The notes beneath the pieces were generated by a model. The model searched no databases and had not been told where the DNA came from. It saw only the letters and a program-made list of their open reading frames with translations. Source: a virus. From it: 64,000 bases of DNA. Position 1 is the stretch's first letter; the number at the start of each line of letters is the position of its first letter. A program made the position numbers and the translations under genes. The stretch lies in the IMG/VR virus record IMGVR_UViG_3300035698_018475, positions 1-64,000 of that record; one strand, given 5' to 3'. Shown here one piece after another: positions 1 through 64,000 of the stretch.

Positions 1-95
1 GAATAGGTAGATGCTTGGTAACTTTACGGCCTCCTCCCCAAAAGGGAAGGTAAGTCCTTAATGTGATGTTGCAGGTTCGAATCCTGCCGGGGCCT
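1..95 (+). other. tRNA-like T-arm, possible 3' part of a tRNA-like RNA
   Basis: Positions 71-87 form a perfect 5-bp stem with a seven-base loop (GCAGG TTCGAAT CCTGC), the classic T-arm of a tRNA, followed by CGGGGCC. I could not find a matching GGCCCCG acceptor strand at the expected distance; GGCCTC at 28-33 pairs only partly and would give an abnormally short molecule. It may be a tRNA whose 5' part lies before the window, a degenerate tRNA, or chance. Confidence 0.3.
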
Positions 96-292
96 TTGGC
101 TGCTGGGAAAATCAAGCCAATGTTGACTGTAGCACCAGCAGATAAACCATAAAGCTACAGCGTCTTGGTTGGGATGTTAGTGGATGAGACAGGCCACACA
201 ACTGCATGACCATCTATGCTGCGGTGCGAGGAAAAGGCGAGAAGTGGTGCGTGCCGGGGAAGGGCCGGCATAAATAAAGGAAAGGATTGAGT
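96..292 (+). other. hairpin-rich leader before the clamp gene
   Basis: No gene seen. Three perfect inverted repeats occur: TTGGCT (96-101) with AGCCAA (115-120); CTGTAGC (127-133) with GCTACAG (154-160); TGCCGG (252-257) with CCGGCA (265-270). The last sits just before the ribosome-binding site AAAGGAAAGG of the clamp gene. The stretch may be a structured small RNA or an mRNA leader that regulates the clamp gene. I recognise no known riboswitch class. Confidence 0.4.
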
Positions 293-1339
293 ATGAAGAT
301 TAACCGGGAACAGTTTATCCAGGATCTAGAGGTTGTATCTAAAGCCTTGGGTACCAGTGGGTTTGTGTTATCTTTCCAGTGCTTTAGGATACAGGGAAAT
401 ACTTTATTTGCAACTGATGGTGCTACTTCTATAAAACGGACAGTTGAGTATGATACTGGGGTTGACTGTGCTATATTTGGATTACCATTGTTGAATACTC
501 TGCGAAGTATAAAGGATGAGGAGATAAAAATAAGGGAAAAGGATGGTAATCTTCTGGTGGAGACCCAGAAGATTGAGGGGACTTTCAATGTGGTGGAAGA
601 TGCTAGTAAAATGTCTATACCATCCTATGGTAAAGCGAAGGGTGAAACTCTAAATCCTTCTTTTGTTGAGGCACTATCAAGTTGTAAGTTTGCAGCTTCC
701 AGGGATGAGACTAGAGGTTGTTTATGTGGAGTTTTTGTAGGTGAGAAATATATCTATGCAACAGATGGGCATCGTGCTATAAGATACTCCGTGGATAATA
801 ATTGTGGTGCTGGTGGTCTGGTATTTCCTATTAAGGTTATTGAGGTTCTGGAGGAACTATGTAAAGTGGGGGAGAAAATCGAAGTTGTGGAAAAAGAGGA
901 GAAGGTAATTATTCATTTCTCTAATACTGTTTTAGAAAGTTCCACGCTGTCTGGAAAATTCCCTACTGAAGTTGACAGAATATTCAAACAATACAAGGAT
1001 CTGTTGGAGATAAAGTTTTCTACCGATGTTTCTGATGTAGTTGACAGACACATCACTTTTCAAAAAGGAGTGATGGATATTGATCGCTTCACTACTATAG
1101 ACTTGGGAGAGGATTGTGCTTTCTTTAGCACAAGAGATCCTGTTGTGGGTAATTTGGATGAAGAGGTAGAAGTTGATTTTGTCCATGATAAGGATATTAG
1201 TTTCAATATCAATCCTATATTCTTACATAAGGTATTGAAGGAGGGCAACAAGTTGGAGTATAGTCCTTCTGGTAAGTTAATTAAGATATCATCCAATAAG
1301 TTCGAATATCTGGCTATGACTAAAATAGGAGTAGTGTGA
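293..1339 (+). CDS. dnaN-like: DNA polymerase sliding clamp, bacterial beta (DnaN) type
   Basis: A 348-residue protein, close to the usual length of bacterial beta clamps and much longer than T4 gp45. Residues 143-166 carry the family's best-known segment, ending in ATDGH (156-160) followed by RAIRY. The three-domain clamp would encircle DNA and hold the polymerase encoded next door. A TTG lies in frame at 287, but ATG 293 follows AAAGGAAAGG at good spacing and is preferred. A DnaX/RFC-like loader at 6692 supplies the matching partner. Function is confident from the motif, length and neighbours; the sequence is otherwise divergent. Confidence 0.85.
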   Translation: MKINREQFIQDLEVVSKALGTSGFVLSFQCFRIQGNTLFATDGATSIKRTVEYDTGVDCAIFGLPLLNTLRSIKDEEIKIREKDGNLLVETQKIEGTFNVVEDASKMSIPSYGKAKGETLNPSFVEALSSCKFAASRDETRGCLCGVFVGEKYIYATDGHRAIRYSVDNNCGAGGLVFPIKVIEVLEELCKVGEKIEVVEKEEKVIIHFSNTVLESSTLSGKFPTEVDRIFKQYKDLLEIKFSTDVSDVVDRHITFQKGVMDIDRFTTIDLGEDCAFFSTRDPVVGNLDEEVEVDFVHDKDISFNINPIFLHKVLKEGNKLEYSPSGKLIKISSNKFEYLAMTKIGVV

Positions 1340-1528
1340 AGTCGCGGCGGCGTGGCAGCGTCGGTGAGTTGTATACCTTACGCTGTAAGTGTCATTTGAG
1401 GGCTGTTACCGTAGAATGACCGTGCTAAGGTTGCCAAAGAAATGCAACTGAGGAAGGACTTGGCTTGAGGGTTAAACCAAGGTCGTGACTTTATTTTATA
1501 AAAGATAGTAAGACAAGGATTAGTTTAT
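1340..1528 (+). ncRNA. candidate structured RNA between clamp and polymerase genes
   Basis: A 189-base gap in an otherwise gene-packed region. It contains a row of perfect short hairpins: CTTAC (1377-1381)/GTAAG (1385-1389), GTCATT (1391-1396)/AATGAC (1415-1420), GTTGC (1430-1434)/GCAAC (1444-1448) and CTTGG (1459-1463)/CCAAG (1477-1481). A competing stem CAGCGT (1356-1361)/ACGCTG (1380-1385) excludes the first hairpin, as in a switch. Base composition is richer in G and C than the flanking genes. No known RNA family is recognised. Confidence 0.45.
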
Positions 1529-4054
1529 ATGGCACTTCAGAGATCTTTCTTTATTGATGAAGAAGAACTCCTTGCTGAAGAGAAGAAGAGGAGGAGTAAA
1601 AGATCTGGTAAGTCCAGGAGATCCACAGGTTCCACAAGAAAAGTGTTTAATTGTGAGACCTGTGGGTTATACGAGAAATGTCGGTCTCCTAAGATAGAGA
1701 GGTATGGAGAAGGAAGGAAGGGGATACTATTCATAGGGATCAATCCGGGGGCAGAAGAGGATAGATCTGGCATTCCCTTTATTGGAGAGTCCGGGGAGTT
1801 ACTTGAAGATATTGTAGACTGTATGGGACTCAGTCTGGATGAGGATTGTGTGAGGACCAATATAGTACAATGTAGAACCCCAAAGAATAGGCTTCCTACT
1901 GGGGAAGAAATTAAGAGTTGTCAATCAAGACTTATCAAAGATATACAAGAGGTTAAGCCTAAGTTGATTATAACTCTTGGTAAAGAGCCTACAAATACCC
2001 TTTTTCGTATGGTGGGTATGAGTGGTTATGGTATTGGAACCGTTCATGGGTTGGTCTTTCCTTTACAGAAGTTTAATTGTTGGATGGGTTGTACTTATCA
2101 TCCGGCATATATAGTGAGGGAAGGGGAGAAGTCTTATGATAGGGGAGTAGGTAAGAGAGATATACTTGCTTTTGATATTGATGACGCTCTTAGTTATTTG
2201 GATAAACCTATACCATCTATATTGTCAAGAGAGGGTTGTATACTTATACAGGACTCAGTGGATTGTATAGCGATCCTAAAAGAGTTTCAGAGGAATAAAA
2301 ATCCAGTAGCTTTTGATTATGAGACTACTTGTCTATCTGCTTTTAATCCAAAGGGTAGGATATTATTAGTTTCTTTGAGTGATGATCCAGAGGAAGGTTT
2401 TTGTATACCTTTGGGGATGAATGACTGGAATGATGTGGAAGAAGCTTATGTGTATCAAGAGTTTAAGAACTTCCTTGCAAGTGATGTTCCTAAAGTAGTT
2501 CAAAGTTTGAATATGGAAGAACTATGGAGTAGGATACATCTTAAACAACCTATAAATAAGTTTGTATTTGATACCATGATAGGGCATCATGTAATGTATT
2601 GCAGGAAGGGAACTGCCGATCTGGACTTCCAAGTCAGGATGCTTACCGGGGATGATTATAAGGATATGGTGGATAAGAAGAAGTTGGAGAAAGAGCCAGT
2701 ACAGAAGGCAGCTATTTATAATAATTTGGACTCCCGGCATACTGTATTATCTTACCAAACCAATAGGGGGAAGATGGATGATGGTTTGGCCTTTTTTAAT
2801 GAACTGCTTACCAGGGGTAGTGTCGTTATGGCAAATCTTACTGAGAGAGGAGTAAGGATAGATACTGAACTATTAGATACTCTGAAGGAAAATACATCAG
2901 AAGAGGTGGAAATAACTTTAGAGGAAGTAACTTCCTGTAAAGCTGCAAAGAGGTATCGTAAGGAGTGGGGAGATACCATAAATGTTAATTCCGGAGATCA
3001 GCTCATTTCTTTATTGCACGACCTATATGACTGTAAAGTAACAAAACGAACTGGGACTGGAATGCCCTCTACTGATGTTAATACTTTGTCCAAATTAAAG
3101 GAGGGTTGTAAAGATCCCGAGTTGGTAGAGTTCTTGGATTGTCTATCTTCACATAAGAAGGTTTTTAGTTTTCTGGGGAAGATAAAAACATTTGAGAAGC
3201 ATATATGTCAGGATGGGAAAATACATTCCCTGTTCCATCTGGATGTAGCAGAGACTTTCAGGAGTTCAAGTTCTGATCCCAACCTTCAGAATGTTCCCAT
3301 TCATGATGAATTACTGCAATTGATAAGGCAATGTATAGTACCTTCCAAAGGGAATGTGATTATAGAGGTGGATTATGATGGATTGGAAGTTCGTGGTATA
3401 GGAATGAATTCTAATGATAGAACTTTAATTGAGGAAATCAAAGGTGGGGATTCCTCAGATACCCATCGGTCGTGGGGTGCCAAGATATATCAAGTTAAGT
3501 TCAAAGAAGTAACTGAGGAGCAAAGGTACAGATCTAAAAACAGGTTTGTGTTTCCCGCTTTTTATGGGGCTGTTGCACCTTCTATAGCTCGTTCTTTGGA
3601 AATGGAAGAAGACTATGTAAAGGGTTTGTGGGACGAGTTTTGGGATAGATACAGTGACGTTAAAGAGTGGAAAGAGTCTGTAAAAGAGTTTTACCAAGAG
3701 CATGGGTATATCCGTGGGTTGTCAGGTTATAGACGGTATGGACCACTGAATGATGAGCAGTTAGGTAATACTCCAGTACAGGGAATTGCTTTCCATCTTC
3801 TGTTGGATGCCTTAATAAGAGTGGATGATTCTCTCACAGGGAAGTTGGTTAGGAGTGGTTTTAAGACACTACCTATTATTCAAATTCATGATAGTATTGT
3901 GTTTGATACTCCTCCGGATGAGGTGGAAGATGTGGTACCATTTGTTTCTGATATAATGACGTCCAAAAGATTTGATTGGCAATTGGATGTACCACTATCC
4001 GTGAGTTGGAAGATTGGAGAGAACTGGTTGGATATGAAGGATTTGGAGAATTGA
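1529..4054 (+). CDS. uracil-DNA glycosylase / family-A DNA polymerase fusion
   Basis: An 841-residue replicative polymerase with three parts. Residues 1-40 are basic and Ser/Arg-rich. Residues about 41-225 resemble family-4 uracil-DNA glycosylase: four cysteines in the iron-sulphur pattern (C42, C45, C115, C131), GINPGAEED (70-78), PKNRLPT (118-124) and HPAY (191-194). Residues about 255-420 are a DEDD 3'-5' exonuclease (DYE at 263-265, YNNLDSRHT). The C-terminus is a family-A polymerase: motif A DYDGLEVR (615-622), a divergent motif B around 666-680 ending in FYG, and motif C QIHDS (785-789), with Ser where HDE is usual. N-terminal UDG-like domains are known on some phage polymerases of the SPO1 type. 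Whether the glycosylase is active or only reads uracil cannot be told. Confidence 0.9.
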   Translation: MALQRSFFIDEEELLAEEKKRRSKRSGKSRRSTGSTRKVFNCETCGLYEKCRSPKIERYGEGRKGILFIGINPGAEEDRSGIPFIGESGELLEDIVDCMGLSLDEDCVRTNIVQCRTPKNRLPTGEEIKSCQSRLIKDIQEVKPKLIITLGKEPTNTLFRMVGMSGYGIGTVHGLVFPLQKFNCWMGCTYHPAYIVREGEKSYDRGVGKRDILAFDIDDALSYLDKPIPSILSREGCILIQDSVDCIAILKEFQRNKNPVAFDYETTCLSAFNPKGRILLVSLSDDPEEGFCIPLGMNDWNDVEEAYVYQEFKNFLASDVPKVVQSLNMEELWSRIHLKQPINKFVFDTMIGHHVMYCRKGTADLDFQVRMLTGDDYKDMVDKKKLEKEPVQKAAIYNNLDSRHTVLSYQTNRGKMDDGLAFFNELLTRGSVVMANLTERGVRIDTELLDTLKENTSEEVEITLEEVTSCKAAKRYRKEWGDTINVNSGDQLISLLHDLYDCKVTKRTGTGMPSTDVNTLSKLKEGCKDPELVEFLDCLSSHKKVFSFLGKIKTFEKHICQDGKIHSLFHLDVAETFRSSSSDPNLQNVPIHDELLQLIRQCIVPSKGNVIIEVDYDGLEVRGIGMNSNDRTLIEEIKGGDSSDTHRSWGAKIYQVKFKEVTEEQRYRSKNRFVFPAFYGAVAPSIARSLEMEEDYVKGLWDEFWDRYSDVKEWKESVKEFYQEHGYIRGLSGYRRYGPLNDEQLGNTPVQGIAFHLLLDALIRVDDSLTGKLVRSGFKTLPIIQIHDSIVFDTPPDEVEDVVPFVSDIMTSKRFDWQLDVPLSVSWKIGENWLDMKDLEN

Positions 4055-4055
4055 T

Positions 4056-4994
4056 ATGAATCTGGATAAATTCCAAGATATACTTCAAGAAAAGAAGTTA
4101 TTCAGTCCCGGACCAGTACCGAGTAAAATTGAGATAGATATATCTTACAGTCATCGAAGTGATCAGTTTGAAGGTCTTTACAAAGGACTTAAGAATCGTT
4201 TAAGAGGGAAGTTGAATATACCTGGAGAGTATAATATCTTATTTGTTGGTGGAAGTGGTACTTGTGCCATTGAAGCTGTATTAAGTTCCTTACGCAAAAT
4301 GAATATGGATTTTAGGGGATGTGGAGTTTTTTATGAAAGAGCTAAGAAGATAAGGGAAGATTACTCAGATGGTAGTATTAGAAGCAGAGTCTTATATTAT
4401 GTTCAGTTTGAGACCAGTGAAAGTTTTTATGATAATCCAAGAAAAGAAATAGTAAACAGTTATTATTTGGTTGTCGCTGATTGTGTTAGTAGTTTGGGAT
4501 TTTATCCTCTTCCTGAGGCAGATATAATAATAACCAGTTCTTCTAAGATACTTGGTGGTCTCCCGAGTTTGGGTATTATTCTATATAATGAAAATGCTGA
4601 ATCTTATATCAATGGTTATGGGGATTATTTGAATTTATTGAAGTATATAGAATATGATAAGAAAAATCAAACACCCCATACTGCTTTGATCCCACAGTTT
4701 ATTAGTTTGTACCGTTCTTTGGATAACTTGATAACTCCAGAGCAGATTGTGAAAAATTGTAAAGCATTGCATACTAATAGAGTTATATTTAAGTTCGAGA
4801 CCATAGCACCTGTACTTACTATTCTTACCAGAGATCAAGAGCAATTGAACCTTTTTCTAGAAAACTTTAGAATATGGAATATTGAAGTATATTACAATCC
4901 AGCCTATATGAAGAACTGTTTTCAAGTAAGTATGTTTAACTATAGAGATATAAGGTATTACGAGTTAATCAAAACCATTATTGAGGAGTGTTGA
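4056..4994 (+). CDS. class V (PLP-dependent) aminotransferase-like protein
   Basis: A 312-residue protein with the start typical of fold-type I class V aminotransferases: SPGPV near residue 18, then SHRSDQF, as in phosphoserine, alanine-glyoxylate and aminoethylphosphonate transaminases. The likely PLP lysine is K164 in the segment SSSKILGG, about twenty residues after an Asp (VVADC) that would contact the pyridine ring. It is shorter than most family members (about 360-390). It begins two bases after the polymerase stop and queC starts one base after its own stop, so the pair is probably translated together. Its substrate is unknown; a role with QueC in making a modified base is inference. 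Confidence 0.7.
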   Translation: MNLDKFQDILQEKKLFSPGPVPSKIEIDISYSHRSDQFEGLYKGLKNRLRGKLNIPGEYNILFVGGSGTCAIEAVLSSLRKMNMDFRGCGVFYERAKKIREDYSDGSIRSRVLYYVQFETSESFYDNPRKEIVNSYYLVVADCVSSLGFYPLPEADIIITSSSKILGGLPSLGIILYNENAESYINGYGDYLNLLKYIEYDKKNQTPHTALIPQFISLYRSLDNLITPEQIVKNCKALHTNRVIFKFETIAPVLTILTRDQEQLNLFLENFRIWNIEVYYNPAYMKNCFQVSMFNYRDIRYYELIKTIIEEC

Positions 4995-4995
4995 G

Positions 4996-5682
4996 ATGAA
5001 TGTAGTTTGTCATGTTTCCGGTGGAGCGGATAGTGCTTTGGCTGCGGTTAAGGCGAAGGTACGTTATGTGCCGGGAAAGAAGATCTATCCTCTATTCTGT
5101 GACTACAATCAGGTTTGTATGGAGCAGGAACTGGCTTGTGCAGCAGGGATAGTTCGTAATCTGGGTTTAGAGGAGTTAAAAATGGTCACTATGAGGGATC
5201 TTTGGACCTCCAGTGGTATGATTGATGGAGAGAGTGAGGAGAATCCTGATGTTTACACTCCACTGCGGAATTTGATGTTTGTCGCTGCAGCTATGGCTTA
5301 TGCAGATATTGTGGATGCAGATATTGTAGTTGTGGGTAGTAAAGGGTTTAGTAAGATACATGATGATCCTTACAGTTTTTATGATAGTACTCTTTCTTTT
5401 TATTCTTTAATGGAAGGATTATGGAATTACACTACTCAAAATAAGAGAATGGTAAAGATACTTCCTATCCTTGCCGAAGGAAGAAGAAATACCATGACCA
5501 AGCAAGAAGTTTATGAACGGTTGGTAGATCATGGAATCGGTTTTAATGATACTTGGAGTTGTTTCAAAGGTGGGGTTGAAGAGTGTGGGGAGTGTCATAA
5601 TTGTAAAATGAAGAAGGCAATTTTTAACATCTTGGATAAGAAGAATAGTAATTATGGTGTTGAGGATAATAGATACAAATAA
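4996..5682 (+). CDS. queC: 7-cyano-7-deazaguanine (preQ0) synthase QueC
   Basis: A 228-residue protein of the QueC family, which converts 7-carboxy-7-deazaguanine to preQ0 with ATP and ammonia. It has the PP-loop SGGADS (8-13), the segment TPLRN (88-92) where QueC usually has PGRN, and a C-terminal zinc site C189, C197, C200, C203. A TTG start at 4981 would add five residues, but ATG 4996 follows GAGGAGTG and fits the family start. QueD is encoded at 17121; no FolE or QueE is visible in the window. In phages this pathway usually feeds deazaguanine DNA modification or queuosine synthesis. Confidence 0.85.
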   Translation: MNVVCHVSGGADSALAAVKAKVRYVPGKKIYPLFCDYNQVCMEQELACAAGIVRNLGLEELKMVTMRDLWTSSGMIDGESEENPDVYTPLRNLMFVAAAMAYADIVDADIVVVGSKGFSKIHDDPYSFYDSTLSFYSLMEGLWNYTTQNKRMVKILPILAEGRRNTMTKQEVYERLVDHGIGFNDTWSCFKGGVEECGECHNCKMKKAIFNILDKKNSNYGVEDNRYK

Positions 5683-5693
5683 AGAGTCAAGGA

Positions 5694-6509
5694 ATGGCTA
5701 AAGAACTTTCTGAACAAGATATTCGGAAGAGGTTAAGAACCAAATATCCACCTCCTGTCTGGATATTCCTAGAGGAGTTAAGCAGGTATAACGGTTTCTC
5801 CCGTGGTTCTATGCGTAGTGCAGATGCTTTTGCAATAAATTTATATCCCTCACAAGGATGTAGTGTGGAGGGGTTTGAGATAAAAATGCAGCGGGGGGAT
5901 TGGTTAAGTGAGTTGAAGAACCCAGATAAGGCAGATGAATTCAAGCAATTTTGTGATAGATGGTGGTTGGTTGTGGGAAGTAGGGATCTTGTGAAGTTAG
6001 AAGAGTTGCCTCCAGGTTGGGGGTTAATGGTGCCATATAATGTAGGGTTAAGCATCAAGAGGGGAGCCCCCATGTTGAAGCCCGATCCTTGGGATATGGC
6101 ATTATTTACCTCTATTCTTAAGGTTGTGAGAGAGAATAGAGAGGATAAAGAGTATATTGATCGTATTAAGCATGAGGAGTTTGAGAGAGGTCAATGTAGT
6201 ACTGCAAGAAATTATACATCTCTGAGAGATAAATTATTTGCACTTGAAAAGTTAAGAGATGACTTTCACAAAAGTACCGGGGTAAAATTAAGCAGTTGGA
6301 ATTTTGAGAAGTTGGGGAAAGCTATTAGAATAGTTATGAGTACTAATAGTCTGCAAGAGTATTATCAAAGTATGCTTAGAATAATGGAACAGGGTACCTT
6401 TGAGCTAGAGCAGAAGGAGAAAAGTCTTTTAGAAATACGGGAAGTGTTAAAGAGTAGAGGTGTAGTTTTTCGTAGAAAAAGACCAGTTTCCCAGGAATGT
6501 ACTTCCTGA
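5694..6509 (+). CDS. MmcB-like / PD-(D/E)XK nuclease-like protein
   Basis: A 271-residue protein. Residues about 55-115 resemble MmcB-type DNA repair proteins of the restriction-endonuclease fold: FEIKMQRGDWLSELKNP, then CDRWWLVV and ELPPGWGLM. The E-x-K pair in FEIK would be part of the catalytic centre. The rest is charged and helical. It lies between queC and the clamp loader, in the repair block. The nuclease assignment rests on this pattern alone, so activity is inference. Confidence 0.55.
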   Translation: MAKELSEQDIRKRLRTKYPPPVWIFLEELSRYNGFSRGSMRSADAFAINLYPSQGCSVEGFEIKMQRGDWLSELKNPDKADEFKQFCDRWWLVVGSRDLVKLEELPPGWGLMVPYNVGLSIKRGAPMLKPDPWDMALFTSILKVVRENREDKEYIDRIKHEEFERGQCSTARNYTSLRDKLFALEKLRDDFHKSTGVKLSSWNFEKLGKAIRIVMSTNSLQEYYQSMLRIMEQGTFELEQKEKSLLEIREVLKSRGVVFRRKRPVSQECTS

Positions 6510-6530
6510 TTGGAGTATATTATATACATA

Positions 6531-6710
6531 ATGGATGAACCACGGGTAATTAAAGAGTCCAAGATGGATGTTTCTCTTAGGGAGCAGAGGGAAAGACTTG
6601 AGGTTTTAATGGCAGAAGCTCTTATGATGCCAAAAGAAGTTTTTGATCCGGAAAAGATTAGTCTAAGTATATATGGTGGTATGTTGCGAATATGTTGTAT
6701 CAAGAAGTAA
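6531..6710 (+). CDS. small hypothetical protein
   Basis: Fifty-nine residues from ATG 6531; an in-frame TTG at 6510 is a possible longer start. It is helical and charged in the first half and ends SLSIYGGMLRICCIKK. It overlaps the start of the clamp-loader gene by 19 bases, suggesting coupled translation. In T4 a small clamp-loader subunit (gp62) neighbours gp44, but I see no sequence resemblance here. Confidence 0.5.
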   Translation: MDEPRVIKESKMDVSLREQRERLEVLMAEALMMPKEVFDPEKISLSIYGGMLRICCIKK

Positions 6711-7639
6711 GACCAACTGATTTGAAAGATATTATAGGTAATAAATCTATAATAGACTCCATCAGTAAAGTGTTGGGGAGGGAATCTCGGAAACGACCAC
6801 ATACCTTTATGTTGGCTGGACCATCTGGATGTGGGAAGACCACAATAGCCCGGATAATGGCAAAAGAGTTCGGTTGTGATGCATTAGGTATTGAAGAGTT
6901 GAATGCTGCAAATACTCGTGGTATTGATACAGTTCGTCAAATAGTACAAGGTGCTCATATACTGCCTTTAACGGGATTGGCAAAGTGTTATATCTTAGAT
7001 GAATCTCATCAATTGACAAATGCAGCACAGCAGGCGTTGTTGAAAATAATAGAGGATTGTCCTTCCCATTGTTATTTCTTTTTCTGTACTACAGATCCAC
7101 AGAATATAATTAAGACTATTCATAATAGATGTACCAGATATGATGTGCAATTATTGGGCAGATCTGATATTGTAAATCTTTTACAAAGAACTCTTGATGA
7201 GAAAGCTGTTGGGAAGGATAAAGAAGTTCTAGAGGCCATAGCAGATGTTTCAAATGGTTCTCCAAGAACCGCTTTAGTTCATTTGGAGAAAGTTTTTGGG
7301 GTGGAAGATACAGATACTATTATAGATCTTCTCCTAGGTGGCACAGAAAAGGATAGTAGTATTTGGGATATAGTTAGTATCATTTGTTCGGCCCCCAAGG
7401 TTAGGAGAAAGAAGTGGAAGATAGCTTTAGCTCTTGTTAATAAGTTAGATAATGATTCAGAAGATATTAGGAGAACTCTTGTATCTTGTTTGTTGAAGAA
7501 GATGTCCGAGAGTGATGATGAAAAGGATTTGCAGGATTATATTAAGCTCCTACAGTTGTTTGATAAGAATACTTACTATGGGGGAAAAGCTTTACTAGGT
7601 AGTTTGATTGTTCAGGCTTGTTTTATTGATGAGTTGTAA
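6692..7639 (+). CDS. clamp loader AAA+ ATPase (DnaX/RFC-like)
   Basis: A 315-residue AAA+ protein that would open the sliding clamp and load it on primed DNA. Walker A is GPSGCGKT (43-50), Walker B ends in DESH (103-106), and the sensor and arginine-finger region reads HNRCTRY (144-150). The domain order and short length match phage and archaeal small RFC subunits or a truncated DnaX. It serves the beta-type clamp at 293. ATG 6692 lies inside the previous gene. Confidence 0.85.
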   Translation: MLYQEVRPTDLKDIIGNKSIIDSISKVLGRESRKRPHTFMLAGPSGCGKTTIARIMAKEFGCDALGIEELNAANTRGIDTVRQIVQGAHILPLTGLAKCYILDESHQLTNAAQQALLKIIEDCPSHCYFFFCTTDPQNIIKTIHNRCTRYDVQLLGRSDIVNLLQRTLDEKAVGKDKEVLEAIADVSNGSPRTALVHLEKVFGVEDTDTIIDLLLGGTEKDSSIWDIVSIICSAPKVRRKKWKIALALVNKLDNDSEDIRRTLVSCLLKKMSESDDEKDLQDYIKLLQLFDKNTYYGGKALLGSLIVQACFIDEL

Positions 7640-7642
7640 ATT

Positions 7643-7822
7643 ATGGATATTAGTAATATAACTTTTAGCCAATTTATTTCATGTTTGTTGGTTGTTGTTT
7701 TAAGTATACTGGGAACGACTCTATTTCTTTATTTTGGTATTAAAGCCATTATGTTAGGTTTTTACGAAGCTAAGTTATTTTTCAAGAACAAGTTAAAGGA
7801 GAATCATGATGAGAAAGGATAG
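7643..7822 (+). CDS. small single-span membrane protein
   Basis: A 59-residue open frame in the gap before the ssDNA-binding gene. It has one hydrophobic segment of about 24 residues (SCLLVVVLSILGTTLFLYFG), then a lysine-rich tail, so the C-terminus is probably cytoplasmic. It overlaps the next gene by 17 bases. Function is unknown. Confidence 0.5.
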   Translation: MDISNITFSQFISCLLVVVLSILGTTLFLYFGIKAIMLGFYEAKLFFKNKLKENHDEKG

Positions 7823-8867
7823 ATTAGATGCTATCGAGAGAGAGTACAAAGACTCTCAACAAAGTGGTCGTCAACGTTTTTGTTTTGTTAATGTTGGTAA
7901 GCTCGACCGGTTGGGGATAGAACAGTTCAAGCCAGCGGAGAGTAATAATTTTATTCGTATACTATGTAATCCGGATCAGGAAGGATTCTACGGGAAGAGG
8001 GTTCATGTTCATTCTAATGTAGGGGTGGATAATAAGACTTATATCTGTCCCAAAGGCACCTATGGTAAGAAGTGTCCTATATGTGAAGAAGTGGTTCAGA
8101 TGAAGAAAGCAGGGGAAGATCAGGAGTTGATCAATGAACTAAGGGCATTCACCAGGTATTTGTTCTTCATAGTAGATACTACCGATGCCGTCAGTGAAGA
8201 TAAGGGACTACAATGGTTTGATGCATCTCCCGGCATACGGGACGAAATAGTCACATTATCTGTAAATAAGAGGACTGGGAAGCCCATAGATGTATCTGAT
8301 CCTGAGGAAGGTAAAGAGATTGGTTTTACCCGGACCGGTAAGAGACTTAGGACGAGATATAAAGGTTTTGAGTTGTTAGAACCAGAGGTTGATATTCCGG
8401 ATGATGTTTATGATGAAGTTCCATTATTTGAGGATGTTTTGCAAGAAACCTCATATGATTTACTCGAAGAGGCTTTTGGTGGTATTACTCCTGATGAGGA
8501 AGTAAAGTCCAAGCGTAGTAGACGATCCAGGAAAGACAAAGACGATGATGACGATAATAAAGAGGAGGAGAAAGAGGAGGAGAAAGAAAAAAAATCTACC
8601 CGTAGTAGACGATCCAGGAAAGACAAAGACGATGATGACGATAAAGATGATATCCCTTTTGACGATAAGGGGGAAGAGGAAGGAAAGTCCAAGCGTAGTA
8701 GACGGTCCAGGAAAGACAACGATGACGATGATGATGAAGAGGAAGGAAAGTCTAGTCGTAGTAGACGATCCAGGAAAGACAAAGATGATGACGATGATGA
8801 TGAAGAGATGACTTTAAGAGAGAAACTTAGGCGTCGTAGAAAACAGAAGGCAGAAGAAGGGGATTAG
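7806..8867 (+). CDS. gp32-like single-stranded DNA-binding protein with repeated acidic-basic tail
   Basis: A 353-residue protein. The N-terminal two thirds resemble T4 gp32: a zinc site formed by H67 or H69 with C81, C90 and C93, a spacing close to gp32 (H64, C77, C87, C90). It should coat ssDNA during replication and recombination. From residue about 235 the tail carries four copies of a basic block (RSRRSRKD) each followed by an aspartate run, instead of the plain acidic tail of gp32. AAGGAG lies before ATG 7806/7809; either may start the protein. Confidence 0.75.
   Translation: MMRKDRLDAIEREYKDSQQSGRQRFCFVNVGKLDRLGIEQFKPAESNNFIRILCNPDQEGFYGKRVHVHSNVGVDNKTYICPKGTYGKKCPICEEVVQMKKAGEDQELINELRAFTRYLFFIVDTTDAVSEDKGLQWFDASPGIRDEIVTLSVNKRTGKPIDVSDPEEGKEIGFTRTGKRLRTRYKGFELLEPEVDIPDDVYDEVPLFEDVLQETSYDLLEEAFGGITPDEEVKSKRSRRSRKDKDDDDDNKEEEKEEEKEKKSTRSRRSRKDKDDDDDKDDIPFDDKGEEEGKSKRSRRSRKDNDDDDDEEEGKSSRSRRSRKDKDDDDDDEEMTLREKLRRRRKQKAEEGD
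8514..8805 (+). repeat. four imperfect repeats inside the ssDNA-binding gene
   Basis: The core CGTAGTAGACGATCCAGGAA starts at 8514, 8601, 8694 (one base changed) and 8757 (5' part). Each is followed by GATGAC-rich sequence coding for aspartates. Spacing is uneven (87, 93, 63 bases), so this is a protein-level tandem repeat, not a CRISPR array. Confidence 0.9.
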
Positions 8868-8869
8868 TA

Positions 8870-9190
8870 ATGAGGAAAATAAAAGGTCTTAATCATGCAA
8901 GGTTAGGTTCTGAAATTAACTGGCAAGAAAGGAAGTATGTAGAACGATTTCAGAAGGAGGATGATGACTTCTTCAAATATCTATTAACGCCATCGGAAAA
9001 TTATACTGCAAGAGGTCCGGTTAGATATGTGGAACCCACTGAAGAAGAGAAGAGGATAGTAGTATCGGTTATACAATGGCTCGGTTCTGCTTGTGGGCAG
9101 TCTTTTGTAAAAGAAGTTCAAAAGCAAATAGAGATGAAAGAACTGGAAACTGGGAGAGCCAAAAAGAAAAAGAAAAAGAAAAGGGAGTAA
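8870..9190 (+). CDS. hypothetical protein, lysine-rich C-terminus
   Basis: A 106-residue protein starting two bases after the ssDNA-binding gene. The middle is helical; it ends with a run of seven lysines followed by RE. I do not recognise it. Its place between gp32-like and UvsY/UvsX-like genes suggests a replication or recombination accessory role. Confidence 0.6.
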   Translation: MRKIKGLNHARLGSEINWQERKYVERFQKEDDDFFKYLLTPSENYTARGPVRYVEPTEEEKRIVVSVIQWLGSACGQSFVKEVQKQIEMKELETGRAKKKKKKKRE

Positions 9191-9195
9191 TTAGT

Positions 9196-9768
9196 GTGAG
9201 TATAACCACAAAAGAGGTTGTAGAGTTTATTGATAGTGTTAAAGAACGTATTCCTATAGATCAGTACGATCTGGATGGAGAGTGTGTGCGTCAAGTAGTA
9301 TTGTATGAAGAAGTCTCAAGTATGGCATCTATGGAACGTTCTGAGGTTAGACTAGCTAAAGAACATCTTGATAGTATTAAAGCACAGTCAAATGTTGATA
9401 TCCGGAAAGACCCTGAGGGTTCTGGTTTAACTGGAAAAGTAACTGAATCTTCTTTAACTAATTTTGTTGAAACTCGGGAGGAGATTAAAAATGCTAAGAA
9501 AGCTTGGTTGGATGAGGAAGAACTTTCCAACGCTTTAGATAGTATACTACGGACAGTTGAGCAGAGGAAGAGCATGCTGAGGGATCTTGTTCAACTATTT
9601 ATCTTCCAGTACTATCATGTGGAGAGTAAGAAACCAGTGGGTAGGAAAGATCTAAGAGATTCCCAGGAAGATGCTATAACTGCCGCCAGAGATAGTGGTA
9701 GGAAAAGGCGGAGATCGAGACAAACAGATAATGATCTTTCTCGGGAGGATCATGGGGATAGTGTATGA
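9196..9768 (+). CDS. possible UvsY-like recombination mediator
   Basis: A 190-residue mostly helical protein. GTG 9196 after GGGAG is the likely start; an upstream in-frame ATG (9076) lies inside the previous gene. The layout of charged helices, with a K-x-TE segment at its centre and a final helix before a basic tail, recalls T4 UvsY, which loads UvsX on gp32-coated DNA. It lies directly between the gp32-like and RecA-like genes and overlaps the latter by four bases, the natural place for such a mediator. Similarity is by layout and context, not a clear motif. Confidence 0.5.
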   Translation: MSITTKEVVEFIDSVKERIPIDQYDLDGECVRQVVLYEEVSSMASMERSEVRLAKEHLDSIKAQSNVDIRKDPEGSGLTGKVTESSLTNFVETREEIKNAKKAWLDEEELSNALDSILRTVEQRKSMLRDLVQLFIFQYYHVESKKPVGRKDLRDSQEDAITAARDSGRKRRRSRQTDNDLSREDHGDSV

Positions 9769-10853
9769 CTGAGTCTAAGAAAAGACGGCGAAGAACTCCT
9801 GGAGATGCAGCCAAGGAAGTCAGTGAAGGTTTGGCAGTACAAGATCTTTCTGAGGTCAGGTCTTGGATACCTACTGGATGTACTCTTCTTGATATAGCAA
9901 TATCCGGGAAATATCCTGGTGGGGTACCTTTGGGGCATACTGTTCATATTCTTGGTGGAGCATCTACAGCGAAGACCGTGCTGGGCATGACTATTCTTGG
10001 TGCGGTTCAGAGGGTGGGTGGTATAGCAATCTTTCAGGATCCGGAGTATACTTTTGATCCTGTTTGGGCCAAGTTGTTTGGTCTTGATTGTTCTAATGAG
10101 GATAATTGGAAGTGTGGTTGTTGGTGGAAGGGGGTGGAAGATCATTTACCAAATGAACAGCCTGGTACTATCGAGGAATTATTTGATGTTTATATCAAGA
10201 AGATAGTCACTCTGGATAAGGATCGACCAAAGGTTGTGGTAGTAGATAGTTTGACTGCACTTCCATCAGAGGTGGAGTTGAAGGATGAGATGGAGGATGG
10301 TACTTATGGAACCTCCAGAGCCAAACAGATTGGATTAGGAATAAGAAAGTATCTCCGTGAATTGAATAAATCAAATACTACCATAATTTTTATTGATCAA
10401 ACCAGGGATCAAATAAATTCATTTGGTAAGAAAGAAACGGTATCTGGTGGTAGGGCGTTGCAGTTCTATTCTTCTGTTAGGATACACCTTAAAGAAGAAG
10501 GGACAATAAAGAATAAGAGTAAGAAAGATATTGGAGTATGGCTTGGGTTTAAGATTATAAAGAACAAGGTGGCCGCACCAGGTAAGGCCAGTAAGTTCAG
10601 TATCATCTGGGATTATGGTTTGGATGATATTACATCTAATCTTGAGTTCTTAAAAGAGTTTCAAACTTTGGATGCCACAAAAGAGGAGAAGAAGTCCGGG
10701 AGGGTTGAGTTTGATGGTAAGAAATTATATGTACAGAAGATGATTGATCATATTGAGAATAACAATTTAGAGAAAGAGTTGCAACAAGAAGTTGCTTTAT
10801 GTTGGGAAATACTGTATGAAACTGAGTCTAGGAAATGTCGGGAGTGGAGTTAG
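9765..10853 (+). CDS. uvsX-like: RecA/UvsX-like recombinase
   Basis: A 362-residue RecA-fold strand-exchange ATPase. It starts with a basic stretch (KKRRRR). Walker A is GGASTAKT (64-71), with Ala in place of the usual Gly before Lys. Walker B is VVVVDSLTAL near 155. An FIDQTRD segment and SGGRALQFYSS follow, typical of RecA and UvsX. A strong terminator follows the gene. Confidence 0.85.
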   Translation: MTESKKRRRRTPGDAAKEVSEGLAVQDLSEVRSWIPTGCTLLDIAISGKYPGGVPLGHTVHILGGASTAKTVLGMTILGAVQRVGGIAIFQDPEYTFDPVWAKLFGLDCSNEDNWKCGCWWKGVEDHLPNEQPGTIEELFDVYIKKIVTLDKDRPKVVVVDSLTALPSEVELKDEMEDGTYGTSRAKQIGLGIRKYLRELNKSNTTIIFIDQTRDQINSFGKKETVSGGRALQFYSSVRIHLKEEGTIKNKSKKDIGVWLGFKIIKNKVAAPGKASKFSIIWDYGLDDITSNLEFLKEFQTLDATKEEKKSGRVEFDGKKLYVQKMIDHIENNNLEKELQQEVALCWEILYETESRKCREWS

Positions 10854-10904
10854 CTTTTCTCCTCCTTTGTTCCCCATTCCTTTTGTGGGATGGTGGGTTT
10901 GATT

Positions 10905-10940
10905 GGTAGGGGCCTGCCGTAGGTGGGTCTCTACCTTTTT
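10905..10940 (+). terminator. intrinsic terminator after the recombinase gene
   Basis: GGTAGGGGCC (10905-10914) pairs with GGTCTCTACC (10926-10935), including G-U pairs, and is followed directly by TTTTT (10936-10940). It sits in the 102-base gap between the RecA-like and RuvC-like genes and would end the upstream replication transcript. Confidence 0.75.
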
Positions 10941-10955
10941 AGGAAATAATGTAGT

Positions 10956-11744
10956 ATGAGTAATAAACGGACTTATATTGGTATTGATCTTTCACTGAAT
11001 CATTTTGGTATTTGTGCTACTTCTGATGATAGTAAATTTATAAATTGGGGTTACTTAACAGATAAGAAGAAATACCGGCCTACGAATTATTCTAGTTTTA
11101 ATTGTACTCAATACTATTTAACTGAAAAAGGGAAGGGAGAAGATCGGAATCTATTCCTAGCTCGAAGAAGATGTATAGTTTATCAAAGTCTGATTAACTT
11201 TTTATATAAGTTTCATCCTCCAATTCAATGCAGAAGAAGAAATAAATTTTTCACTTATGTTTGTATGGAAGATGTGGTGTATACCAATAAGACTAATTCT
11301 TCTTATGAATTGGCAGAGATTATAGGATTAGTTAAATATTATTTGTGGGAGAATAATTTTCACCTCCGTCTATTAGCTCCTGGATCTCTCAAATTGTGGG
11401 CTACTGGTAAAGGGAATGCACTCAAGAAAGATATGGTGGCAGTAGTAGAGAGATCATTGGGGGAAGATATAGATCTTTCTTTTCTTGATAAATTGATGGT
11501 GGAAAGGAAGAGGAAAAGGAAGGGGAAAGAACCCTTGGTAGATTTGGATGGTCCCGGTACTGATATGGCCGAAGCTTTTCTTATGGCTCGTTTTGTTGAG
11601 GAAGAGTTAATAATACGTGATGGTATTTCAGATCTAAAGGATCTAGCAGAACATCGGAGGAATGTTTTTCTCCGTACCACTCCAGCACACCCGGTGAATA
11701 TCCTGGCCACACCTTTTATACATAAAGGAGAAGTAAGTGAGTAG
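10956..11744 (+). CDS. RuvC-like Holliday junction resolvase
   Basis: A 262-residue RNase H-fold nuclease. It has the first acidic site GIDLSLNHFG (D11), a second in CMEDVVY (E105), a SYELAEIIGLVKYYL helix as in RuvC, and the final acidic pair in DLDGPGTDMAEA (around D198-D203). It would cut branched DNA formed by recombination or before packaging. A basic stretch (KRKRKGK) lies before the last motif. Confidence 0.7.
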   Translation: MSNKRTYIGIDLSLNHFGICATSDDSKFINWGYLTDKKKYRPTNYSSFNCTQYYLTEKGKGEDRNLFLARRRCIVYQSLINFLYKFHPPIQCRRRNKFFTYVCMEDVVYTNKTNSSYELAEIIGLVKYYLWENNFHLRLLAPGSLKLWATGKGNALKKDMVAVVERSLGEDIDLSFLDKLMVERKRKRKGKEPLVDLDGPGTDMAEAFLMARFVEEELIIRDGISDLKDLAEHRRNVFLRTTPAHPVNILATPFIHKGEVSE

Positions 11745-11865
11745 AAGAAATAAAAACAATTCCTGGTTGGGATACCTCATCACCTCTTTTTCCCGATGTG
11801 TTTCCAAATTCTGGCTGGGAGTTGTTTTATTTACTAGTGAAAGAGGAATGAATGAAAAGAGGTAA
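11737..11865 (+). CDS. small hypothetical protein, possible
   Basis: A 42-residue open frame from GTG 11737, six bases after AGGAG. It begins SRRNKNNSW and contains the hydrophobic segment FWLGVVLF. It overlaps both neighbours slightly. It fills an otherwise empty gap, but length alone does not prove it is made. Confidence 0.35.
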   Translation: MSRRNKNNSWLGYLITSFSRCVSKFWLGVVLFTSERGMNEKR

Positions 11866-12016
11866 CAAAGTTAAGTTGAAAGCTATTGATGTGGAAGGTG
11901 TAATAAGAGCTGTTTGTAAATCATCTATCACTACTTATAAAATAAGTTATTGGTGGGATGGCATACGTAAAGAGGAATGGTTGGAACCTGATGAATTTAC
12001 TATAATTAGTGAGTAG
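11852..12016 (+). CDS. small hypothetical protein, SH3/KOW-like pattern
   Basis: Fifty-four residues from ATG 11852, with AAGAGG upstream. The run of beta-like segments ending in YWWDGIRKEEWLEPDEF is typical of small barrel-fold phage proteins, but I cannot assign it to a family. Confidence 0.5.
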   Translation: MKRGNKVKLKAIDVEGVIRAVCKSSITTYKISYWWDGIRKEEWLEPDEFTIISE

Positions 12017-12031
12017 GGATAGTACAGAGTT

Positions 12032-13129
12032 ATGTTAAAGAAGATACTGATAAAGAATTTTCAATCCCATGCAGATACGTGCATTGAGTTTGATCCAGGT
12101 GTGACCCTGTTGACAGGAACCTCTAATAACGGCAAAACGGTTGTTTTAAGAGCGTTAAATTGGATAATTAACAATCGACCCACGGGGGATGCTTATATCC
12201 GAAATGGGGAGGATTCCTGCGAAGTCCGGTTGTTTACTGATAAATGCGAAATCAGGAAAGTTCGGGGTAAAAAGGATAATTTCTATACCCTCACTACTGG
12301 AGGAGAAGAAGTTAAATTTTCTTCTATGGGCACCACGGTTCCTGAAGAGATCACTGATTCTCTAGGAATAGCACCTATTAACATTCAACAGCAGTTAGAT
12401 CCTTACTTTCTAGTTTTGGAAAGTCCTGGAAAGGTGGGTTCCTATTTTAATTCTGTTATGAAGTTGGAGGAAGTGCAGGAAGTAATATCTCATACTACTG
12501 GGCATATTAGATCAGAGAGTCACGATCTAGTTCGGTTGGAAGCAGAGAAGTCTGATTTAGATAAAGAACTGGCTTTCTACCAGGAGTTGGATCTAGTCAG
12601 GTTTGAGAAGAATGTCAAGGCCCATGAGAAGTTACAACAGGAAATAATAGATCTTCATGGTTATAATCATCAGTTATTAAAAGCAAAGATTGATCTTCAT
12701 AAGGTGGAAGAACAATTAGTGGAGTTTCCCTTCTCTGATGTGGAGGTTATGCTGGGGGAATCTAGTGGTAAGCAAATAGATATTGCTGCATCCTCCAGTG
12801 CATTGGCGGATCTTATTGATCTAATAACTGGTATAGAGGATGTGAATGGTCGTCTTTCTATGTTGGATATAACCAGGATTGACCAGGTGCAGGAGGGAAG
12901 TATCGGTTTATCTTCCAGTGTGAAGGAATATAGAAGATCAGTAGAAGATCTGGATGATTTACTGGAGGATCTTGAGGATATAGAAAATGGAGTGGATGCA
13001 GTAGATAAACGCATCACAATTTTTGTTAAAGAGAAGAAAGAGTTGATGCTTCAATTGGATACTTGTCCTTATTGTTTGCACCCATTGGATGAAGAAGGTA
13101 AGAAGAATCTTCTGGGAGTAGAGGAGTAA
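12032..13129 (+). CDS. Rad50/SbcC-like ATPase, N-terminal half (gp46-like)
   Basis: A 365-residue protein starting like Rad50/SbcC (KKILIKNFQSHADTCIEF) with Walker A GTSNNGKT (29-36) and a Q-loop region (INIQQQLDPYF). A coiled coil follows, and the protein ends just after CPYC (345-348), the zinc-hook pattern. There is no ABC signature, Walker B or H-loop. Those motifs occur in a separate gene at 15340. The two would have to assemble into one ATPase head with the Mre11-like nuclease at 13619. Confidence 0.75.
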   Translation: MLKKILIKNFQSHADTCIEFDPGVTLLTGTSNNGKTVVLRALNWIINNRPTGDAYIRNGEDSCEVRLFTDKCEIRKVRGKKDNFYTLTTGGEEVKFSSMGTTVPEEITDSLGIAPINIQQQLDPYFLVLESPGKVGSYFNSVMKLEEVQEVISHTTGHIRSESHDLVRLEAEKSDLDKELAFYQELDLVRFEKNVKAHEKLQQEIIDLHGYNHQLLKAKIDLHKVEEQLVEFPFSDVEVMLGESSGKQIDIAASSSALADLIDLITGIEDVNGRLSMLDITRIDQVQEGSIGLSSSVKEYRRSVEDLDDLLEDLEDIENGVDAVDKRITIFVKEKKELMLQLDTCPYCLHPLDEEGKKNLLGVEE

Positions 13130-13131
13130 GG

Positions 13132-13323
13132 TTGACTGATTTTGTAGAAGATGATGAGACTGAGGAACTTCAAGAGATGGTACAAGAACTACTCGATGTG
13201 GATCAAGGTCTATATAGTGGGGAGATGGACTTTTTGGAGAACATAGATTCTGAGTGGGAAGGTAATTTTACTGTAAGACAAGCTCGGTGGATACGAAAAA
13301 TTCATGAAAGGGTAATTGGATGA
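13132..13323 (+). CDS. small acidic hypothetical protein
   Basis: Sixty-three residues with a TTG start at 13132 after GAGGAG; no ATG is available near the start. Very acidic first half, then a basic helix. It lies between the two recombination nuclease genes and overlaps the next gene by four bases. Confidence 0.5.
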   Translation: MTDFVEDDETEELQEMVQELLDVDQGLYSGEMDFLENIDSEWEGNFTVRQARWIRKIHERVIG

Positions 13324-13622
13324 AGATTTTGAAGGATGAACCAAGAGAAGAACCGAAAGAAGAACCAAAACAAGCAACGAAAGGTAAGAGGATAGAATTT
13401 GTGGATCGTTTTGGAAGTAAGTGCATAGTCCGTAAGAGTACACTTATGAAAGAAGAAGGTGGGTTGGAGTTAGGGGTTGAGGTATTGTCGGAGTTACTAA
13501 ATCCTGAGGGACCTCAAACTATGCATATTCCAAAAGATGTGGTACAGGATTTGATTCCACATCTCCAGGCTTTTGTTGAGGTGGGGGATATTGATCTCAA
13601 TCAAGAAGAAGAGGTTAAGTGA
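13320..13622 (+). CDS. hypothetical protein in the SbcCD-like cluster
   Basis: One hundred residues: an EEPKEEPKQ low-complexity start, then a compact domain beginning KRIEFVDRFGSKCIVRKS. Coupled by four-base overlaps to the genes on both sides. Not recognised. Confidence 0.6.
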   Translation: MKILKDEPREEPKEEPKQATKGKRIEFVDRFGSKCIVRKSTLMKEEGGLELGVEVLSELLNPEGPQTMHIPKDVVQDLIPHLQAFVEVGDIDLNQEEEVK

Positions 13623-14554
13623 TGAAGTTACTCCTACTGGGTGATACACATTTCTCAGGGAAAGCCCCCGAGAGAAGGTTGGACGACTACTTTGAGACTC
13701 AACTAAAGAAGTTTAGGCAGGTTCTAGATATTGCTCAGGAATATGATTGTGCTACTATTATACAAACAGGGGACTTCTTTGATTCCCCCTATGTTTCTAA
13801 TCATGTTAAAGCTGCTTTGATAACCATACTAATAGAATCTGATGTAAGACTCTTTTGTATCTTTGGTCAGCATGATATATATGGTCATTCTTCTCAAACT
13901 TATTATAGAAGTCCATTAGCAGTTCTAGAAGCCGCATTGGGTTTGGAAGTATTAAGAAATCATAATTCCAGACCATTTTGTAATGATAGTATACGTATGT
14001 ATGGTGCCTCTTTTGGTGAGCCAGTTCCTGAGTTATCCCCTTATTGCAAGAGTTTAGACTCCTTTAATATTCTTGTTGTACATGATATGATAGGAGATAG
14101 AGAACTCTATCCTGGGCAAGAATTGAAAGGTCCCAGGAATTATCTAAGGAAGTATAAAGACTTTGACCTTGTCGTTGCAGGTGATTATCATTATTCCTTC
14201 TGGGATAAACTGGGAGATAGGGTTATATGTAATCCTGGATGTATGATGCGGAAGACTATAAGTAAGTTCGATCTTGAGCATAAACCTGGGGTATTTATAT
14301 TTGATACTATTAAGAGGGAGAAGAATTGGATACCACTAGATATAGAACCAGTGGAAGATGTTTTTGATCTTTCTGTGGTGCCCAAGAGAGATACATCTAA
14401 AGTGATGGAGTTCATTGAGAATCTTAGGAACAGTAAAGAAGTTAAGTCCACTTGGAGACATGTTCTCCAGGAGCTTATGGATAAGGAAAAGACTGGTAAG
14501 CCAGTGAGAGAATTGTTGGATACCATTATAGGTGAGGTGTTGAAGGATGAGTGA
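13619..14554 (+). CDS. Mre11/SbcD-like nuclease (gp47-like)
   Basis: A 311-residue metallophosphoesterase. The metal-binding motifs are GDTH (8-11), GDFFD (51-55), GQHD (83-86), a VVHD segment and AGDYH. The third motif is normally GNHD and the last GHxH, so two positions differ from the family rule. With the Rad50-like ATPase it would process DNA ends, as gp46/gp47 do in T4. Confidence 0.8.
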   Translation: MMKLLLLGDTHFSGKAPERRLDDYFETQLKKFRQVLDIAQEYDCATIIQTGDFFDSPYVSNHVKAALITILIESDVRLFCIFGQHDIYGHSSQTYYRSPLAVLEAALGLEVLRNHNSRPFCNDSIRMYGASFGEPVPELSPYCKSLDSFNILVVHDMIGDRELYPGQELKGPRNYLRKYKDFDLVVAGDYHYSFWDKLGDRVICNPGCMMRKTISKFDLEHKPGVFIFDTIKREKNWIPLDIEPVEDVFDLSVVPKRDTSKVMEFIENLRNSKEVKSTWRHVLQELMDKEKTGKPVRELLDTIIGEVLKDE

Positions 14555-14798
14555 TAATACTTTAACTAAGTTGAAAAGTAAGACCCAGGAATTGCAGAGA
14601 TTGAGGGATAAGTTTAATTCTCTGAAAGGTCAGCAGGAAGTCTTATTAAAGACTCTGAAGGATAAGTTCGAAGTCGAAACCGTACAAGAGGCTGAAGCAC
14701 TCCTGGAGAAGAAAGAGAAAGAGTTGGAGAAGAAGGAGAAGGAAGCATCTGAATTGGTGCAGGAGATGGAAGAGATTATAGAGAAGTGTGAAAGGTAA
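14547..14798 (+). CDS. coiled-coil protein
   Basis: Eighty-three residues, almost entirely heptad-like coiled coil rich in Lys, Glu and Leu, overlapping the nuclease gene by eight bases. It lies between the two Rad50-like halves, so it might bridge or extend the coiled-coil arms; that is inference. Confidence 0.6.
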   Translation: MSDNTLTKLKSKTQELQRLRDKFNSLKGQQEVLLKTLKDKFEVETVQEAEALLEKKEKELEKKEKEASELVQEMEEIIEKCER

Positions 14799-14809
14799 CT
14801 AGTGAAATT

Positions 14810-15133
14810 ATGAGTCGAGATCATCACTTTGCGAAGCCGTGGTATGAACGTGAAGCAGAGGAAAGTCAATTATACTATCGTTTTCTAAACTGGCTTTACA
14901 ATTTGTTTGGTCAAGGAAAGCCATTCGGTCTGCCTTACAGGTGTACTGAATGTAATGACAAGATTCCTGCGTATTGTAAAGAAGATGATGGATTATGTCG
15001 TCTTTGCTCGACGAATAAATGGTGCAATAGTCCTGAGCCATGGCTCCTTGCCAAAAGGATCGTTGATTCCGGACTGATGGACGGCCCAGAAGAAAGAATC
15101 AGCCTCGAAGATTTACTACGTAAATGTAAATGA
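14810..15133 (+). CDS. small zinc-binding hypothetical protein
   Basis: A 107-residue protein with two cysteine pairs (CTEC and CRLC) plus nearby single cysteines, suggesting a zinc ribbon. Aromatic-rich N-terminus. Not recognised. Confidence 0.55.
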   Translation: MSRDHHFAKPWYEREAEESQLYYRFLNWLYNLFGQGKPFGLPYRCTECNDKIPAYCKEDDGLCRLCSTNKWCNSPEPWLLAKRIVDSGLMDGPEERISLEDLLRKCK

Positions 15134-15167
15134 GATATTATAGAGAAGTGTAAAAGTAAAGGTTAAG

Positions 15168-15347
15168 ATGATACATAAGATAATAGATATTTTTAGTATT
15201 ATTTTGTTGGTGTTTGTAATATTAGTTGCTATTTATCTTTCGCTGGAATTATATTTGTATAGTAAATGTAGGAAAAGTGATGAAGATATGTATAGTAATG
15301 GGTTTAAGTTGTGGTGGAAAAGTAGGAAGACAAATTCAAATGAATAA
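15168..15347 (+). CDS. small single-span membrane protein
   Basis: Fifty-nine residues from ATG 15168. Residues about 8-30 form one long hydrophobic segment (IFSIILLVFVILVAIYLSL), then a basic tail rich in Lys and Trp. The layout matches the membrane protein at 7643. It overlaps the next gene by eight bases. Confidence 0.5.
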   Translation: MIHKIIDIFSIILLVFVILVAIYLSLELYLYSKCRKSDEDMYSNGFKLWWKSRKTNSNE

Positions 15348-15948
15348 ATACTCTGATTTTCTGGCAGTTACTAAAGCAAGTATATCCAAGTTAGAGAAGG
15401 ATAGAGATATAGTACAAAAAGCTATAAGTAGTAAGAGTACTTTAGTGGAAAATCTTGAAGAGTCCAGGGATCTAATGAACTCTGTGGGTGTAATCTGCCA
15501 GGAGAATATGAAGAATGTCGTTGAAGAACTGGTCAGTCAAGCCCTGGAAGCAGTGTTTGGTGTGGGGCATTGGTTTGAAATGGAGTCCAAAGTTGTCAGG
15601 AATCAACCTGAGATATATATGTATATGGTCAGGGATGGTCAGAGATTTAGTCTCAAGGAAGAGCTGGGTGGTGGTGTGGTGGATCTGGTGTCTTTCATAT
15701 TAAGGATAGTCCTTTGGTCTGTGAGTAGTCCAAGATCGGCAAGTGTCATGATCCTGGACGAACCCGGGAAATTCATATCAAAAGATCTCCAAGAGTCGTT
15801 TGGGGAAATCATATCAGAGCTAAGTAAGATGCTGAGTATTCAGTTCATCCTAATCAGTCATGAGGAAGAACTTATAAAGACTGCAAATATATCATATAGT
15901 GTGATTTTATCCAAGGGTATAAGTACAGTGGAGCGTTTGGATGAGTAG
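15340..15948 (+). CDS. Rad50/SbcC-like ATPase, C-terminal half
   Basis: From ATG 15340 this is 202 residues; an in-frame upstream ATG at 15226 lies in the membrane-protein gene and gives an unlikely sequence. A coiled coil is followed by a signature-like segment EELGGGVVD (107-115), Walker B VMILDEP (136-142) and a switch histidine in ISHEEE (H174). Walker A is absent. This is the complement of the protein at 12032. Confidence 0.7.
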   Translation: MNKYSDFLAVTKASISKLEKDRDIVQKAISSKSTLVENLEESRDLMNSVGVICQENMKNVVEELVSQALEAVFGVGHWFEMESKVVRNQPEIYMYMVRDGQRFSLKEELGGGVVDLVSFILRIVLWSVSSPRSASVMILDEPGKFISKDLQESFGEIISELSKMLSIQFILISHEEELIKTANISYSVILSKGISTVERLDE

Positions 15949-16498
15949 TAATTTAGATAATCTCTCTTTGTTTTATACTGCAAATCAATTGGACAAAGTT
16001 TTTCACAAGATGCTTGTGGAAATAGTAGCGAGGATGAATGAGGATGATGTTTTTATCACAGTTCTGAAGGGAGGTCCTTTTGTAGCTTCTCGTCTATTTT
16101 CTGAGTTCATCTTGGGGGATGAGGTAATCTTTGATTTTGTTGGTATAAGAAGTTACAAGCATGGGGAGACCAAATCAGGGGAACTTGATTGTTATTGTCC
16201 ATTAACTCTTTCTCCCGAATTGGTTGATGGTAAGAATATTTTTATCATAGATGATGTGATAGAGACAGGGAAGACTCTTCTTAGTATAAGAGTAGCTTTG
16301 TCGTTTAAGTATAATCCTAAGAACATCTACACTTGTGTACTGGTTAATAAGGAAAGTGATGAGAGAGTAGATGATTACCAACTCGATATTGTTGGAGTAG
16401 AATATGATGGTACTAGGTTCTTGGTTGGTTGTGGTATGGATTTTGAGGAACGTTATCGTGGATTAGATGATATTTATACTATGGATCCAGGAGATTGA
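15941..16498 (+). CDS. hypoxanthine/guanine phosphoribosyltransferase-like enzyme
   Basis: A 185-residue type I phosphoribosyltransferase. LKGGPF (42-47) and the PRPP loop DDVIETGKT (104-112) are clear, and the C-terminus GMDFEERYRGLDDIY matches the base-binding end of HPRT. It would attach ribose-phosphate to a purine base. Its neighbours are ThyX and QueD. A role in salvaging a deazapurine base is possible but not shown. Confidence 0.8.
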   Translation: MSSNLDNLSLFYTANQLDKVFHKMLVEIVARMNEDDVFITVLKGGPFVASRLFSEFILGDEVIFDFVGIRSYKHGETKSGELDCYCPLTLSPELVDGKNIFIIDDVIETGKTLLSIRVALSFKYNPKNIYTCVLVNKESDERVDDYQLDIVGVEYDGTRFLVGCGMDFEERYRGLDDIYTMDPGD

Positions 16499-16501
16499 TA
16501 T

Positions 16502-17119
16502 ATGCAATTAGTTAAACCTTCAATTGAATTTATGTCGATTACAGAAAATCCTCTACAAGCTATTGAACTGGCTGGAAGGACTTGCTATAAGAGTGAGGAT
16601 AAGATTACCCCAGATTCGGCACAGCAGTTTGTTCGTAAGTTACTAACCCGTGGACATCTAGCTATGATTGAGCATGCTTCTGCGAGTAATCGAGTAATCT
16701 GTGATAGAGGGGTGACTCATGAAGTTGTTAGACATCGACTTTTTAGCTATGCTCAAGAGTCTACTCGATACTGTAATTATTCTGGTGGTGTTACTTACAT
16801 ACAGCCTCCTTGGGTAAGTGAAAAAGCTGTAAGTGATACGGATGTAATTTGGCATCATTGTATGTTTGAATGTGAATCAGCATATAAAAAATTATTAACC
16901 CGTGGTTGGACACCACAAATGGCACGCGGTGTATTGCCTAATGCACTTAAAACTGAAATCGTTATAACGGGGAATCTTCGGGAGTGGTTACACTTTTTTA
17001 CCCTAAGGTGTGCAAAGACCGCACACCCACAGATGCGAGAAGTAGCTGATATGTTACTTACGGATATACAGGGGAAAGTACCTATAATTTTTGATAGGAT
17101 AAAGTTGGAAGGAGCTTAA
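16502..17119 (+). CDS. thyX: FAD-dependent thymidylate synthase ThyX
   Basis: A 205-residue flavin-dependent thymidylate synthase that methylates dUMP to dTMP. The defining motif RHRxxSxxxxSxR is present at 77-89 (RHRLFSYAQESTR). It supplies dTMP for phage DNA synthesis and starts three bases after the HPRT-like gene. Confidence 0.9.
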   Translation: MQLVKPSIEFMSITENPLQAIELAGRTCYKSEDKITPDSAQQFVRKLLTRGHLAMIEHASASNRVICDRGVTHEVVRHRLFSYAQESTRYCNYSGGVTYIQPPWVSEKAVSDTDVIWHHCMFECESAYKKLLTRGWTPQMARGVLPNALKTEIVITGNLREWLHFFTLRCAKTAHPQMREVADMLLTDIQGKVPIIFDRIKLEGA

Positions 17120-17120
17120 T

Positions 17121-17546
17121 ATGTTATTGGAAAAGACTTATACAGTTGATTATGCTCATCGTCTGAAAGATCATAAAGGTTTGTGCTGTAATTTGCATGG
17201 TCACACTGGAGTGGTTGAGATCTCTCTTAGTGGAGAGATTCAGCAAGATGGTATGATCATAGATTTTGGTCATCTTAAATGGTTGGAAGCCATAGTGAAT
17301 AAGTTGGATCATGTTGTACTTGTTCAACAAAGTGATGAGTTGTTGAGAGCTCTTAGTTCTTGTAATTTCAGTTTTAAGATAGTAGTATTTTCAGGTCCAC
17401 CTACGGCAGAAGCCATAGTTCTATACTTAGGAAAGGCCATAGGTACACACTTGAAAGAAATGGGATCAACAATAACTCTTCAGCGGATTCGTTTTGCAGA
17501 GACTCCCGGTAATGTCGTAGAGTGGAAATATGGGAGAGTAGTATGA
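17121..17546 (+). CDS. queD: 6-carboxy-tetrahydropterin synthase QueD
   Basis: A 141-residue member of the QueD/PTPS family. The zinc histidines are H13 (YAHRL) and H26/H28 (LHGH), with C22 or C23 as the catalytic cysteine, and a DH pair near 70-71. It would make the second intermediate of the preQ0 pathway, upstream of QueC. AAGGAG precedes ATG 17121. Confidence 0.85.
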   Translation: MLLEKTYTVDYAHRLKDHKGLCCNLHGHTGVVEISLSGEIQQDGMIIDFGHLKWLEAIVNKLDHVVLVQQSDELLRALSSCNFSFKIVVFSGPPTAEAIVLYLGKAIGTHLKEMGSTITLQRIRFAETPGNVVEWKYGRVV

Positions 17547-18037
17547 AAAGAGTGAGAAGACGAAAAAGTACTTATGACTGCAGTTGTGGTACAAGAGTGT
17601 TTTACAGGGGCAGAGTGAATTCTTGGATGGGAGAATTTTCTGCAACTCCCACTATTCCACTCCTTCATTGTGAAAAGTATAGAGTACCTTTCTACTGTGA
17701 AGAGTGTGGTGCTATTAAATCACCGTGGAGGGCCATAAGAGATATAGCTGTGATTTACCCCATACCGGTACAGAATACCTATAGAGAACAAGGTAAAGTG
17801 GTGATCCCAGACCAATACAAGGGGTTTTACAAGAAAGGAGAAGGGGTACTTCTTTCTATTGGTCCGGGATATTGGGATAAAAAGTTTCACCCAGTGACAA
17901 ATCAACTTGTTCCCGGGGCGTTAGTACGTTATAATAAGGATGTAATGTGGACAATAACTGAGACAGGAGTGGATGGTGAGGAGTATGCTCTGACTATTTG
18001 TGGAGCACAAGATATTTGGTTCATCCAGGAGGAGTAA
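17543..18037 (+). CDS. GroES-like protein with N-terminal zinc-binding segment
   Basis: From ATG 17543 (GGGAGAG upstream) this is 164 residues; a GTG at 17522 is less likely. Residues 1-60 are basic with C13, C15, C43, C52 and C55, probably binding zinc. Residues about 70-164 follow the pattern of Cpn10: a KGEGVLLSIGPGYWD segment, PGALVRYNKDV, then a GEEYALTICGAQDIW end like GroES. T4 gp31 is a phage co-chaperonin needed for capsid protein folding, which suggests a similar role. Confidence 0.55.
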   Translation: MKRVRRRKSTYDCSCGTRVFYRGRVNSWMGEFSATPTIPLLHCEKYRVPFYCEECGAIKSPWRAIRDIAVIYPIPVQNTYREQGKVVIPDQYKGFYKKGEGVLLSIGPGYWDKKFHPVTNQLVPGALVRYNKDVMWTITETGVDGEEYALTICGAQDIWFIQEE

Positions 18038-18041
18038 ATAC

Positions 18042-18215
18042 ATGGAACTGACAGAGATGGTTAAGAATCATAATATGATATATCTTGGTGGTTGGGACAG
18101 GTTATATTGTAAACGTTGTGGAAAATATTTTACAATTGGAGCAGATATGTGCGATGCAGATGGTATTGATAGAGAACTTAAAAGAATTGATAAAATCAAA
18201 TGCTGTAAAAAATGA
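18042..18215 (+). CDS. small zinc-ribbon-like protein
   Basis: Fifty-seven residues from ATG 18042 after GGAGGAG. CKRCGKYF and a C-terminal CC pair suggest a small zinc-binding fold. Overlaps the next start by four bases. Confidence 0.55.
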   Translation: MELTEMVKNHNMIYLGGWDRLYCKRCGKYFTIGADMCDADGIDRELKRIDKIKCCKK

Positions 18216-18874
18216 GTACTGGGATAGAAAAATTTAGGGCCGAGGAACGTTTTCGTCTAGCTTGGTTGAAGCATAGGGGAAACGTGCTTGCCGTATGTGA
18301 GGAGCTTAATTATCCCCTAGAGTTGGGGGAGAAATATGCAGCCAAGATTAAGAGGAAAGCAGATAGGAATGTTGCATACGGGGTGGCACAGACTATAATG
18401 ATGCAGCTTCTTTTTGGTTATGAGAGTAGAGTACATCATTTACAAACTACTTTGCTATCTCTGGAGAAGTATGATGAGTATTACATATCTTGTTGCTGTG
18501 AAGCCCCGGTGGATTTCACAAAGAAGAGGAGGAAGAAGGATTTCCATTGTACTAAATGTAAAGAACCATGTCATATTAAGTATGCTAGGTCCACTCAGAT
18601 TCTTGACATAAAGTATGAAACTATTAGACTCTTACGGGAAGAAGATTCCGCCATGGTGGATTTTGCAAAGAGAATGGGATATGTGAACCCCGATGCCCCA
18701 GTTCCAGTTGTGACCCGTAATCAGTTTCTTGTTGTGAATCCACAGGATAAACAAGTACAGGAGGATAATACCTTTGTTAATGATGTTGAGAAACTGCCTC
18801 CCATGGAGAGGGAGAAGTTGAGGAAAGAGTTGGAGTCTCATATAGTTAATAGTAAGGAAAAAAGTGATGCTTAG
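18212..18874 (+). CDS. possible terminase small subunit
   Basis: A 220-residue protein. The first half has a helix-turn-helix-like region (LKHRGNVLAVCEELNYP), as in DNA-recognising small terminases. A zinc-like cluster follows (CCCEAP and CTKCKEPC). It lies shortly upstream of the large terminase. The call is based on position and layout. Confidence 0.45.
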   Translation: MSTGIEKFRAEERFRLAWLKHRGNVLAVCEELNYPLELGEKYAAKIKRKADRNVAYGVAQTIMMQLLFGYESRVHHLQTTLLSLEKYDEYYISCCCEAPVDFTKKRRKKDFHCTKCKEPCHIKYARSTQILDIKYETIRLLREEDSAMVDFAKRMGYVNPDAPVPVVTRNQFLVVNPQDKQVQEDNTFVNDVEKLPPMEREKLRKELESHIVNSKEKSDA

Positions 18875-19025
18875 ATGTACTGATTGTGGGTGGGAACAAC
18901 CAATAGTTAGTGAACGTGATGAACCAAAGTTGTATGAATGTTATGATGGTCGATACAGATGTTGGACTTGTTATTTTAAGAGAGAAGATGAGATGAATCT
19001 GAAAGTAGAAGAGGTGGTAAAGTGA
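18867..19025 (+). CDS. small zinc-ribbon protein
   Basis: Fifty-two residues from ATG 18867. C4-C7 (CTDC) and C32-C35 (CWTC) form a textbook zinc ribbon. Overlaps the genes on both sides by a few bases. Confidence 0.55.
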   Translation: MLRCTDCGWEQPIVSERDEPKLYECYDGRYRCWTCYFKREDEMNLKVEEVVK

Positions 19026-19261
19026 GAGTTTTTACTATTCAATTTCCAATTCCAGAGCGGACTTTTGATAAGATAGTCTCTGCTGGAGAGAAACAATCTG
19101 GAAAGAAAGTTTTTTTAATGGATCAAAATATAACAGATTTAACTTTACTTATTGATGGTAAGGAGGTTAAACCTTGTCACATTAAGATTGAACCAGGAAG
19201 AGTAAGCAGAGAAGAAATTGCTACCGTTCGTAAGAATTTACTAGGTAAATTAAAAGCATGA
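19022..19261 (+). CDS. small hypothetical protein
   Basis: Seventy-nine residues with a GTG start at 19022 (AGAGGTGG upstream), overlapping the previous gene by four bases. Beta-rich start, charged helical end. Not recognised. Confidence 0.55.
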   Translation: MRVFTIQFPIPERTFDKIVSAGEKQSGKKVFLMDQNITDLTLLIDGKEVKPCHIKIEPGRVSREEIATVRKNLLGKLKA

Positions 19262-19272
19262 AGGAGTAAATT

Positions 19273-19452
19273 ATGCAAGAAACTAGTACAAGTCTTGCTT
19301 CTATCAGTATGAGTAGTATTGATAAGTTTGATGGGGCTGCGGATAGTTTAGAGGCAAAAGGTTGTAAATTAGTGCCGGGTAGAGAAGAGCAAAAGAAAAG
19401 AATGAGTGAAGTCGAAGAACCTAAGATATTTTTTATTGGGAAATGGCATTAA
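19273..19452 (+). CDS. small hypothetical protein
   Basis: Fifty-nine residues from ATG 19273 with AAGGAG at 19261-19266. Ser-rich start, charged middle, and a hydrophobic end IFFIGKW. Not recognised. Confidence 0.45.
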   Translation: MQETSTSLASISMSSIDKFDGAADSLEAKGCKLVPGREEQKKRMSEVEEPKIFFIGKWH

Positions 19453-19471
19453 AGGGTAATGGTACAGTATA

Positions 19472-21427
19472 ATGCCAACTAAGGTTAAAGTAGATTCTTA
19501 TCTTGACTATCTGTATAGGATGGATTACAAAGAACATCCTACAAATTTTGAAACCTTTATCTGTGACGATCAGTTTCTTGGGAAATCCACAGGGAATGGG
19601 AGAGCCATATACAATATTTGGAAGAAGAAGTTGCCCCAGATATTGGGGGAAAATAGTAGACCAGTAGTGGTATTTACCGGGGCCATTGGTACGGGGAAGA
19701 CCACATCAGCTTATCTTGGAGTAGCTTATGTGATGCATCGGTTGTTGTGCCTGAAAGATCCTTGGGGATTTTTTGACCTGTCAGATGGGGATAAGATGTC
19801 CGTTACTTTCTTCAATCTAACCAGGGATCTGGGGAAGTCCCGTGGATATGGTCTACTCCAATCTTATCTGGGGAAGTCCCAATGGTTTCTCGACAGGTCC
19901 TCCTCAGTCACGGGTAAGATTATTCCAACTGTTAACTTCCCACTATTTGAATATCTACTTGCGTCCCCATACTCCAAGGGTTTTGGTACCGCGGGGCATC
20001 ATGTTATTGCCGCGGTGATGGATGAAGTGGATGATCCTAATGAATCTGTCAAACAAAAGGTACGGGTATTAAAAGCTTATGAATCCACTTGGAGAAGGTT
20101 TGAATCTCGTTTTATGATCCATGGAGAGAGTTTGGGGAAATTCTTTTTACTGGCATCAAAGCAGGAAGAACTATCCTTTTTGAATACCTTTGTTGATGAG
20201 ATGAAGGGATCAAAACAAATAGTTATAGTTGATATAGCCCTGTGGGAAGCAAAACCTTCTACTAATTATTGTGGTAAAAAGTTTCCGGTTACTGTGGGAG
20301 ATGCTTATACTCTTCCCACTCTTCCCACTGTGGAGGAAGCGAAAGTAGCTACCAGGGAGGGTAAGACTATTATTTGGGTCCCTGTGGAGTACAAGGATGA
20401 TTTTGGGAGAGATATTATAGGGGCACTGCGGGATATAGCGGGAGTAAGTGTTGCTGCTTCCAGGAGAGGTAAGTTATTCCCCTCTGAGAAGTTCTTATTC
20501 AGTTGCTATGATGATACCAAACCTAATCCAGTATCTAAAAATGAGATTCTCACCGGTCTGAAAGATCCTGTGGATTATATAACTTATTTTAATCTATCTA
20601 AGTTTAGATCTTCTCTGAATGTGCCACGATACATCCATGAGGATATAGCTTTCTCCGGAGATGGTGATTGTGTCGGTCTTGGATGCTCCCATGTCAAGGA
20701 GTGGAGGGAAGTACCTATACAGAGAGCGGATGGTTCGTTCACTTATAAAAGAGTCAAGGTGATTGAGACTGATTTTGCAATTAGGTTCAGGGCCAATCCG
20801 GGGGATCAAGTTCCAGCGTTTAAGGTTAGAAAACTTATTTTGGACCTTCGTTCAAGAGGTTTGGTCATCAAGAAGTTTACTGCCGACCTGGTTTTGGCCT
20901 CCACAGATACTATGCAGATCCTGGGTAATGTTGGAATAGATTGTGATTATTTATCCCTGGACCGTACTTTACAGGCATATATGGAGTTCAAGAACCTGGT
21001 GTTGGAAGAGAGGTGGGTTGGGGGAGTGTGGCCTTATCTTCATTTCGAACTGAAAAATTTGGAACTTGATGAAGAGAAGGGTAAAGTGGATCATCCTGAT
21101 AAAGTTACGGAGATTGAAGTATTAAAAGATGGGGATGTCCGGGAGGTTGTTATGGTGGGATCAAAAGATGTTTCAGATGGAGTGGTAGGGTCAGTTTTTA
21201 GTGCTCTATCAGAAGGAGCTGCTCCTCCTGATGTTGGAGTAATGAAAGACCTTCTAGATAAAGTCAAGCATGAACCTGGGAGAATGGATGAAATGCAAAA
21301 AGTAGTAACCGATCTGACCGGGTTAAGTTTGGCTCAAAATATTCCAAGTACCTCGGAGGAAAATACTGCCGGGGTTGATAAGTTTGTTGAAGTACTTAAA
21401 AAAATGGGTAGGCCGTCTAAGTATTGA
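19472..21427 (+). CDS. terminase large subunit
   Basis: A 651-residue packaging motor. Walker A is GAIGTGKT (70-77), Walker B ends MDEVDD (183-188). The C-terminal RNase H-like nuclease shows HEDIAFSGDGD near residue 388, and a late D-x-SDG pair (KDVSDGVVGS). It would cut concatemers and pump DNA through the portal at 27040. The last 80 residues, after the nuclease, are a less typical helical extension. Confidence 0.9.
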   Translation: MPTKVKVDSYLDYLYRMDYKEHPTNFETFICDDQFLGKSTGNGRAIYNIWKKKLPQILGENSRPVVVFTGAIGTGKTTSAYLGVAYVMHRLLCLKDPWGFFDLSDGDKMSVTFFNLTRDLGKSRGYGLLQSYLGKSQWFLDRSSSVTGKIIPTVNFPLFEYLLASPYSKGFGTAGHHVIAAVMDEVDDPNESVKQKVRVLKAYESTWRRFESRFMIHGESLGKFFLLASKQEELSFLNTFVDEMKGSKQIVIVDIALWEAKPSTNYCGKKFPVTVGDAYTLPTLPTVEEAKVATREGKTIIWVPVEYKDDFGRDIIGALRDIAGVSVAASRRGKLFPSEKFLFSCYDDTKPNPVSKNEILTGLKDPVDYITYFNLSKFRSSLNVPRYIHEDIAFSGDGDCVGLGCSHVKEWREVPIQRADGSFTYKRVKVIETDFAIRFRANPGDQVPAFKVRKLILDLRSRGLVIKKFTADLVLASTDTMQILGNVGIDCDYLSLDRTLQAYMEFKNLVLEERWVGGVWPYLHFELKNLELDEEKGKVDHPDKVTEIEVLKDGDVREVVMVGSKDVSDGVVGSVFSALSEGAAPPDVGVMKDLLDKVKHEPGRMDEMQKVVTDLTGLSLAQNIPSTSEENTAGVDKFVEVLKKMGRPSKY

Positions 21428-21486
21428 ATATAATTTGTAGTAGTTAGAGTTTTATTTTACTAGTTACTAGTAGAAAGGAGTTCGTT

Positions 21487-21804
21487 ATGAGCCCAGAAGA
21501 GAGTCCAGTGGGAGAAACCCAAGGTGGGAATGTCCCAAAAACAGAACCAGAAACCCCTTCGGAGGAACAGGCAGAACCGAAGGAAGCTCAGGAAGAAGCT
21601 GTTACTACCAATGAAAATACCAGTGAGGTGGTAGAAGAAGATCAGAGTGAAGATTCTCCTAGTGAAGATTCTCCTGATGATGCCAAGGAAGAAGAACCTA
21701 CTCCGGAAGTGGCGTCACCACAAGAGCCTGCTCCCCCAACTGCGGATCAGGTGACTGAACCAGGTCCGGAAAAGCCTGTGGAAGGAGAGAGTCCTAACCC
21801 CTAG
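21487..21804 (+). CDS. acidic low-complexity protein
   Basis: A 105-residue protein made almost only of Glu, Pro, Ser, Thr, Asp and Ala, with no hydrophobic core, so it is probably unfolded. AAAGGAG precedes ATG 21487. A terminator follows. Such Pro/Glu-rich proteins occur among phage virion components, but its role is unknown. Confidence 0.6.
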   Translation: MSPEESPVGETQGGNVPKTEPETPSEEQAEPKEAQEEAVTTNENTSEVVEEDQSEDSPSEDSPDDAKEEEPTPEVASPQEPAPPTADQVTEPGPEKPVEGESPNP

Positions 21805-21829
21805 AGGTAGGTAGATACACGCTCCTCAG

Positions 21830-21873
21830 TACTCAGCTACAGGGAGAAATTCTTGTAGCTGGGTATGTTTTTT
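21830..21873 (+). terminator. intrinsic terminator after the acidic protein gene
   Basis: TACTCAGCTACA (21830-21841) pairs over 12 bp with TGTAGCTGGGTA (21854-21865), and six T follow at 21868-21873. This is a strong terminator closing the packaging transcript. An ATG at 21865 overlaps it and is therefore an unlikely start for the next gene. Confidence 0.8.
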
Positions 21874-21897
21874 AATCAATTAGTAAAGGTACTTCTT

Positions 21898-22242
21898 GTG
21901 GCTAAGAGTAATAAGAAAGTTAATGATGAACGTCGTAAGATGCTTCGTCAGTTTAGGAATGATCTGAATGAAGTAACAGTAGATCTGGTGAATAAGTATG
22001 ACCCTACTTATCCAGAGTTGTATTCCATAATGAGTGATATCCTAAATTCTTGGGCGAAACAGATGTTGGAAGATGAGCAGGATGGAATAGTGGTAAGACC
22101 CAAGGCTGATTTTGATGATTCATTATGTGAGTATTGTGCTGGAAAGTTAGTTAAGCACCGGAGGAAGACTCTTTGTTCCAAGTGTGGGAAAGAACCTTCT
22201 CCTTCAGATGAAGGTCATGGATTATTCCCGGATCGACTTTAA
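21898..22242 (+). CDS. small protein with C-terminal zinc ribbon
   Basis: GTG 21898 follows AAAGG by eight bases and is preferred over ATG 21865, which lies in the terminator. The 114-residue protein is helical, then carries CEYC and CSKC near the end, a zinc ribbon. Not recognised. Confidence 0.55.
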   Translation: MAKSNKKVNDERRKMLRQFRNDLNEVTVDLVNKYDPTYPELYSIMSDILNSWAKQMLEDEQDGIVVRPKADFDDSLCEYCAGKLVKHRRKTLCSKCGKEPSPSDEGHGLFPDRL

Positions 22243-22304
22243 TCATATATTGTTCATTGTTTACCGGGTGGAAGATACTAATGTTTTGTGAAAGGAGTAT
22301 TGTT

Positions 22305-22658
22305 ATGTTGTGTAGAAGGTTTTCTACTATATTGCTGCTTGTAGCAGTAATGATGATGTTAGCGGGATGTATAGGTACTCACACTCGTGATCAAGTACTT
22401 ATCCCCGCCATGGCCGTCGCTTGGGACGGTGTATGTACCGATGCGGTTGCGGGAGGTGCCGATGTTGATGTCTTGGACAAGTTTACAGTGGCGTTGAAAG
22501 AAAAAGATAAAGTAACTATTATATCTCTTTGGCCGGCTATTAAAATCTCAGCGGAAACGGGAATTAAAAATGCTCCACCGGGATTAAAAGCCTCGAAAGA
22601 AGAGAGGATACGTAATTTCGACGAAGCTGTAGTTAAGCTGGCTAGCAGATTATTTTGA
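22305..22658 (+). CDS. lipoprotein
   Basis: A 117-residue protein from ATG 22305 (AAAGGAG upstream). A signal peptide runs to a lipobox LAGC near residue 20, so it should be lipid-anchored. The rest is helical. Its codons are richer in G and C than those of the neighbours, which may point to recent acquisition. In this membrane-gene block a role in lysis or in changing the host envelope is possible. Confidence 0.6.
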   Translation: MLCRRFSTILLLVAVMMMLAGCIGTHTRDQVLIPAMAVAWDGVCTDAVAGGADVDVLDKFTVALKEKDKVTIISLWPAIKISAETGIKNAPPGLKASKEERIRNFDEAVVKLASRLF

Positions 22659-22760
22659 GATTGCTGGTCAGTTGACAAATGCAGGTGGAGGTTTGTGTTT
22701 TACTATATAAGTGCTTCTTATTTTAATATGGATCGATCCTAACTATGAAGGAGATATTGG

Positions 22761-23045
22761 ATGTCATTGAAAGACCAAATAGGTGACTTGCTGAAGCAGG
22801 CACTGGAAGAAGCTGGAACTGATTTAGCTGCGGCTGGAGAAGAATTATTGACCTACACAAACGAGCGGATTGCCCACCTACAGACAGTGATGGGACAGGA
22901 AGGTTTCGACCAGGCTGTGGTTGTGGAGCGTGACAATGTTCTTCTGAAAGCCAGTCTTGCAGCTACTGGTCAAGCTGATCAACTCGATGCACGTATCTTG
23001 GCTTTGATTCAAGGTATATTGCTCATCGCAGTAGCGGCTATATAG
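22761..23045 (+). CDS. small protein with C-terminal membrane segment
   Basis: Ninety-four residues: an amphipathic helical body, then a hydrophobic end ILALIQGILLIAVAAI that could be a membrane anchor. Next to a holin candidate. Function unknown. Confidence 0.55.
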   Translation: MSLKDQIGDLLKQALEEAGTDLAAAGEELLTYTNERIAHLQTVMGQEGFDQAVVVERDNVLLKASLAATGQADQLDARILALIQGILLIAVAAI

Positions 23046-23066
23046 TAGCTGACAATAGTGTTTAAT

Positions 23067-23105
23067 CCTCCCAGGATCTCCCCTAACGGGGGATCTTGGG
23101 GGTTT
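23067..23105 (+). terminator. intrinsic terminator, repeated element copy 1
   Basis: CCTCCCAGGATCTCCCC pairs with GGGGGATCTTGGGGG around the loop TAAC, then TTT. The first 20 bases recur exactly at 53473-53492. Confidence 0.7.
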
Positions 23106-23143
23106 AAGGACAAAACAGATGTGTTTCTTAGAAAGTGAGGTAT

Positions 23144-23413
23144 ATGATGCAAGATGTAGTAATTCCAGAATACCTTCTGATCTACATCCCGGTAATAGTG
23201 TGGCTGTTAAGTCAGCTTAAGAGTGCCATTACTAGTGATAAAGTCAAAGGTTTTATACCTTTGGTTGCTCTTCTTGGAGCAGTTGGGCTATCACTCTTGG
23301 CGAAGCAACCGGAAATTACTTGGCGTGCCACTATCTTGGGTGGTATACTCTTGGGTGTAGGAGCGAGTGGGGCTTATGAGACCTTTAGGGCCAGGAAGTT
23401 ACTTAAAAAGTGA
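23144..23413 (+). CDS. holin candidate, three membrane spans
   Basis: Eighty-nine residues from ATG 23144 (or 88 from 23147), after GTGAGG. Three hydrophobic segments are visible: YLLIYIPVIVWLLSQL, FIPLVALLGAVGLSLLA and ATILGGILLGVGASGAYETF, with a basic C-terminal tail. Size and topology fit a holin. No endolysin gene is seen in the window to support it. Confidence 0.5.
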   Translation: MMQDVVIPEYLLIYIPVIVWLLSQLKSAITSDKVKGFIPLVALLGAVGLSLLAKQPEITWRATILGGILLGVGASGAYETFRARKLLKK

Positions 23414-23432
23414 ATATACAAGCTCTCTGAAT

Positions 23433-23556
23433 CCAGTATGTAGGCGTGAAAATATCGCGGAGAAACTATGGTAGGAGTTTCATAGCCCCTCCCGTAACGC
23501 AGCCATAGGCTTAATCGGGCAATCGGCTATTAAAGCTGAGCATACTGGAATTTTTT
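23433..23556 (+). ncRNA. candidate structured RNA closed by a terminator stem
   Basis: CCAGTATG (23433-23440) pairs perfectly with CATACTGG (23541-23548), followed by AA and six T. Inside lie GAAACT (23462-23467)/AGTTTC (23476-23481), ATAGCC (23482-23487)/GGCTAT (23525-23530) and AGCC (23501-23504)/GGCT (23508-23511). The nested arrangement suggests a folded RNA of about 115 bases rather than a simple terminator. No known family is recognised. Confidence 0.55.
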
Positions 23557-23572
23557 GTAGGAAAGGGGACCG

Positions 23573-23923
23573 ATGATGAGTAAAATGAAATATATGCTTA
23601 TAATAAGTATAATACTATTGATGGTAGTAACAGTTGCTGCCCCACCGTTAATCATGCGATTGAACCGTATAAATTATCGGTGGTTGAAGTGGACACCGTT
23701 ACGGTCGGAAGTCAAGGTGTGGACACTTGGGGATCCCAATAACATTGAGTATCATAAGATAACAGATCAATGGCTTGATCCGAACTGTACAGAGATGCAC
23801 TTGGATATACTGATGCCAAAATATGGTGGTGAGGATAAAGTGATTGAGATTAAGATGCTCGTCCGGTGGATAGGTTTACCAGAATTTGCACAAGAGGTTA
23901 GACAAGAGGAGCTAATTAAATGA
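23573..23923 (+). CDS. membrane-anchored protein, paralogue 1
   Basis: A 116-residue protein with one N-terminal membrane segment (LIISIILLMVVTVAAPPLIM) and a beta-rich outer part. It shares its layout with the next protein: R-W-L-x-W, then DPN, an acidic I-x-D or W-L-DPN segment and an EV-x-x end. The two are probably a tandem duplication. Confidence 0.6.
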   Translation: MMSKMKYMLIISIILLMVVTVAAPPLIMRLNRINYRWLKWTPLRSEVKVWTLGDPNNIEYHKITDQWLDPNCTEMHLDILMPKYGGEDKVIEIKMLVRWIGLPEFAQEVRQEELIK

Positions 23924-24246
23924 GTAAGTCCTGGATAGTTCCAGTTCTTTTGCTGGTAGTAATAGGAACATTCGTTTTTGCATATGAACCCACACGGTAT
24001 GTGACTAGTCGTTGGTTACAGTGGTATCCCCATCAAATTGATGTTGTAGTACGGGATCCAAACGGAGTAGAGTTACAACGTGAGGAGATTTATATAGAGA
24101 TTGATCCAAATATGTTTACCTTAGGAACGATGTGTGTGGATGTACCACTTCCTGAAAGGTGTGTGGCAACCATATATATAAAGGTAAAACGTATAGACTT
24201 CGCAGTATATGCAGAGGTTACACAAAGAGGGAATGATGATAAATGA
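23920..24246 (+). CDS. membrane-anchored protein, paralogue 2
   Basis: A 108-residue protein: signal-anchor (PVLLLVVIGTFVFA), then the same pattern as its neighbour (SRWLQWYPHQ, RDPNG, IEIDPNMF, YAEV). ATGA overlap with the gene before and the gene after. Function unknown. Confidence 0.6.
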   Translation: MSKSWIVPVLLLVVIGTFVFAYEPTRYVTSRWLQWYPHQIDVVVRDPNGVELQREEIYIEIDPNMFTLGTMCVDVPLPERCVATIYIKVKRIDFAVYAEVTQRGNDDK

Positions 24247-24761
24247 AGAAAATTAGGATGTTAATTCTAATATTACTACTGGTTGGCTGTGCCAGTAATG
24301 GTGGGGATGAACCAGGTTGTGGTATGTATTCTAATGGCAGGTTCTGGCCAACTGATTACAATTATAAGAATACAAAACAATTTGAACAAGGCCACTTCTG
24401 GTTACCTCCAGATAAGAAAAACTGCCTGGTTGCTACAGAGCTTCCAAAAGGTAAGGTACTTTTAGTTGTACTTGGTGACAGGATTGGCATGGAGTGGCAA
24501 CGGGTCGATCCAAATACAATTCAGTTCAACCGACCTGGTAATCAGAGAGTAGATGGGTTGTACAGAATATATCAATACCCAGATCCCCATGAACCATCTC
24601 CGATAGATCCATCCTATTGGGGTTGGAAACAGGTGATGTATCACTGGCTGCGAACCGATTGCAGTGAAGAAAATGATGACTGCTATGGTGCCGATTGGAA
24701 TTTTGATGGTGGAGTTAATTTGATTGACTATGCTTTGGCGGTCCAAGAAAGGGGTTGGTGA
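24243..24761 (+). CDS. lipoprotein with dockerin-like C-terminus
   Basis: A 172-residue protein with a lipobox LLVGC near residue 15. The C-terminus reads ADWNFDGGVNLIDYALAV, the calcium-binding pattern of half a type I dockerin repeat (D-x-N-x-D-G-x-V-N-x-x-D). Such single repeats ending in Trp are common in secreted proteins of Planctomycetota and related bacteria. This may have been picked up from the host. Confidence 0.6.
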   Translation: MKKIRMLILILLLVGCASNGGDEPGCGMYSNGRFWPTDYNYKNTKQFEQGHFWLPPDKKNCLVATELPKGKVLLVVLGDRIGMEWQRVDPNTIQFNRPGNQRVDGLYRIYQYPDPHEPSPIDPSYWGWKQVMYHWLRTDCSEENDDCYGADWNFDGGVNLIDYALAVQERGW

Positions 24762-24789
24762 TGTGTGAGAAGTTTAGGAAAGGAGCCGG

Positions 24790-25155
24790 ATGATGCTAGA
24801 TGAGGGAAAAGAAATACCCTTTGATCATGTACCTGATGGTACTTCTGCTAAGGATACAACCAGTGCTAGTGGTTTTTGGCTTTCTATAAAGTCTCTGCTA
24901 GAAACATGGAATAAGCTAATTGAGATGATGGAACATCCACTGGAAGAAGCTTGGTTAGCTATTTTTGAAGCTCATGAGTTCTCCCTTCCTGATGGAGATG
25001 TTCTTATACTTCCAGTGGGTGGACTACAGGAAATGGGGATAACAAAAGATATGATCCCCCCACAGTGGGAAAAGCAGATATTTGAATCCCCGCATGTTGA
25101 AGAGGGGATTTTCATGAAACCTGTTATACCCGATCCTTTTGCAAGTAGGAATTAG
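24790..25155 (+). CDS. hypothetical protein
   Basis: A 121-residue acidic protein (AGGAG before ATG 24790/24793) with no signal peptide. It contains LPDGDVLILPVGGLQEMG and a Pro-rich end. Not recognised. Confidence 0.55.
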   Translation: MMLDEGKEIPFDHVPDGTSAKDTTSASGFWLSIKSLLETWNKLIEMMEHPLEEAWLAIFEAHEFSLPDGDVLILPVGGLQEMGITKDMIPPQWEKQIFESPHVEEGIFMKPVIPDPFASRN

Positions 25156-25186
25156 TTGTAAAAGTTGACTGAAAGAGTGGGACAAA

Positions 25187-25339
25187 ATGAAGTACATAGA
25201 GACCCAAGAAGAAGCCAGAGAGCGTCATAGAGAGTGGGAGAGGCGGGAGCGAAAACGTAATGCAGACTTTATTATAATACTGTTAATCTTTGCTGGTGCC
25301 ATTTTCATAGGAAGAGTGCTAATAGCATTACTAGTATAA
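25187..25339 (+). CDS. small single-span membrane protein
   Basis: Fifty residues: a strongly charged Arg/Glu-rich start, then one hydrophobic segment from about residue 28 to the end (FIIILLIFAGAIFIGRVL). Function unknown. Confidence 0.5.
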   Translation: MKYIETQEEARERHREWERRERKRNADFIIILLIFAGAIFIGRVLIALLV

Positions 25340-25355
25340 GTGGAGTTTAACTACT

Positions 25356-25532
25356 ATGGCTGAAAGAAGAATAATACAAGTGGAATACAATGAAAGTACC
25401 AGTTGGTACATAGTGAAGTGGGAAGAAGTGTGGCACGCAAAGTGCAGGACTATAGAATTGGCGGAAGTGGTGAGAAAATATCTACAGGATATACTGGACA
25501 GTGGGGGAGACATCACGGGGGGAGGAGATTAG
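25356..25532 (+). CDS. small hypothetical protein
   Basis: Fifty-eight residues from ATG 25356; starts RRIIQVEYNESTSWYIVKW, a beta-hairpin-like pattern. Ends in a Gly/Asp tail whose codons contain the next gene's ribosome-binding site GGAGG. Confidence 0.45.
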   Translation: MAERRIIQVEYNESTSWYIVKWEEVWHAKCRTIELAEVVRKYLQDILDSGGDITGGGD

Positions 25533-25542
25533 GAGGATAATA

Positions 25543-25683
25543 ATGCAAAAAGAAAGAGAGAAGAATCAAAGGAGTACCCAGAGAAATGAAGAGTATAAGT
25601 ATGGAGTAAATCCATTACAAGATATAATTCCTTTATATAAAAGGTTACGGTTAATGAAAGCTCTACATAAAAATAATAAATAA
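25543..25683 (+). CDS. small basic hypothetical protein
   Basis: Forty-six residues from ATG 25543, just after GGAGG; an in-frame GTG at 25501 lies in the previous gene. Highly charged, no known domain. Confidence 0.4.
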   Translation: MQKEREKNQRSTQRNEEYKYGVNPLQDIIPLYKRLRLMKALHKNNK

Positions 25684-25711
25684 ATAAATGGAGATTGATT
25701 GAGGGAGTAGT

Positions 25712-26038
25712 ATGGGTGATGATAAAACAATAAAAAAGATGGATCTTAAAGAGTTTCGAGAACTAGGTATATTGCATGAACTCAATCGTCAGTTCCTACA
25801 TCCTCTGGGTTTAGCCTTGGAAGTCAATGTTGATACCACTACTGGAGAAGTCACATTGAGTGGTATCTGGGACTATCGTCAAGATGAGGAAGGTATTTTA
25901 TACAGTAAGTTGAATGAAGAGAAGATAAGACGATTCCAGGAGTTTCAAACTCAACAACACACAAAACGTTTGAGTTGTGTGGGTTTTATCATACAAGATA
26001 CATCACTTCAAGACAAAAGGGAGGAGGAGATTAGATGA
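25712..26038 (+). CDS. hypothetical protein
   Basis: A 108-residue protein from ATG 25712 (GAGGGAG upstream). A folded core LHPLGLALEVNVDTTTGEV followed by a charged helix; this pattern is seen in many phages, but I know no function. Confidence 0.6.
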   Translation: MGDDKTIKKMDLKEFRELGILHELNRQFLHPLGLALEVNVDTTTGEVTLSGIWDYRQDEEGILYSKLNEEKIRRFQEFQTQQHTKRLSCVGFIIQDTSLQDKREEEIR

Positions 26039-26334
26039 GAGTACCTAAATACCTATATATGGTGACCGATACTGATGAGAGGATACCTTGTTATGTACAA
26101 ATAACAGAAGAAGGACCTTTGCTTATGGACTATGATGAGTCCTGTGAAGGTGGGGTTATCCCACGCCCCACTCTATTTACCTCTCTCCGTGCCGCCAAAG
26201 AAGCTGTAAGAAATACTGTAAGAGTATATTTGAAAACTTATGCTATAGACCCAAAATCGGTCACTGATATGAGAATCCACTCAAGTTTTTATAATATTGT
26301 CCAATTTGTAAATCCAATGAATAATAATAAATAA
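26035..26334 (+). CDS. hypothetical protein
   Basis: Ninety-nine residues, coupled to the gene before by a four-base overlap. Starts MRVPKYLYMVTDTDERIPC. Ends in an Asn-rich tail that merges into an AAAT repeat. Not recognised. Confidence 0.6.
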   Translation: MRVPKYLYMVTDTDERIPCYVQITEEGPLLMDYDESCEGGVIPRPTLFTSLRAAKEAVRNTVRVYLKTYAIDPKSVTDMRIHSSFYNIVQFVNPMNNNK

Positions 26335-26347
26335 ATAAATAAATAAA
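26329..26347 (+). repeat. AAAT tetranucleotide repeat at a gene end
   Basis: Four to five AAAT units run through and past the stop codon at 26332-26334, placing TAA in all three forward frames. A shorter TAAA run lies at 25677-25690 after another stop. Confidence 0.8.
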
Positions 26348-26370
26348 GCACCTTTGGTAGTACACATACG

Positions 26371-26949
26371 ATGGATCCACGGACGGAACAAGTAAAGCAC
26401 TTATCTGATTTATACAGACAAAGTGGGGATATCCTTATATTTTGCCAAATTCTTGAGAGGATAGACCCACTTATTTTGAGGCAGTTAAGGAAGTTACGCT
26501 ATCTAAGACCACAATTATATAATGTACGCAATGAAGATCTATACCAATGTGCGGTCTTAGGGATTGAGCAGGCGATAAGGGAATCCCCTGAGAGTGAAAC
26601 CCCTGCACTTCTTCAGTTGAAAATCCTATCCTGTATAGGTAAGCAGGTACATCTGTATCACAAACCAAAGGTCGAAGAGAGATTAGTCCAATATGTACCT
26701 CGCGAAACATATGAAGAAAATTGGGAAGCCCTGGATTTATCCATGGATTTGTCTTCCTTAGTACGTCAAGGTATACTGAATCAGATGGACATGGAGTTAT
26801 TCCTACTGAGGGTGCACCAGGGCTACTCGTGGATAAAGTTACGGGATCATTTCAACATATCTTGCAAGAAGCTTACATATAGATTTTACTATGTTCTTCC
26901 TATAGTCAGGAACTATCTGGAAATGTATACCCATAATGGGTTTAAGTGA
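26371..26949 (+). CDS. sigma-factor-like protein
   Basis: A 192-residue protein with two parts of the sigma-70 plan. Residues 53-69 (RNEDLYQCAVLGIEQAI) resemble region 2, where DL-x-x-x-G-x-x-GL-x-x-AI is usual. Residues 139-180 resemble region 4: D-x-E-LFLLR, then GYSWIKLRDHFNIS as a helix-turn-helix. T4 gp55 is a small phage sigma factor of about this length for late genes, and this gene precedes the portal and head genes. No clear TATAAATA promoter series was found. Confidence 0.55.
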   Translation: MDPRTEQVKHLSDLYRQSGDILIFCQILERIDPLILRQLRKLRYLRPQLYNVRNEDLYQCAVLGIEQAIRESPESETPALLQLKILSCIGKQVHLYHKPKVEERLVQYVPRETYEENWEALDLSMDLSSLVRQGILNQMDMELFLLRVHQGYSWIKLRDHFNISCKKLTYRFYYVLPIVRNYLEMYTHNGFK

Positions 26950-27039
26950 GTTGCTTTTCCGTGTAATTATTATGTAGTGGGTATGCACTGTATATAGTCC
27001 CTATGTATGTGGTGTGTAGTAGAGAGAGATGAGGATTTT

Positions 27040-29643
27040 ATGGCAAATAGGTTGTTAAATTTACTGAAAAAGATATACCCCACTCCTGCAACTCTCCCAG
27101 TCTCAGCGGTTGAAGATGTGGTTGACGCCGCGAAAGGTGGGGATAAGGATTTCAAGGAGTCATATAAAGCGATACTGGCCAGATTAGGGTCTTACACCAG
27201 TCAGATATCAGATGAGATATTTAAGTCCACAATGGTCAATTTTGAGAGGGTCATGTTATACCGTGAGATTGACCGGGCATTGATGCATTGGTTGGTAGGT
27301 TCAGCCGCTGAGTTGTTTGCTGATTACAGTACTACTTATGATAAGTTGAGAAATTCAACGGTGTGGGTGAGTTCAGAGAGTAAGAAGTATCAAAATGAGT
27401 TGAACAACATGTTGCACCAGATTGATATAGAGGAGAAGATCTACGACTGGGCGTATACTACAGGGGTTTATGGTGATTTGTTTATCCAACCTGAGGCTAT
27501 CCCCGGGATAGGTATAGTGGGTGTCAATGATGATGACCACCCGATGAATGTGTCCCGCCTGGATTACAATGTTTTAATAGGATTCTACCGTACTCCCACA
27601 GTTGTAGGTGGTACAGCCTCAACCCAAGCGGAGTTACTACCCCCGTGGGAGTATGTTCATTTCAGGTTATTGGGTGCAAAGAAGAGACGGTCTGTTCATG
27701 GGGATCCCCTGTTTAGTCAATACTCCTCAGTCCACTTCTTATCACAGGATCCCAGGCAGATGTCCAGCAAGTATGGGACGAGTCTATTGGTGAATGCACT
27801 CCCGGCTTTTAAGAGGTTACGCTTGGCTGAGGATTCCCTGTTGATGGCTAGGGCGACTCGTGGGGTTGAGAAATACATATATAAAGTTCGTGTCGATTCT
27901 TGTTTGGTGGGAAACACCAGGATCAAGCTATTAGACGGTAATTGCCCCACTATTAGAGAGATGGCACAGGATGAGGAGGCCTATATAGGTAAGAGTGTTT
28001 TGACCGTGAATGAGCTTACCCAGGAGTTGGAACCCAATAAGATCCTAGCAGTTTGTTTAACCAGGGTAGACGCTGAGTTAGTCAGAGTGCATTTGGATAA
28101 TGACAAGTATGTGGATTGTACTCCTGACCACCTATTTATGTTACGATCAGGACTTTACAAACAAGCAAAGGACTTACAGCCTAATGATAGTCTAATGCCT
28201 TACTATGAGAAGAGGTCTGAATATGATCTAAAGGGTTATAAGAAAGTGTACGATCCAGGGCTGGGTAGGTGGTATTACGTTCATCGATTAGTATCTGAAA
28301 GAGTTGGTCGGGGATTGGTCAATCATCACAAAGACTTTAATACGGACAATAATGATCCCACTAACTTGGGGGTAATGACTCAATCTGATCATATGAAGTT
28401 ACATCAAGCTACTGGGGGAGTTGGTTTTAGTGCTTGGGTGAAGGGAAGTAAACAAAGTGAAGAGCAGGTGAAGAAGAGAATAAACTCCAGGAGAAGTACA
28501 GGTAAGCCTTGGCATAGTGAGGAGACTATAAAGAAGATTAGTCAGGCAAGGAAAGGTAAAGGTACTCATTGTACTCCTCATACTGAACAAGGAAAGAAGA
28601 ATATAAGTAAGGGGAAGAAGGATGCAAACAAAGCGAAGCAGTTAAATCATAAGGTGGTTAAAGTAGAGTTTTTGTGGGAGAGGCAAAACACTTATGATAT
28701 TCAGATAGAGAATACTCCTAACTTTCCTTTGGATGTAGGTATATTTGTTCATAACTCCAATGTGGAGGCTGTGGATGCTATAATCGATCAATACGCTTCA
28801 CTGTTGAAGAAGGCGAGGGCAATAGATACCAGACCTAACAATCCCTACTTTGACCAACAGATGCAACTCCTTTCGGTCATGGAAGATATAATCATCCCCG
28901 TATGGGGGGATGTCAATGATTTAGCCATAGAGAAGATAGGGGGAGATGCAAATATCCGGTGGATAGTCGATATAGTTGAGGCCAGGAATCAGCTGGCATC
29001 ATCCCTGAGAGTGCCACTTGCATTGTTAGGGGGATTCACCCAGGAAGCCACTGGCTCTCTGGGTTCCACTTCAATAGAGCAACTGGATATCAGGTTTGGC
29101 AGGACCGCCAAGAGGGTGCAAAGGGCTTTGATCCAGGGTATAACCAGGTTATGCCAAATACATTTGGCCTATGTGGGGATGGACCCGGATCCGACTTTGT
29201 TTGAAGTTAATATGCCAGAGACCTCCACGGCTGAAGAAGAGTCGATAAAAGAGACGTTGTCTACTTCTGTGGATGCAATAGCTAGATTCATGGAGATGTT
29301 GAACAGTGTGGAGGGAGTGCAGTTCAACCAAGGGAAATTAGTTGATTTCCTCAGTCAGAAGATTATCCGTCTGGGGGATTTCCAGATAGAGGATTATATT
29401 GAAAAGGGTGAGGGGATGCTAACAGAATCCAAACGGGCCATGATAGATCTTGGTCTGGACTACATAGCCAATTCAAAGGGGTTGCCCAAGGAGTTTGGTC
29501 CAAGGTGGGGTAATAACGGGGATGTCCGGGCCTGGACTTATGCAAATAATGATCTATGGGAGTCCAAGTTTGGTCCGAAGAGTAAATGTGGAGGAAAGGT
29601 GGAGGTTAAGACCACCTATCCTGTTGAGGGTACTAAGAAGTGA
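27040..29643 (+). CDS. portal protein interrupted by an intein
   Basis: The precursor is 867 residues from ATG 27040 (GAGG upstream; ATG 27007 is less likely). Removing the intein leaves 582, normal for a myovirus portal. N-extein landmarks include YDWAYTTGVYGDLFIQPEAIPGIG and a PPWEYVHFRL segment; the C-extein has a LRVPLALLGG segment and a long helical end. The dodecameric portal would dock the terminase. The intein sits after residue 287 between Asp-Ser and Ser-Asn. Confidence 0.85.
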   Translation: MANRLLNLLKKIYPTPATLPVSAVEDVVDAAKGGDKDFKESYKAILARLGSYTSQISDEIFKSTMVNFERVMLYREIDRALMHWLVGSAAELFADYSTTYDKLRNSTVWVSSESKKYQNELNNMLHQIDIEEKIYDWAYTTGVYGDLFIQPEAIPGIGIVGVNDDDHPMNVSRLDYNVLIGFYRTPTVVGGTASTQAELLPPWEYVHFRLLGAKKRRSVHGDPLFSQYSSVHFLSQDPRQMSSKYGTSLLVNALPAFKRLRLAEDSLLMARATRGVEKYIYKVRVDSCLVGNTRIKLLDGNCPTIREMAQDEEAYIGKSVLTVNELTQELEPNKILAVCLTRVDAELVRVHLDNDKYVDCTPDHLFMLRSGLYKQAKDLQPNDSLMPYYEKRSEYDLKGYKKVYDPGLGRWYYVHRLVSERVGRGLVNHHKDFNTDNNDPTNLGVMTQSDHMKLHQATGGVGFSAWVKGSKQSEEQVKKRINSRRSTGKPWHSEETIKKISQARKGKGTHCTPHTEQGKKNISKGKKDANKAKQLNHKVVKVEFLWERQNTYDIQIENTPNFPLDVGIFVHNSNVEAVDAIIDQYASLLKKARAIDTRPNNPYFDQQMQLLSVMEDIIIPVWGDVNDLAIEKIGGDANIRWIVDIVEARNQLASSLRVPLALLGGFTQEATGSLGSTSIEQLDIRFGRTAKRVQRALIQGITRLCQIHLAYVGMDPDPTLFEVNMPETSTAEEESIKETLSTSVDAIARFMEMLNSVEGVQFNQGKLVDFLSQKIIRLGDFQIEDYIEKGEGMLTESKRAMIDLGLDYIANSKGLPKEFGPRWGNNGDVRAWTYANNDLWESKFGPKSKCGGKVEVKTTYPVEGTKK
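27901..28755 (+). mobile_element. intein with HNH/NUMOD3-type homing endonuclease
   Basis: A 285-residue intein within the portal frame. The splice domain starts with Cys1 (CLVGNTRIKLLDG), has block B TPDHLFML (74-81), a block F around 252-282, and ends FVHN (282-285) followed by Ser as the +1 residue. Residues about 136-168 carry an HNH-like segment (NHHKDFN, DHMKLH), and 205-220 (HSEETIKKISQARKGK) match NUMOD3. All splice residues look intact, so splicing and homing are both plausible. Confidence 0.85.
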
Positions 29644-29665
29644 TAGATAGATAGATAGATAAATA
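29642..29665 (+). repeat. GATA tetranucleotide repeat after the portal stop
   Basis: Five GATA units directly overlap and follow the portal TGA, adding TAG stops in several frames. Same kind of arrangement as at 26329. Confidence 0.8.
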
Positions 29666-29689
29666 CTTGAACCATAAGGAGTTACCAAC

Positions 29690-30019
29690 ATGGTGGGTAA
29701 GGATGTTGTAGCGAAGAGTAACAATGGTAATGGTTGGAAGAGTCCCAGATTTTTATTAACATTGGGTGTCATAGTAGTGGGTGGGGCATGTGCTTTTACA
29801 GTGTTAAGAGCAACAGTTGCTTTTGATTCTGCTAAGTCTGACAGAGGGGATGAGATATTGAAGGAACAGGTGGATCAAAAAGTCGATAAAGTGGAATATC
29901 AGGAGTGTATTAAGAGGGTTGAACAAAGTATTGATACTATACAGACCACTCAGGAGAGAGTGGAGGGTAAAGTGGATAAACTTCTGTTGTTGAGGGGTAC
30001 AGGTGATCCAGGTGAATAG
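29690..30019 (+). CDS. small membrane protein with coiled coil
   Basis: A 109-residue protein. One membrane segment (FLLTLGVIVVGGACAFTVL, about 21-40) is followed by a long helix in heptads to the end. AAGGAG lies upstream. Topology recalls a spanin or small envelope protein, but its place between portal and heptose-kinase genes gives no clear hint. Confidence 0.55.
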   Translation: MVGKDVVAKSNNGNGWKSPRFLLTLGVIVVGGACAFTVLRATVAFDSAKSDRGDEILKEQVDQKVDKVEYQECIKRVEQSIDTIQTTQERVEGKVDKLLLLRGTGDPGE

Positions 30020-31073
30020 GCCAAAGCTAATTTCTATTATTCAAAATGTGGCATCCACCAAGGTCCTACTGGTGGGGGACTTCATGCTCGACAGTTACAT
30101 CTATGGTGATGTTGGGAGAATATCCCCTGAGGTCCCAGTACCAATACTTGAAGTGAAGAGTAGGGAATATCACCCGGGTGGAGCGGGTGGAGTGGCGGCT
30201 AACCTGGCTAAGTTAGGGGCAGAGGTTAAGTGCTTTGGTATTGTGGGTGATGACCTTTCGGGGGACACCCTTAGGAAACTCCTATCAGATATTCCGAAAG
30301 TTGATGTAACTGGGTTGATCACCATAAAAGATGGGTTTGCCAGACCTACTACTGTTAAAGGCCGGTTCATGGGAGTATCCTCCGGTGGTCATAAACAACA
30401 ATTGCTGAGGGTGGATGAAGAACAGGTGGATCCCATTGACTCCCCGGTGAGTGATGTACTACTTAATATGATAGATTCTATCATGGAGTGGGCTGATATA
30501 GTGTGTATCCAGGATTACAACAAGGGGGTGGTCAGTCATGGTTTTTGTACTGCTTTGATACAATTAGCAAAAAGTAGTAATATCCCTGTAGTGGTGGATC
30601 CTGCAAAAATCCAGAATTACTCAAAGTATCACGGTGCTTATCTTATAAAGCCCAACAAGTTAGAACTATCTACAGTGGCACAGATGGAGGTGGATTCAAC
30701 AGAACAGATGTTAATAGCCTGTAAGAGATTGGCTTCCCTGGATATACCACATATAGTACTAACTCTTGATGGAGAGGGGATATTCCTATATTCAGACCAC
30801 TCTATTGAAGTGGGACCCAGTGCTCCAGTGGCTTCCCAAATCATACCCACCAAGGAGAGAGATATCTATGATGTCACCGGTGCGGGGGATATGGTAATAG
30901 CTGTATTGAGCCTACTTCTGGGTGGGAAGTGGGATGATCCTACTGAACCTTTAATCCTCAAAGAGTGTTGTGAACTTTGTAATATAGCTGCTGGTCTGGA
31001 AGTTGAGAAATATGGATCTTGTCCTATCACCAAGGCTGAAATAGTCCTGGAATTGGAGAGTTGTAATGAGTAA
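30003..31073 (+). CDS. HldE/RfaE-type heptose kinase-like protein (PfkB family)
   Basis: A 356-residue sugar kinase. It starts like the kinase half of HldE (VLLVGDFMLDSYIYGDVGRI) and has the glycine-rich PfkB signature HPGGAGGVAANLAKLGA, KPNKLEL, and the catalytic DVTGAGD (290-296). In bacteria this enzyme phosphorylates D-beta-D-heptose 7-phosphate for LPS core synthesis; the cytidylyl/adenylyl-transferase half is absent. GTG 30003 follows GAGGGG. Why a phage carries it between head genes is unclear: changed surface sugars, or interference with heptose-phosphate signalling, are possibilities. Confidence 0.75.
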   Translation: MIQVNRPKLISIIQNVASTKVLLVGDFMLDSYIYGDVGRISPEVPVPILEVKSREYHPGGAGGVAANLAKLGAEVKCFGIVGDDLSGDTLRKLLSDIPKVDVTGLITIKDGFARPTTVKGRFMGVSSGGHKQQLLRVDEEQVDPIDSPVSDVLLNMIDSIMEWADIVCIQDYNKGVVSHGFCTALIQLAKSSNIPVVVDPAKIQNYSKYHGAYLIKPNKLELSTVAQMEVDSTEQMLIACKRLASLDIPHIVLTLDGEGIFLYSDHSIEVGPSAPVASQIIPTKERDIYDVTGAGDMVIAVLSLLLGGKWDDPTEPLILKECCELCNIAAGLEVEKYGSCPITKAEIVLELESCNE

Positions 31074-31731
31074 ATTTCAAGATTTACACAAGAGTGTGAA
31101 GGAAAAGGTTTCTAAGTCTATTACAGAAAAGGGTAAACCCTCGAAAGATTTACTTCAGAAAGAGAAAATAGTAGCCCAAGCACAAAAAATTATTCTGGCC
31201 AATAGTTTTAAACTTGTAGAAGTAGAAGAATATGAGAAGCAAGATGGGGACTATCTTTATGAGGATCCTTCTGAAAATCAGGTAGGTATTTCTCGAGACG
31301 CTTTTACTCCAGATGAATATGAGATACCGGGGGTACCAGATATTGCCATAAGTATAACTTCTGCTTATGGTGGATATAGTAATAGGTACAATTTTCGTTT
31401 GGAGAAAGGAAAAGTAGTAGCCGGTGAAGAGGAAATTGAGACTAAGATGGATCTGGATCAGGAACTGAAAAATCTGGAGAAAGGCGTGAATGAAAAGGTC
31501 CGTGATGGGGATGTTACTTTTGTCGAGGATGGTGCGGAGCATTTGAACCATGCGACAGAACAAATAGGGGAAGTCATAGAAGAGTTGAATAATGCTATCC
31601 GTAACCTGGGGAGAAGAGTCAAAGCAAAGTATGGTAATCAATTAGAGAGAGTAAAGACTAAGCTGACGAAAATCAATGATGAGATAAGTCAAGTACAGGA
31701 TGATGTAGAACAGGCGTTGGGTGAGGAATAA
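31066..31731 (+). CDS. probable packaged protein with shared N-terminal leader
   Basis: A 221-residue protein. The first 15 residues (MSKFQDLHKSVKEKV) match the starts of the proteins at 32600 and 33491, while the rest differs. ITE (19-21) fits a gp21-type cleavage site. The C-terminal half is a long coiled coil. It overlaps the heptose-kinase gene by eight bases. Confidence 0.6.
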   Translation: MSKFQDLHKSVKEKVSKSITEKGKPSKDLLQKEKIVAQAQKIILANSFKLVEVEEYEKQDGDYLYEDPSENQVGISRDAFTPDEYEIPGVPDIAISITSAYGGYSNRYNFRLEKGKVVAGEEEIETKMDLDQELKNLEKGVNEKVRDGDVTFVEDGAEHLNHATEQIGEVIEELNNAIRNLGRRVKAKYGNQLERVKTKLTKINDEISQVQDDVEQALGEE

Positions 31732-31734
31732 GTG

Positions 31735-32229
31735 ATGGGTGATGTAGATCCCGAAATACGTAAACAAGTGATACAAGCCACTCTTGGTGGTACTGCTCTC
31801 AACGAGTTAAAGAAAAGTCTAGTTAATAGGAAAGAAGTAGATTTTGCTACGAAGAATTGTTCTCCAGTGGGTACTCCCACGGCCGTCAGTTCTAGGAGAG
31901 TGGTATTACATACTAAGACTTGCTGCCCTTGTTGTAAGTCAGCTATTACAGAGGGCAGCAGGTTTTGTTCTTCCTGTGGAGAAAAGGTGGATCACCCCGT
32001 ATTAGAGAATAACATGGCTAACAGCTTGGAATCGGGACAATCCCCTCTTAGGGGAGAGCCTGAGAAGCCTAAGAACGGTTCTAGTCTGAATGCAACACTT
32101 GAGAAGGTGTTACAAAACAAAGAGGAAGTGCATGACTTATCTGAGAGTGAGAAGTCGGGGTTGAGGCAAGAGGTTCTGGCAGATATGGATACCTCCCTGG
32201 TGGGTAAAATTATGTCAGGAGTGTTCTAA
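31735..32229 (+). CDS. zinc-ribbon protein
   Basis: From ATG 31735 (or GTG 31732), 164 residues. CCPCC and CSSCGEK form a zinc ribbon near the middle; the ends are helical and charged. Probably a head accessory gene by context; not recognised. Confidence 0.55.
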   Translation: MGDVDPEIRKQVIQATLGGTALNELKKSLVNRKEVDFATKNCSPVGTPTAVSSRRVVLHTKTCCPCCKSAITEGSRFCSSCGEKVDHPVLENNMANSLESGQSPLRGEPEKPKNGSSLNATLEKVLQNKEEVHDLSESEKSGLRQEVLADMDTSLVGKIMSGVF

Positions 32230-32588
32230 TGTTTAGTAAAATACTTGAGTTTGTGAAGGATAGATCTCATTTAAGTACTGCCAAACTAAGAGTGGTTGTA
32301 CAGTGGCCGGAATCAGAAGGTAAATTATCTTCCAAGCAGGTTCGATCTTTGCTGAATAAAGAGATCAGAAAGTTGGGAGTAGTATTGGGTGATGTAGAAT
32401 GTGTCCCAACTGAATTAGTGGGGAGAGATAAATCCGTGATTGGTCCCAGAAGAGTGCATCAGTTATATTTTGATCTTCGGTATGATCCTGGGAACAAACC
32501 ATCCAAGAAAGATATAGAGCTTGCACTGGGTAATATCTTTGAACCAGTAGGTGGTAAGATTCAGAGAGTACAAACATCAGGATTTTAA
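32229..32588 (+). CDS. hypothetical protein, leader-like N-terminus
   Basis: A 119-residue protein starting MFSKILEFVKDRSHLS, a short amphipathic helix like those of several neighbours, then a compact alpha/beta domain ending in a RVQTSGF tail. One-base overlap with the gene before. Confidence 0.55.
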   Translation: MFSKILEFVKDRSHLSTAKLRVVVQWPESEGKLSSKQVRSLLNKEIRKLGVVLGDVECVPTELVGRDKSVIGPRRVHQLYFDLRYDPGNKPSKKDIELALGNIFEPVGGKIQRVQTSGF

Positions 32589-32599
32589 GGAGTATATAA

Positions 32600-33088
32600 A
32601 TGAGTAAGTTTCAAGAGTTACACAAGGTGGTAAAAGAATCAGTTACTTTATCAGAAGCCACAGGGGAGTGGGCATCCCAGTGGTATAAGTGGATAGATCA
32701 AGAACAAGACACTGGAGAGTTATGGGAAATCTATGATTCTATCACCGGTGCGGCAGGGAGGGAATTTCCTGAAGATACTGCTGATATGGATATCACTAAA
32801 CTTCGTGTGGCATTGAAGAAGGCTGTGAGTGGTATGGATGAGGAGGAGTTGGAAGATAAGTTTCCCGGAGAGATCGGGGCTAAAAAGGAGAAGGTTATAA
32901 CCTTATCTAAAATATTGGATTCTATCTTTAAGAGTATCTTGGAGTCCGATGTTGATGGGGTTATAGATCAGTATAATGAGTTTTTTGGGACTAATTATAC
33001 TGCACAAGATGTACAACGGGATGTTGAAAGTTTCGTAGATTATGCTGAACAGAAGGGTATAACTCCACCTTATAGTGAGGAGGGGTAA
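32600..33088 (+). CDS. probable packaged protein with shared leader and LSE-AT site
   Basis: A 162-residue acidic protein. Starts MSKFQELHKVVKESV and has LSE followed by ATGEW at residues 17-23, matching the LxE-AT motif at the proposed capsid-protein cleavage site. AAGGAG precedes the start. The body is helical; function unknown. Confidence 0.6.
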   Translation: MSKFQELHKVVKESVTLSEATGEWASQWYKWIDQEQDTGELWEIYDSITGAAGREFPEDTADMDITKLRVALKKAVSGMDEEELEDKFPGEIGAKKEKVITLSKILDSIFKSILESDVDGVIDQYNEFFGTNYTAQDVQRDVESFVDYAEQKGITPPYSEEG

Positions 33089-33091
33089 CTA

Positions 33092-33475
33092 ATGTCTGTA
33101 CAAGCTGATAAAGTCTATGCCCGATTGCAGGAAGTAAGGAAGTACTGTATACCTCAGGATGATTCCGTACTTAGTACAATACTTCGCGACATGTTTGTGG
33201 AATATCAGGCTGGGAATTACCAACGGGTGGAAGAGTGGTTAAAGTCTTTTACCACACAAGAACAACTGATGGCCCGGTTAATAGTTAAGTTGAAGGATAA
33301 AGCAGTGTATAAGACTTTGAAAGCCTTATCAGAGGGTAGGGTGGAACACACTCCTACAGCTTTGAAGGGTCTATTCAGTTTAGGCACACATATAGCGATA
33401 GAATTAGAACAAGGGAATAAAAAGTTTGGTATGCTGCTTCCCCCATTATATAATAAGATAGGAAAGCTGATTTAG
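33092..33475 (+). CDS. hypothetical helical protein
   Basis: A 127-residue protein, mostly helical, with no leader like its neighbours. Starts three bases after the previous stop. Not recognised. Confidence 0.55.
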   Translation: MSVQADKVYARLQEVRKYCIPQDDSVLSTILRDMFVEYQAGNYQRVEEWLKSFTTQEQLMARLIVKLKDKAVYKTLKALSEGRVEHTPTALKGLFSLGTHIAIELEQGNKKFGMLLPPLYNKIGKLI

Positions 33476-33490
33476 TTAAGGAGTACACAG

Positions 33491-33847
33491 ATGAATAAGT
33501 TCCAAGGCATTCATCAAGCGGTAAAAAATGAAGTAAGTATCAAAGAGCAGGGAGGAGGGGAAGATTATGAAGATGTTATCCGGGGATCAGAAGAAGAGTT
33601 TGCAGCCAGATCTGGTGGAGAGTTCCCCGGTGAAGATGATAATACTATTAGTAAGATCATAAGTATTATCTCTAATCAGCTCAGGGATAGTACTTTCAGG
33701 CAGGATATAGAGGAGATACTGGCAGAAGATCTGGGGTTTGGTTATGAGAAAGCCGAAGGAGTGGTAGGTAAAGTACTAGAAATTGTTGTCGCCAGGATGG
33801 GTTCTAGTATGTTCCGGGAAGATATAGAGGAATTGTACCATGAATGA
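33491..33847 (+). CDS. probable packaged protein with shared leader
   Basis: A 118-residue protein starting MNKFQGIHQAVKNEVS, the third clear copy of this leader. IKE followed by QGGG (17-23) fits an [I/V]xE-Q site. The rest is acidic with two related helical blocks (SNQLRDSTFRQDIEEIL and VARMGSSMFREDIEELY), suggesting an internal duplication. Confidence 0.6.
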   Translation: MNKFQGIHQAVKNEVSIKEQGGGEDYEDVIRGSEEEFAARSGGEFPGEDDNTISKIISIISNQLRDSTFRQDIEEILAEDLGFGYEKAEGVVGKVLEIVVARMGSSMFREDIEELYHE

Positions 33848-34061
33848 TTTATTGGATAAAACCATACCGGATAAGCATCAACCTATACAAGAGGCAGATA
33901 AGGGTCAGGATGAGTGGCAAGCTGAGAAGGTCCTGACCTATATCCGGGATCTACTACAGGCAGCGGGCAAGGAAGATCTGGTGGTGGCCATGGAGGGTAC
34001 AGAGTTGCTACTAAAAGCACAGGGTAAGGTGTTCAAGGTGAATGTTGAAAAGGTGTTATAA
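33840..34061 (+). CDS. small hypothetical protein
   Basis: Seventy-three residues, overlapping the gene before by eight bases. Acidic start, then LLKAQGKVFKVNVEKVL at the end. Not recognised. Confidence 0.5.
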   Translation: MNDLLDKTIPDKHQPIQEADKGQDEWQAEKVLTYIRDLLQAAGKEDLVVAMEGTELLLKAQGKVFKVNVEKVL

Positions 34062-34168
34062 TGTTTAGTAAATCATGCCAGTGGAGCAAATTTCTGCTGA
34101 TGCGTGTGTGGCAGGAAGTGGTGGCTGGTTGGTTTGGTGTGACTGGTCATCACTTCTATATTAAGTAA
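34061..34168 (+). CDS. very small protein, possible
   Basis: Thirty-five residues from ATG 34061, overlapping the previous stop by one base, with AAAAGG upstream. Trp-rich (MFSKSCQWSKF start). It fills the only gap here, but may not be expressed. Confidence 0.35.
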   Translation: MFSKSCQWSKFLLMRVWQEVVAGWFGVTGHHFYIK

Positions 34169-34189
34169 GTAAGTTTAAGGAGCTTTGAT

Positions 34190-34540
34190 ATGGCTGGGAC
34201 ATTGGACAATATCACAGGCCCTTTGATGAAGTCTATTTCTCGGGTGAGAATAGAGTTTAGTGGTACTACTCTGTCTGAAATAGTGGCAGGAGTAGCTGGT
34301 GAGAGAGTTAAGGTCTTCAAGATGATGATCTCAGTAGATACTTCCTGTGAGATCGCACTAAGATCTGGAACAGGGAATGATATTTTTACTCTTCATGCCG
34401 GTGATAACTGGGGCCAGATTCTGCAGGGATCTGAGAAAAACCCTGTTATTGTCTCTAATGTCAGTAATAGTCTTACCATACAGGCCGATACGGTGGGTAT
34501 TAGTGGTAATGTTTATGTTGAGTATTTGGTAGAGTCATAA
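34190..34540 (+). CDS. small beta-sandwich-like protein, paralogue 1 (fibre-associated)
   Basis: A 116-residue beta-rich protein. It shares a run of positions with the protein at 37846: I-S-x-D near the middle, RxGT, HAG-x-x-WG, then T-IQAD and NVY near the end. Each copy lies directly before a large fibre-like gene, so it may anchor, cap or decorate that fibre or the head. The stop and the next start overlap by one base. Confidence 0.6.
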   Translation: MAGTLDNITGPLMKSISRVRIEFSGTTLSEIVAGVAGERVKVFKMMISVDTSCEIALRSGTGNDIFTLHAGDNWGQILQGSEKNPVIVSNVSNSLTIQADTVGISGNVYVEYLVES

Positions 34541-36627
34541 TGTACTCAAACTATAAATACAAAAAGCAGATAAGTCTCACAGGAGAGTCCGGTGCCGGAA
34601 CCGGTTATCAGGTCAAACTTCTCATTGCAAAGACTTCTGCTGCAGTGGGAGAAGATCTTGATCTAGATGGTCACTGTAAAGATGACTTTTCTGATATTCG
34701 TTTCACGAATTCTGTGGAAGATACTGCACTTAGCTATTGGATCGAATCCATAGTAGATTCAGGTGGTACTAAGTTAGCCACTGTTTGGGTAAAAGTGGGG
34801 GATGACCTTAGTTCTGGAACTGTCGATATCTATATCTACTACAGTCGTTCCATAGCGGTATCTGAAAGTAGTGGAACAAATACGTTTGAGCAGTTTGGTA
34901 TTGGTGCTCAATCTTTGGTCTCTCAGGATAACCCTTATCAGAATATTGTAGTACAGAATGATAACACCCAGCTTACTCTCAACCATGAAATAGTTGGTTC
35001 TGGTGAGCTTCATCCAAACGTGATCCACTTCCCGGATGGTCTGGATGGGTATACCTACTGGATGTTCTATACTCCCTATCCGGATGATAATGATGAGGAT
35101 GTTTGGCTTGAGCGATCAAATGATGGAATTACTTGGACAAAGTCAGGTGTTTCTAACCCCATAATTGCACATGGTGGTGGTGGGTGGATGGATACTCACC
35201 TTGCCGATCCCGATGTAATTTATGTCGAAGAGTATGACAAATTTTTCTGCGTCTTTGTTGGCACGGATGGCACGGATTATCAGATAGGGCTTGCTTATTC
35301 TGATACCGGCGATGGAACTACCTGGACGGTCTTAGGTGTACTGGTTGATGGTACTGAGGCCTGGGAGTTAGATAGTGTTGGTAATAAGGGGATCGTTTGT
35401 CCGGCTCTCTGGTTTGATACTACACAGCTAAAGTTTCATATTTGGTATACATGTCCCGATGAAGTTGTGGGTATTCCGGGTAATAGCAGAAAACTCTGTC
35501 ATGCAACTTTTACCTGGGTAGATACTGAGGGATCAGAGGCAGTGGCTAATTTTACACGAATCGGTGGCGATTTTATATTTTATCCTGACGCAGATGCTGA
35601 CTTCCAGGCTGGTTTGGGACATGTTGATGTGTGGTACGATCCGGATGATGCTTCTTATCCGTTCTATATGTATGCGGTTCGGGCCGTTGTAAATAAGCTC
35701 GCAACTAATCATTGGGAACTGGCTCTCTTTCGTTCTGCTGATGGGACGACTTGGTCCTATGTGGGGTCCGTAATGAAGCGATTGGCTCAATTGTGGGGTA
35801 ATCGTTTTATCTACCGTACCTGTGTGATGACACAAGGAAATGGTGAGGTTTACAAAGGTGACGATGATGAGATAACCATATTCTTCTCTTGTGCTAATTG
35901 TGTAGATCCTTACTCACCTTCTATCGGTATTGCCAACAGTTTAGCATCAAGACAAGTGTATTCCCTAGATACTGATGTCTGGTCTATATTATCCCAAGAG
36001 GCTGGTGCTTACCTTTCGACCTACGGTTCAAATGGTGGGGTGTTGCTTTATGGAGGGGCTGACACAAAAGAGATATGTCTTAAAGGGCAGGGACATACCC
36101 ACGGTCACGCTGCTCGTTGGCAAGGTGTGTTTTCCAATACGGCAGGTGCGAGTCAAATAAGTGCTGTTGGCTGGTTTGATGGTGTGGAAACAACAGCAGC
36201 CGCAAAGCAGAATGTACTGGAATCTGTGCATGGAACGGAGTATGCTTTGGCAGCCGACGGTACTAACTTTGGTCTTGATACGATTACCGGTGTACTTACT
36301 GTAAGTAGTCGGGCAATCTGGGAAATTCAATGTTTTGGTGATGCTGCTTCTCCATCGACCATAATGATTCAGAATGGTGTTGATCTTACAGCAAGCATAC
36401 CTGATGCTGAAGATGAGTGTTTCACTGCTCCACCTTCTTGGTACACTAAGCTATTCTGTCGGGATGAAGAAAACACAGCGTTCTTGATTGTTGATTGGTA
36501 TTTGATACGAAAGGTAGTGGCTACTGAACCGAGTTTTGACGAAGCTGGTGAAGAAGAGCGTATAGCACAGCAGATAGGATGGGGTAGTTGGTGGCCTAAG
36601 GCATCTTATATGGGTGCTGGTGGTTAG
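34540..36627 (+). CDS. fibre-like protein with DUF2341 and beta-propeller-like region
   Basis: A 695-residue protein. Residues 1-115 match the pattern of DUF2341 (YKKQISL, FSDIRFTN, YWIES, DIYIYY), a jelly-roll found on many extracellular proteins. Residues about 140-470 show blades like five-bladed propellers of GH43/GH32 type (YWMFYTP, DPDVIYVEEYDKFFCVFVG, and repeated W-x-x-S segments). The C-terminus is another beta domain. It probably binds or cuts surface sugars as a tail or head fibre. Its codon use differs from the flanking genes, suggesting acquisition. Confidence 0.6.
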   Translation: MYSNYKYKKQISLTGESGAGTGYQVKLLIAKTSAAVGEDLDLDGHCKDDFSDIRFTNSVEDTALSYWIESIVDSGGTKLATVWVKVGDDLSSGTVDIYIYYSRSIAVSESSGTNTFEQFGIGAQSLVSQDNPYQNIVVQNDNTQLTLNHEIVGSGELHPNVIHFPDGLDGYTYWMFYTPYPDDNDEDVWLERSNDGITWTKSGVSNPIIAHGGGGWMDTHLADPDVIYVEEYDKFFCVFVGTDGTDYQIGLAYSDTGDGTTWTVLGVLVDGTEAWELDSVGNKGIVCPALWFDTTQLKFHIWYTCPDEVVGIPGNSRKLCHATFTWVDTEGSEAVANFTRIGGDFIFYPDADADFQAGLGHVDVWYDPDDASYPFYMYAVRAVVNKLATNHWELALFRSADGTTWSYVGSVMKRLAQLWGNRFIYRTCVMTQGNGEVYKGDDDEITIFFSCANCVDPYSPSIGIANSLASRQVYSLDTDVWSILSQEAGAYLSTYGSNGGVLLYGGADTKEICLKGQGHTHGHAARWQGVFSNTAGASQISAVGWFDGVETTAAAKQNVLESVHGTEYALAADGTNFGLDTITGVLTVSSRAIWEIQCFGDAASPSTIMIQNGVDLTASIPDAEDECFTAPPSWYTKLFCRDEENTAFLIVDWYLIRKVVATEPSFDEAGEEERIAQQIGWGSWWPKASYMGAGG

Positions 36628-36679
36628 TGTTTGTTTATGAAAGATAAGGTAAAAGTTACTTTTTATAGGAGATTGACAA

Positions 36680-37540
36680 ATGATTGATCCGAAGAAAATC
36701 ATGGAAAGCGTTGATAAAAACACCTCACGGGATTTCGGTGTATTTATCATGAAGTATGGTAATCAGGTGTATAACATCCAGGAATCCCGTTACTGGGAGC
36801 AACGTGAGAAAGCGTTGGAAGAAGCCAAGGCAATCACTCCACCGGCGAACTGTTATGTGGAAGTCAGGGAGAAGATCGATGGAACTTTCTTGCATGAGAA
36901 GAGTTCGTTATGGAGATCTGACAGAGTGGCAGAGGGTTCAGGTAAGGGTGACTATGGGCTAAACCCGGATACTACCTCTGCGGGCCCGAAAGAGACCGAT
37001 ACTCCCAAGGAAATTTCTCACGGTATAACCGATGGGGATAAGCTCAAACCTGAGACGGCCCCAAATGAAGGTGGGAAAAGTACCGTTGGTGCAGTGGTTA
37101 AGAGTAAGAACCTCACTCCGAAACCTAAGGGCTCCGGTGGTGGGGACAACTCGGGTGGTACAGAAGGTGGGGGCCAAACCGGGAAGCTACCTCTGAAGAA
37201 AGAGAAGGCTCCCAATGAGTCCCGCCAAAAAGTGGATGAAGGTACTCCCGAGTCCAAGTATGGTGGGGCAATAGCCAAAGCTGATAATATTATGACAGCG
37301 GCTAAGAAGGCTTATGATGACGCAAAAACCGCTCATAAGAAGGCAGTTGGTGCTGCGAGAGATACTTTGGCGAAGGATAAGGCTGCAGCCAAGAAGAATA
37401 AGAAGAAAACTAAGGAAGGTAAGGTCCCTGCATCCCCTTCAACAGATCCGGAGGGCACTCTGGTTAAGAAGTTGACCGAAGAAGAAGAGGGAGATCTTCC
37501 CGGTGAAGAAGAGAGGGAAGAACAGGACCCAAAAGAATAG
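36680..37540 (+). CDS. basic, low-complexity probable virion protein
   Basis: A 286-residue protein in three parts: a folded start (1-75) with IQE at 33-35, a Gly/Pro/Lys/Thr-rich disordered middle, and an Ala/Lys-rich helix (about 200-250) recalling histone H1 tails, then an acidic end. The Ala/Lys part could bind DNA in the capsid. AGGAG precedes the start. Confidence 0.55.
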   Translation: MIDPKKIMESVDKNTSRDFGVFIMKYGNQVYNIQESRYWEQREKALEEAKAITPPANCYVEVREKIDGTFLHEKSSLWRSDRVAEGSGKGDYGLNPDTTSAGPKETDTPKEISHGITDGDKLKPETAPNEGGKSTVGAVVKSKNLTPKPKGSGGGDNSGGTEGGGQTGKLPLKKEKAPNESRQKVDEGTPESKYGGAIAKADNIMTAAKKAYDDAKTAHKKAVGAARDTLAKDKAAAKKNKKKTKEGKVPASPSTDPEGTLVKKLTEEEEGDLPGEEEREEQDPKE

Positions 37541-37578
37541 GGGCTACTCCCGGAGAAGAAGGTGGTAGCCCTACTGAA

Positions 37579-37839
37579 ATGGATCATTCCGAACTTACAA
37601 GTATAATACGACAAATGGCTTTCCTTGCTGGTCAGGGACATTCTGAAGAGTGGGTAAGAAATTTGGTATTAGCCGTTGCTTCTGATAACAATTTAGAACT
37701 TAGTTCTACAGAACAACAAGAGGTCATGAAAGGTTGGCAGGAGGATCTTGCTATGTACTTGGGTTTGGAGGATGATACTGATAATGGGGAAGGTGCTGAA
37801 GGGTTTGAAGTAACAAGATTTGGAGAAGAAGAAGACTAA
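37579..37839 (+). CDS. small acidic hypothetical protein
   Basis: Eighty-six residues, a helical core (SEEWVRNLVLAVASDN) with a long acidic tail. Not recognised. Confidence 0.5.
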   Translation: MDHSELTSIIRQMAFLAGQGHSEEWVRNLVLAVASDNNLELSSTEQQEVMKGWQEDLAMYLGLEDDTDNGEGAEGFEVTRFGEEED

Positions 37840-37845
37840 CCACTT

Positions 37846-38202
37846 ATGGCACTACAGGATATAAATCTGTCTTACCTGGGATTAGTCAAGCAATTGTATG
37901 TCCCTATAACAAGTAATGTTCTCCTAACCTTGGTGGAGGGGGAATTAGATTACAGGATTTGGATATGGAGGTTTGAGATATCGAGTGATGTACCGGCCAA
38001 GTTCATCATAAGAACTGGGACTAACCAGATATTCAACATGCACGCAGGCCAAAAGTGGGGTCATGTGGATCCATCAGAATCCAGATCACCCCGGTATATA
38101 ACAAATGATGGCGAAGATTTTACTATACAGGCTGATAAGGCCGTATTGGATGCAAATGTGTATCTCCAATGGCAGTTGAGAAGGGTAGAACCTTTAGAGT
38201 AG
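37846..38202 (+). CDS. small beta-sandwich-like protein, paralogue 2 (fibre-associated)
   Basis: A 118-residue protein related to the one at 34190: IWRFEISSD, RTGTNQIFNMHAGQKWG and TIQAD then NVYLQW line up in order and spacing. It precedes the fibre-like gene at 38209, so the pair (small protein, fibre) is present twice. Confidence 0.6.
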   Translation: MALQDINLSYLGLVKQLYVPITSNVLLTLVEGELDYRIWIWRFEISSDVPAKFIIRTGTNQIFNMHAGQKWGHVDPSESRSPRYITNDGEDFTIQADKAVLDANVYLQWQLRRVEPLE

Positions 38203-38208
38203 TAACAT

Positions 38209-39537
38209 ATGGAAATACCTTCACTATTATTGCCCAGAGTATCCTTACCACTGATAATCACTGGTGGTATCATAGGGCTATCTTACGATACCACCCAATT
38301 TGAATTGGTGACTAATGAGCTGCATCTACAGCATCACACTATAACTCCCGGTTCAGTGACTATCACCCAACCACTTACAGTTCAGGGTGATCTAATCACG
38401 AATGGACAATTGAATGTTATATCAGTTTCAACTCCTCAATTTACTCTAACCAATGGGGCCACCACTGCAACTTTTGCATTAGATGTCGTTGGAGATCTTA
38501 CTATTAACCCATCAGGGAACGAGCTTTCCATTGAGGCTGATGTTAATTTGGGGGGTAGTGGAATAACGGCTGCTATAGGGCAATTTACGACGAATTTATT
38601 AGCGGAAAATCTTGATGTTGATACTTTGAATCTGAATGGAAATGTAATTTCTGATAGTACAGGAACAATAAGTTTTGATGATGAGATTCTTACTACTACG
38701 GGACGAATAGGTATTGGGACTGTTCCTCTTGCTAGTTCATTGTTACATATAAAATATGGTAGTGCAGGGGGCTATCCCGCATGGTTAGAATGGGATAAAA
38801 ATATAATAGAAAGTAGTGGAGCATCCGTATTAACATTACTAAGCCCTAATACAGGTGGGGGTTGGATAGTTTTTGCAGACCCACAGAATAGAGATAGTGG
38901 GGCAATAGGTTATATTCACAGCACAAACCAAATGAGATTCTATACCCTTGGCACTCAACGAGTCACAATCCTCAGTACGGGACTGGTTGGGATCAATGAT
39001 ACAACACCAAGTTACACATTAGATGTTAATGGAACTTTCCGAGTAGCAGGGGTGAGTATTTTTGAGGAAGACTTCTATTTTAGTGGTGACAGTTCTGGAT
39101 TACCTTACGGTTCTTGTTCTTGTTATGAGATAGGTTGGACACAGGTAGCAGCCGTGAATACCTGGTATAATGTAATTGATGCGGGTTTTATAAGTGGTTT
39201 ACTAAATAATGTGACTCATGATGGAAATGGGAAGCTAACTGTTAGTAAAGCAGGGATATATAAAGTCATTGTAAGTTTGGATCTTGAGGTTAATGCTGTA
39301 AATAATCATGTAGAAATAGGTTTTGAAGTAAGTAATAGTGGGAGTGCAGTCACAGAGGGAATAGTGTGTACGGAAACAAAGTTTGCAAACGAAGAACATC
39401 AAATGGCTACAACTGCACTATTAGATTTAGCTGAAAATGCTACAATAGAATTATGTATAAGGACAACTGATGCGGGAAACCCCACTATTAAATTAGAGTG
39501 TGTAAGTATGAATTGTATTCAAATAGGTGGAACTTAA
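38209..39537 (+). CDS. fibre-like protein with C1q-like C-terminus
   Basis: A 442-residue protein rich in Thr, Asn, Ile and Val with beta-repeat pieces such as GDLTINPSGNELSIEADVN, then typical phage fibre phrases (RIGIGTVP, GLVGINDTTPSYTLDVNG). The last 140 residues run as a jelly-roll of C1q/TNF type (TWYNVIDAGF, GKLTVSKAGIYKVIVSLDL), often the trimeric tip of a fibre. Confidence 0.65.
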   Translation: MEIPSLLLPRVSLPLIITGGIIGLSYDTTQFELVTNELHLQHHTITPGSVTITQPLTVQGDLITNGQLNVISVSTPQFTLTNGATTATFALDVVGDLTINPSGNELSIEADVNLGGSGITAAIGQFTTNLLAENLDVDTLNLNGNVISDSTGTISFDDEILTTTGRIGIGTVPLASSLLHIKYGSAGGYPAWLEWDKNIIESSGASVLTLLSPNTGGGWIVFADPQNRDSGAIGYIHSTNQMRFYTLGTQRVTILSTGLVGINDTTPSYTLDVNGTFRVAGVSIFEEDFYFSGDSSGLPYGSCSCYEIGWTQVAAVNTWYNVIDAGFISGLLNNVTHDGNGKLTVSKAGIYKVIVSLDLEVNAVNNHVEIGFEVSNSGSAVTEGIVCTETKFANEEHQMATTALLDLAENATIELCIRTTDAGNPTIKLECVSMNCIQIGGT

Positions 39538-39559
39538 TGGACTTCAAGGAGCATAAGAT

Positions 39560-39799
39560 ATGGATATAATTTTTCGTATCCCAGATCAACATATAACTCG
39601 GGTAGTTGATGGCCTTCAAAAGCAATTTTTTAGTCTTGCCCCACCTGGAATTGATGCTAGTGGATTAACTAGTGCTAAACGTGCAAAAGAAGCAATACGA
39701 CTATGGATTATTCAATCGGTAAAAAGTTCAGAATATCAGGACGCTATGGATACTATTACTATTGATGTCCCAGATGATGTAGTGGAGAGTGATATTTAG
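39560..39799 (+). CDS. small hypothetical protein after the fibre gene
   Basis: Seventy-nine residues; AAGGAG upstream. Starts MDIIFRIPDQHITRVVDGL and ends in an acidic tail. Small helical proteins of this kind often follow phage fibre genes. Function unknown. Confidence 0.55.
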   Translation: MDIIFRIPDQHITRVVDGLQKQFFSLAPPGIDASGLTSAKRAKEAIRLWIIQSVKSSEYQDAMDTITIDVPDDVVESDI

Positions 39800-39820
39800 T
39801 TATTTAGAAGGAGAAGTATC

Positions 39821-40186
39821 ATGAGATTTACTTTTACTGATCGGATGATGGTTAATACCTTACTTCCCGGTCAAGGTAATATGCTTACCTTACGTTTAGT
39901 GAAGGACATAAGGGAGAAGTTTGATTTTTCCGTGGAAGAACTTGAGAAGTATAAAATAAATTCCAAGGAGAGTGGGAGAATAACCTGGGATCCTGCACTG
40001 GATGTTCATATAGAGTTCGATATTGATCTGACAAATTCGGAGATTGGATTTCTTAAAGATCGTGTGGGTGAGATGGATACAACCAGTTCTATCCCTTATA
40101 GTGCATTGGAATTGTGTGAAAAGATCAAAGCTCTTGAGGTGGAACAAAAAGAAGTAGTAGTAGAAGAAGGACCTAAGGTAGAGTGA
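39821..40186 (+). CDS. hypothetical protein of a widespread phage type
   Basis: A 121-residue protein with the order LLPGQGNMLTLRLVKDIREKFDF then EEL and GRITWDP. I have the impression of similar short proteins in many phages, always without a function. AGAAGGAG precedes ATG 39821. Confidence 0.6.
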   Translation: MRFTFTDRMMVNTLLPGQGNMLTLRLVKDIREKFDFSVEELEKYKINSKESGRITWDPALDVHIEFDIDLTNSEIGFLKDRVGEMDTTSSIPYSALELCEKIKALEVEQKEVVVEEGPKVE

Positions 40187-40539
40187 TGGCAAAACTGGGT
40201 TTTAGATATTATAATACTGGATCGAATATATACTTGGTCCTTGTTTATGGGAACAATCAGCATGTTCGGGCATTGGATAATGCTCTGGTGGATTACGACG
40301 TCGATGATTGGGAAGATTATGAACGGTATATGATTGAAATAGGGGATTACTTTTATGAGTATGAACTGCCCGCAGGCTTACTGGACGGTAATTACTCAGT
40401 TGATGTATTTGATGCCCTGGATAGTTTGGCTTACCCCACAGATCAAAAGGTAGGTCAGTTAATATTTGATTTGAAAGATGGGGAATTCCAGACTATAATA
40501 GTTGTTGTAGAAGGTATGGAAGATATTGGGAGTTGGTAA
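40186..40539 (+). CDS. small beta-rich protein, structural candidate
   Basis: A 117-residue protein from ATG 40186, overlapping the previous stop (ATGA). Beta pattern with many Tyr and Asp (GNYSVDVFDALDS near the end). Such small domains often serve as fibre or tail-tip adaptors; inferred from layout. Confidence 0.5.
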   Translation: MAKLGFRYYNTGSNIYLVLVYGNNQHVRALDNALVDYDVDDWEDYERYMIEIGDYFYEYELPAGLLDGNYSVDVFDALDSLAYPTDQKVGQLIFDLKDGEFQTIIVVVEGMEDIGSW

Positions 40540-40540
40540 T

Positions 40541-42784
40541 ATGAAGAATAATAGTCTAATGAATCATGTGATTTCCAATAGTAGGGCTATAAATGATGAG
40601 GCTTCCCTAAGTGCAGGTATGTCTGATAGAGAGATGTTACAGGCTCATAGGGATATGCTGGGTTCCACCGCTGGGAGAGTGGGGCTTGATGCCAGCAGGA
40701 AGTCCCAATATGTAGCTTTTATGTTGGAGAGATATGAGTTGGGTACCTATGCTCCAGAGTTTGCACATGAGTGGGCCACGAGGTTTAAGCAGGGTAAAGA
40801 GTGGAGTTTCTCGGATGGTGAGAGTAAGAAAGTATTGGAGAGGTTGTATCCTGCATTGTATGAAGGTAGTAAAGTCCCAGAAGAGACATCCGACCACTAT
40901 AAGAATCTGATATATCGTATATTTAACGATATGGATCGGGATACTCTTTTACAAGTTATACAAGGCGAGGGTATTACTAGTGAATTTGAAGAACAATTAC
41001 CAGGCAAGTCCCTAGGTGGGGCCAGTGATGATGAGATAAGAGATACGTTGATAGGTGTTTGGGATGAGTTTGATGCAGATGTGTATAATAATATAAGGAA
41101 GTATACCACGGAATCTAAAAGTGACCATCAAAAGAAACTATTGGAATTGATTCAACTGGATGGTGAATTGGTGTTCAACATCCATAGAAACTACATAGGG
41201 GAAGTGGAGGAAGTCACCGATGAAACAAGAACAAGGGTGCAAGGTTTTCTGGGGGAGTCCGCCACGGATCAACAAATCAAGCAAATCTGGGAAGAGTACA
41301 ACTCCACGGGAAGTGAGGATCAGGAGCGGGGGGATGGAACACATACAGATCAAAGTGGAGAGAAAGTAGATAAAAATGGGTATCTTCTACAGATGGGTTT
41401 ATTCCATGATGAACTTAGTGCTGCTCTTTCCGAAGAAGAGTATAACATGTTATCCCAGTTAGTGGGTAAGCAGGATTCTTCAATTGATAAGATTGATTCT
41501 CCGGCTATAGATAAATGGTTGGTCGATGGTGGTCCCCTTCAAGAAGTAGAAGATTTTGTAGATTCTGAAGAGTCCCTACTTAGCTTATTAAGGAGTTTGG
41601 ATAATCCTACGGTAGAAGAACAACAGTTGACTAAATTAGTTACAAGGATTGTAAGTATATTAGTTGCTAAGGATCTAACTTCTGAGTCTAAGAAAGTAAA
41701 TGAACAAGAAGAGGGTGGTAAAGAAGATATACTTGGGGACTATATTACTCAACGAATTAGGAAGATGACTCCTGAGCAGGCGAGAGAAGTTGCAAAGAAG
41801 ATGATCTCTAGGATGGAGTCCGAGATAGAGCAGATAAAATCCGAACTTCCTCCCGCTGAAGAGTCTAAGAAAGTAAACGAACAAGGTAAAAAGGGTAAGA
41901 GGCCATGGGAAGAGCCAGAAGAAGAGGACGAAGGTCCTATTGGTTTACCTGGTCGTGATTTATCACGTGATCTATCAGATGAAGAAGAGGACGACGAAGG
42001 TCCTATTGGTTTACCTGGTCGTGATTTATCAGATGATGAGTTCGAGGAGGAACCCATGGATAAGCCTGAACCTGGGGTGGATATGGAACCTGTGGAACAA
42101 CCAGTTGAACCCCCAGAGGAAGAACTACCTATGGAAGAAGAGCCCACTATGGAGAAAGAGTATGTGGGTAAAAAGGGAGAAGAACATTACTATATGGTAC
42201 AAGGTACTTCCAATACTGGGGAAGTAAATGATTTGATTATGCAGGATGCAGAGGAAGAGAAGTTGTTCTCCGCATCTGAACAGAATCTGGATCCTACCGA
42301 TATTCCCGGGTTTATCATATCAGCCATGAAAGAACTGGATTTGGAAGAAATATCTACCTCTCTGGTGGATAGGTATATAATCCCTGCGGCCGAAGATAGA
42401 GCGAAGGAACAGGCGGAAGAGGAATTCACTGAACAAGAACCCTTGGAACTTGGAGAGGAACCGAGGGAAGATCAAGTGGAAGAAATGCCACCTGAGGGGG
42501 AAGAAGAAATGATACCACCTGAGGAAGAAGAGGAGTTTGAGCCTGAACCCAGGAGGAAGAAGAGGCATGAGGGTGTAATACCTTTCCAGGGAAAGAGTTA
42601 TGCTTATTCCATTTATGAAGGGCAGACTTCTGTTATGGTAAATATAGGTGGAAGGAACTTTACCTTCGCTTCTGGAACCATCAGTTTATATGAATCTATG
42701 GGACAGGTAAAAAATCTAATGGTAGATACCCTTAAACAGTTGTCTAGCCTGGAGTTAGGGAAGTTACGGGAGAATACAAAATAG
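40541..42784 (+). CDS. large acidic probable prohead core protein
   Basis: From ATG 40541 (GGGAG upstream), 747 residues. Helical first half; second half extremely acidic with Pro. It contains ESKKVNEQ twice (E388 and E447 as possible cleavage sites) and a doubled DEGPIGLPGRDLS block. The same KKVNEQ motif appears in the protease-scaffold protein encoded next. Position just before that gene suggests an internal core or scaffold protein removed or trimmed in maturation. Confidence 0.55.
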   Translation: MKNNSLMNHVISNSRAINDEASLSAGMSDREMLQAHRDMLGSTAGRVGLDASRKSQYVAFMLERYELGTYAPEFAHEWATRFKQGKEWSFSDGESKKVLERLYPALYEGSKVPEETSDHYKNLIYRIFNDMDRDTLLQVIQGEGITSEFEEQLPGKSLGGASDDEIRDTLIGVWDEFDADVYNNIRKYTTESKSDHQKKLLELIQLDGELVFNIHRNYIGEVEEVTDETRTRVQGFLGESATDQQIKQIWEEYNSTGSEDQERGDGTHTDQSGEKVDKNGYLLQMGLFHDELSAALSEEEYNMLSQLVGKQDSSIDKIDSPAIDKWLVDGGPLQEVEDFVDSEESLLSLLRSLDNPTVEEQQLTKLVTRIVSILVAKDLTSESKKVNEQEEGGKEDILGDYITQRIRKMTPEQAREVAKKMISRMESEIEQIKSELPPAEESKKVNEQGKKGKRPWEEPEEEDEGPIGLPGRDLSRDLSDEEEDDEGPIGLPGRDLSDDEFEEEPMDKPEPGVDMEPVEQPVEPPEEELPMEEEPTMEKEYVGKKGEEHYYMVQGTSNTGEVNDLIMQDAEEEKLFSASEQNLDPTDIPGFIISAMKELDLEEISTSLVDRYIIPAAEDRAKEQAEEEFTEQEPLELGEEPREDQVEEMPPEGEEEMIPPEEEEEFEPEPRRKKRHEGVIPFQGKSYAYSIYEGQTSVMVNIGGRNFTFASGTISLYESMGQVKNLMVDTLKQLSSLELGKLRENTK
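41927..42031 (+). repeat. 39-base direct repeat in the acidic core gene
   Basis: An identical 39-base block starts at 41927 and 41993 (GACGAAGGTCCTATTGGTTT at its start). It codes for the repeated acidic-GPIGLPGRDLS unit. Confidence 0.9.
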
Positions 42785-42793
42785 GAGTTTATT

Positions 42794-45700
42794 ATGAAAG
42801 TTATACCTTTTCCGAAGGATGACAGGGAAGTTGTGTTCGAGAAGTACCAGATGGTACAAATGCAAGAAGGGGAAGAGCTCCCAAGTAAGGTGTTGTGCAG
42901 AGTGGTATATCCTGTGTGCAACCTTGATCAACTTAATGCAAATAAGAGGAGGTATAGGAAGGCAGTGTGGGAACAGGTGATGGATTCCGATACTCTTAAG
43001 GAAAAGTTGGACCACCGATGTCTGTTTGGGCACGCAGAACATCCTAAGGAGTCCCAGAGTCAGTTGGAGAAAACCTCTCATGTCATAAATAGGATCTGGG
43101 TAGATGAGGATTCTAATAGGGTGTTGCAGGAAATTGATGTTCTGGACACTCCTTATGGAAGAATAGTGGATACTCTACTGCAAGCTGAATGTGGAGTTGG
43201 AGTGTCCACCAGGGCTGAGGGGGAATTGGAGGAACAGAAAGATGATGAGGGTGAAACCTTTTATGATGTGATCCCGGAATCTTATGGATATATTACTACT
43301 GATTTCACCGCCGATCCCTCAACTCCTAATCCTTATCCCATGGAAGTGCAAAGGAGAATGGTGGAATCGATCGAAAAAGACAGGAACGATCTTGATCAGG
43401 GGTTCGCCATAGCCATGTTGGAGAGTATAAAGGGTAAGAAGGCACAATCTTTATGTGAGTCCATCAAGAGTAGTAAGGTGGAAGAAGAAGAGAAACCTTT
43501 GCAGAAAGTTAAACTAGTTGAACGAAGAGGTAAATCCGATCCCACCTATGCCAAGAAAATCATGGACTTCATAGATGGGGAGTGGAAAGAGACCCGGGAG
43601 AAGGATCTCACCAAGTTGATGCAAGAGTACAGGGAGCATATTAAGGTGGCACCCAAAGAGTCAGTGAAGAACTGGCTCGGTAGATTATGGCAGACTAACG
43701 AGAAAGGTTTGGTCCCCTTTGTGTCTGAAGAGTTCGTGAGGGACTATAAATCGTTATTGGAGCAGGAGGATCCGGGAGAGTTCGATCTTGATGGGGAAAT
43801 GGCGGCAGAGGGGAATGCTGGGGCAAAACCAGGTGAGGAGGAGTTGGAGGGAGATCTGGGTGATGAGGAAGTTATAGGTGAGCCTGAGGGAGATGGGGAT
43901 ATCCCGGGAGAGCCTGGTCCGGATCTGGAAGTTCCTGGGGAAGAGATGATAGTGGGTGAAGAGTTACCTGCAGAAGGAGAACTACCACCTGGGTTTGGTG
44001 CAGAAGTATCAGTGGGAGTTATGGATATTCCCGATGTATCGGCCACAGCCCTGATGTTACCTCCCCCGATATTGGATCCTCGAACAGCGGGAGTGAGCCA
44101 GATAGCCGATAGATTTGGATTCTTGGAGTTTATGACAGATTCAGGTAATAGTGTGGTCAGTCCATATCTGCAGAGGTTGGAAAAGGAGAGGTTGGATCTA
44201 TTGGATGAGTTGTCCTACAGATATTCCAGATCTGTCAGGGAAAGTAAGAAAGGGCAAAAGATTGAGTTCCGTGTTGATGAGTCTAAACTGTTGGAAATCC
44301 AGGATGTTAGATCCTCCAAGAGGGTTATTGAGTTCCTGGAAAGGGATTGGACAGAACCCGTGGAGAAGAAGATCTCCAAAACTATCCTGGAAAATAAGGA
44401 TACTATTCTTAAAGCTCCTATGGGGGAGACCAAGGATTATCTTTCCAGGGTGTGGGAAGCACAGTCTGAAGAGTTGATAGTTGATGCTTCTGATGACTTT
44501 GTTGATGAGTTACTGGAATTGATTAACTCTGATCCAGTGGATGAAACAGAAGATATCAAACAAGTATATACCGATGCTGGATTGGATCCCCCGAAAGGTA
44601 AGGGTATTCATACCAAGAAGTTCCATCGGATGGCGACTGATATAATGAAGGGGTATAGTGATGGGGAGCCCACTGAAGAAGAGAAGGGTATAGCATACGC
44701 AACTACCATGGATAGACTGGGAAGAGATAAGTCGGTGAGGAAGAGTCACCATCAGGATAAGTCTGAGAAGATTAACATCCAGGAAAACTACTGGGGGTTA
44801 TTGGACTTCCTAACTAAGTGGGAGGAGAACAAGGGTAAAGTGCCAAAGAAGAAGAAAGTGGAGTCAAGTGCAACTAAACCCGTCAGTTGTCAGTCTGAGG
44901 GAGACATAGTCAGTGGTAGGTTGTTTGAGAAGAAGAAAGTGAATGAGCAAGAGGGAGATTTATCTATAGAAGAAATTAAAGGTTACATGAGAAAGACCAT
45001 AGCTCAGATGTCTGATCCACAGTATGAGGATGTGATAGCTTTTACAGAAGAGTGGTCTAAGATAAAGCTCCCTGATACTGATGAAGTAATGGATGCTGCA
45101 AATGAGGTTATACGAGAGTTTGATCGTCTGGTGGAGATGTGGTCAAGTGGAGAATCTGGATGGGTAGGGGATGATGATATGGAGGAATCAAAGAAAAATA
45201 AATCTTCTATTGATCTTCAAATACAAGAGGCTTCCACCCGGGCTGAGAGAGATAAAGCTTTGGAGGTTCTGGAAGATATCCAGAACCAGCTTAAGCAATT
45301 ACAGGATTCAAAAGAGGTGGAAGTCGGATTACTGTTAGCTAAGTTACAGGAGAGTTCCTCTGATATAGTCCAAAGTTATCAAGCGTTGAAGAATAAGTTG
45401 AAGGAAACCTTCGGGGAACTAAAGGTGGCAAAGGCCAGTCTTGATGCAGATCAAGAGGAACTGGCCAAGAAGGATGCTACTATAGCTACTTTGAAGGGGG
45501 ATGTTACTCAGATGAAAGCTGAGTATGGTACAGAGATAGAACAATTGGAGAACCGTCATCTTACTGAAAGAACTAAGATGTTAAAAGGTTATACACAAGC
45601 CAGATTAGGCGAAAGTTCTTATAAAGCAATTCCAGACAGAACTCGAGCACTTCTTGAGGAATCAAAAGATCTGGAAGAGGTTGAAGACCGGCTAATTGCG

Positions 45701-45865
45701 GTCCGGCAGACCCTTAGAGAGAATGCACTTCATTCTACCGGGGATATTGGGATTGATAAGATCTCTGTCACTACCATAGATAGTACCGATCCTAAGCAAG
45801 CTGCAGTCAGTAAAGGCGTTAATCTGGCCTGTGAGGGTATGTTAGGAACTAAGAAGAAAAGTTAA
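42794..45865 (+). CDS. prohead protease (gp21-like) fused to scaffolding protein
   Basis: A 1023-residue protein. Residues about 1-190 follow the gp21-type protease: NLDQLNANKRRYRKAV, the histidine pair in GHAEHP, SHVINRIWVD, LDTPYGRIVDTLL and GVGVSTRAEG with the serine. The rest is scaffold-like: an acidic Gly/Pro region (about 325-410), two related blocks of about 80 residues (near 252-330 and 512-590), and a long coiled coil (about 810-935). KKVNEQ (E718) and INIQEN (E664) may be self-cleavage sites. In T4 the protease and core are separate genes (21 and 22). AGGAG precedes the start. Confidence 0.75.
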   Translation: MKVIPFPKDDREVVFEKYQMVQMQEGEELPSKVLCRVVYPVCNLDQLNANKRRYRKAVWEQVMDSDTLKEKLDHRCLFGHAEHPKESQSQLEKTSHVINRIWVDEDSNRVLQEIDVLDTPYGRIVDTLLQAECGVGVSTRAEGELEEQKDDEGETFYDVIPESYGYITTDFTADPSTPNPYPMEVQRRMVESIEKDRNDLDQGFAIAMLESIKGKKAQSLCESIKSSKVEEEEKPLQKVKLVERRGKSDPTYAKKIMDFIDGEWKETREKDLTKLMQEYREHIKVAPKESVKNWLGRLWQTNEKGLVPFVSEEFVRDYKSLLEQEDPGEFDLDGEMAAEGNAGAKPGEEELEGDLGDEEVIGEPEGDGDIPGEPGPDLEVPGEEMIVGEELPAEGELPPGFGAEVSVGVMDIPDVSATALMLPPPILDPRTAGVSQIADRFGFLEFMTDSGNSVVSPYLQRLEKERLDLLDELSYRYSRSVRESKKGQKIEFRVDESKLLEIQDVRSSKRVIEFLERDWTEPVEKKISKTILENKDTILKAPMGETKDYLSRVWEAQSEELIVDASDDFVDELLELINSDPVDETEDIKQVYTDAGLDPPKGKGIHTKKFHRMATDIMKGYSDGEPTEEEKGIAYATTMDRLGRDKSVRKSHHQDKSEKINIQENYWGLLDFLTKWEENKGKVPKKKKVESSATKPVSCQSEGDIVSGRLFEKKKVNEQEGDLSIEEIKGYMRKTIAQMSDPQYEDVIAFTEEWSKIKLPDTDEVMDAANEVIREFDRLVEMWSSGESGWVGDDDMEESKKNKSSIDLQIQEASTRAERDKALEVLEDIQNQLKQLQDSKEVEVGLLLAKLQESSSDIVQSYQALKNKLKETFGELKVAKASLDADQEELAKKDATIATLKGDVTQMKAEYGTEIEQLENRHLTERTKMLKGYTQARLGESSYKAIPDRTRALLEESKDLEEVEDRLIAVRQTLRENALHSTGDIGIDKISVTTIDSTDPKQAAVSKGVNLACEGMLGTKKKS

Positions 45866-45881
45866 GTAAGGAATATAAAAA

Positions 45882-47357
45882 ATGGAAATGCAACAGATGA
45901 TAGAGAATCGTTTGACCGCTATCACTGAGAGCCGGAAGAGGCTGATCAATGAGTGGGATCCCTATATCTCTGCGGTCAATGAATGGATGAAGAGTGAAGG
46001 TGGTGGGCAAGAACTTTCTGAGTACGATAAGCAGAACATTGCCCAGTGCCTGGAGAATGCGTTGGTTGAGACCGGGTTGAAAAGTCGATCTCGGCTCTTA
46101 CAAGAAGCTACCACCGGAGATGCCATTCAGTTCATGGCTGTACAACTTCCGGTAATTGCCGCTCTTATTCCCAGTCTTGTGCTGAATAAGGTGGCAATCG
46201 TCCAAGCCCTGGATAGGCGGCAAGGTGCAGTATTTTATCTTGACGCCCTATATGGTACCACTAAGGGTGCCATTACGGCCGGCGATACCATGATCAGTGC
46301 TCAGACCGGGCATGCAAGGACTCGGGCAGCTCAGCGGTATGCTGTTACTACGGTGGAAAATGAGACCCTGGCAGATGACACTCTGGCAGCCAATACCATT
46401 ACTGGGTCGTTGGCTTACCGGCCCATGCTGGGTACTCTGAATATCACCCACGGTTCAGAGACTATTACTGATGTGGTGAATCCGGGTCAGTTGGTTTCTA
46501 ATGTCACAAACAACCCCTGTGGTTGGGTCAAGGTGGATGGTACATTCAGTGTGACCCTGAATGCCACTCCCTCAAGTGGTGGTAATGTGTATGCCGATTA
46601 CTGTTACTACTATGACACGGCCGACGATGGTGATCCCCTGGTCCCGGAGATTGATATCCAGCTACGATCTGAGATGTTGACTGCTCAGGACTTCCCGCTG
46701 AGAGCAAACTATTCAGTGGGTGCCAGTATTGATCTTGAGAAAGCACATGGTTTAATCCTCGAGGACGAGATCGTGAAGTTCCTCGGTGGTGAAATCAAGT
46801 TCGAGGTAGATCGCTACGGGCTCGATTTGATCTTACAGGCGGCCACTGGTGCCAGTGCAGCGACTCCAACTGGTACCTGGGTGGCAGCCCCCGGAGCCGG
46901 TCAGGAATGGTTATGGAAGAAGTATGAGTTCTTGGATCGGATAGAATATGGATCCAACAACATCTTCAGCCAGACCCTCCGTGCCATGTGTAATTTCATT
47001 ATCGCCGGTAATGATGTTGCTCGAGTTATCCGGCAGATGGGTGATCACTTCAAGCCCGCCCCCGGGTTGGACAAGCAGGTGCCCACCGGACCAATCGAGT
47101 TGGGTACTCTGGATGGTCGGCTGGTCATCCAGGATCCATTCCAGACTCATGACAGGTATATCCTCGGTTATAGGGGAGACAACTACCTGTTTGCGGGTGC
47201 TGTGTATGCACCGTATATTCCCCTGTTCAGTACTCCCACATTGGTAACTGCTGATCTGATGGCTCAGAAAGGCTTTATGACCTCCGCTGGTTTTAAGATT
47301 ACCAATCCCGGGATGTACACCTATGGGGATATAGATATATCCGGTATGTCCTCCTAA
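45882..47357 (+). CDS. major capsid protein (gp23-like)
   Basis: A 491-residue capsid protein. Signature segments are LPVIAALIPSLVLNKVAIVQALDRRQGAVF (given here as a position, about 90-118), DALYGTTKG, and a TLRAMCNFIIAGNDVARVI helix; the end resembles gp23 (YILGYRGDNYLFAGAVYAPY). Residues 1-75 look like a propeptide: they are charged and helical and end in LLQE (72-75) before ATTGDAIQF. T4 gp23 is cut after a Glu at position 65 by gp21, so cleavage after E75 is likely. AAGGAA lies upstream. Confidence 0.85.
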   Translation: MEMQQMIENRLTAITESRKRLINEWDPYISAVNEWMKSEGGGQELSEYDKQNIAQCLENALVETGLKSRSRLLQEATTGDAIQFMAVQLPVIAALIPSLVLNKVAIVQALDRRQGAVFYLDALYGTTKGAITAGDTMISAQTGHARTRAAQRYAVTTVENETLADDTLAANTITGSLAYRPMLGTLNITHGSETITDVVNPGQLVSNVTNNPCGWVKVDGTFSVTLNATPSSGGNVYADYCYYYDTADDGDPLVPEIDIQLRSEMLTAQDFPLRANYSVGASIDLEKAHGLILEDEIVKFLGGEIKFEVDRYGLDLILQAATGASAATPTGTWVAAPGAGQEWLWKKYEFLDRIEYGSNNIFSQTLRAMCNFIIAGNDVARVIRQMGDHFKPAPGLDKQVPTGPIELGTLDGRLVIQDPFQTHDRYILGYRGDNYLFAGAVYAPYIPLFSTPTLVTADLMAQKGFMTSAGFKITNPGMYTYGDIDISGMSS

Positions 47358-47390
47358 AGAAGAACCTATGGAGGTAGGTTAGTGAGTGTT

Positions 47391-47468
47391 ATGGCGTTAG
47401 GTGGGAGTCATTCATTATGGTGGCTCCCGCCTATTGATAATATTGTTGTCCTATTTGGTGGAGATTAA
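47391..47468 (+). CDS. 25-residue open frame, doubtful
   Basis: A short open frame between the capsid gene and the next gene, overlapping the stem-loop at 47398. It has no clear ribosome-binding site. Probably not a gene. Confidence 0.15.
   Translation: MALGGSHSLWWLPPIDNIVVLFGGD
47398..47433 (+). terminator. strong stem-loop after the capsid gene
   Basis: TAGGTGGGAG (47398-47407) pairs with CTCCCGCCTA (47424-47433) over ten base pairs, one of them G-U. There is no T-run after it, so it may protect the abundant capsid mRNA end, or reduce read-through, rather than end transcription fully. Confidence 0.55.
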
Positions 47469-47471
47469 ATT

Positions 47472-47963
47472 ATGGTCTTACGTAAGAAGAAAGCAGAACC
47501 AGTGGAGAAAGTGATTCGTAGTTTACTTACTGGTGGATTAAAGACCAGTGTTAGTAGTTACTCAGTGGAGAAGGATGAAATACTGGTAGCAACTTTTGCC
47601 AGTGAAGCAGAGTACAAGCGTCTTCTCACAATACAATCTTTTGTCCCCGCCACTGAAGAGGAACTATTGGATTATGCCAATAGGATCATTCCTATAGTGG
47701 ATGAAATAGTGGATATGCATTATTTTGAACAACCTGTTGTTGTTCCAGTGGTGTCTCTTGTTCCAGAGGTGCCTCTTGTTCCAGAGGTGCCTCTTGTTCC
47801 AGGACCAACGGAAGAGGTAGTGGATGGGGATATTAAGTTTGAATCAGTGGAGAGTACTTTTGATGAGGGTGAATCCTCAGAAATAGAACCTCCCTCGGAA
47901 GATGATGATGTCCCGGATGAACCTAAGAAAAGTGTTCCTTCCCGAAGGAGAAGAAAGCCATAA
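47472..47963 (+). CDS. hypothetical protein with VPEVPL repeats
   Basis: A 163-residue protein. An alpha/beta first half (1-85), then a Val/Pro hinge with the unit LVPEVP repeated, an acidic stretch and a basic end RRRRKP. GGAG precedes ATG 47472. Possibly a head accessory protein by position. Confidence 0.55.
   Translation: MVLRKKKAEPVEKVIRSLLTGGLKTSVSSYSVEKDEILVATFASEAEYKRLLTIQSFVPATEEELLDYANRIIPIVDEIVDMHYFEQPVVVPVVSLVPEVPLVPEVPLVPGPTEEVVDGDIKFESVESTFDEGESSEIEPPSEDDDVPDEPKKSVPSRRRRKP
47751..47802 (+). repeat. 18-base tandem repeat
   Basis: GTGCCTCTTGTTCCAGAG occurs about three times in tandem (47751, 47769, 47787; the first has one change, the last is short). It codes for VPLVPE. The copy number may vary between related phages. 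Confidence 0.9.
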
Positions 47964-47966
47964 GTT

Positions 47967-49397
47967 ATGTCCAGACTACTTAATTCATCTAGTACTTCTT
48001 TTACCGGGGTGGATCTAACGGCTTCCCTGGATGTGGAACTTGTGGCTTATACTGCTACCAAAGATGTTGTATTGGATATACGTGCAGATATTGGTTCATC
48101 CTTAGGACCATTGAATAATGCAGTGAGTACTATAACTATCTCCGCCTGGATAACCAGGACCAATGGGGAAGAAGTAGAGACTTTCAGTGAAGATCTAAGT
48201 AAAGCATCCGGGCAGACTCAACTTCCATACAATTTTTATAAGAAGCTCTTGGTTCTTCGTGGTGAAGTTATAACCATAACTGGTTATAGTACCAACGCTT
48301 TGGATACTTCTATTGGTGGAGAGGTGTATATCTTTGGTAGGAATGTAAATTACTCTAGCGTCTCTTTCACTCAAGCAGATTTAACATCTTTGGTAGAACT
48401 GGGTTCATACACAGCCACCCATGATTTTGAAGTTTATGTCAGGGTAGACCTAGGTACTTCCACTTATGTATTAAACACTGGGGTGGTAAATCTAGATCTT
48501 ATTGGGGATTTGACCAATAGTTCTGGAGTGGAGGCCATTACCTATGAAGCAACTATCAGTAAGGGTGTAGGAATAACCATGCTGATATATATGCTGGATG
48601 ATTCTGTCAAGCTCCGGGATGATGAACAATTGGCTATAAATGTTGTATCAGATAATGCATCAGATATTGCTGTCAGTGGTACCATCTATTTTGCCCTATT
48701 AAGTACCACCACCAAGAGTGCAACTTTGGATTGGTTGAAAAATGAGTTCCTCCCATTGGAATTGATAACCCCGGATGAAGCGATCTACCAGCAGATAGAT
48801 AATTCAATTCGTTATTGGAATACCCACAGTGGTCGTAAGATTAGTGCTGTGGTGGAAGCAAATAGAGGGGATTCCAGGGTTCAGGTGGATCCAGAGTTTA
48901 AGACTGTAGTGCAGGTGTGGCCCACACAGAACACTGAGTGGATCCTGAATGATCATCCCATGTGGTCCCTGTTGGGTATAACCTTATTAGATAATGTGAC
49001 TACTGATCTGATTATAATGTCGGAGGCTTTCAAGAATTATAGGCAGTATGTGGGGACTAATTTCCAATGGACTTTTGAGAGGTCCTTGGATCCCGCCGTT
49101 GGGGGTTACTTGTATTATGATAATATACCTTCCCAGAATGAAGCCTTATTTGTAATAGGTACAAAACGAATCCTAGATGGGGAGGACATAGTAGATGATT
49201 ATATCCTGGATTGGATACAATACTATGCTCTATCGTTGATAAGAATTATAGAGGGAAATGCTCAGAGGAAGGCCGGCATCATAGGGGTAGCCAATGATGG
49301 GGCCGATCAATTACGGCAGGGGATGGATGAGAAGAAGGAACTACAGCAAAGGGTAGCTATAGATGCAAGATGGGTTGCTCTTGCAAAGAGAATATAA
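47967..49397 (+). CDS. neck/connector candidate with two N-terminal beta domains
   Basis: A 476-residue protein. Residues 5-125 and 130-245 are two copies of one beta domain (compare SFTGVDLTASLDVELVAYTAT with SFTQADLTSLVELGSYTAT). From about 255 an alpha/beta domain begins WLKNEFLPLELITPDEAIYQQIDNSIRYW, and it ends with a helical tail. This last part follows the pattern of head-tail connector (gp13/14-like) proteins found after the capsid gene. The doubled beta domain could be a head-surface decoration. Confidence 0.5.
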   Translation: MSRLLNSSSTSFTGVDLTASLDVELVAYTATKDVVLDIRADIGSSLGPLNNAVSTITISAWITRTNGEEVETFSEDLSKASGQTQLPYNFYKKLLVLRGEVITITGYSTNALDTSIGGEVYIFGRNVNYSSVSFTQADLTSLVELGSYTATHDFEVYVRVDLGTSTYVLNTGVVNLDLIGDLTNSSGVEAITYEATISKGVGITMLIYMLDDSVKLRDDEQLAINVVSDNASDIAVSGTIYFALLSTTTKSATLDWLKNEFLPLELITPDEAIYQQIDNSIRYWNTHSGRKISAVVEANRGDSRVQVDPEFKTVVQVWPTQNTEWILNDHPMWSLLGITLLDNVTTDLIIMSEAFKNYRQYVGTNFQWTFERSLDPAVGGYLYYDNIPSQNEALFVIGTKRILDGEDIVDDYILDWIQYYALSLIRIIEGNAQRKAGIIGVANDGADQLRQGMDEKKELQQRVAIDARWVALAKRI

Positions 49398-50209
49398 TGT
49401 TTCAAGAATTACTAACATTTGTGCAGCAAGAAGTTGAGCATGACAAGTGGGTGTGCTTCGACTTTGATGGAGTGTGTTCAAAATATGATGATAATTTTGA
49501 ACTGGACTCCTTTGGACTCCCTATTCCTGGGGTAGCTGAGTGTATAAGGAATTTAAGGGGTAGTGGTTATAAAGTAACTCTTAATACTTGTAGGACTAGG
49601 ACTCCTGCGATGGATCAGTGGTTAGAAGAGAATGGGTTTGTCTTTGATTCTATAAATGATACTTCTCATAACCCTCAGTACTCTAGTAATGCTAAACCCG
49701 CGGCTGAACTATATGTGGATGATAGGGGGTTCAGGTTTAACCAGGATGAACCGGATAAGGGTGTGGAACAGATCTATCACTTATTGGATATGAATGAATC
49801 TGTCTCGTTCCATGTTATTAGTGAGACCACTGTGGATCATGCAAAGAACGAGTTGGAGAAGGCCGGATTGTTTGATAAAGATTCTGATTATGAAGGTATG
49901 ATTGGTCAGGCCGTTATGGATCTGATGAAAGTGTTTAGTGGTCAGGGTCACTCCGGGTTCTCCGCTGGAATGACTAGAGATATTTTTAACAAGTTGTCCA
50001 ACTTTGAAACCTTGACCCCAATAACTGATGATCCTTCAGAGTGGATGGATGTGACTGAATATGGAGCAGAAGGGTCTCCAAAGATGTGGCAGAGTAAGAG
50101 AGATCCATCCTTGTTCAGTTCCGATGGGGGAAAGACTTATTATGATGTGGATAAACCGAAGAAGATCATGAAGTCTGAGACAAGTAAGAGTAAGAAAGAT
50201 GTTGCCTAA
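49397..50209 (+). CDS. HAD-superfamily hydrolase with virion-type leader
   Basis: A 270-residue protein from ATG 49397, overlapping the previous stop by one base. Residues 1-14 (MFQELLTFVQQEVE) look like the short leaders of nearby proteins. Then a HAD phosphatase domain: FDFDGVC with D22 and D24, a TLNTCRTR segment, and LYVDDRG with the metal-binding aspartates. The C-terminal part has LTPITDDPSEWMDV and WQSKRDPSLF, a pattern I associate with other phage proteins of unknown role. The substrate is unknown. Confidence 0.6.
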   Translation: MFQELLTFVQQEVEHDKWVCFDFDGVCSKYDDNFELDSFGLPIPGVAECIRNLRGSGYKVTLNTCRTRTPAMDQWLEENGFVFDSINDTSHNPQYSSNAKPAAELYVDDRGFRFNQDEPDKGVEQIYHLLDMNESVSFHVISETTVDHAKNELEKAGLFDKDSDYEGMIGQAVMDLMKVFSGQGHSGFSAGMTRDIFNKLSNFETLTPITDDPSEWMDVTEYGAEGSPKMWQSKRDPSLFSSDGGKTYYDVDKPKKIMKSETSKSKKDVA

Positions 50210-51005
50210 CAGTTTATTGCGTATACCTTTGGATGAAGCAAACCTTCCTGCTATTAAAAGGAAGCAGGCATCTATAACCAGGTTATTTCCCCCGTTCCAT
50301 AAAAGAGTTAGGGCGGTTAAGAGGAATGGTGGAGTCACTCTGTTCGATACTGATCCTACTGTATGGCATTTTGAGGTAACTTCTGGGACGGAACCAGGTA
50401 CCAGTTATGTTGCTCATGTTAAATTCATGAACCTTAAAAGGTGGTTACGTAGAGCAGTAGCAGATAAGAGATTGTGGAAGAAGGGAACTAATCGTATTGA
50501 CCTAAAGAAAGTGGCTGATCTTATACTGAACAAGATAGATCTAAGAGTTTTATGTACCTGTCCGGCCTTCCAATACTACGGCCCTGCTTATATCTTAAGT
50601 CTAGGGAAGTATAAAGCCAAGTATGGTTCTCAAGAAAGACGACCTCCAGATATCAGGAATCCTAAACAGTATGGTGCTGTGTGTAAACATATGCACCTAT
50701 TATTGAAGGAACTCCCTGGTATGACCAGTAAGTTTGCTAATTTCTTAAGGGAATACTATACGGAAGATATTGAAAGATTTAGGAAGAAGGGAATTCAGCA
50801 AGCAATTAAGTTCAAGAGAGCCGGGGAGGAACTGGGTAAGCGTAAGGAAGAAGTTGAAGTTGAAACAGAAGAAGAGATGGAGTATGATATGGGGGAAGCC
50901 ACTACAGGGGATGCAATTGCTTTTGAACCATCACACTTTGGGACAAAGCCAATAGGTTCTGTCCCTGATTCTTTAACAAAGAGGAAGAAAAAGAAAAAGA
51001 AATGA
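50199..51005 (+). CDS. SWIM-like zinc protein with EATTGDAI motif
   Basis: A 268-residue protein overlapping the gene before by 11 bases. Cysteines C119, C121 and C162 with H164 (CTCPAF then VCKHM) form a SWIM-like zinc site, with RRPPDIRNP between. Near the C-terminus, E233-A234 lies in MGEATTGDAIAF, almost identical to the capsid protein's cleavage region (LQEATTGDAIQF). It ends in a run of lysines. Similar proteins occur among head genes of large phages, role unknown. Confidence 0.55.
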   Translation: MLPNSLLRIPLDEANLPAIKRKQASITRLFPPFHKRVRAVKRNGGVTLFDTDPTVWHFEVTSGTEPGTSYVAHVKFMNLKRWLRRAVADKRLWKKGTNRIDLKKVADLILNKIDLRVLCTCPAFQYYGPAYILSLGKYKAKYGSQERRPPDIRNPKQYGAVCKHMHLLLKELPGMTSKFANFLREYYTEDIERFRKKGIQQAIKFKRAGEELGKRKEEVEVETEEEMEYDMGEATTGDAIAFEPSHFGTKPIGSVPDSLTKRKKKKKK

Positions 51006-51586
51006 GTGACATCATACTTAACCAGTTAGAGAAACTAATAGCTACTGAACCTTTTAAGGTCATAGATAATAATGCTATGCTGTGGAGAGATATATTTGGA
51101 GTAAGATCTGTACCTACTCCAAATACAATTGCAATCCCTGCTTTTTCCATTAGTAGGAAGAATAACCGATTAGAGACTTTGGCTAAGATGATCCAGCGGT
51201 TAGTGGATAACAGAAGGGTTAAACAAGTAAAAGGGGATATCATAGATAGGATGATAGGGGAGAAGAATACTTCTCTTATACTTTCCCATCTTAAGAATTT
51301 GAGTCACCTATATGGGATAAAAATTTGGAGTTCTATTGATTGTATAAGTGTTACTTACAGTGCAGTAATAACTTCTGATCTCCGTCCTCTTGAACAGGTG
51401 CTGATAAGTGACGGGGATATAATGGATAAGGTGCAAGAGATTGGGCAGGGTCTGGTGGTGGGGGACTATATCATACCCTCTGGGGGTGGTAATTTCGATA
51501 GTAGATTTTTCTATACCATAAAAGACGTGATGGAAGGAAGATATGATGAAGTCGATGAAGTCAGTGAAGTCGATATTGGAAGCTAA
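51002..51586 (+). CDS. hypothetical protein, neck region
   Basis: A 194-residue alpha/beta protein, four-base overlap with the gene before. It ends in an acidic tail (YDEVDEVSEVD) that the next gene's start overlaps. Not recognised; by position possibly a connector. Confidence 0.55.
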   Translation: MSDIILNQLEKLIATEPFKVIDNNAMLWRDIFGVRSVPTPNTIAIPAFSISRKNNRLETLAKMIQRLVDNRRVKQVKGDIIDRMIGEKNTSLILSHLKNLSHLYGIKIWSSIDCISVTYSAVITSDLRPLEQVLISDGDIMDKVQEIGQGLVVGDYIIPSGGGNFDSRFFYTIKDVMEGRYDEVDEVSEVDIGS

Positions 51587-51986
51587 AGACGTTGATACCT
51601 ACAAGGCGTTAATCCAGGCATTGGGAGATTTCTCCAAGAGTCAACCATTTACCGGGGTGGACAAGCTCTTTAAGAAAGCTATTGATGATGGTAAGAAAAT
51701 ACTGCCCAAGGATAAACAGGCATTGGCCATTCTGGACCATCTTCTTCAGGGAGACTCCACTTCTTCCAGTAAGGTCCAACAGGTATTAAACACCAGGTTT
51801 GATACTCTTCCGATAGAGGTTAGACCTATTATTAAAGCCGGGGATAACAAAGAAGTGGCTTTTTGGATGGTCGGCGATAGGATGAGTGATAAGGTACAGG
51901 ATCTTATTAACTTCAGTGGTGAAGGTAAAGGTAAGTGGGTAGATAAGAATGGGAAGAAGGCAACTTTAGTTGTAAAAGATAAATGA
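51543..51986 (+). CDS. hypothetical protein with possible leader
   Basis: A 147-residue protein (GGAAGGAAG before ATG 51543/51546), overlapping the previous gene by 44 bases in another frame. Starts MMKSMKSVKSILEAKD; ILE followed by Ala (11-14) fits the proposed cleavage rule. Compact alpha/beta body. Confidence 0.5.
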   Translation: MMKSMKSVKSILEAKDVDTYKALIQALGDFSKSQPFTGVDKLFKKAIDDGKKILPKDKQALAILDHLLQGDSTSSSKVQQVLNTRFDTLPIEVRPIIKAGDNKEVAFWMVGDRMSDKVQDLINFSGEGKGKWVDKNGKKATLVVKDK

Positions 51987-51996
51987 GGTGATTACT

Positions 51997-53460
51997 ATGG
52001 GTGTTAATGTAACAAGTCTTTTAAGTTATATCCAGGATTCTGTCAACAGTCCCACTAATGAGGAACGGGGGGAAGGCATGGGTGTGGGTGGTCCCCGTCA
52101 GGGGGATGGTGGGATGGCTGCTTGTTATTGCCAGGAGTGTGGAGCTATACTTGAAAAGAAGAGGGGAGTTCCCTGTACTCTTGCCTATCAGAAATGTCCT
52201 GAGTGTAGTAAAGATGCTGTGGTGGGTATAGACCAACAGGAGCTTGATAGGATTAACCAAGAGAAGGAGAAGACTACTTCCAGTACTGAAGAGAGTAAAG
52301 AAGAAGTACCCTGGCACAAAGTTCCTGTAGGGAGAAGGGGAAGGACAGATTATGAGCTTCAATGTTTGGAATGTGGTCATAAGTTCCATACTCTTCCACC
52401 AAGTGAAAAATGTCCAATATGTGGATCAACTGATATTGATACCTATGTTGAGGAGAGTGTGGAGGGGAAGAAACCTGTTGTAGAAGAGTTAGGTACTCCA
52501 GAGGTAGGGGAGGAACAGGATAAAGTTCAACCCATTCCCACCGATAGAGAAGTATTTGCCTTTCAACACTGGGCTAATGGTCAGGAATTATTGAACTATG
52601 TTGAGAGGGAATTGGATAATATGGAGTTATCCAAAGAGAATGTACCAAGGGATGGTAAGATGTATGTGGAGGGGGAATCCACTTTTAAGGGGAATACTGT
52701 TCAAGTGGCTTCTGATTGGTTAGGGCAGGCACCATCAAATAAACATCACTTCATTATTTACCCAAGGTCTGAAGAAGGTAGATGGGAAGAATCTAAGGAG
52801 AATATACTACTGCAGTGTCGGGGGTGTGGGGAAGTCCTCGATGAGAAGGTGGAGAAGTGTAATTGTGGAGCCACTGAGTTTGAGGATCTACTCCCAAAAG
52901 TAAGTGAGGGGGGTTCCAAAAGTAAGGAAGAATCTATTAGAGAACAGTTTGGAGAGGAAGGTAAATTAACTCCTGTAGCCAAGGGTGTAGCAGACAAGAT
53001 GGATGCTGAGACTATAGCCAGGAATAAAAATGGTAAAGTAGTATCCGACCCGGATGATCCCCAGAAATTTATGGTAGTTGTAGAAGAAAGTGGATCTATA
53101 AATGAGCAGGAGAGACAGAACTTTACTACAGAAGTGGATGTTAACCTGACTTGGGAAGGGTATGGGGAGAGAGAAGAAGATATAGATCTTGTATCTAGGA
53201 AAGCCACTGTCAATTATGCATTGGATGTGCACTACCGTGCTTATGGTATAGGAGGTATAGTGCCTACTTTCACAGAACCAGTGGAAATCCTATACACTGA
53301 TGCCTCTGGGGAAAGAAAAGTAGAAGCAGATCTGAACGATGCTGAGATATACTGGGAAGCTGGAGAAGTGTATGCCCCCAATATGATAGGAGTAAAAGTT
53401 GATTCAACTGGTAAAGTTTTGAATACAGAAGTTTGGTTTAGTTACATAACGAAGACTTAA
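51997..53460 (+). CDS. large protein with three zinc ribbons and leader
   Basis: From ATG 51997 (GAGGTGA upstream), 487 residues. It starts MGVNVTSLLSYIQDSV, a leader-like helix. Zinc ribbons are CQECG...CPECS (about 42-72), CLECG...CPICG (about 125-145) and CRGCG...CNCG (about 273-290). INEQE (E370) matches the KKVNEQE motif of the core proteins, and a beta domain follows to the end. It may be cut at E370 so that only one part stays in the virion. Confidence 0.55.
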   Translation: MGVNVTSLLSYIQDSVNSPTNEERGEGMGVGGPRQGDGGMAACYCQECGAILEKKRGVPCTLAYQKCPECSKDAVVGIDQQELDRINQEKEKTTSSTEESKEEVPWHKVPVGRRGRTDYELQCLECGHKFHTLPPSEKCPICGSTDIDTYVEESVEGKKPVVEELGTPEVGEEQDKVQPIPTDREVFAFQHWANGQELLNYVERELDNMELSKENVPRDGKMYVEGESTFKGNTVQVASDWLGQAPSNKHHFIIYPRSEEGRWEESKENILLQCRGCGEVLDEKVEKCNCGATEFEDLLPKVSEGGSKSKEESIREQFGEEGKLTPVAKGVADKMDAETIARNKNGKVVSDPDDPQKFMVVVEESGSINEQERQNFTTEVDVNLTWEGYGEREEDIDLVSRKATVNYALDVHYRAYGIGGIVPTFTEPVEILYTDASGERKVEADLNDAEIYWEAGEVYAPNMIGVKVDSTGKVLNTEVWFSYITKT

Positions 53461-53472
53461 ACGACTATAGGA

Positions 53473-53508
53473 CCTCCCAGGATCTCCCCTAAGAGGGGAT
53501 TTTGGGGG
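53473..53508 (+). terminator. terminator-like stem-loop, repeated element copy 2
   Basis: CCTCCCAGGATCTCCCCTAA repeats the 20 bases at 23067 and again forms a hairpin with AGGGGATTTTGGGGG. The T-run is missing here, so termination may be weak. Confidence 0.6.
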
Positions 53509-53533
53509 ATATGGTTTGTGGGGTTAGATATAT

Positions 53534-55621
53534 ATGTTAGATCTTGAATCAAGGCATTTATGGATCAAAACTGATGGTACTACCTGGGATGCACCAGAAG
53601 GGCATGACCAATGGGCTTACAGGAAGATGAGGGGCTTCACTGGGAAAGAACCTGTATCAGATCCATCAGAGTTATGGCAGAAACTGACTGGGGATGTTAA
53701 GGTAAGTATTTCTGGGAATAGTATAGGGTTTGCATTCCATCGGGGAATTACCAGGAATCAAATAGATACTCTTAGATATATGGCAGAAGATTATACTACT
53801 ATTGGTTATGAGATATTTCCCTCTGAGGGTAATCCTATACAGACCCATGAGGAGATGCCCATAGGATTAACTTCTATGATGGGGGATCTTAGACAGGCAG
53901 GTATGTTGAAAGAAGCAACAGAGTACCCAGAATGGGGGCAGTATTGGATATATCCAAATGGAAGAGTAGAGGAAGTAGAAGGACATCAAGTAAGTGCTGG
54001 GAAACATTTTGGAATTAAACGACCTGCTTATAGTGCGGTGTACAGATTTATGAAGAAAAAGAAACTTATACGTGCTGTCACTTATGACTATACAGAAGTA
54101 GTTGTATTTGAATCTGTAATTAAACCTACTTCTTCTCAAATGAGAACCATCAGAAAGATGATGAGAGGAGCAAAAGAGGTACAGTTTGAAGTAACAAAGA
54201 AGATAGGTAGAACATATGAAACGGTATTTACAACAGAGGAACTTCATGAATTCTACAACTATAATTATGGTAAGGAGATAGATGAATCTCTTACGGAAAC
54301 TGTTAATAAGCAAGGATTACAACGTTTACTAAGGGTATATCAAGCACAGGAAAGAGGGGAAGATCCTGATTCTCAAGATCTTTATCATTCTCTAGTGATG
54401 ATGAGGGGGTACTATTCTGAATTCCTCGATTGGTACAAGAAGTATACGAGAGAGAAGTTACCTAAGTCAGCGAAGTTGGCAAGAGAAGATTATCGTAAAA
54501 GATTGAAAGAGATTGAAGCTGTTTTGGGGTCTGAAGAACTTAGATATAAAAGATTAGTAGTTTTAGATACTGCTATAAACCAGTGGCATGTAGATTTTCC
54601 CGTTATCTCTCATTTGGGGATGGAGGAAGGTGAAGATGATTTTGAATTGGAAAATCTTGCACATGATATTGCAATTATTCTTCGTAAGTTAGGAAGATTA
54701 CCAAAGAAGAGTCCTTATGTTACAGAATCTCTAATAGACTTCCCAGAGCAAGGGTTAGACCCTTCTATATGGGATTCTTATGTGAGTGGTTTACATATAT
54801 TAAAACCAGAGGTAAAGAGAAAGATTTTTCTAACTCTTCAACAATATCCTGGGTTTAGCCTATTGTCCATCCCTGGAGCTGATTATCATATAACTGGGTC
54901 GATGGGTACTAATCAGTATCAGGAAGATACAGATATAGATATTCATATAGTCCTCCCAGAGAGTTCTGAATATGCTGATAAGGAAATTCAGAGGCAGGTA
55001 TTTAAGTGGTTCAAAGAGTACAGAGATGTGATTGATGGTTATGTCAATCAGCATCCAATAGAAGTATACCTCCAGATAAATCCTTATCAGGAATACCTTT
55101 CCGATGCGGTATATGATATATTGAACCAAGAGTGGAAGAAAGGACCTTCCGTGGTACCCATGGATTTTGATCCATACGAAGAATATGTGGATATCTTGGA
55201 TGATGTGAATCAGGAAGCAGTTGCCGCAGATATACTCCTCGGAGAGTTGAAAAGGGATGTAATAGATTATGATACTATTAGACTTGCAATCAAAAGGAAT
55301 TTACCCACAGAGGTAAAGCAAAAGTTACTGACTCGTTTGCAGTCCCATCTGGAAGAGGTTGAGCAAGATATAGAAGAGTTGTATAAATTGAGGGGAGAGT
55401 GGGTACAGGATAGGAATCTGGCTTCTCAACCCACCAGTTTGGAACAGGCATTGGGTGATGTTGAGATGTCCAAGAGTTGGCGAGATAAAAATGCTATTTT
55501 CAAGTTTTTGAATCGTTATAATTATTTGAAACTTATTAGTGATTTGGCTAAAATGATAGAGGATGAAGTGGTAACTGATAGTGAGATGAATATCATTGGG
55601 GGTATGATAGGAATTGGGTAA
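53534..55621 (+). CDS. nucleotidyltransferase-like protein with two N-terminal repeats
   Basis: A 695-residue protein. Residues about 8-97 and 137-215 are related blocks (HLWIKTDG...QIDTLRYM and QYWIYPNG...QMRTIRKMM). Between them LKE-ATEYPEW (E127-A128) fits the LxE-AT cleavage motif. Residues about 445-520 match a minimal Pol-beta-type nucleotidyltransferase: GS (455-456) then D467-x-D469 in TDIDIHIVLPE, with a later acidic strand (PIEVYLQ). The rest is helical. Such folds add nucleotides to RNA, proteins or drugs; a virion-carried version would act on the host at infection. Confidence 0.5.
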   Translation: MLDLESRHLWIKTDGTTWDAPEGHDQWAYRKMRGFTGKEPVSDPSELWQKLTGDVKVSISGNSIGFAFHRGITRNQIDTLRYMAEDYTTIGYEIFPSEGNPIQTHEEMPIGLTSMMGDLRQAGMLKEATEYPEWGQYWIYPNGRVEEVEGHQVSAGKHFGIKRPAYSAVYRFMKKKKLIRAVTYDYTEVVVFESVIKPTSSQMRTIRKMMRGAKEVQFEVTKKIGRTYETVFTTEELHEFYNYNYGKEIDESLTETVNKQGLQRLLRVYQAQERGEDPDSQDLYHSLVMMRGYYSEFLDWYKKYTREKLPKSAKLAREDYRKRLKEIEAVLGSEELRYKRLVVLDTAINQWHVDFPVISHLGMEEGEDDFELENLAHDIAIILRKLGRLPKKSPYVTESLIDFPEQGLDPSIWDSYVSGLHILKPEVKRKIFLTLQQYPGFSLLSIPGADYHITGSMGTNQYQEDTDIDIHIVLPESSEYADKEIQRQVFKWFKEYRDVIDGYVNQHPIEVYLQINPYQEYLSDAVYDILNQEWKKGPSVVPMDFDPYEEYVDILDDVNQEAVAADILLGELKRDVIDYDTIRLAIKRNLPTEVKQKLLTRLQSHLEEVEQDIEELYKLRGEWVQDRNLASQPTSLEQALGDVEMSKSWRDKNAIFKFLNRYNYLKLISDLAKMIEDEVVTDSEMNIIGGMIGIG

Positions 55622-55626
55622 AGTCA

Positions 55627-56175
55627 ATGTTTAGTAGTTTATTATCTCATATTAGAGAGAAAACTAGTCCTTACGGTATTGCTGGTTTAGAAGGTAAGAT
55701 GTGGTCTAAACTAGTAAGTTTAGAGATGGAAGCTACAGGAGTAGCTTTTGATATGGAGAATGATGATTCTGTGGGAGAACCCAAGAAGATAAAAGTTGAA
55801 GTTCTAGATAATATGAAGGACTTGTATCCCAAGGTGTTTGTACTATGTACTTTATATTCTGCGGGAGGAGATTGGCAGAACTCTGTAGGGTACTTCCGTT
55901 GTCAGTTGTTTAAGGGTACTGAAGCAGGAGAAGTATTTGTTGTAATACCAGTTGAGGGTAATGCTAATTTAGAAGCTAATGATAAAGGAGTGTACATTCC
56001 TACGGAGGGGGATGATCACACTTTGGTTAAGGATATGAATCTTTGGAAAGGTTTGAAAGATCTGATACAGGATAGGTTGGAAGTACATCATGATCCTTCT
56101 CAACCTTACGATGGAGCACCTTATAAGAGATCCAGGATGTTTCCTTCACATGATGTTCATAGGATATTTAGTTAA
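55627..56175 (+). CDS. structural candidate with leader-like start
   Basis: A 182-residue protein. Starts MFSSLLSHIREKTS, with IRE (9-11) as a possible cut site, then a mixed alpha/beta domain. It overlaps the next start. In the neck-gene block; not recognised. Confidence 0.5.
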   Translation: MFSSLLSHIREKTSPYGIAGLEGKMWSKLVSLEMEATGVAFDMENDDSVGEPKKIKVEVLDNMKDLYPKVFVLCTLYSAGGDWQNSVGYFRCQLFKGTEAGEVFVVIPVEGNANLEANDKGVYIPTEGDDHTLVKDMNLWKGLKDLIQDRLEVHHDPSQPYDGAPYKRSRMFPSHDVHRIFS

Positions 56176-56639
56176 TGAGTAAGATGTTGCCCCAGGAAAC
56201 TGTTGATGCAATGAGACAGCACCAAAATATTTCTGTCGATTCCTTCGGTATAGATTGTGATCTATACATACCATCCAACCTGGAAGTTCTGGAACCAGAA
56301 GACATATATACTAAGCCTGCGGATTACACCTATGTTCATTATACTACAATAGTAAGGATTGAGTGGTCTCCCAATATGCGGAGATTGCGGGCTTTAGGAT
56401 TATTCGCTGAGAATGATTTACCTATATTATCAAGGTTCCAAACTGAAGCACAAGCAGATGATGATACAATAAGACAGGTGGATATCCAGGTAAGAAGTTA
56501 TATCAAGGTTCCTATTCAATTTGTTCCTGATAAGTATAGTAAGACTGATGAGTTTGAGGTGGTAGATATTTTAACCGGGCCAGTTCATGATGCAACTTTA
56601 TCAAAAATATTCAAACTTGCCCCACGGAGAACGAGATGA
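56175..56639 (+). CDS. head-completion / connector candidate
   Basis: A 154-residue beta-rich protein (DCDLYIPSN, YTYVHYTTIVRIEWSPN, VRSYIKVPIQF). Position between capsid and tail genes and a C-terminal basic tail suggest a neck or connector protein. No specific match. Confidence 0.5.
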   Translation: MSKMLPQETVDAMRQHQNISVDSFGIDCDLYIPSNLEVLEPEDIYTKPADYTYVHYTTIVRIEWSPNMRRLRALGLFAENDLPILSRFQTEAQADDDTIRQVDIQVRSYIKVPIQFVPDKYSKTDEFEVVDILTGPVHDATLSKIFKLAPRRTR

Positions 56640-56821
56640 GTAAAGTCACAAATAAGAAAGATCATGAAGTAACCCTCAGATTGGGAGAGGAAAAGATACA
56701 TCTAGGTTCAGGACAATCCATTGATGTGGATCTCAGTAGGGTTAAGAATCTTCCTGAAGTAAGAAGGGATGTTACTATAGGAGGAGATCTGTCTGAGGTA
56801 CCTTCCAGATCAAGTAGTTAG
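56636..56821 (+). CDS. small hypothetical protein
   Basis: Sixty-one residues, ATGA overlap with the gene before. A beta-hairpin-like body (EVTLRLGEEKIHLGSGQSIDVDL) and a Ser-rich end. Perhaps a small tail-terminator accessory. Confidence 0.5.
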   Translation: MSKVTNKKDHEVTLRLGEEKIHLGSGQSIDVDLSRVKNLPEVRRDVTIGGDLSEVPSRSSS

Positions 56822-56823
56822 TT

Positions 56824-57564
56824 ATGGCAGACACTTTCATAAAAGTCATAGATGAAGCTGTTAGAAGCTTGGTTTTCACCAAGTTTGGTGATGATATGGG
56901 CTTTTCTTCCATTGAGAGTGATGATGTTATATTGTTTCCCAAGGAAGTAGCTCAGAGAGTTATTGCCGAGAAGAGGGGAGTGAATGAAGTAGAGTTCGCA
57001 AATGTGTGGAGAGAAGCGACAAATATTGATTGGTCGAGGCAGAGAACTCCGTTAGCCAGACATGGTGTGTGGGGATCCTATGTGGATGGAGAATCCCCTG
57101 CTTCCGGTATAAGTGGAGAACGTATTGCTTTGGTAAATGCAAAGGCTGTTCCGGGAACCTTTGATTACGGTATTTGGTTCTGGAGTCAGGATAAGGATAA
57201 GGTAAATGCAGTTACTGAAACATACATGTTTTGGCCTCAGGATGACCCAAATCTTAGTCTAATTTTGAATGATATATATCCCCTCGAGTTTGATCTTCAT
57301 TTTGGGGAAATCCTGGATGAATCAGATCTCCCCACTATATTTGAGGTAGGTAGACTATTTGTAATACATATTCCTCTTAAGGTAGATGGTTGGGTGTTTA
57401 ACTTATCTCAGACAAGGACAATTAAGAAAATAGTCTTGACTTTATGGGATCATGATAATATATTAGACAGGTATGATGATGAAGAGGAGTTTTTACAAGA
57501 TGCTCCTTCAAGCGAGAAGAGTGTGTTACAATTATATCAAGAAACTACTTATGCAGATGAATGA
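56824..57564 (+). CDS. tail completion protein candidate (gp15-like by layout)
   Basis: A 246-residue protein. It has GTFDYGIWFWSQDKDKVN, a segment like the one in tail-sheath terminator proteins (an aromatic strand followed by a helix), then LPTIFEVGRLFVIHIPLKVDGWVFN. Its place just upstream of the sheath gene fits the T4 gp15 job of closing the tail and joining it to the head. Similarity is weak. Confidence 0.45.
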   Translation: MADTFIKVIDEAVRSLVFTKFGDDMGFSSIESDDVILFPKEVAQRVIAEKRGVNEVEFANVWREATNIDWSRQRTPLARHGVWGSYVDGESPASGISGERIALVNAKAVPGTFDYGIWFWSQDKDKVNAVTETYMFWPQDDPNLSLILNDIYPLEFDLHFGEILDESDLPTIFEVGRLFVIHIPLKVDGWVFNLSQTRTIKKIVLTLWDHDNILDRYDDEEEFLQDAPSSEKSVLQLYQETTYADE

Positions 57565-58654
57565 TCTTTTACAATTTATTAGAGATTCTGTTCAGGTAGA
57601 ATCCAAGAAGTCTGTAAAACGGACTTATTTGGATACAGGTAGAATCTCCCAGGAAGAATATAATAGTATCCTATCTTGGGATCCTACTGAACAGAAAAAG
57701 TACAGTGACTGGTTAGCCAAACAGTTTGTGGCCAAAGTTGATCCAGTGGAACTGGAACATGGTATACAAGACTTTCACCAAGGAGTAGAGAAGGGTTTAA
57801 TCAGAAACAAAGATATAAATACTTATACAATGGAGGAGTTTAATCAAGTTCTTGGTGAAATTGAGGGAGTTAAGACCGGGGGTGAAACAGAGGAGGAAGT
57901 TAAGAAAGGTGCTGACAAAGTTTGGGAGGATAGTTCCTATCTTGTGGTTTCACCACAAACTAGGGAAGCCTCTTGTTATTATGGGAAAGGTACTAAGTGG
58001 TGTACTTCTGCTACCAAGAGTAAGAATTATTTTGATACTTATAGATATAAAAAACATGTGAAATTTTACTATATAATAGATAAGAGGACGCAAGAGAAAT
58101 GGGCTGTGGCTGTAGATAGGTATGGTAATAAAGAATATTTTGATCAAAAAAATAAAAATATACAGAACATTCCTAGTGATGTACCTAAAAATATATTTAC
58201 ATCTTTCTCTAAGAAAGAAATAAAACAAATTATATTTGGGCAGGGAACAAGGAATTCTGATGGTTCTTACAGTTTTAAGGGAGATTTGGGTATAGCTGGC
58301 TTAGATCTGAAGAGTATAAAAGACTTAGGTGTAAAGATAAGAGACGTAGGAGGGAATTTTGATTGTTTTGATAATGAACTAACTACTTTAGAGGGATCTC
58401 CACAAAAAGTAGGAGGAAATTTCAATTGTCTGTATAACATACTAACTACCTTAGAAGGATCTCCACGAAGGATAGGAGGAAATTTCAATTGTTCAGGTAA
58501 TAAATTAACTACCTTAGAAGGAGCACCAGATTGGGTGGGAGGAAGTTTCAATTGTTATGATAACCCTCTTGAATCCTTAGAAGGTAAACCGGAATATATA
58601 GGTAAGAAATTTATGGTTCCAAGAAAATTGAGTAAGAGAAAAATTGAAATATAA
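57557..58654 (+). CDS. leucine-rich-repeat protein with leader-like start
   Basis: From ATG 57557 (or 57551), 365 residues; the longer in-frame ATG 57473 lies in the gene before. It starts MNDLLQFIRDSVQVE, leader-like. Residues about 125-215 hold YYGKGTKWCTSA and FYYIIDK, a domain seen in other phage and plasmid proteins of unknown function. Residues about 264-347 are four 21-residue leucine-rich repeats (GGNFxC..N.LTTLEGSP). Such repeats usually bind proteins. Its place between neck and sheath genes suggests a virion or injected protein. Confidence 0.6.
   Translation: MNDLLQFIRDSVQVESKKSVKRTYLDTGRISQEEYNSILSWDPTEQKKYSDWLAKQFVAKVDPVELEHGIQDFHQGVEKGLIRNKDINTYTMEEFNQVLGEIEGVKTGGETEEEVKKGADKVWEDSSYLVVSPQTREASCYYGKGTKWCTSATKSKNYFDTYRYKKHVKFYYIIDKRTQEKWAVAVDRYGNKEYFDQKNKNIQNIPSDVPKNIFTSFSKKEIKQIIFGQGTRNSDGSYSFKGDLGIAGLDLKSIKDLGVKIRDVGGNFDCFDNELTTLEGSPQKVGGNFNCLYNILTTLEGSPRRIGGNFNCSGNKLTTLEGAPDWVGGSFNCYDNPLESLEGKPEYIGKKFMVPRKLSKRKIEI
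58346..58597 (+). repeat. four 63-base leucine-rich repeats
   Basis: Tandem units start at 58346, 58409, 58472 and 58535. Each codes for 21 residues with the pattern (V/I)GG(N/S)F(D/N)C then L-x-(T/S)LEG. The units are close in DNA sequence, so they expanded recently. Confidence 0.9.
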
Positions 58655-58671
58655 TTTATAAGGAGATAGTG

Positions 58672-60303
58672 ATGAGTCAGTACATTTCTCCCGGAGTATA
58701 TGTTAAAGAGAGAGATTTATCCACCATTATTCCCAACGTTTCTGCCACTACTTCGGCATTAGTGGGGTATTCCATCAAGGGTACTGTTGAAGTTAAGCTT
58801 ATAACTAACTCTCAACAGTTTATCAGTGAGTATGGAGAGCCGGTTCCTGGTAACTACTTCCACTACTCTGCTCTGGCTTTCCTTGAGAATGGGAATGCTC
58901 TGTACTGTTTACGGGTGATTAACGGAGCACTATATGGGGGTATGAATGTGGTTAATGAAGATTCAGAGTATGATAATGTGGGGTTCTCCGTAGGAAGATC
59001 TTCAATAGCATTCTATGATGATTCTCCGGTAACAGATGAGTTATTCTCCATATTCGGAAAAGATCCGGGAGTATGGGATAATAGGATTTCTATAATTGTT
59101 AGAGATGTGAATAATTTATACTATGATGGAAATCTGAGCTATCCTGCAGATGTGGTGGATCAGTACACATTTACTATTGATGTGTATTATCAGAATGATG
59201 ATGGGGAAAATCAGTTAGTGGAATCTTGGACCGTTTCAAGGCAGGAAAAAATTGATGGTTATGGACGACAGATGTATCTGGAAGATCGGATCAATGATTA
59301 CAGTGATTACATAATGGTGGCGGATAATACCGGGCAGGCAGATACGGTGGTACCAAAAGCTAATTCCAGTGTGGTACTACTCGTTGGTGGTACCGATGGT
59401 TCTGTTGCGACTTCAAGTCAGATAGCAACCGCTTGGGGTGAATTTACTAATCCGGATGATATTGATGTCAGGATACTTATCAACGGTGGAATTACTGCTG
59501 TGGCGGTCCAGCAGGCAATGTTGACTATTGCTGAGGCCAGGATGGATTGTATTGCTATTTTGGATATGCCTTATGGTTATATTGATTCTGTGGATGATAT
59601 AATAGATTGGCGTAGAAGTGTACAGAACTTTAATAGTTCCTACTGTGCCTTATACGCCCCGTGGGTCAAAATAAATGATTCCTTTAATGATAGGATTTTG
59701 GAAGTGCCTCCTTCTGGGTATGTGGCTTCCCAATATGCTTATAATGATTATGTGGCTCACCCATGGTTTGCACCTGCTGGTTTTAATCGAGGTATATTGA
59801 ATGTATTATCCATCTCCAGTGTGTTTACCCAAGGGGAAAGGGACCAATTATATAAATACCAGATCAATCCTTTGCAGGTCTTTAGAGGTCAAGGGAATGT
59901 TATCTGGGGGCAGAAGACCCAACAGTTTAAGCCATCAGCATTAAGTAGAGTGAATGTGAGGAGGATGTTGATAGTATTGGAGAAAGCAATATCTATTGCC
60001 TTACAGACCTTTGATTTTGATCCTAATAGTGAATTTTACAGGTTCAGAATTACTGCTATGGTTATAGAATATATGGATCTATTATCTACCCAAGGAGCGT
60101 TTCAAACAGAGTTGGGAGATGATGGGTATAAAGTAGTTTGTGATGATACTAATAATACTCCTGCTGTTATTGATAGAAATGAGTTAAGGGTAGACATATT
60201 TATCAAGCCCAGTAGAGCGGCAGAGTTTATTCAGTTACAGACCATTATTACAAGAACTGGAGCGTCGTTCAATGAACTTATTAGCCGCGGAGCTCTCCTC
60301 TAA
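58672..60303 (+). CDS. contractile tail sheath protein (gp18-like)
   Basis: From ATG 58672 after AAGGAG, 543 residues. The N-terminus YISPGVYVKERDLS is the classic sheath start, followed by GYSIKGTVEVK and a FISEYGEP segment. The C-terminus (GDDGYKVVCDDTNNTPAVIDRNEL then RVDIFIKPSRAAEFI) is equally typical. This shows the virion is a myovirus. Confidence 0.9.
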   Translation: MSQYISPGVYVKERDLSTIIPNVSATTSALVGYSIKGTVEVKLITNSQQFISEYGEPVPGNYFHYSALAFLENGNALYCLRVINGALYGGMNVVNEDSEYDNVGFSVGRSSIAFYDDSPVTDELFSIFGKDPGVWDNRISIIVRDVNNLYYDGNLSYPADVVDQYTFTIDVYYQNDDGENQLVESWTVSRQEKIDGYGRQMYLEDRINDYSDYIMVADNTGQADTVVPKANSSVVLLVGGTDGSVATSSQIATAWGEFTNPDDIDVRILINGGITAVAVQQAMLTIAEARMDCIAILDMPYGYIDSVDDIIDWRRSVQNFNSSYCALYAPWVKINDSFNDRILEVPPSGYVASQYAYNDYVAHPWFAPAGFNRGILNVLSISSVFTQGERDQLYKYQINPLQVFRGQGNVIWGQKTQQFKPSALSRVNVRRMLIVLEKAISIALQTFDFDPNSEFYRFRITAMVIEYMDLLSTQGAFQTELGDDGYKVVCDDTNNTPAVIDRNELRVDIFIKPSRAAEFIQLQTIITRTGASFNELISRGALL

Positions 60304-60330
60304 ACCTTTGCTATATAAGGAGTTATAGAT

Positions 60331-61134
60331 ATTCCTAAAGGTGTTTATAAAAGAACTGAATTTCATAAAGAACGTATGAGATCAGGAAAAGTCCTTATAA
60401 CAAGGGTTTGTCCTATATGTGGGGATACTTTTGAATGTGGGGATTGGGCATATAAGTATACTTATTGTAGTATTCGATGTTCTGGTATTTCACAAAGAGG
60501 TAAAGTGATTTCACAAGAACAGCGAGATAAAATAAGTACGACTCTACGAACTGTTAAAAGAGAAAGAAGGAAGTGCCTGGAGTGTGGAGAAATATTTGAG
60601 ATTAAGGTGAATGTTACTAAGAAATTTTGTAATAGAACTTGTTACTTTTCTTATAAAAAACGTGGTATGTATAAACATTCAGAGGAGACAAAGAAGAAGA
60701 TAGGAGATAGACATAGAAGAGAGAAGTTGAAGAAAGTCTGTCTTTCTTGTGGGAAGGAATTTTATGTATGTAAGTGTTTCAAATCCACTAAGTATTGTTC
60801 TATGAAGTGTTTTGGTTTGGATCATAGAGGGGATGGAGCAGCTGCTTGGAATGGTGGCACATCAAACTTTCCATATCCATTTGATTTTGATAAAGAACTG
60901 AAGGAGTTAATTCGTAAGAGAGATAGTTATGAATGTAGATTTTGTGGTATGTCACAAGAAGAACACTCGGAAGTTCTGGGAGAGCAGTTAAGTATACATC
61001 ATATTGATTATGATAAGGAAAATTCTGATCCAAACAATCTTATTTCCTTATGTAGAGGATGTCATCTCAGGACTAATGTTAATAGAGAAAGTTGGAAGAA
61101 GATTTTTAGATTAAAGTTAAAAATGGCGATTTAG
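60331..61134 (+). CDS. free-standing HNH homing endonuclease, possible ATT start
   Basis: A zinc-rich nuclease inserted between sheath and tube genes. It has CPICGDTF, CLECGEIF and CLSCGKEF ribbons with matching C-terminal Cys pairs, a NUMOD3-like HSEETKKKIGDR block, and a C-terminal HNH (YECRFCG, IHHIDYDKENSDPNNL, CRGCH). The first ATG is 60376 (252 residues), but the frame upstream codes for PKGVYKRTEFHKERM, typical of the start of such proteins. ATT 60331 lies eight bases after AAGGAG (60317-60322); there is no ATG, GTG or TTG in frame before 60376. Confidence 0.75.
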   Translation: MPKGVYKRTEFHKERMRSGKVLITRVCPICGDTFECGDWAYKYTYCSIRCSGISQRGKVISQEQRDKISTTLRTVKRERRKCLECGEIFEIKVNVTKKFCNRTCYFSYKKRGMYKHSEETKKKIGDRHRREKLKKVCLSCGKEFYVCKCFKSTKYCSMKCFGLDHRGDGAAAWNGGTSNFPYPFDFDKELKELIRKRDSYECRFCGMSQEEHSEVLGEQLSIHHIDYDKENSDPNNLISLCRGCHLRTNVNRESWKKIFRLKLKMAI

Positions 61135-61157
61135 GGAACTATATAAGGAGAATAATT

Positions 61158-61676
61158 ATGAGTCCGACTATGGGAGTGGACAATCTTCGGGATAACTTAA
61201 CTAATCCACAACGTACTTATATGTGGGAATTCCAATGTGTGAATCCCATAGGAGGTGGTGATGGGGAGACCCTACTCCTTCGTTGTCAGACTATGGTTTG
61301 GCCGGGAGAAGCTTTCGGTGAAATACTTATTCCCTACAAGCAGACTGCCGGTCTGAAGGTTCCCGGTAAACGTAGCTATACTCATACTTTGGATACTACA
61401 ATGATCGAGGGGGAAGATGGGGTAGTACATGATATAATCCACGCTTGGATGCAACTTATTGTGGATAATAAAACTGGGATAGGAGTGGGGGATAATGCGG
61501 TGAAAACTGATATTTATCTTCGATTACTTTCTACTAAGGGGGAACAAACCAAGAGGATCCGGGTGATAGGTTGTTATCCACAGGCCAGAGATGAAATACC
61601 CCTATCCTATGATGATGAGGGTAATACATTGTTCCCCGTAACTTGGAGTTATGATCGTTGGGAAGAGGTTGTGTAG
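61158..61676 (+). CDS. tail tube protein 1 (gp19-like)
   Basis: A 172-residue protein after AAGGAG. DNLRDNLTNPQRTYMWEF at the start and the GLKVPGKRSYTHTLDTTMIE and VPVTWSYDRW-like ending (FPVTWSYDRWEEV) match gp19-type tube proteins. It directly follows the sheath and endonuclease genes. Confidence 0.8.
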   Translation: MSPTMGVDNLRDNLTNPQRTYMWEFQCVNPIGGGDGETLLLRCQTMVWPGEAFGEILIPYKQTAGLKVPGKRSYTHTLDTTMIEGEDGVVHDIIHAWMQLIVDNKTGIGVGDNAVKTDIYLRLLSTKGEQTKRIRVIGCYPQARDEIPLSYDDEGNTLFPVTWSYDRWEEVV

Positions 61677-61679
61677 TAT

Positions 61680-62249
61680 ATGGCTAAGTTCTCAGATTTA
61701 GTTTCTGGAGTTATGGGACCACAATCCCTTTTGTCCTATCATAGGACTTATAATTGGGATATATATTTCTTCTTCTCCATGGGTGGTATAAGGGGAGAAC
61801 TATTATCTAAGTTCTGTCAAGACATTACATTTGGTGGTTATTCCATATCCGATCTGGTAGAATTACGTAAAGGAGGAAGACAAGAGTTTTATCCCGGGAT
61901 GATGAATGTTAATACTGTTACTATGACCTTTGTCATTCCGTCTCCTGATATAGTGGGTAAATTCTTTCAATCTTGGAGGGAGCTAATAGTTGATCGTCAA
62001 GGTTTTTATGGAGTGAAGAATGACTATTCTAACAATATTTACATTTGGTTGGAGGGCAATAATTACTTTCCTAGTTCCAGATATGTATTAAAAAGAGCAT
62101 TTCCTCTGGATGTACCTTTGTTCAATTTATCTTATGGAGATGAAGATGTAGTGAGATATCCAATAAACTTTAAGGTGGATGATGTACAATTGGCAGGAGT
62201 TGCTGATACTGCAATAGATTTTGCCACTGGTCTTTTTAAGTGGTTTTAA
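61680..62249 (+). CDS. tail tube-like protein 2
   Basis: A 189-residue protein with the same layout as the tube protein: a YNWDIYFFF strand near the start, a GYSISDLVELRKGGRQEFYPG loop, a W-x-E-L-x-VD helix, and an acidic-turn ending (LSYGDEDVVRYPINFKVD). Some large phages carry a second tube-like protein for the tube end or baseplate cap, a role like gp54 or gp48 in T4. Confidence 0.65.
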   Translation: MAKFSDLVSGVMGPQSLLSYHRTYNWDIYFFFSMGGIRGELLSKFCQDITFGGYSISDLVELRKGGRQEFYPGMMNVNTVTMTFVIPSPDIVGKFFQSWRELIVDRQGFYGVKNDYSNNIYIWLEGNNYFPSSRYVLKRAFPLDVPLFNLSYGDEDVVRYPINFKVDDVQLAGVADTAIDFATGLFKWF

Positions 62250-62282
62250 GGAGATACATTTACAGAAGGGTTGGTAGATACA

Positions 62283-63032
62283 ATGGGAAAGGATTTTAGA
62301 AGCGTTAAATTACCGTCTAAATGTTTGGTATATCCCGGGGTAAGTCCAGAGGATATATCTATCTGTCAATTAACTGGGGAGGAAGAAAGGTTATTATCGG
62401 AGGTCAATACTTCTAATTTGGATAGGAAGGTTCTTGAGGTCCTAAAGAATGTAGTACGAGGTGTAGACGTTTCTGTACTAACCGCAGGGGATCGATTGTT
62501 TCTCCTGATATGGGAGATTATGAATTCCTTTTCTGATGAGATTCCTGTAAGTTATCTATGTTACAATTGTAACAAGAAAGTGGATATTACTGGGAAGTTC
62601 TCTACTATGGAGGTTATAGAACTTCCAGATGATTTCAAACAACCATATCCAGTGACTCTGTCAGATGAAAAAGTAGTAAATCTCCGTTTACTCACAGCGG
62701 GTGATGAAGTTCTGATCTCTGATTATGAAAGTAGTGGTAAAGATGCTTGGTGTTATAGGTATGCATTAAGTATAGTTTCTGATGATGATATTTTGAGAAG
62801 GATTAAGTTCTATCAGGATCTTCCAGTAAAAGATACTGCTAAAATCAGAGCTTTCCAAGAGAAGTTTTTCCATGGACCCAGTATGGAATTTCCCTGTAAA
62901 TGTCCATACTGTGGGGAGGAGGAACTTGTTTCCATACCCTTTCGTATTGAGTTCCTTTTTCCGTCTGGCGAGGGGCTTGTCAGAAATCATGGAATTGGAG
63001 TTTCATCTGATGTGGTACCTAAGGATGAGTAA
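62283..63032 (+). CDS. baseplate hub/assembly protein (gp26-like family)
   Basis: From ATG 62283, 249 residues (TTG 62271 is an alternative). Starts with LPSKCLVYPGVSPEDISICQLTGEEE, the pattern of T4 gp26-type baseplate proteins (T4_baseplate family). It has a zinc pair CYNC and a later CKCPYCGE. A tail-assembly role fits its place after the tube genes. Confidence 0.6.
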   Translation: MGKDFRSVKLPSKCLVYPGVSPEDISICQLTGEEERLLSEVNTSNLDRKVLEVLKNVVRGVDVSVLTAGDRLFLLIWEIMNSFSDEIPVSYLCYNCNKKVDITGKFSTMEVIELPDDFKQPYPVTLSDEKVVNLRLLTAGDEVLISDYESSGKDAWCYRYALSIVSDDDILRRIKFYQDLPVKDTAKIRAFQEKFFHGPSMEFPCKCPYCGEEELVSIPFRIEFLFPSGEGLVRNHGIGVSSDVVPKDE

Positions 63033-63120
63033 ATCTGATCTTCTGCAGTGTTCTCTGAAAGAAAGAGATTGGTTATATAACAGATTGATACAGGTGATTA
63101 GTAGGAAGAAAGATGGCTAA
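63025..63120 (+). CDS. very small protein before the tape-measure gene
   Basis: Thirty-one residues from ATG 63025, overlapping the genes before and after by eight bases each. Charged helix (CSLKERDWLYNRLIQVISRKK). Small genes often sit in this place in contractile-tail clusters, sometimes as part of a spliced-frame chaperone; here no frameshift signal is obvious. Confidence 0.4.
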   Translation: MSKSDLLQCSLKERDWLYNRLIQVISRKKDG

Positions 63121-64000
63121 GAGACCTACTTGGATTAGATCTTATATGAAGCTTGGGAGGTAGGCTTTTGATGATTACACCCTTTCTGTACTTCGCCTAA
63201 TAGAGAAGAAGTACTCTGAGGACTATGTAGTATTTCTTAAACAACTTAGATCTCATTTTTCTCCCGGCACTTCTATAGGAGAAAAGGCACGTATTTTAGA
63301 AAAACAGGTTCATCAGTCTATTAAGACCATCAGGAATCTCCGTGGTTGGTATGGTGGGAAAGCCACGAGAAAAGAAATATCTGAATTGTATGTGACCTTG
63401 GAAGCAATAGAATTGGGGATAAAAGATATTGCTGAGATGTCGGGAGCTTCCCAGGAGTTGAAAAGTGTACTGGTTTCTATACAGGAGCAGGTTAATGTTT
63501 CAGTAGAAGAAATCCAGAAAGCAGGAAAAGCGATTAAGAAAGGAGTATCTTCTGCAAGAGTAAAAGGAAAAGGTAGAAAAAGGCAGAGAAGGGATTCTTC
63601 TTTCCAAAGGGATATTTTAAGAGGCTTTCTTGGGGAAATGGTGGTGGGGAGAGGAGATGGACGTAGGACTAAAGGTAAGGCAGAGGGTCGTGGAAGAACC
63701 AGGTTAATGCGGGCTCTGACTCCAGTTTCTACCCCTGAGATAGGTGGAGAGAGGCCCAGAACCAGGGCAACCACAGTAGGAGGAGTATCTGCAGGAGGTT
63801 TATATGAATTCTTTGACCAAGGTGCTTATAAAGCCACATGGACCAGAGATGTTATTAGTGAGTTGAGGGAGATTAGAACCAAATTAACCATTGGTACAAA
63901 AGGTAAGGGAGTGGGTGGTTTACTGGGTAAGTTGGCTTTAGTTCTTGGTGGTGGGGCGGGAGTGGTGGCACTTATGGGTGGTTTGGTCGTTACTCTAGGA
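63113..64000 (+). CDS. probable tape-measure protein, partial, with in-frame TAG
   Basis: ATG 63113 follows AGGAAGAAAG, overlaps the previous gene and opens MAKRPTWIRSYMKLGR, then TAG at 63161-63163. The same frame stays open from 63164 to the window end (279 codons) and reads as a normal protein: a helical first part, a basic Gly/Arg region, and a hydrophobic Gly/Leu/Val stretch near the end (LLGKLALVLGGGAGVVALMGG), as in tape-measure proteins. No ATG, GTG or TTG occurs in frame between the TAG and TTG 63386. TAG ends many other genes here, so it is not generally read as an amino acid. The gene may need read-through, may be mutated, or the base may be an error. Confidence 0.6.

Follow-up and report, generated by a model that had tools for sequence, protein, structure and literature searches.

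Why should a series of otherwise unrelated phage proteins begin with much the same short peptide? The question is raised by the window analysed here, the first 64,000 nucleotides (1-64000) of a virus record that is 124,322 bases long (a 124-kb T4-like myovirus) and of which all but the last 522 bases were covered in the analysis. An earlier note had picked out eight proteins whose N-termini it took to be versions of one amphipathic helix, and had suggested by analogy with T4 that this leader targets them to the capsid as cargo for injection into the host. All eight ORFs and their start codons were confirmed, and most are preceded by a ribosome-binding site or coupled to an upstream stop codon (the start of 57557, for example, overlaps the upstream stop). 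They lie without exception in the portal-to-sheath interval of a T4-like head and tail module at 27 to 63 kb, in which a portal with an intein is followed by a protease fusion, a gp23-type capsid protein and then the tail sheath and tube, these last two identified by reading of the sequence. The features concerned, with proteins named below by their first base, are as follows.

27040-29643, plus strand: T4-type portal interrupted by an intein (PF07230 and PF14890)
31066-31731, plus strand: 221-aa coiled-coil-like protein, strict leader MSKFQDLHKSVKE (31066-31104), V-K-E candidate cleavage site
32229-32588, plus strand: 119-aa protein, doubtful leader MFSKILEFVKD
32600-33088, plus strand: 162-aa protein, strict leader MSKFQELHKVVKE (32600-32638) by pattern and profile, V-K-E
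33491-33847, plus strand: 118-aa protein, strict leader MNKFQGIHQAVKNEV (33491-33535) by pattern and profile
42794-45865, plus strand: S77 (T4 gp21-type) prohead protease (aa 45-181) with a long scaffold-like extension at its C-terminus (PF03420, phrog_207)
45882-47357, plus strand: gp23-type major capsid protein (phrog_138)
49397-50209, plus strand: leader MFQELLTFVQQEV (49397-49435) by its ranks, HAD-like domain and Tad3 (Thoeris inhibitor family) domain (PF25185)
50199-51005, plus strand: member of conserved head-module family F1 by clade-wide motif spacing, variable leader ending L-D-E (50199-50237)
51002-51586, plus strand: likely member of family F2 by family pattern, assigned by eye, leader ending A-T-E (51002-51049)
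51997-53460, plus strand: 487-aa zinc-ribbon-like protein, loose leader MGVNVTSLLSYIQDSV (51997-52044)
53534-55621, plus strand: nucleotidyltransferase-domain fusion without obvious leader
55627-56175, plus strand: 182-aa protein, loose leader MFSSLLSHIRE (55627-55659)
57557-58654, plus strand: 365-aa leucine-rich-repeat (LRR)-like protein (phrog_17056/7816), loose leader MNDLLQFIRDSV (57557-57592)

Several other features of the record deserve mention. The portal intein (PF14890, 66 bits; within 27040-29643) sits between the two portal parts and has an HNH-like insert, and a PfkB-family sugar kinase (30003-31073, 92 bits), by eye of the ADP-heptose type, is encoded after the portal and ahead of the first leader gene. 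Genes of the QueC, QueD (PTPS), GTP cyclohydrolase I and radical SAM (QueE-like) types are found at 4996-5682, 17121-17546, ~111.4-111.9 kb and ~121.2-122.0 kb of the record; these probably make up a preQ0 pathway and hint that the DNA carries 7-deazaguanine modifications. At ~84-93 kb of the record (L005:1-9500) there is a tandem array of about seven similar, weakly glycosyltransferase-like proteins whose starts are variants of MxKPVISIYxPSIRPxxW.

The near-identity of the first residues of 31066, 32600 and 33491, and the divergence that follows, were borne out. In the 124-kb record the DNA pattern ATG-N3-AAR-TTY-CAR is confined to these three genes, with one occurrence in each, and the leaders score 42-58 in pairwise comparison (BLOSUM62; threshold 26). 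Enrichment over shuffled N-termini is likewise present. With pairs whose bodies are homologous left out, six N-terminal pairs on unrelated bodies score at least 26 (BLOSUM62) between 27 and 58.7 kb, against a mean of 0.6 pairs for shuffles and 0.9 for internal peptides; in neither control did any of 100 reach six. No such enrichment of N-terminal pairs is seen in the remaining genome (10 vs about 7.5). The leaders are amphipathic (moment 0.40 vs 0.26 permuted), and their identical residues are often specified by different codons (7 of 8 between 31066 and 33491, for instance), which argues that it is the peptide that is conserved under selection and that this is not freshly copied DNA. No function for the three strict-leader proteins emerged from searches of PHROGs, Pfam and NCBIfam.

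The further claim, that looser versions of the same helix start the other five proteins, stood for four of them, and in altered form. A profile built from the strict leaders of 31066, 32600 and 33491, run across the 155 N-termini of the genome, ranked 49397 fifth but could not separate the other loose leaders. These make a second type, xLLxFIxDSV, in a register picked by hand, for which the leave-one-out ranks out of 151 were first for both 57557 and 51997, second for 55627, fourth for 49397 and seventh for 32229 (weak; p_internal 0.02). The combined profile and leave-one-out ranks do not support the idea that all eight proteins belong to one leader family: the strict and loose leaders appear to be two sub-families, and the membership of 32229 is unproven. 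Likely orthologues of 51997 in most related phages start with a similar helix. Among the early genes, the protein at 4056-4994, which starts MNLDKFQDILQEKK and has no PHROG match, also scores well with the strict profile (p ~0.0005 before correction for 155 N-termini).

Related phages add a second dimension to the pattern. Capsid-protein searches yielded 17 further distinct uncultured phage records, all metagenomic and with gene starts predicted in this analysis; their capsid proteins are mostly about 45-57% identical and some of the genes are partial or interrupted. In many of the 17, the same gene region bears unrelated proteins with common leaders, and the version differs from genome to genome: MKKLLE..LLE on about 17 proteins of G001 (many of them LRR paralogues, several not), MSFEEIYEKVEE in G002, MR[KEQ]LLE.L in G003, MSLEKDI..KKLVE and MSSFEEMIEDIK in G004, and MPYDDELR and GDLIERN in G008. 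A few records (L018, L019 and L022 among them) have no significant leader set in the stretch examined. In the 482 proteins compared, 121 pairs from the same genome combine unrelated bodies with similar N-termini, vs 11 for internal peptides and 33 (maximum 51) with genome labels permuted. When paralogues are collapsed there are 66 pairs vs 25 (maximum 44), and the excess is stable at other thresholds and without the richest genome, G001. Leaders follow the genome, as would be expected of an address recognised by a receptor particular to each genome. With T4 as a positive control, the expected IPII/IPIII and IPIII/IPI matches were recovered; no such leader set was found in the stretches examined of SP-15, LIS04, Molly and immuto, which have T4-like capsid proteins.

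Two details of the related records may be noted here. The LRR cluster of L066 (3551-11841, minus strand) starts MKKLLE[SG]LLEQ(E)DIFKPPTEEEL, with the adjoining non-LRR proteins having only MKKLLE in common, and in L034, L036, L038 and L039 (around 8600-11000) the capsid genes seem split or interrupted by inserted ORFs, some of them probably homing endonucleases. Relatives of the capsid protein were not found in sequenced bacterial genomes. In the viral contigs searched, the HAD-Tad3 protein retrieved one relative and the protease N-terminus none.

As in T4, where capsid targeting sequences (CTS) place the same short N-terminal peptide on unrelated bodies, the leaders occur in a phage with both an S77 (gp21) protease and a gp20/gp23-type head. 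The protease at 42794 matches PF03420 with 33.8 bits (cut-off 27) and phrog_207 with 90.5 bits, and its fusion to a scaffold-like part is found in the window and in all eight relatives scanned, in some of them under the curated cut-off. In G008 a 2H phosphoesterase domain (40.5 bits) lies within the fusion, following the protease and preceding the remainder (L021:7224-9926). T4 gp21 cuts after L/I-x-E, and Asp at the cut position stops processing whilst targeting still works (PMC9026906). The capsid protein of the window is predicted to be cleaved after L61-V62-E63 (46062-46070), and the column that aligns with T4 gp23 E65 reads [LM]-x-[ED] in 10 of 10 clade proteins.

The leaders themselves tend to end in a comparable motif. 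Hydrophobic-x-Glu is found in 86% of 84 leaders identified by similarity vs 54% of residue shuffles, a count of events that are not independent, since leaders are related within genomes; Glu at other spacings is not enriched in these 84. Two conserved families of the head block show the arrangement more clearly. In F1 (50199 in the window) the leader varies and is followed by [LIMV]-x-E and a conserved body, the distance from the Glu to the body motif being constant in 17 of 17 genomes, and in F2 (probably 51002 in the window) this succession is found in about 12 of 13; the N-terminus of control families is about as conserved as the body. Enriched clade-wide, the terminal motif is present in only some of the leaders of the window, as V-K-E in 31066 and 32600, I-R-E in 55627 and L-D-E in 50199, and there is an Asp at the expected cut in 51997, 57557 and 32229. 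Given that Asp blocks processing in T4 but permits targeting, window proteins with Asp or with no fitting Glu may stay uncut.

How a leader is joined to its body is best seen in 49397, which consists of the leader (aa 1-13), a HAD-like domain (aa 14-132) and a Tad3 domain (aa 145-261; PF25185, 118.8 bits, cut-off 27). Residues 14-132 are 58% identical to a leaderless stand-alone HAD protein encoded on the other strand of the same genome near 113.5-113.9 kb, and the similarity begins directly after the leader, marking a module boundary. L021_3291 of G008, with 55% identity to the Tad3 part, bears G008's own leader, one that is also present on an unrelated protein of that genome. Tad3 occurs in 2 of the 18 records, each time behind its own genome's leader; in two isolated phages no more than about 7 residues separate it from the annotated start, leaving no room for a leader, and in a third it comes after a longer N-terminal part. 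Inhibition of Thoeris is a candidate function for the Tad3 part of 49397, suggested by the family name. The nucleotidyltransferase of the window is joined to another N-terminal part, and its homologues in several relatives bear differing leaders of their own; a fold search gave weak MNT-type matches only (best E 0.037).

Other leader proteins of the clade carry recognisable domains. 2H phosphoesterase/Acb1-like domains are found in leader proteins of G007, G014 and G017, of which only G017 passes the Acb1 cut-off, the other 2H domains matching weakly or better as general 2H proteins. The leader set of G014 includes an SLT transglycosylase and that of G004 a weak cell-wall hydrolase match, activities that would suit proteins leaving the head at infection, and LRR proteins are present in several genomes. 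The cargo as a whole (Tad3, Acb1-like 2H, SLT and the weak cell-wall hydrolase) fits delivery.

A leader common to unrelated proteins, with its own version in each related phage, is most likely a functional counterpart of the address tag by which T4 brings helper proteins, anti-immunity proteins among them, into its head. The computed results (leaders that are specific to each genome, enrichment of the cleavage motif, the S77 protease with a T4-type portal and capsid, and modular junctions such as that of 49397) favour the capsid-targeting interpretation of the earlier note, and we put at about three in four the probability that the leaders are T4-like capsid-targeting propeptides sending proteins to the prohead, a destination inferred from the sequence. 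Similarity to the T4 CTS (MKTYQEFIAE) itself is not significant (32600 ranks fourth of 155), and we therefore propose like function for the leaders and not descent. Also weighing against the interpretation are the patchy presence of the terminal motif in the window and the negative result for the stretches examined of SP-15, LIS04, Molly and immuto. During prohead assembly, the amphipathic helix would dock on the inner core, probably on the long scaffold-like extension of the S77 protease, and so carry the attached protein into the prohead; the protease would then cut after the terminal hydrophobic-x-Glu in most family members, freeing the cargo in the head, to leave with the DNA at infection. 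We hold this last step, injection into the host, to be somewhat better than an even bet, and some of the cargo could be structural and not injected.

This last point leads to the strongest competitor, in which the leaders are propeptides that serve assembly, belong to structural proteins of the inner head or connector and are removed by the S77 protease; no cargo would then reach the host. At least some leader proteins do look structural, as F1 and F2 are conserved over the clade and located in the head-tail gene block. Much of the set varies between genomes, however, and Tad3, 2H phosphoesterase, SLT, HAD and LRR domains are needed by no capsid, so that we regard the explanation as unlikely for the leaders in general.

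An amphipathic helix might instead serve another address, be it host membrane, tail or replication compartment, and in the cell-wall hydrolases of two relatives the N-terminal segment is indeed followed by a hydrophobic stretch. Against this, the leader genes cluster in the head block, outside which the genome is not enriched, and the leaders contain the prohead-protease motif at the right spacing, making a different destination improbable. Hardest to sustain is the idea that the similarity is functionless, leftover homology from recent duplication or recombination of gene starts. Some leader genes are adjacent and numerous LRR paralogues of the L007 phage start alike, but the differing codons, the exclusion of pairs with homologous bodies, the persistence of the signal after paralogue collapse and its recurrence in many genomes with different sequences leave very little room for it.

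Returning to capsid targeting, a bolder extension is that this uncultured T4-like clade operates as an open cargo platform, in which each phage uses a private address code that fits its own scaffold, unrelated genes are recruited by gaining the start, and the cargo includes pre-loaded Tad3 (against Thoeris) and Acb1-like 2H proteins (against CBASS) that act as the DNA enters. We offer this tentatively, with the odds somewhat against it. If the capsid-targeting interpretation is right, leader searches would provide a simple listing of virion-delivered proteins in uncultured T4-like phages, counter-defence genes included, and the genome-specific codes would allow leader-scaffold matching to be tested and could yield packaging tags that do not cross-react.

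Among known systems the closest is the T4 CTS of IPI, IPII, IPIII and Alt, in which a short N-terminal peptide is likewise common to unrelated proteins of a phage with a gp20/gp21/gp23-type head, and whose gp21 consensus is matched by the hydrophobic-x-Glu end seen clade-wide and in some window leaders. T4 CTS cargo is diverse and includes counter-defence proteins (PMC9026906, PMC3012670). The present system differs from that of T4 in the fusion of the protease to a scaffold-like part, in its larger sets (one relative has up to about 20 leader proteins, of which many are LRR paralogues), in the leader particular to each related genome and in the two leader types of the window. In P1, an N-terminal signal of DarB suffices to bring a reporter into the capsid and the cargo is counter-restriction (PMC9024508), a likeness to the leaders described here, which are known from sequence. 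The inner-head propeptides of phiKZ and SPN3US are cut by a gp21-like protease after A-x-E or S-x-E, and SPN3US gp53 and gp54 have an identical 15-residue start in common (PMC5694885); several of these propeptides, however, are longer than 100 residues and gp53 is a paralogue of gp54, whereas the leaders here are about 10-16 residues long and stand on non-homologous bodies. The present clade is unusual in how large and varied its sets are, in the private code that each genome has and in the candidate immune inhibitors among the cargo.

Follow-up and report, generated by a model that had tools for sequence, protein, structure and literature searches.

The window analyzed here, a 64,000-nucleotide stretch covering positions 1 to 64,000 of a 124,322-bp virus record (IMGVR_UViG_3300035698_018475), ends inside an open reading frame on the plus strand. 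The frame begins at ATG 63113, is interrupted after 16 codons by an in-frame TAG (codon 17, 63161–63163) and then stays open for 489 codons, running out of the window as far as 64633 in the flanking DNA (L002:2633). A likely ribosome-binding site, AGGAAG (63103–63108), lies 4 bases 5' of the ATG, and the start overlaps by eight bases the preceding ORF, whose stop is at 63118–63120. Directly before the TAG lies GGGAGG (63155–63160), which resembles a Shine–Dalgarno (SD) sequence. The first in-frame ATG, GTG or TTG after the TAG is at 63386, 74 codons in. Codon statistics of the frame are coding-like throughout (0.288 bits per codon before the TAG, 0.202 from the TAG to 63386 and 0.316 after 63386) and negative in the other frames. 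The start with its ribosome-binding site, the overlap, GGGAGG and the TAG had been described in an initial annotation of the sequence, which had called the post-TAG frame open, coding-looking and devoid of a usual start codon before 63386; the sequence, the frame scan and the codon statistics agree with it on every count. Scanning the whole record for a stop followed by a long open frame lacking a start, we found no comparable case on a gene-bearing strand.

The interrupted gene and its genome

A direct terminal repeat of 127 bp marks the record as very probably a closed genome of ~124.2 kb. Its source is a divergent T4-like myovirus, and the genome encodes T4-like portal, prohead protease, sheath and tube proteins, a gp26-like chaperone and a gp6-like baseplate protein. 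The interrupted gene occupies the tape-measure position, with the tail chaperone gene on one side and the hub/baseplate genes on the other. Searches with PHROG and Pfam profiles gave no family match for its own product, and a profile search of the family against the PDB returned only coiled-coil-like chance matches; a few of 17 relatives matched PHROG tape-measure families weakly (best E-values 2.8e-4 and 5.5e-4). Operon place and the weak matches in relatives together support the earlier naming of the gene (63113–64633) as probably the tail tape-measure gene. With T4-like tape-measure genes (T4 gp29 position; PHROG_167 and PHROG_794) it has in common the order sheath, tube, chaperone, tape measure, hub/baseplate, as well as a start that overlaps or abuts the chaperone stop; it differs from them in being too divergent for direct family assignment and in being interrupted by the TAG.

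In the T4-like portal gene (27007–29643), Pfam shows an intein, kept in frame, that includes an HNH endonuclease domain. The prohead protease gene (42794–45865) is 1023 codons long, whereas that of relative G001 has 533; a large insertion lies between 43501 and 45173. A separate HNH endonuclease gene (60376–61134) sits between the sheath and tube genes and is missing there in L006 and L008, while an ORF at 1529–4054 fuses a uracil-DNA-glycosylase domain to a family A DNA polymerase.

Immediately upstream of the interrupted gene, the T4 gp26-like tail assembly chaperone is encoded in a short form at 62271–63032 (+; PF12322, E-value 2.2e-13; PHROG_150, E-value 3.6e-17). We compared the window copy with those of the contigs L006–L008 and L103–L142 and found, overlapping its 3' end in the +1 frame, a second ORF conserved in relatives (62940–63120, +). 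This extension appears to be a gp51-like C-terminal part; the L008 copy matches PHROG_634, the baseplate hub assembly catalyst, with an E-value of 1.2e-4. The chaperone gene contains the heptamer CCC TTT C (62937–62943, +), in frame, identical and equally placed in 18 of the 21 copies, while CCC makes up only 18 of the 184 other proline codons in the compared genes. Among the exceptions, L105 has CCC TTT T, L109 has a variant site, and L135 lacks the site and has a second ORF with an ATG of its own. In L140, the fifth codon from the site is the stop of the short ORF. This early stop, just after CCC-TTT-C, led us to place the shift at the heptamer and to drop a candidate CTT farther 3'. The conserved overlapping ORF and the conserved slippery site thus point to a probable programmed +1 frameshift at CCC-TTT-C; a –2 shift in place of +1 would formally be allowed as well.

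Tail-chaperone frameshifting has been reported as absent in T4 (PMC5009743), and T4-like phages have been described as using two separate genes (Vladimirov 2022, as cited by PMC10885494). A frameshift in the present gene would extend the phenomenon to a T4 gp26/gp51-like gene. In distant marine T4-like contigs, we observed a second chaperone ORF past a conserved T-rich run (TTTTTT, then TAC or TGG CCT), mostly in the +1 frame (L040, L049, L053, L064, L067, L082, L083, L085 and L086) and in four contigs (L011, L013, L014 and L015) in the –1 frame.

Relatives aligned across the TAG

We collected ~40 contigs of the same group by sheath and gp6-like protein searches; 20 of these hold the chaperone and the following gene. 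In tblastn searches with the relatives' genes, the matches spanned the TAG (G001, 63113–64000, E-value 1.6e-20; G002, 63131–64102, E-value 9.5e-16), and the syntenic genes of the nearest relatives, L006/L104 and L008/L103, and of L105, L107, L113, L118, L123, L132, L142 and others aligned through it without a gap. The codons before the TAG and the N-termini of the syntenic relatives have a W-x3-Y/F-x3-G motif in common. When the ten residues before the TAG were scored against 15 relatives, 29 of 100,000 shuffles matched or beat them; the same residues were equalled or beaten by one of 73,213 genomic 10-mers, possibly the segment itself. At the column of the TAG, the relatives have S, G, L, T, F, R, D, A or K, and none of the 20 has a stop.

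In L007, L114 and L140 (L109 is ambiguous) the tape-measure gene begins at or after the TAG column, and the short N-terminal segment is therefore not universal. The initial annotation had held that homologues starting after this point would refute its reading; such starts occur in this minority, while the nearest relatives start before the TAG. Judged by the gapless alignments and the homologous segment before the TAG, 63113, the start named in the initial annotation, is ancestral, and the TAG interrupts the gene as a nonsense codon at a residue that varies among relatives.

The TAG at 63161 is the only true-frame internal stop among the genes conserved with G001–G003, the other stop-containing matches being judged antisense, running into overlapping frames, or weak fibre-like repeats. 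We found no copy of the same species, whether in viral contigs, searched by DNA pattern and with the tape-measure protein, or in genome contigs, searched with the sheath protein; a phage collection searched with the tape-measure protein yielded no relative of it.

Origin of the TAG codon

Global recoding of TAG, already thought unlikely in the initial annotation, was ruled out by the stop counts: TAG terminates 41 of the 159 selected ORFs, the tail-tube gene among them, and occurs internally once in the conserved genes. The present genome resembles TAG-recoded phages with suppressor tRNAs in having an in-frame TAG within a structural gene, but it has one such TAG only, uses TAG as a common terminator, and has no suppressor tRNA that we could find. 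ARAGORN at its default setting reported no tRNA in the closed genome, and ARAGORN, Rfam and a constrained fold of a tRNA-like element revealed no tRNA with a CUA anticodon there. That element, the sole tRNA-like match in Rfam (124184–124290; L005:2184-2290), extends into the 127-bp terminal repeat and has perfect acceptor and T arms, with an over-long, odd anticodon region. It contains no CTA and is therefore no ordinary amber suppressor, and the suggestion that the phage supplies its own suppressor tRNA gained nothing from these searches.

A UAG read through by programming or by an amber-suppressor tRNA of the host, giving full-length tape-measure protein at a reduced level, would account for the coding sequence that continues intact and in frame on both sides of the TAG, in a gene that should be essential and in a genome that is otherwise intact and closed. 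We nevertheless consider it unlikely. The stop is absent from all 20 relatives, the quarter or so of the selected ORFs that end in TAG shows the codon at work as a stop, and the sequence downstream of it folds no better than shuffled sequences (z –0.76 and –1.25, pseudoknot-free folding), giving no sign of a stimulatory structure. The A1 gene of phage Q-beta is a viral gene expressed by stop-codon read-through, and, as there, a single frame is open on both sides of the stop. Unlike in read-through of that type, the present stop comes early in the gene and not toward the end of a complete protein; relatives do not conserve it, and we detected no stimulatory element for it. Slightly less likely again is the specific proposal of a genuine TAG at which host or programmed read-through, fixed at a low level, limits the amount of tape-measure protein at codon 17. 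Directly 5' of such a TAG, a frameshift probably tunes the chaperone of the same protein already. This would amount to stop-codon control of a tail-length protein, for which our literature searches found no report, nor any precedent of read-through in a tape-measure gene. The initial annotation had pointed to such control as potentially new; with a stop that is not conserved, no stimulatory structure and no decoding tRNA, our analyses do not support it, and frameshifting in the chaperone gene is the better supported of the two.

Translation could alternatively begin 3' of the TAG, by re-initiation or from a start codon of an unusual kind, and produce a protein lacking the first residues. The relatives whose gene begins at or after the TAG column suggest that the N-terminal segment is dispensable in some members of the group, and GGGAGG directly 5' of the TAG could be taken as a signal for such a start. 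We regard this as very unlikely: the segment before the TAG is conserved with the majority of the relatives, and beginning at 63386 would lose conserved sequence. The 74 codons free of usual starts and the homologous upstream segment led us to reject an alternative start. As for GGGAGG, highlighted earlier as a strong SD-like signal, it can be accounted for as two codons, for Gly and Arg, of which the Gly is conserved in relatives, and no start in the frame is suitably spaced from it. An ATG at 63171 does not share the tape-measure frame; its ORF stops after nine codons, and the surrounding DNA is conserved as tape-measure coding sequence, as the L008 codons show. A frameshift around the TAG was rejected, both alternative frames stopping within about a dozen codons, and the gapless alignment led us to reject an intron or insertion there as well. 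An interrupted tape-measure gene would also be left by genuine gene loss in a phage that is decaying or satellite-like, but this is highly improbable, given that every other conserved gene detected is intact, that the genome is closed and that the 489 codons after the TAG carry no further damage.

We consider it likely that TAG 63161 is a nonsense lesion affecting a single codon of this one sequence, without a regulatory role. The gene would be an ordinary tape-measure gene of a T4-like myovirus, read from its ancestral start at 63113 to 64633, and codon 17 would read TAG either because the metagenome consensus took up a wrong or minority base or because the sampled phage carries a nonsense allele. 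Of the options listed in the initial annotation, mutation or read error thus fits best, while programmed read-through found no positive evidence. From the uninterrupted relatives, the position of the stop inside homologous sequence and the absence of decoding machinery in the searches above, we infer a lesion rather than a read-through site. About 4.8% of the substitutions in codons of the 124-kb genome create stops. Two considerations count against a lesion. The tape-measure protein is established as essential in tailed phages and should be so here, and a fixed early nonsense allele should therefore not persist; and the quality of the assembly looks generally good, since the genome is closed and no further conserved gene was seen to be broken.

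Similar breaks were seen in metagenome contigs of the relatives. L111 has an internal TAA in a baseplate gene at 6934, and L140 has several indels (2405–2425, 6356, 7075 and 8158), one of them in its own tape-measure gene. These nonsense and indel lesions have the form of the present one, a single-site break in an otherwise conserved gene, and we found no feature that sets it apart from them. As a lesion, the TAG would be of minor importance, a reminder that metagenomic phage contigs hold single-codon breaks.
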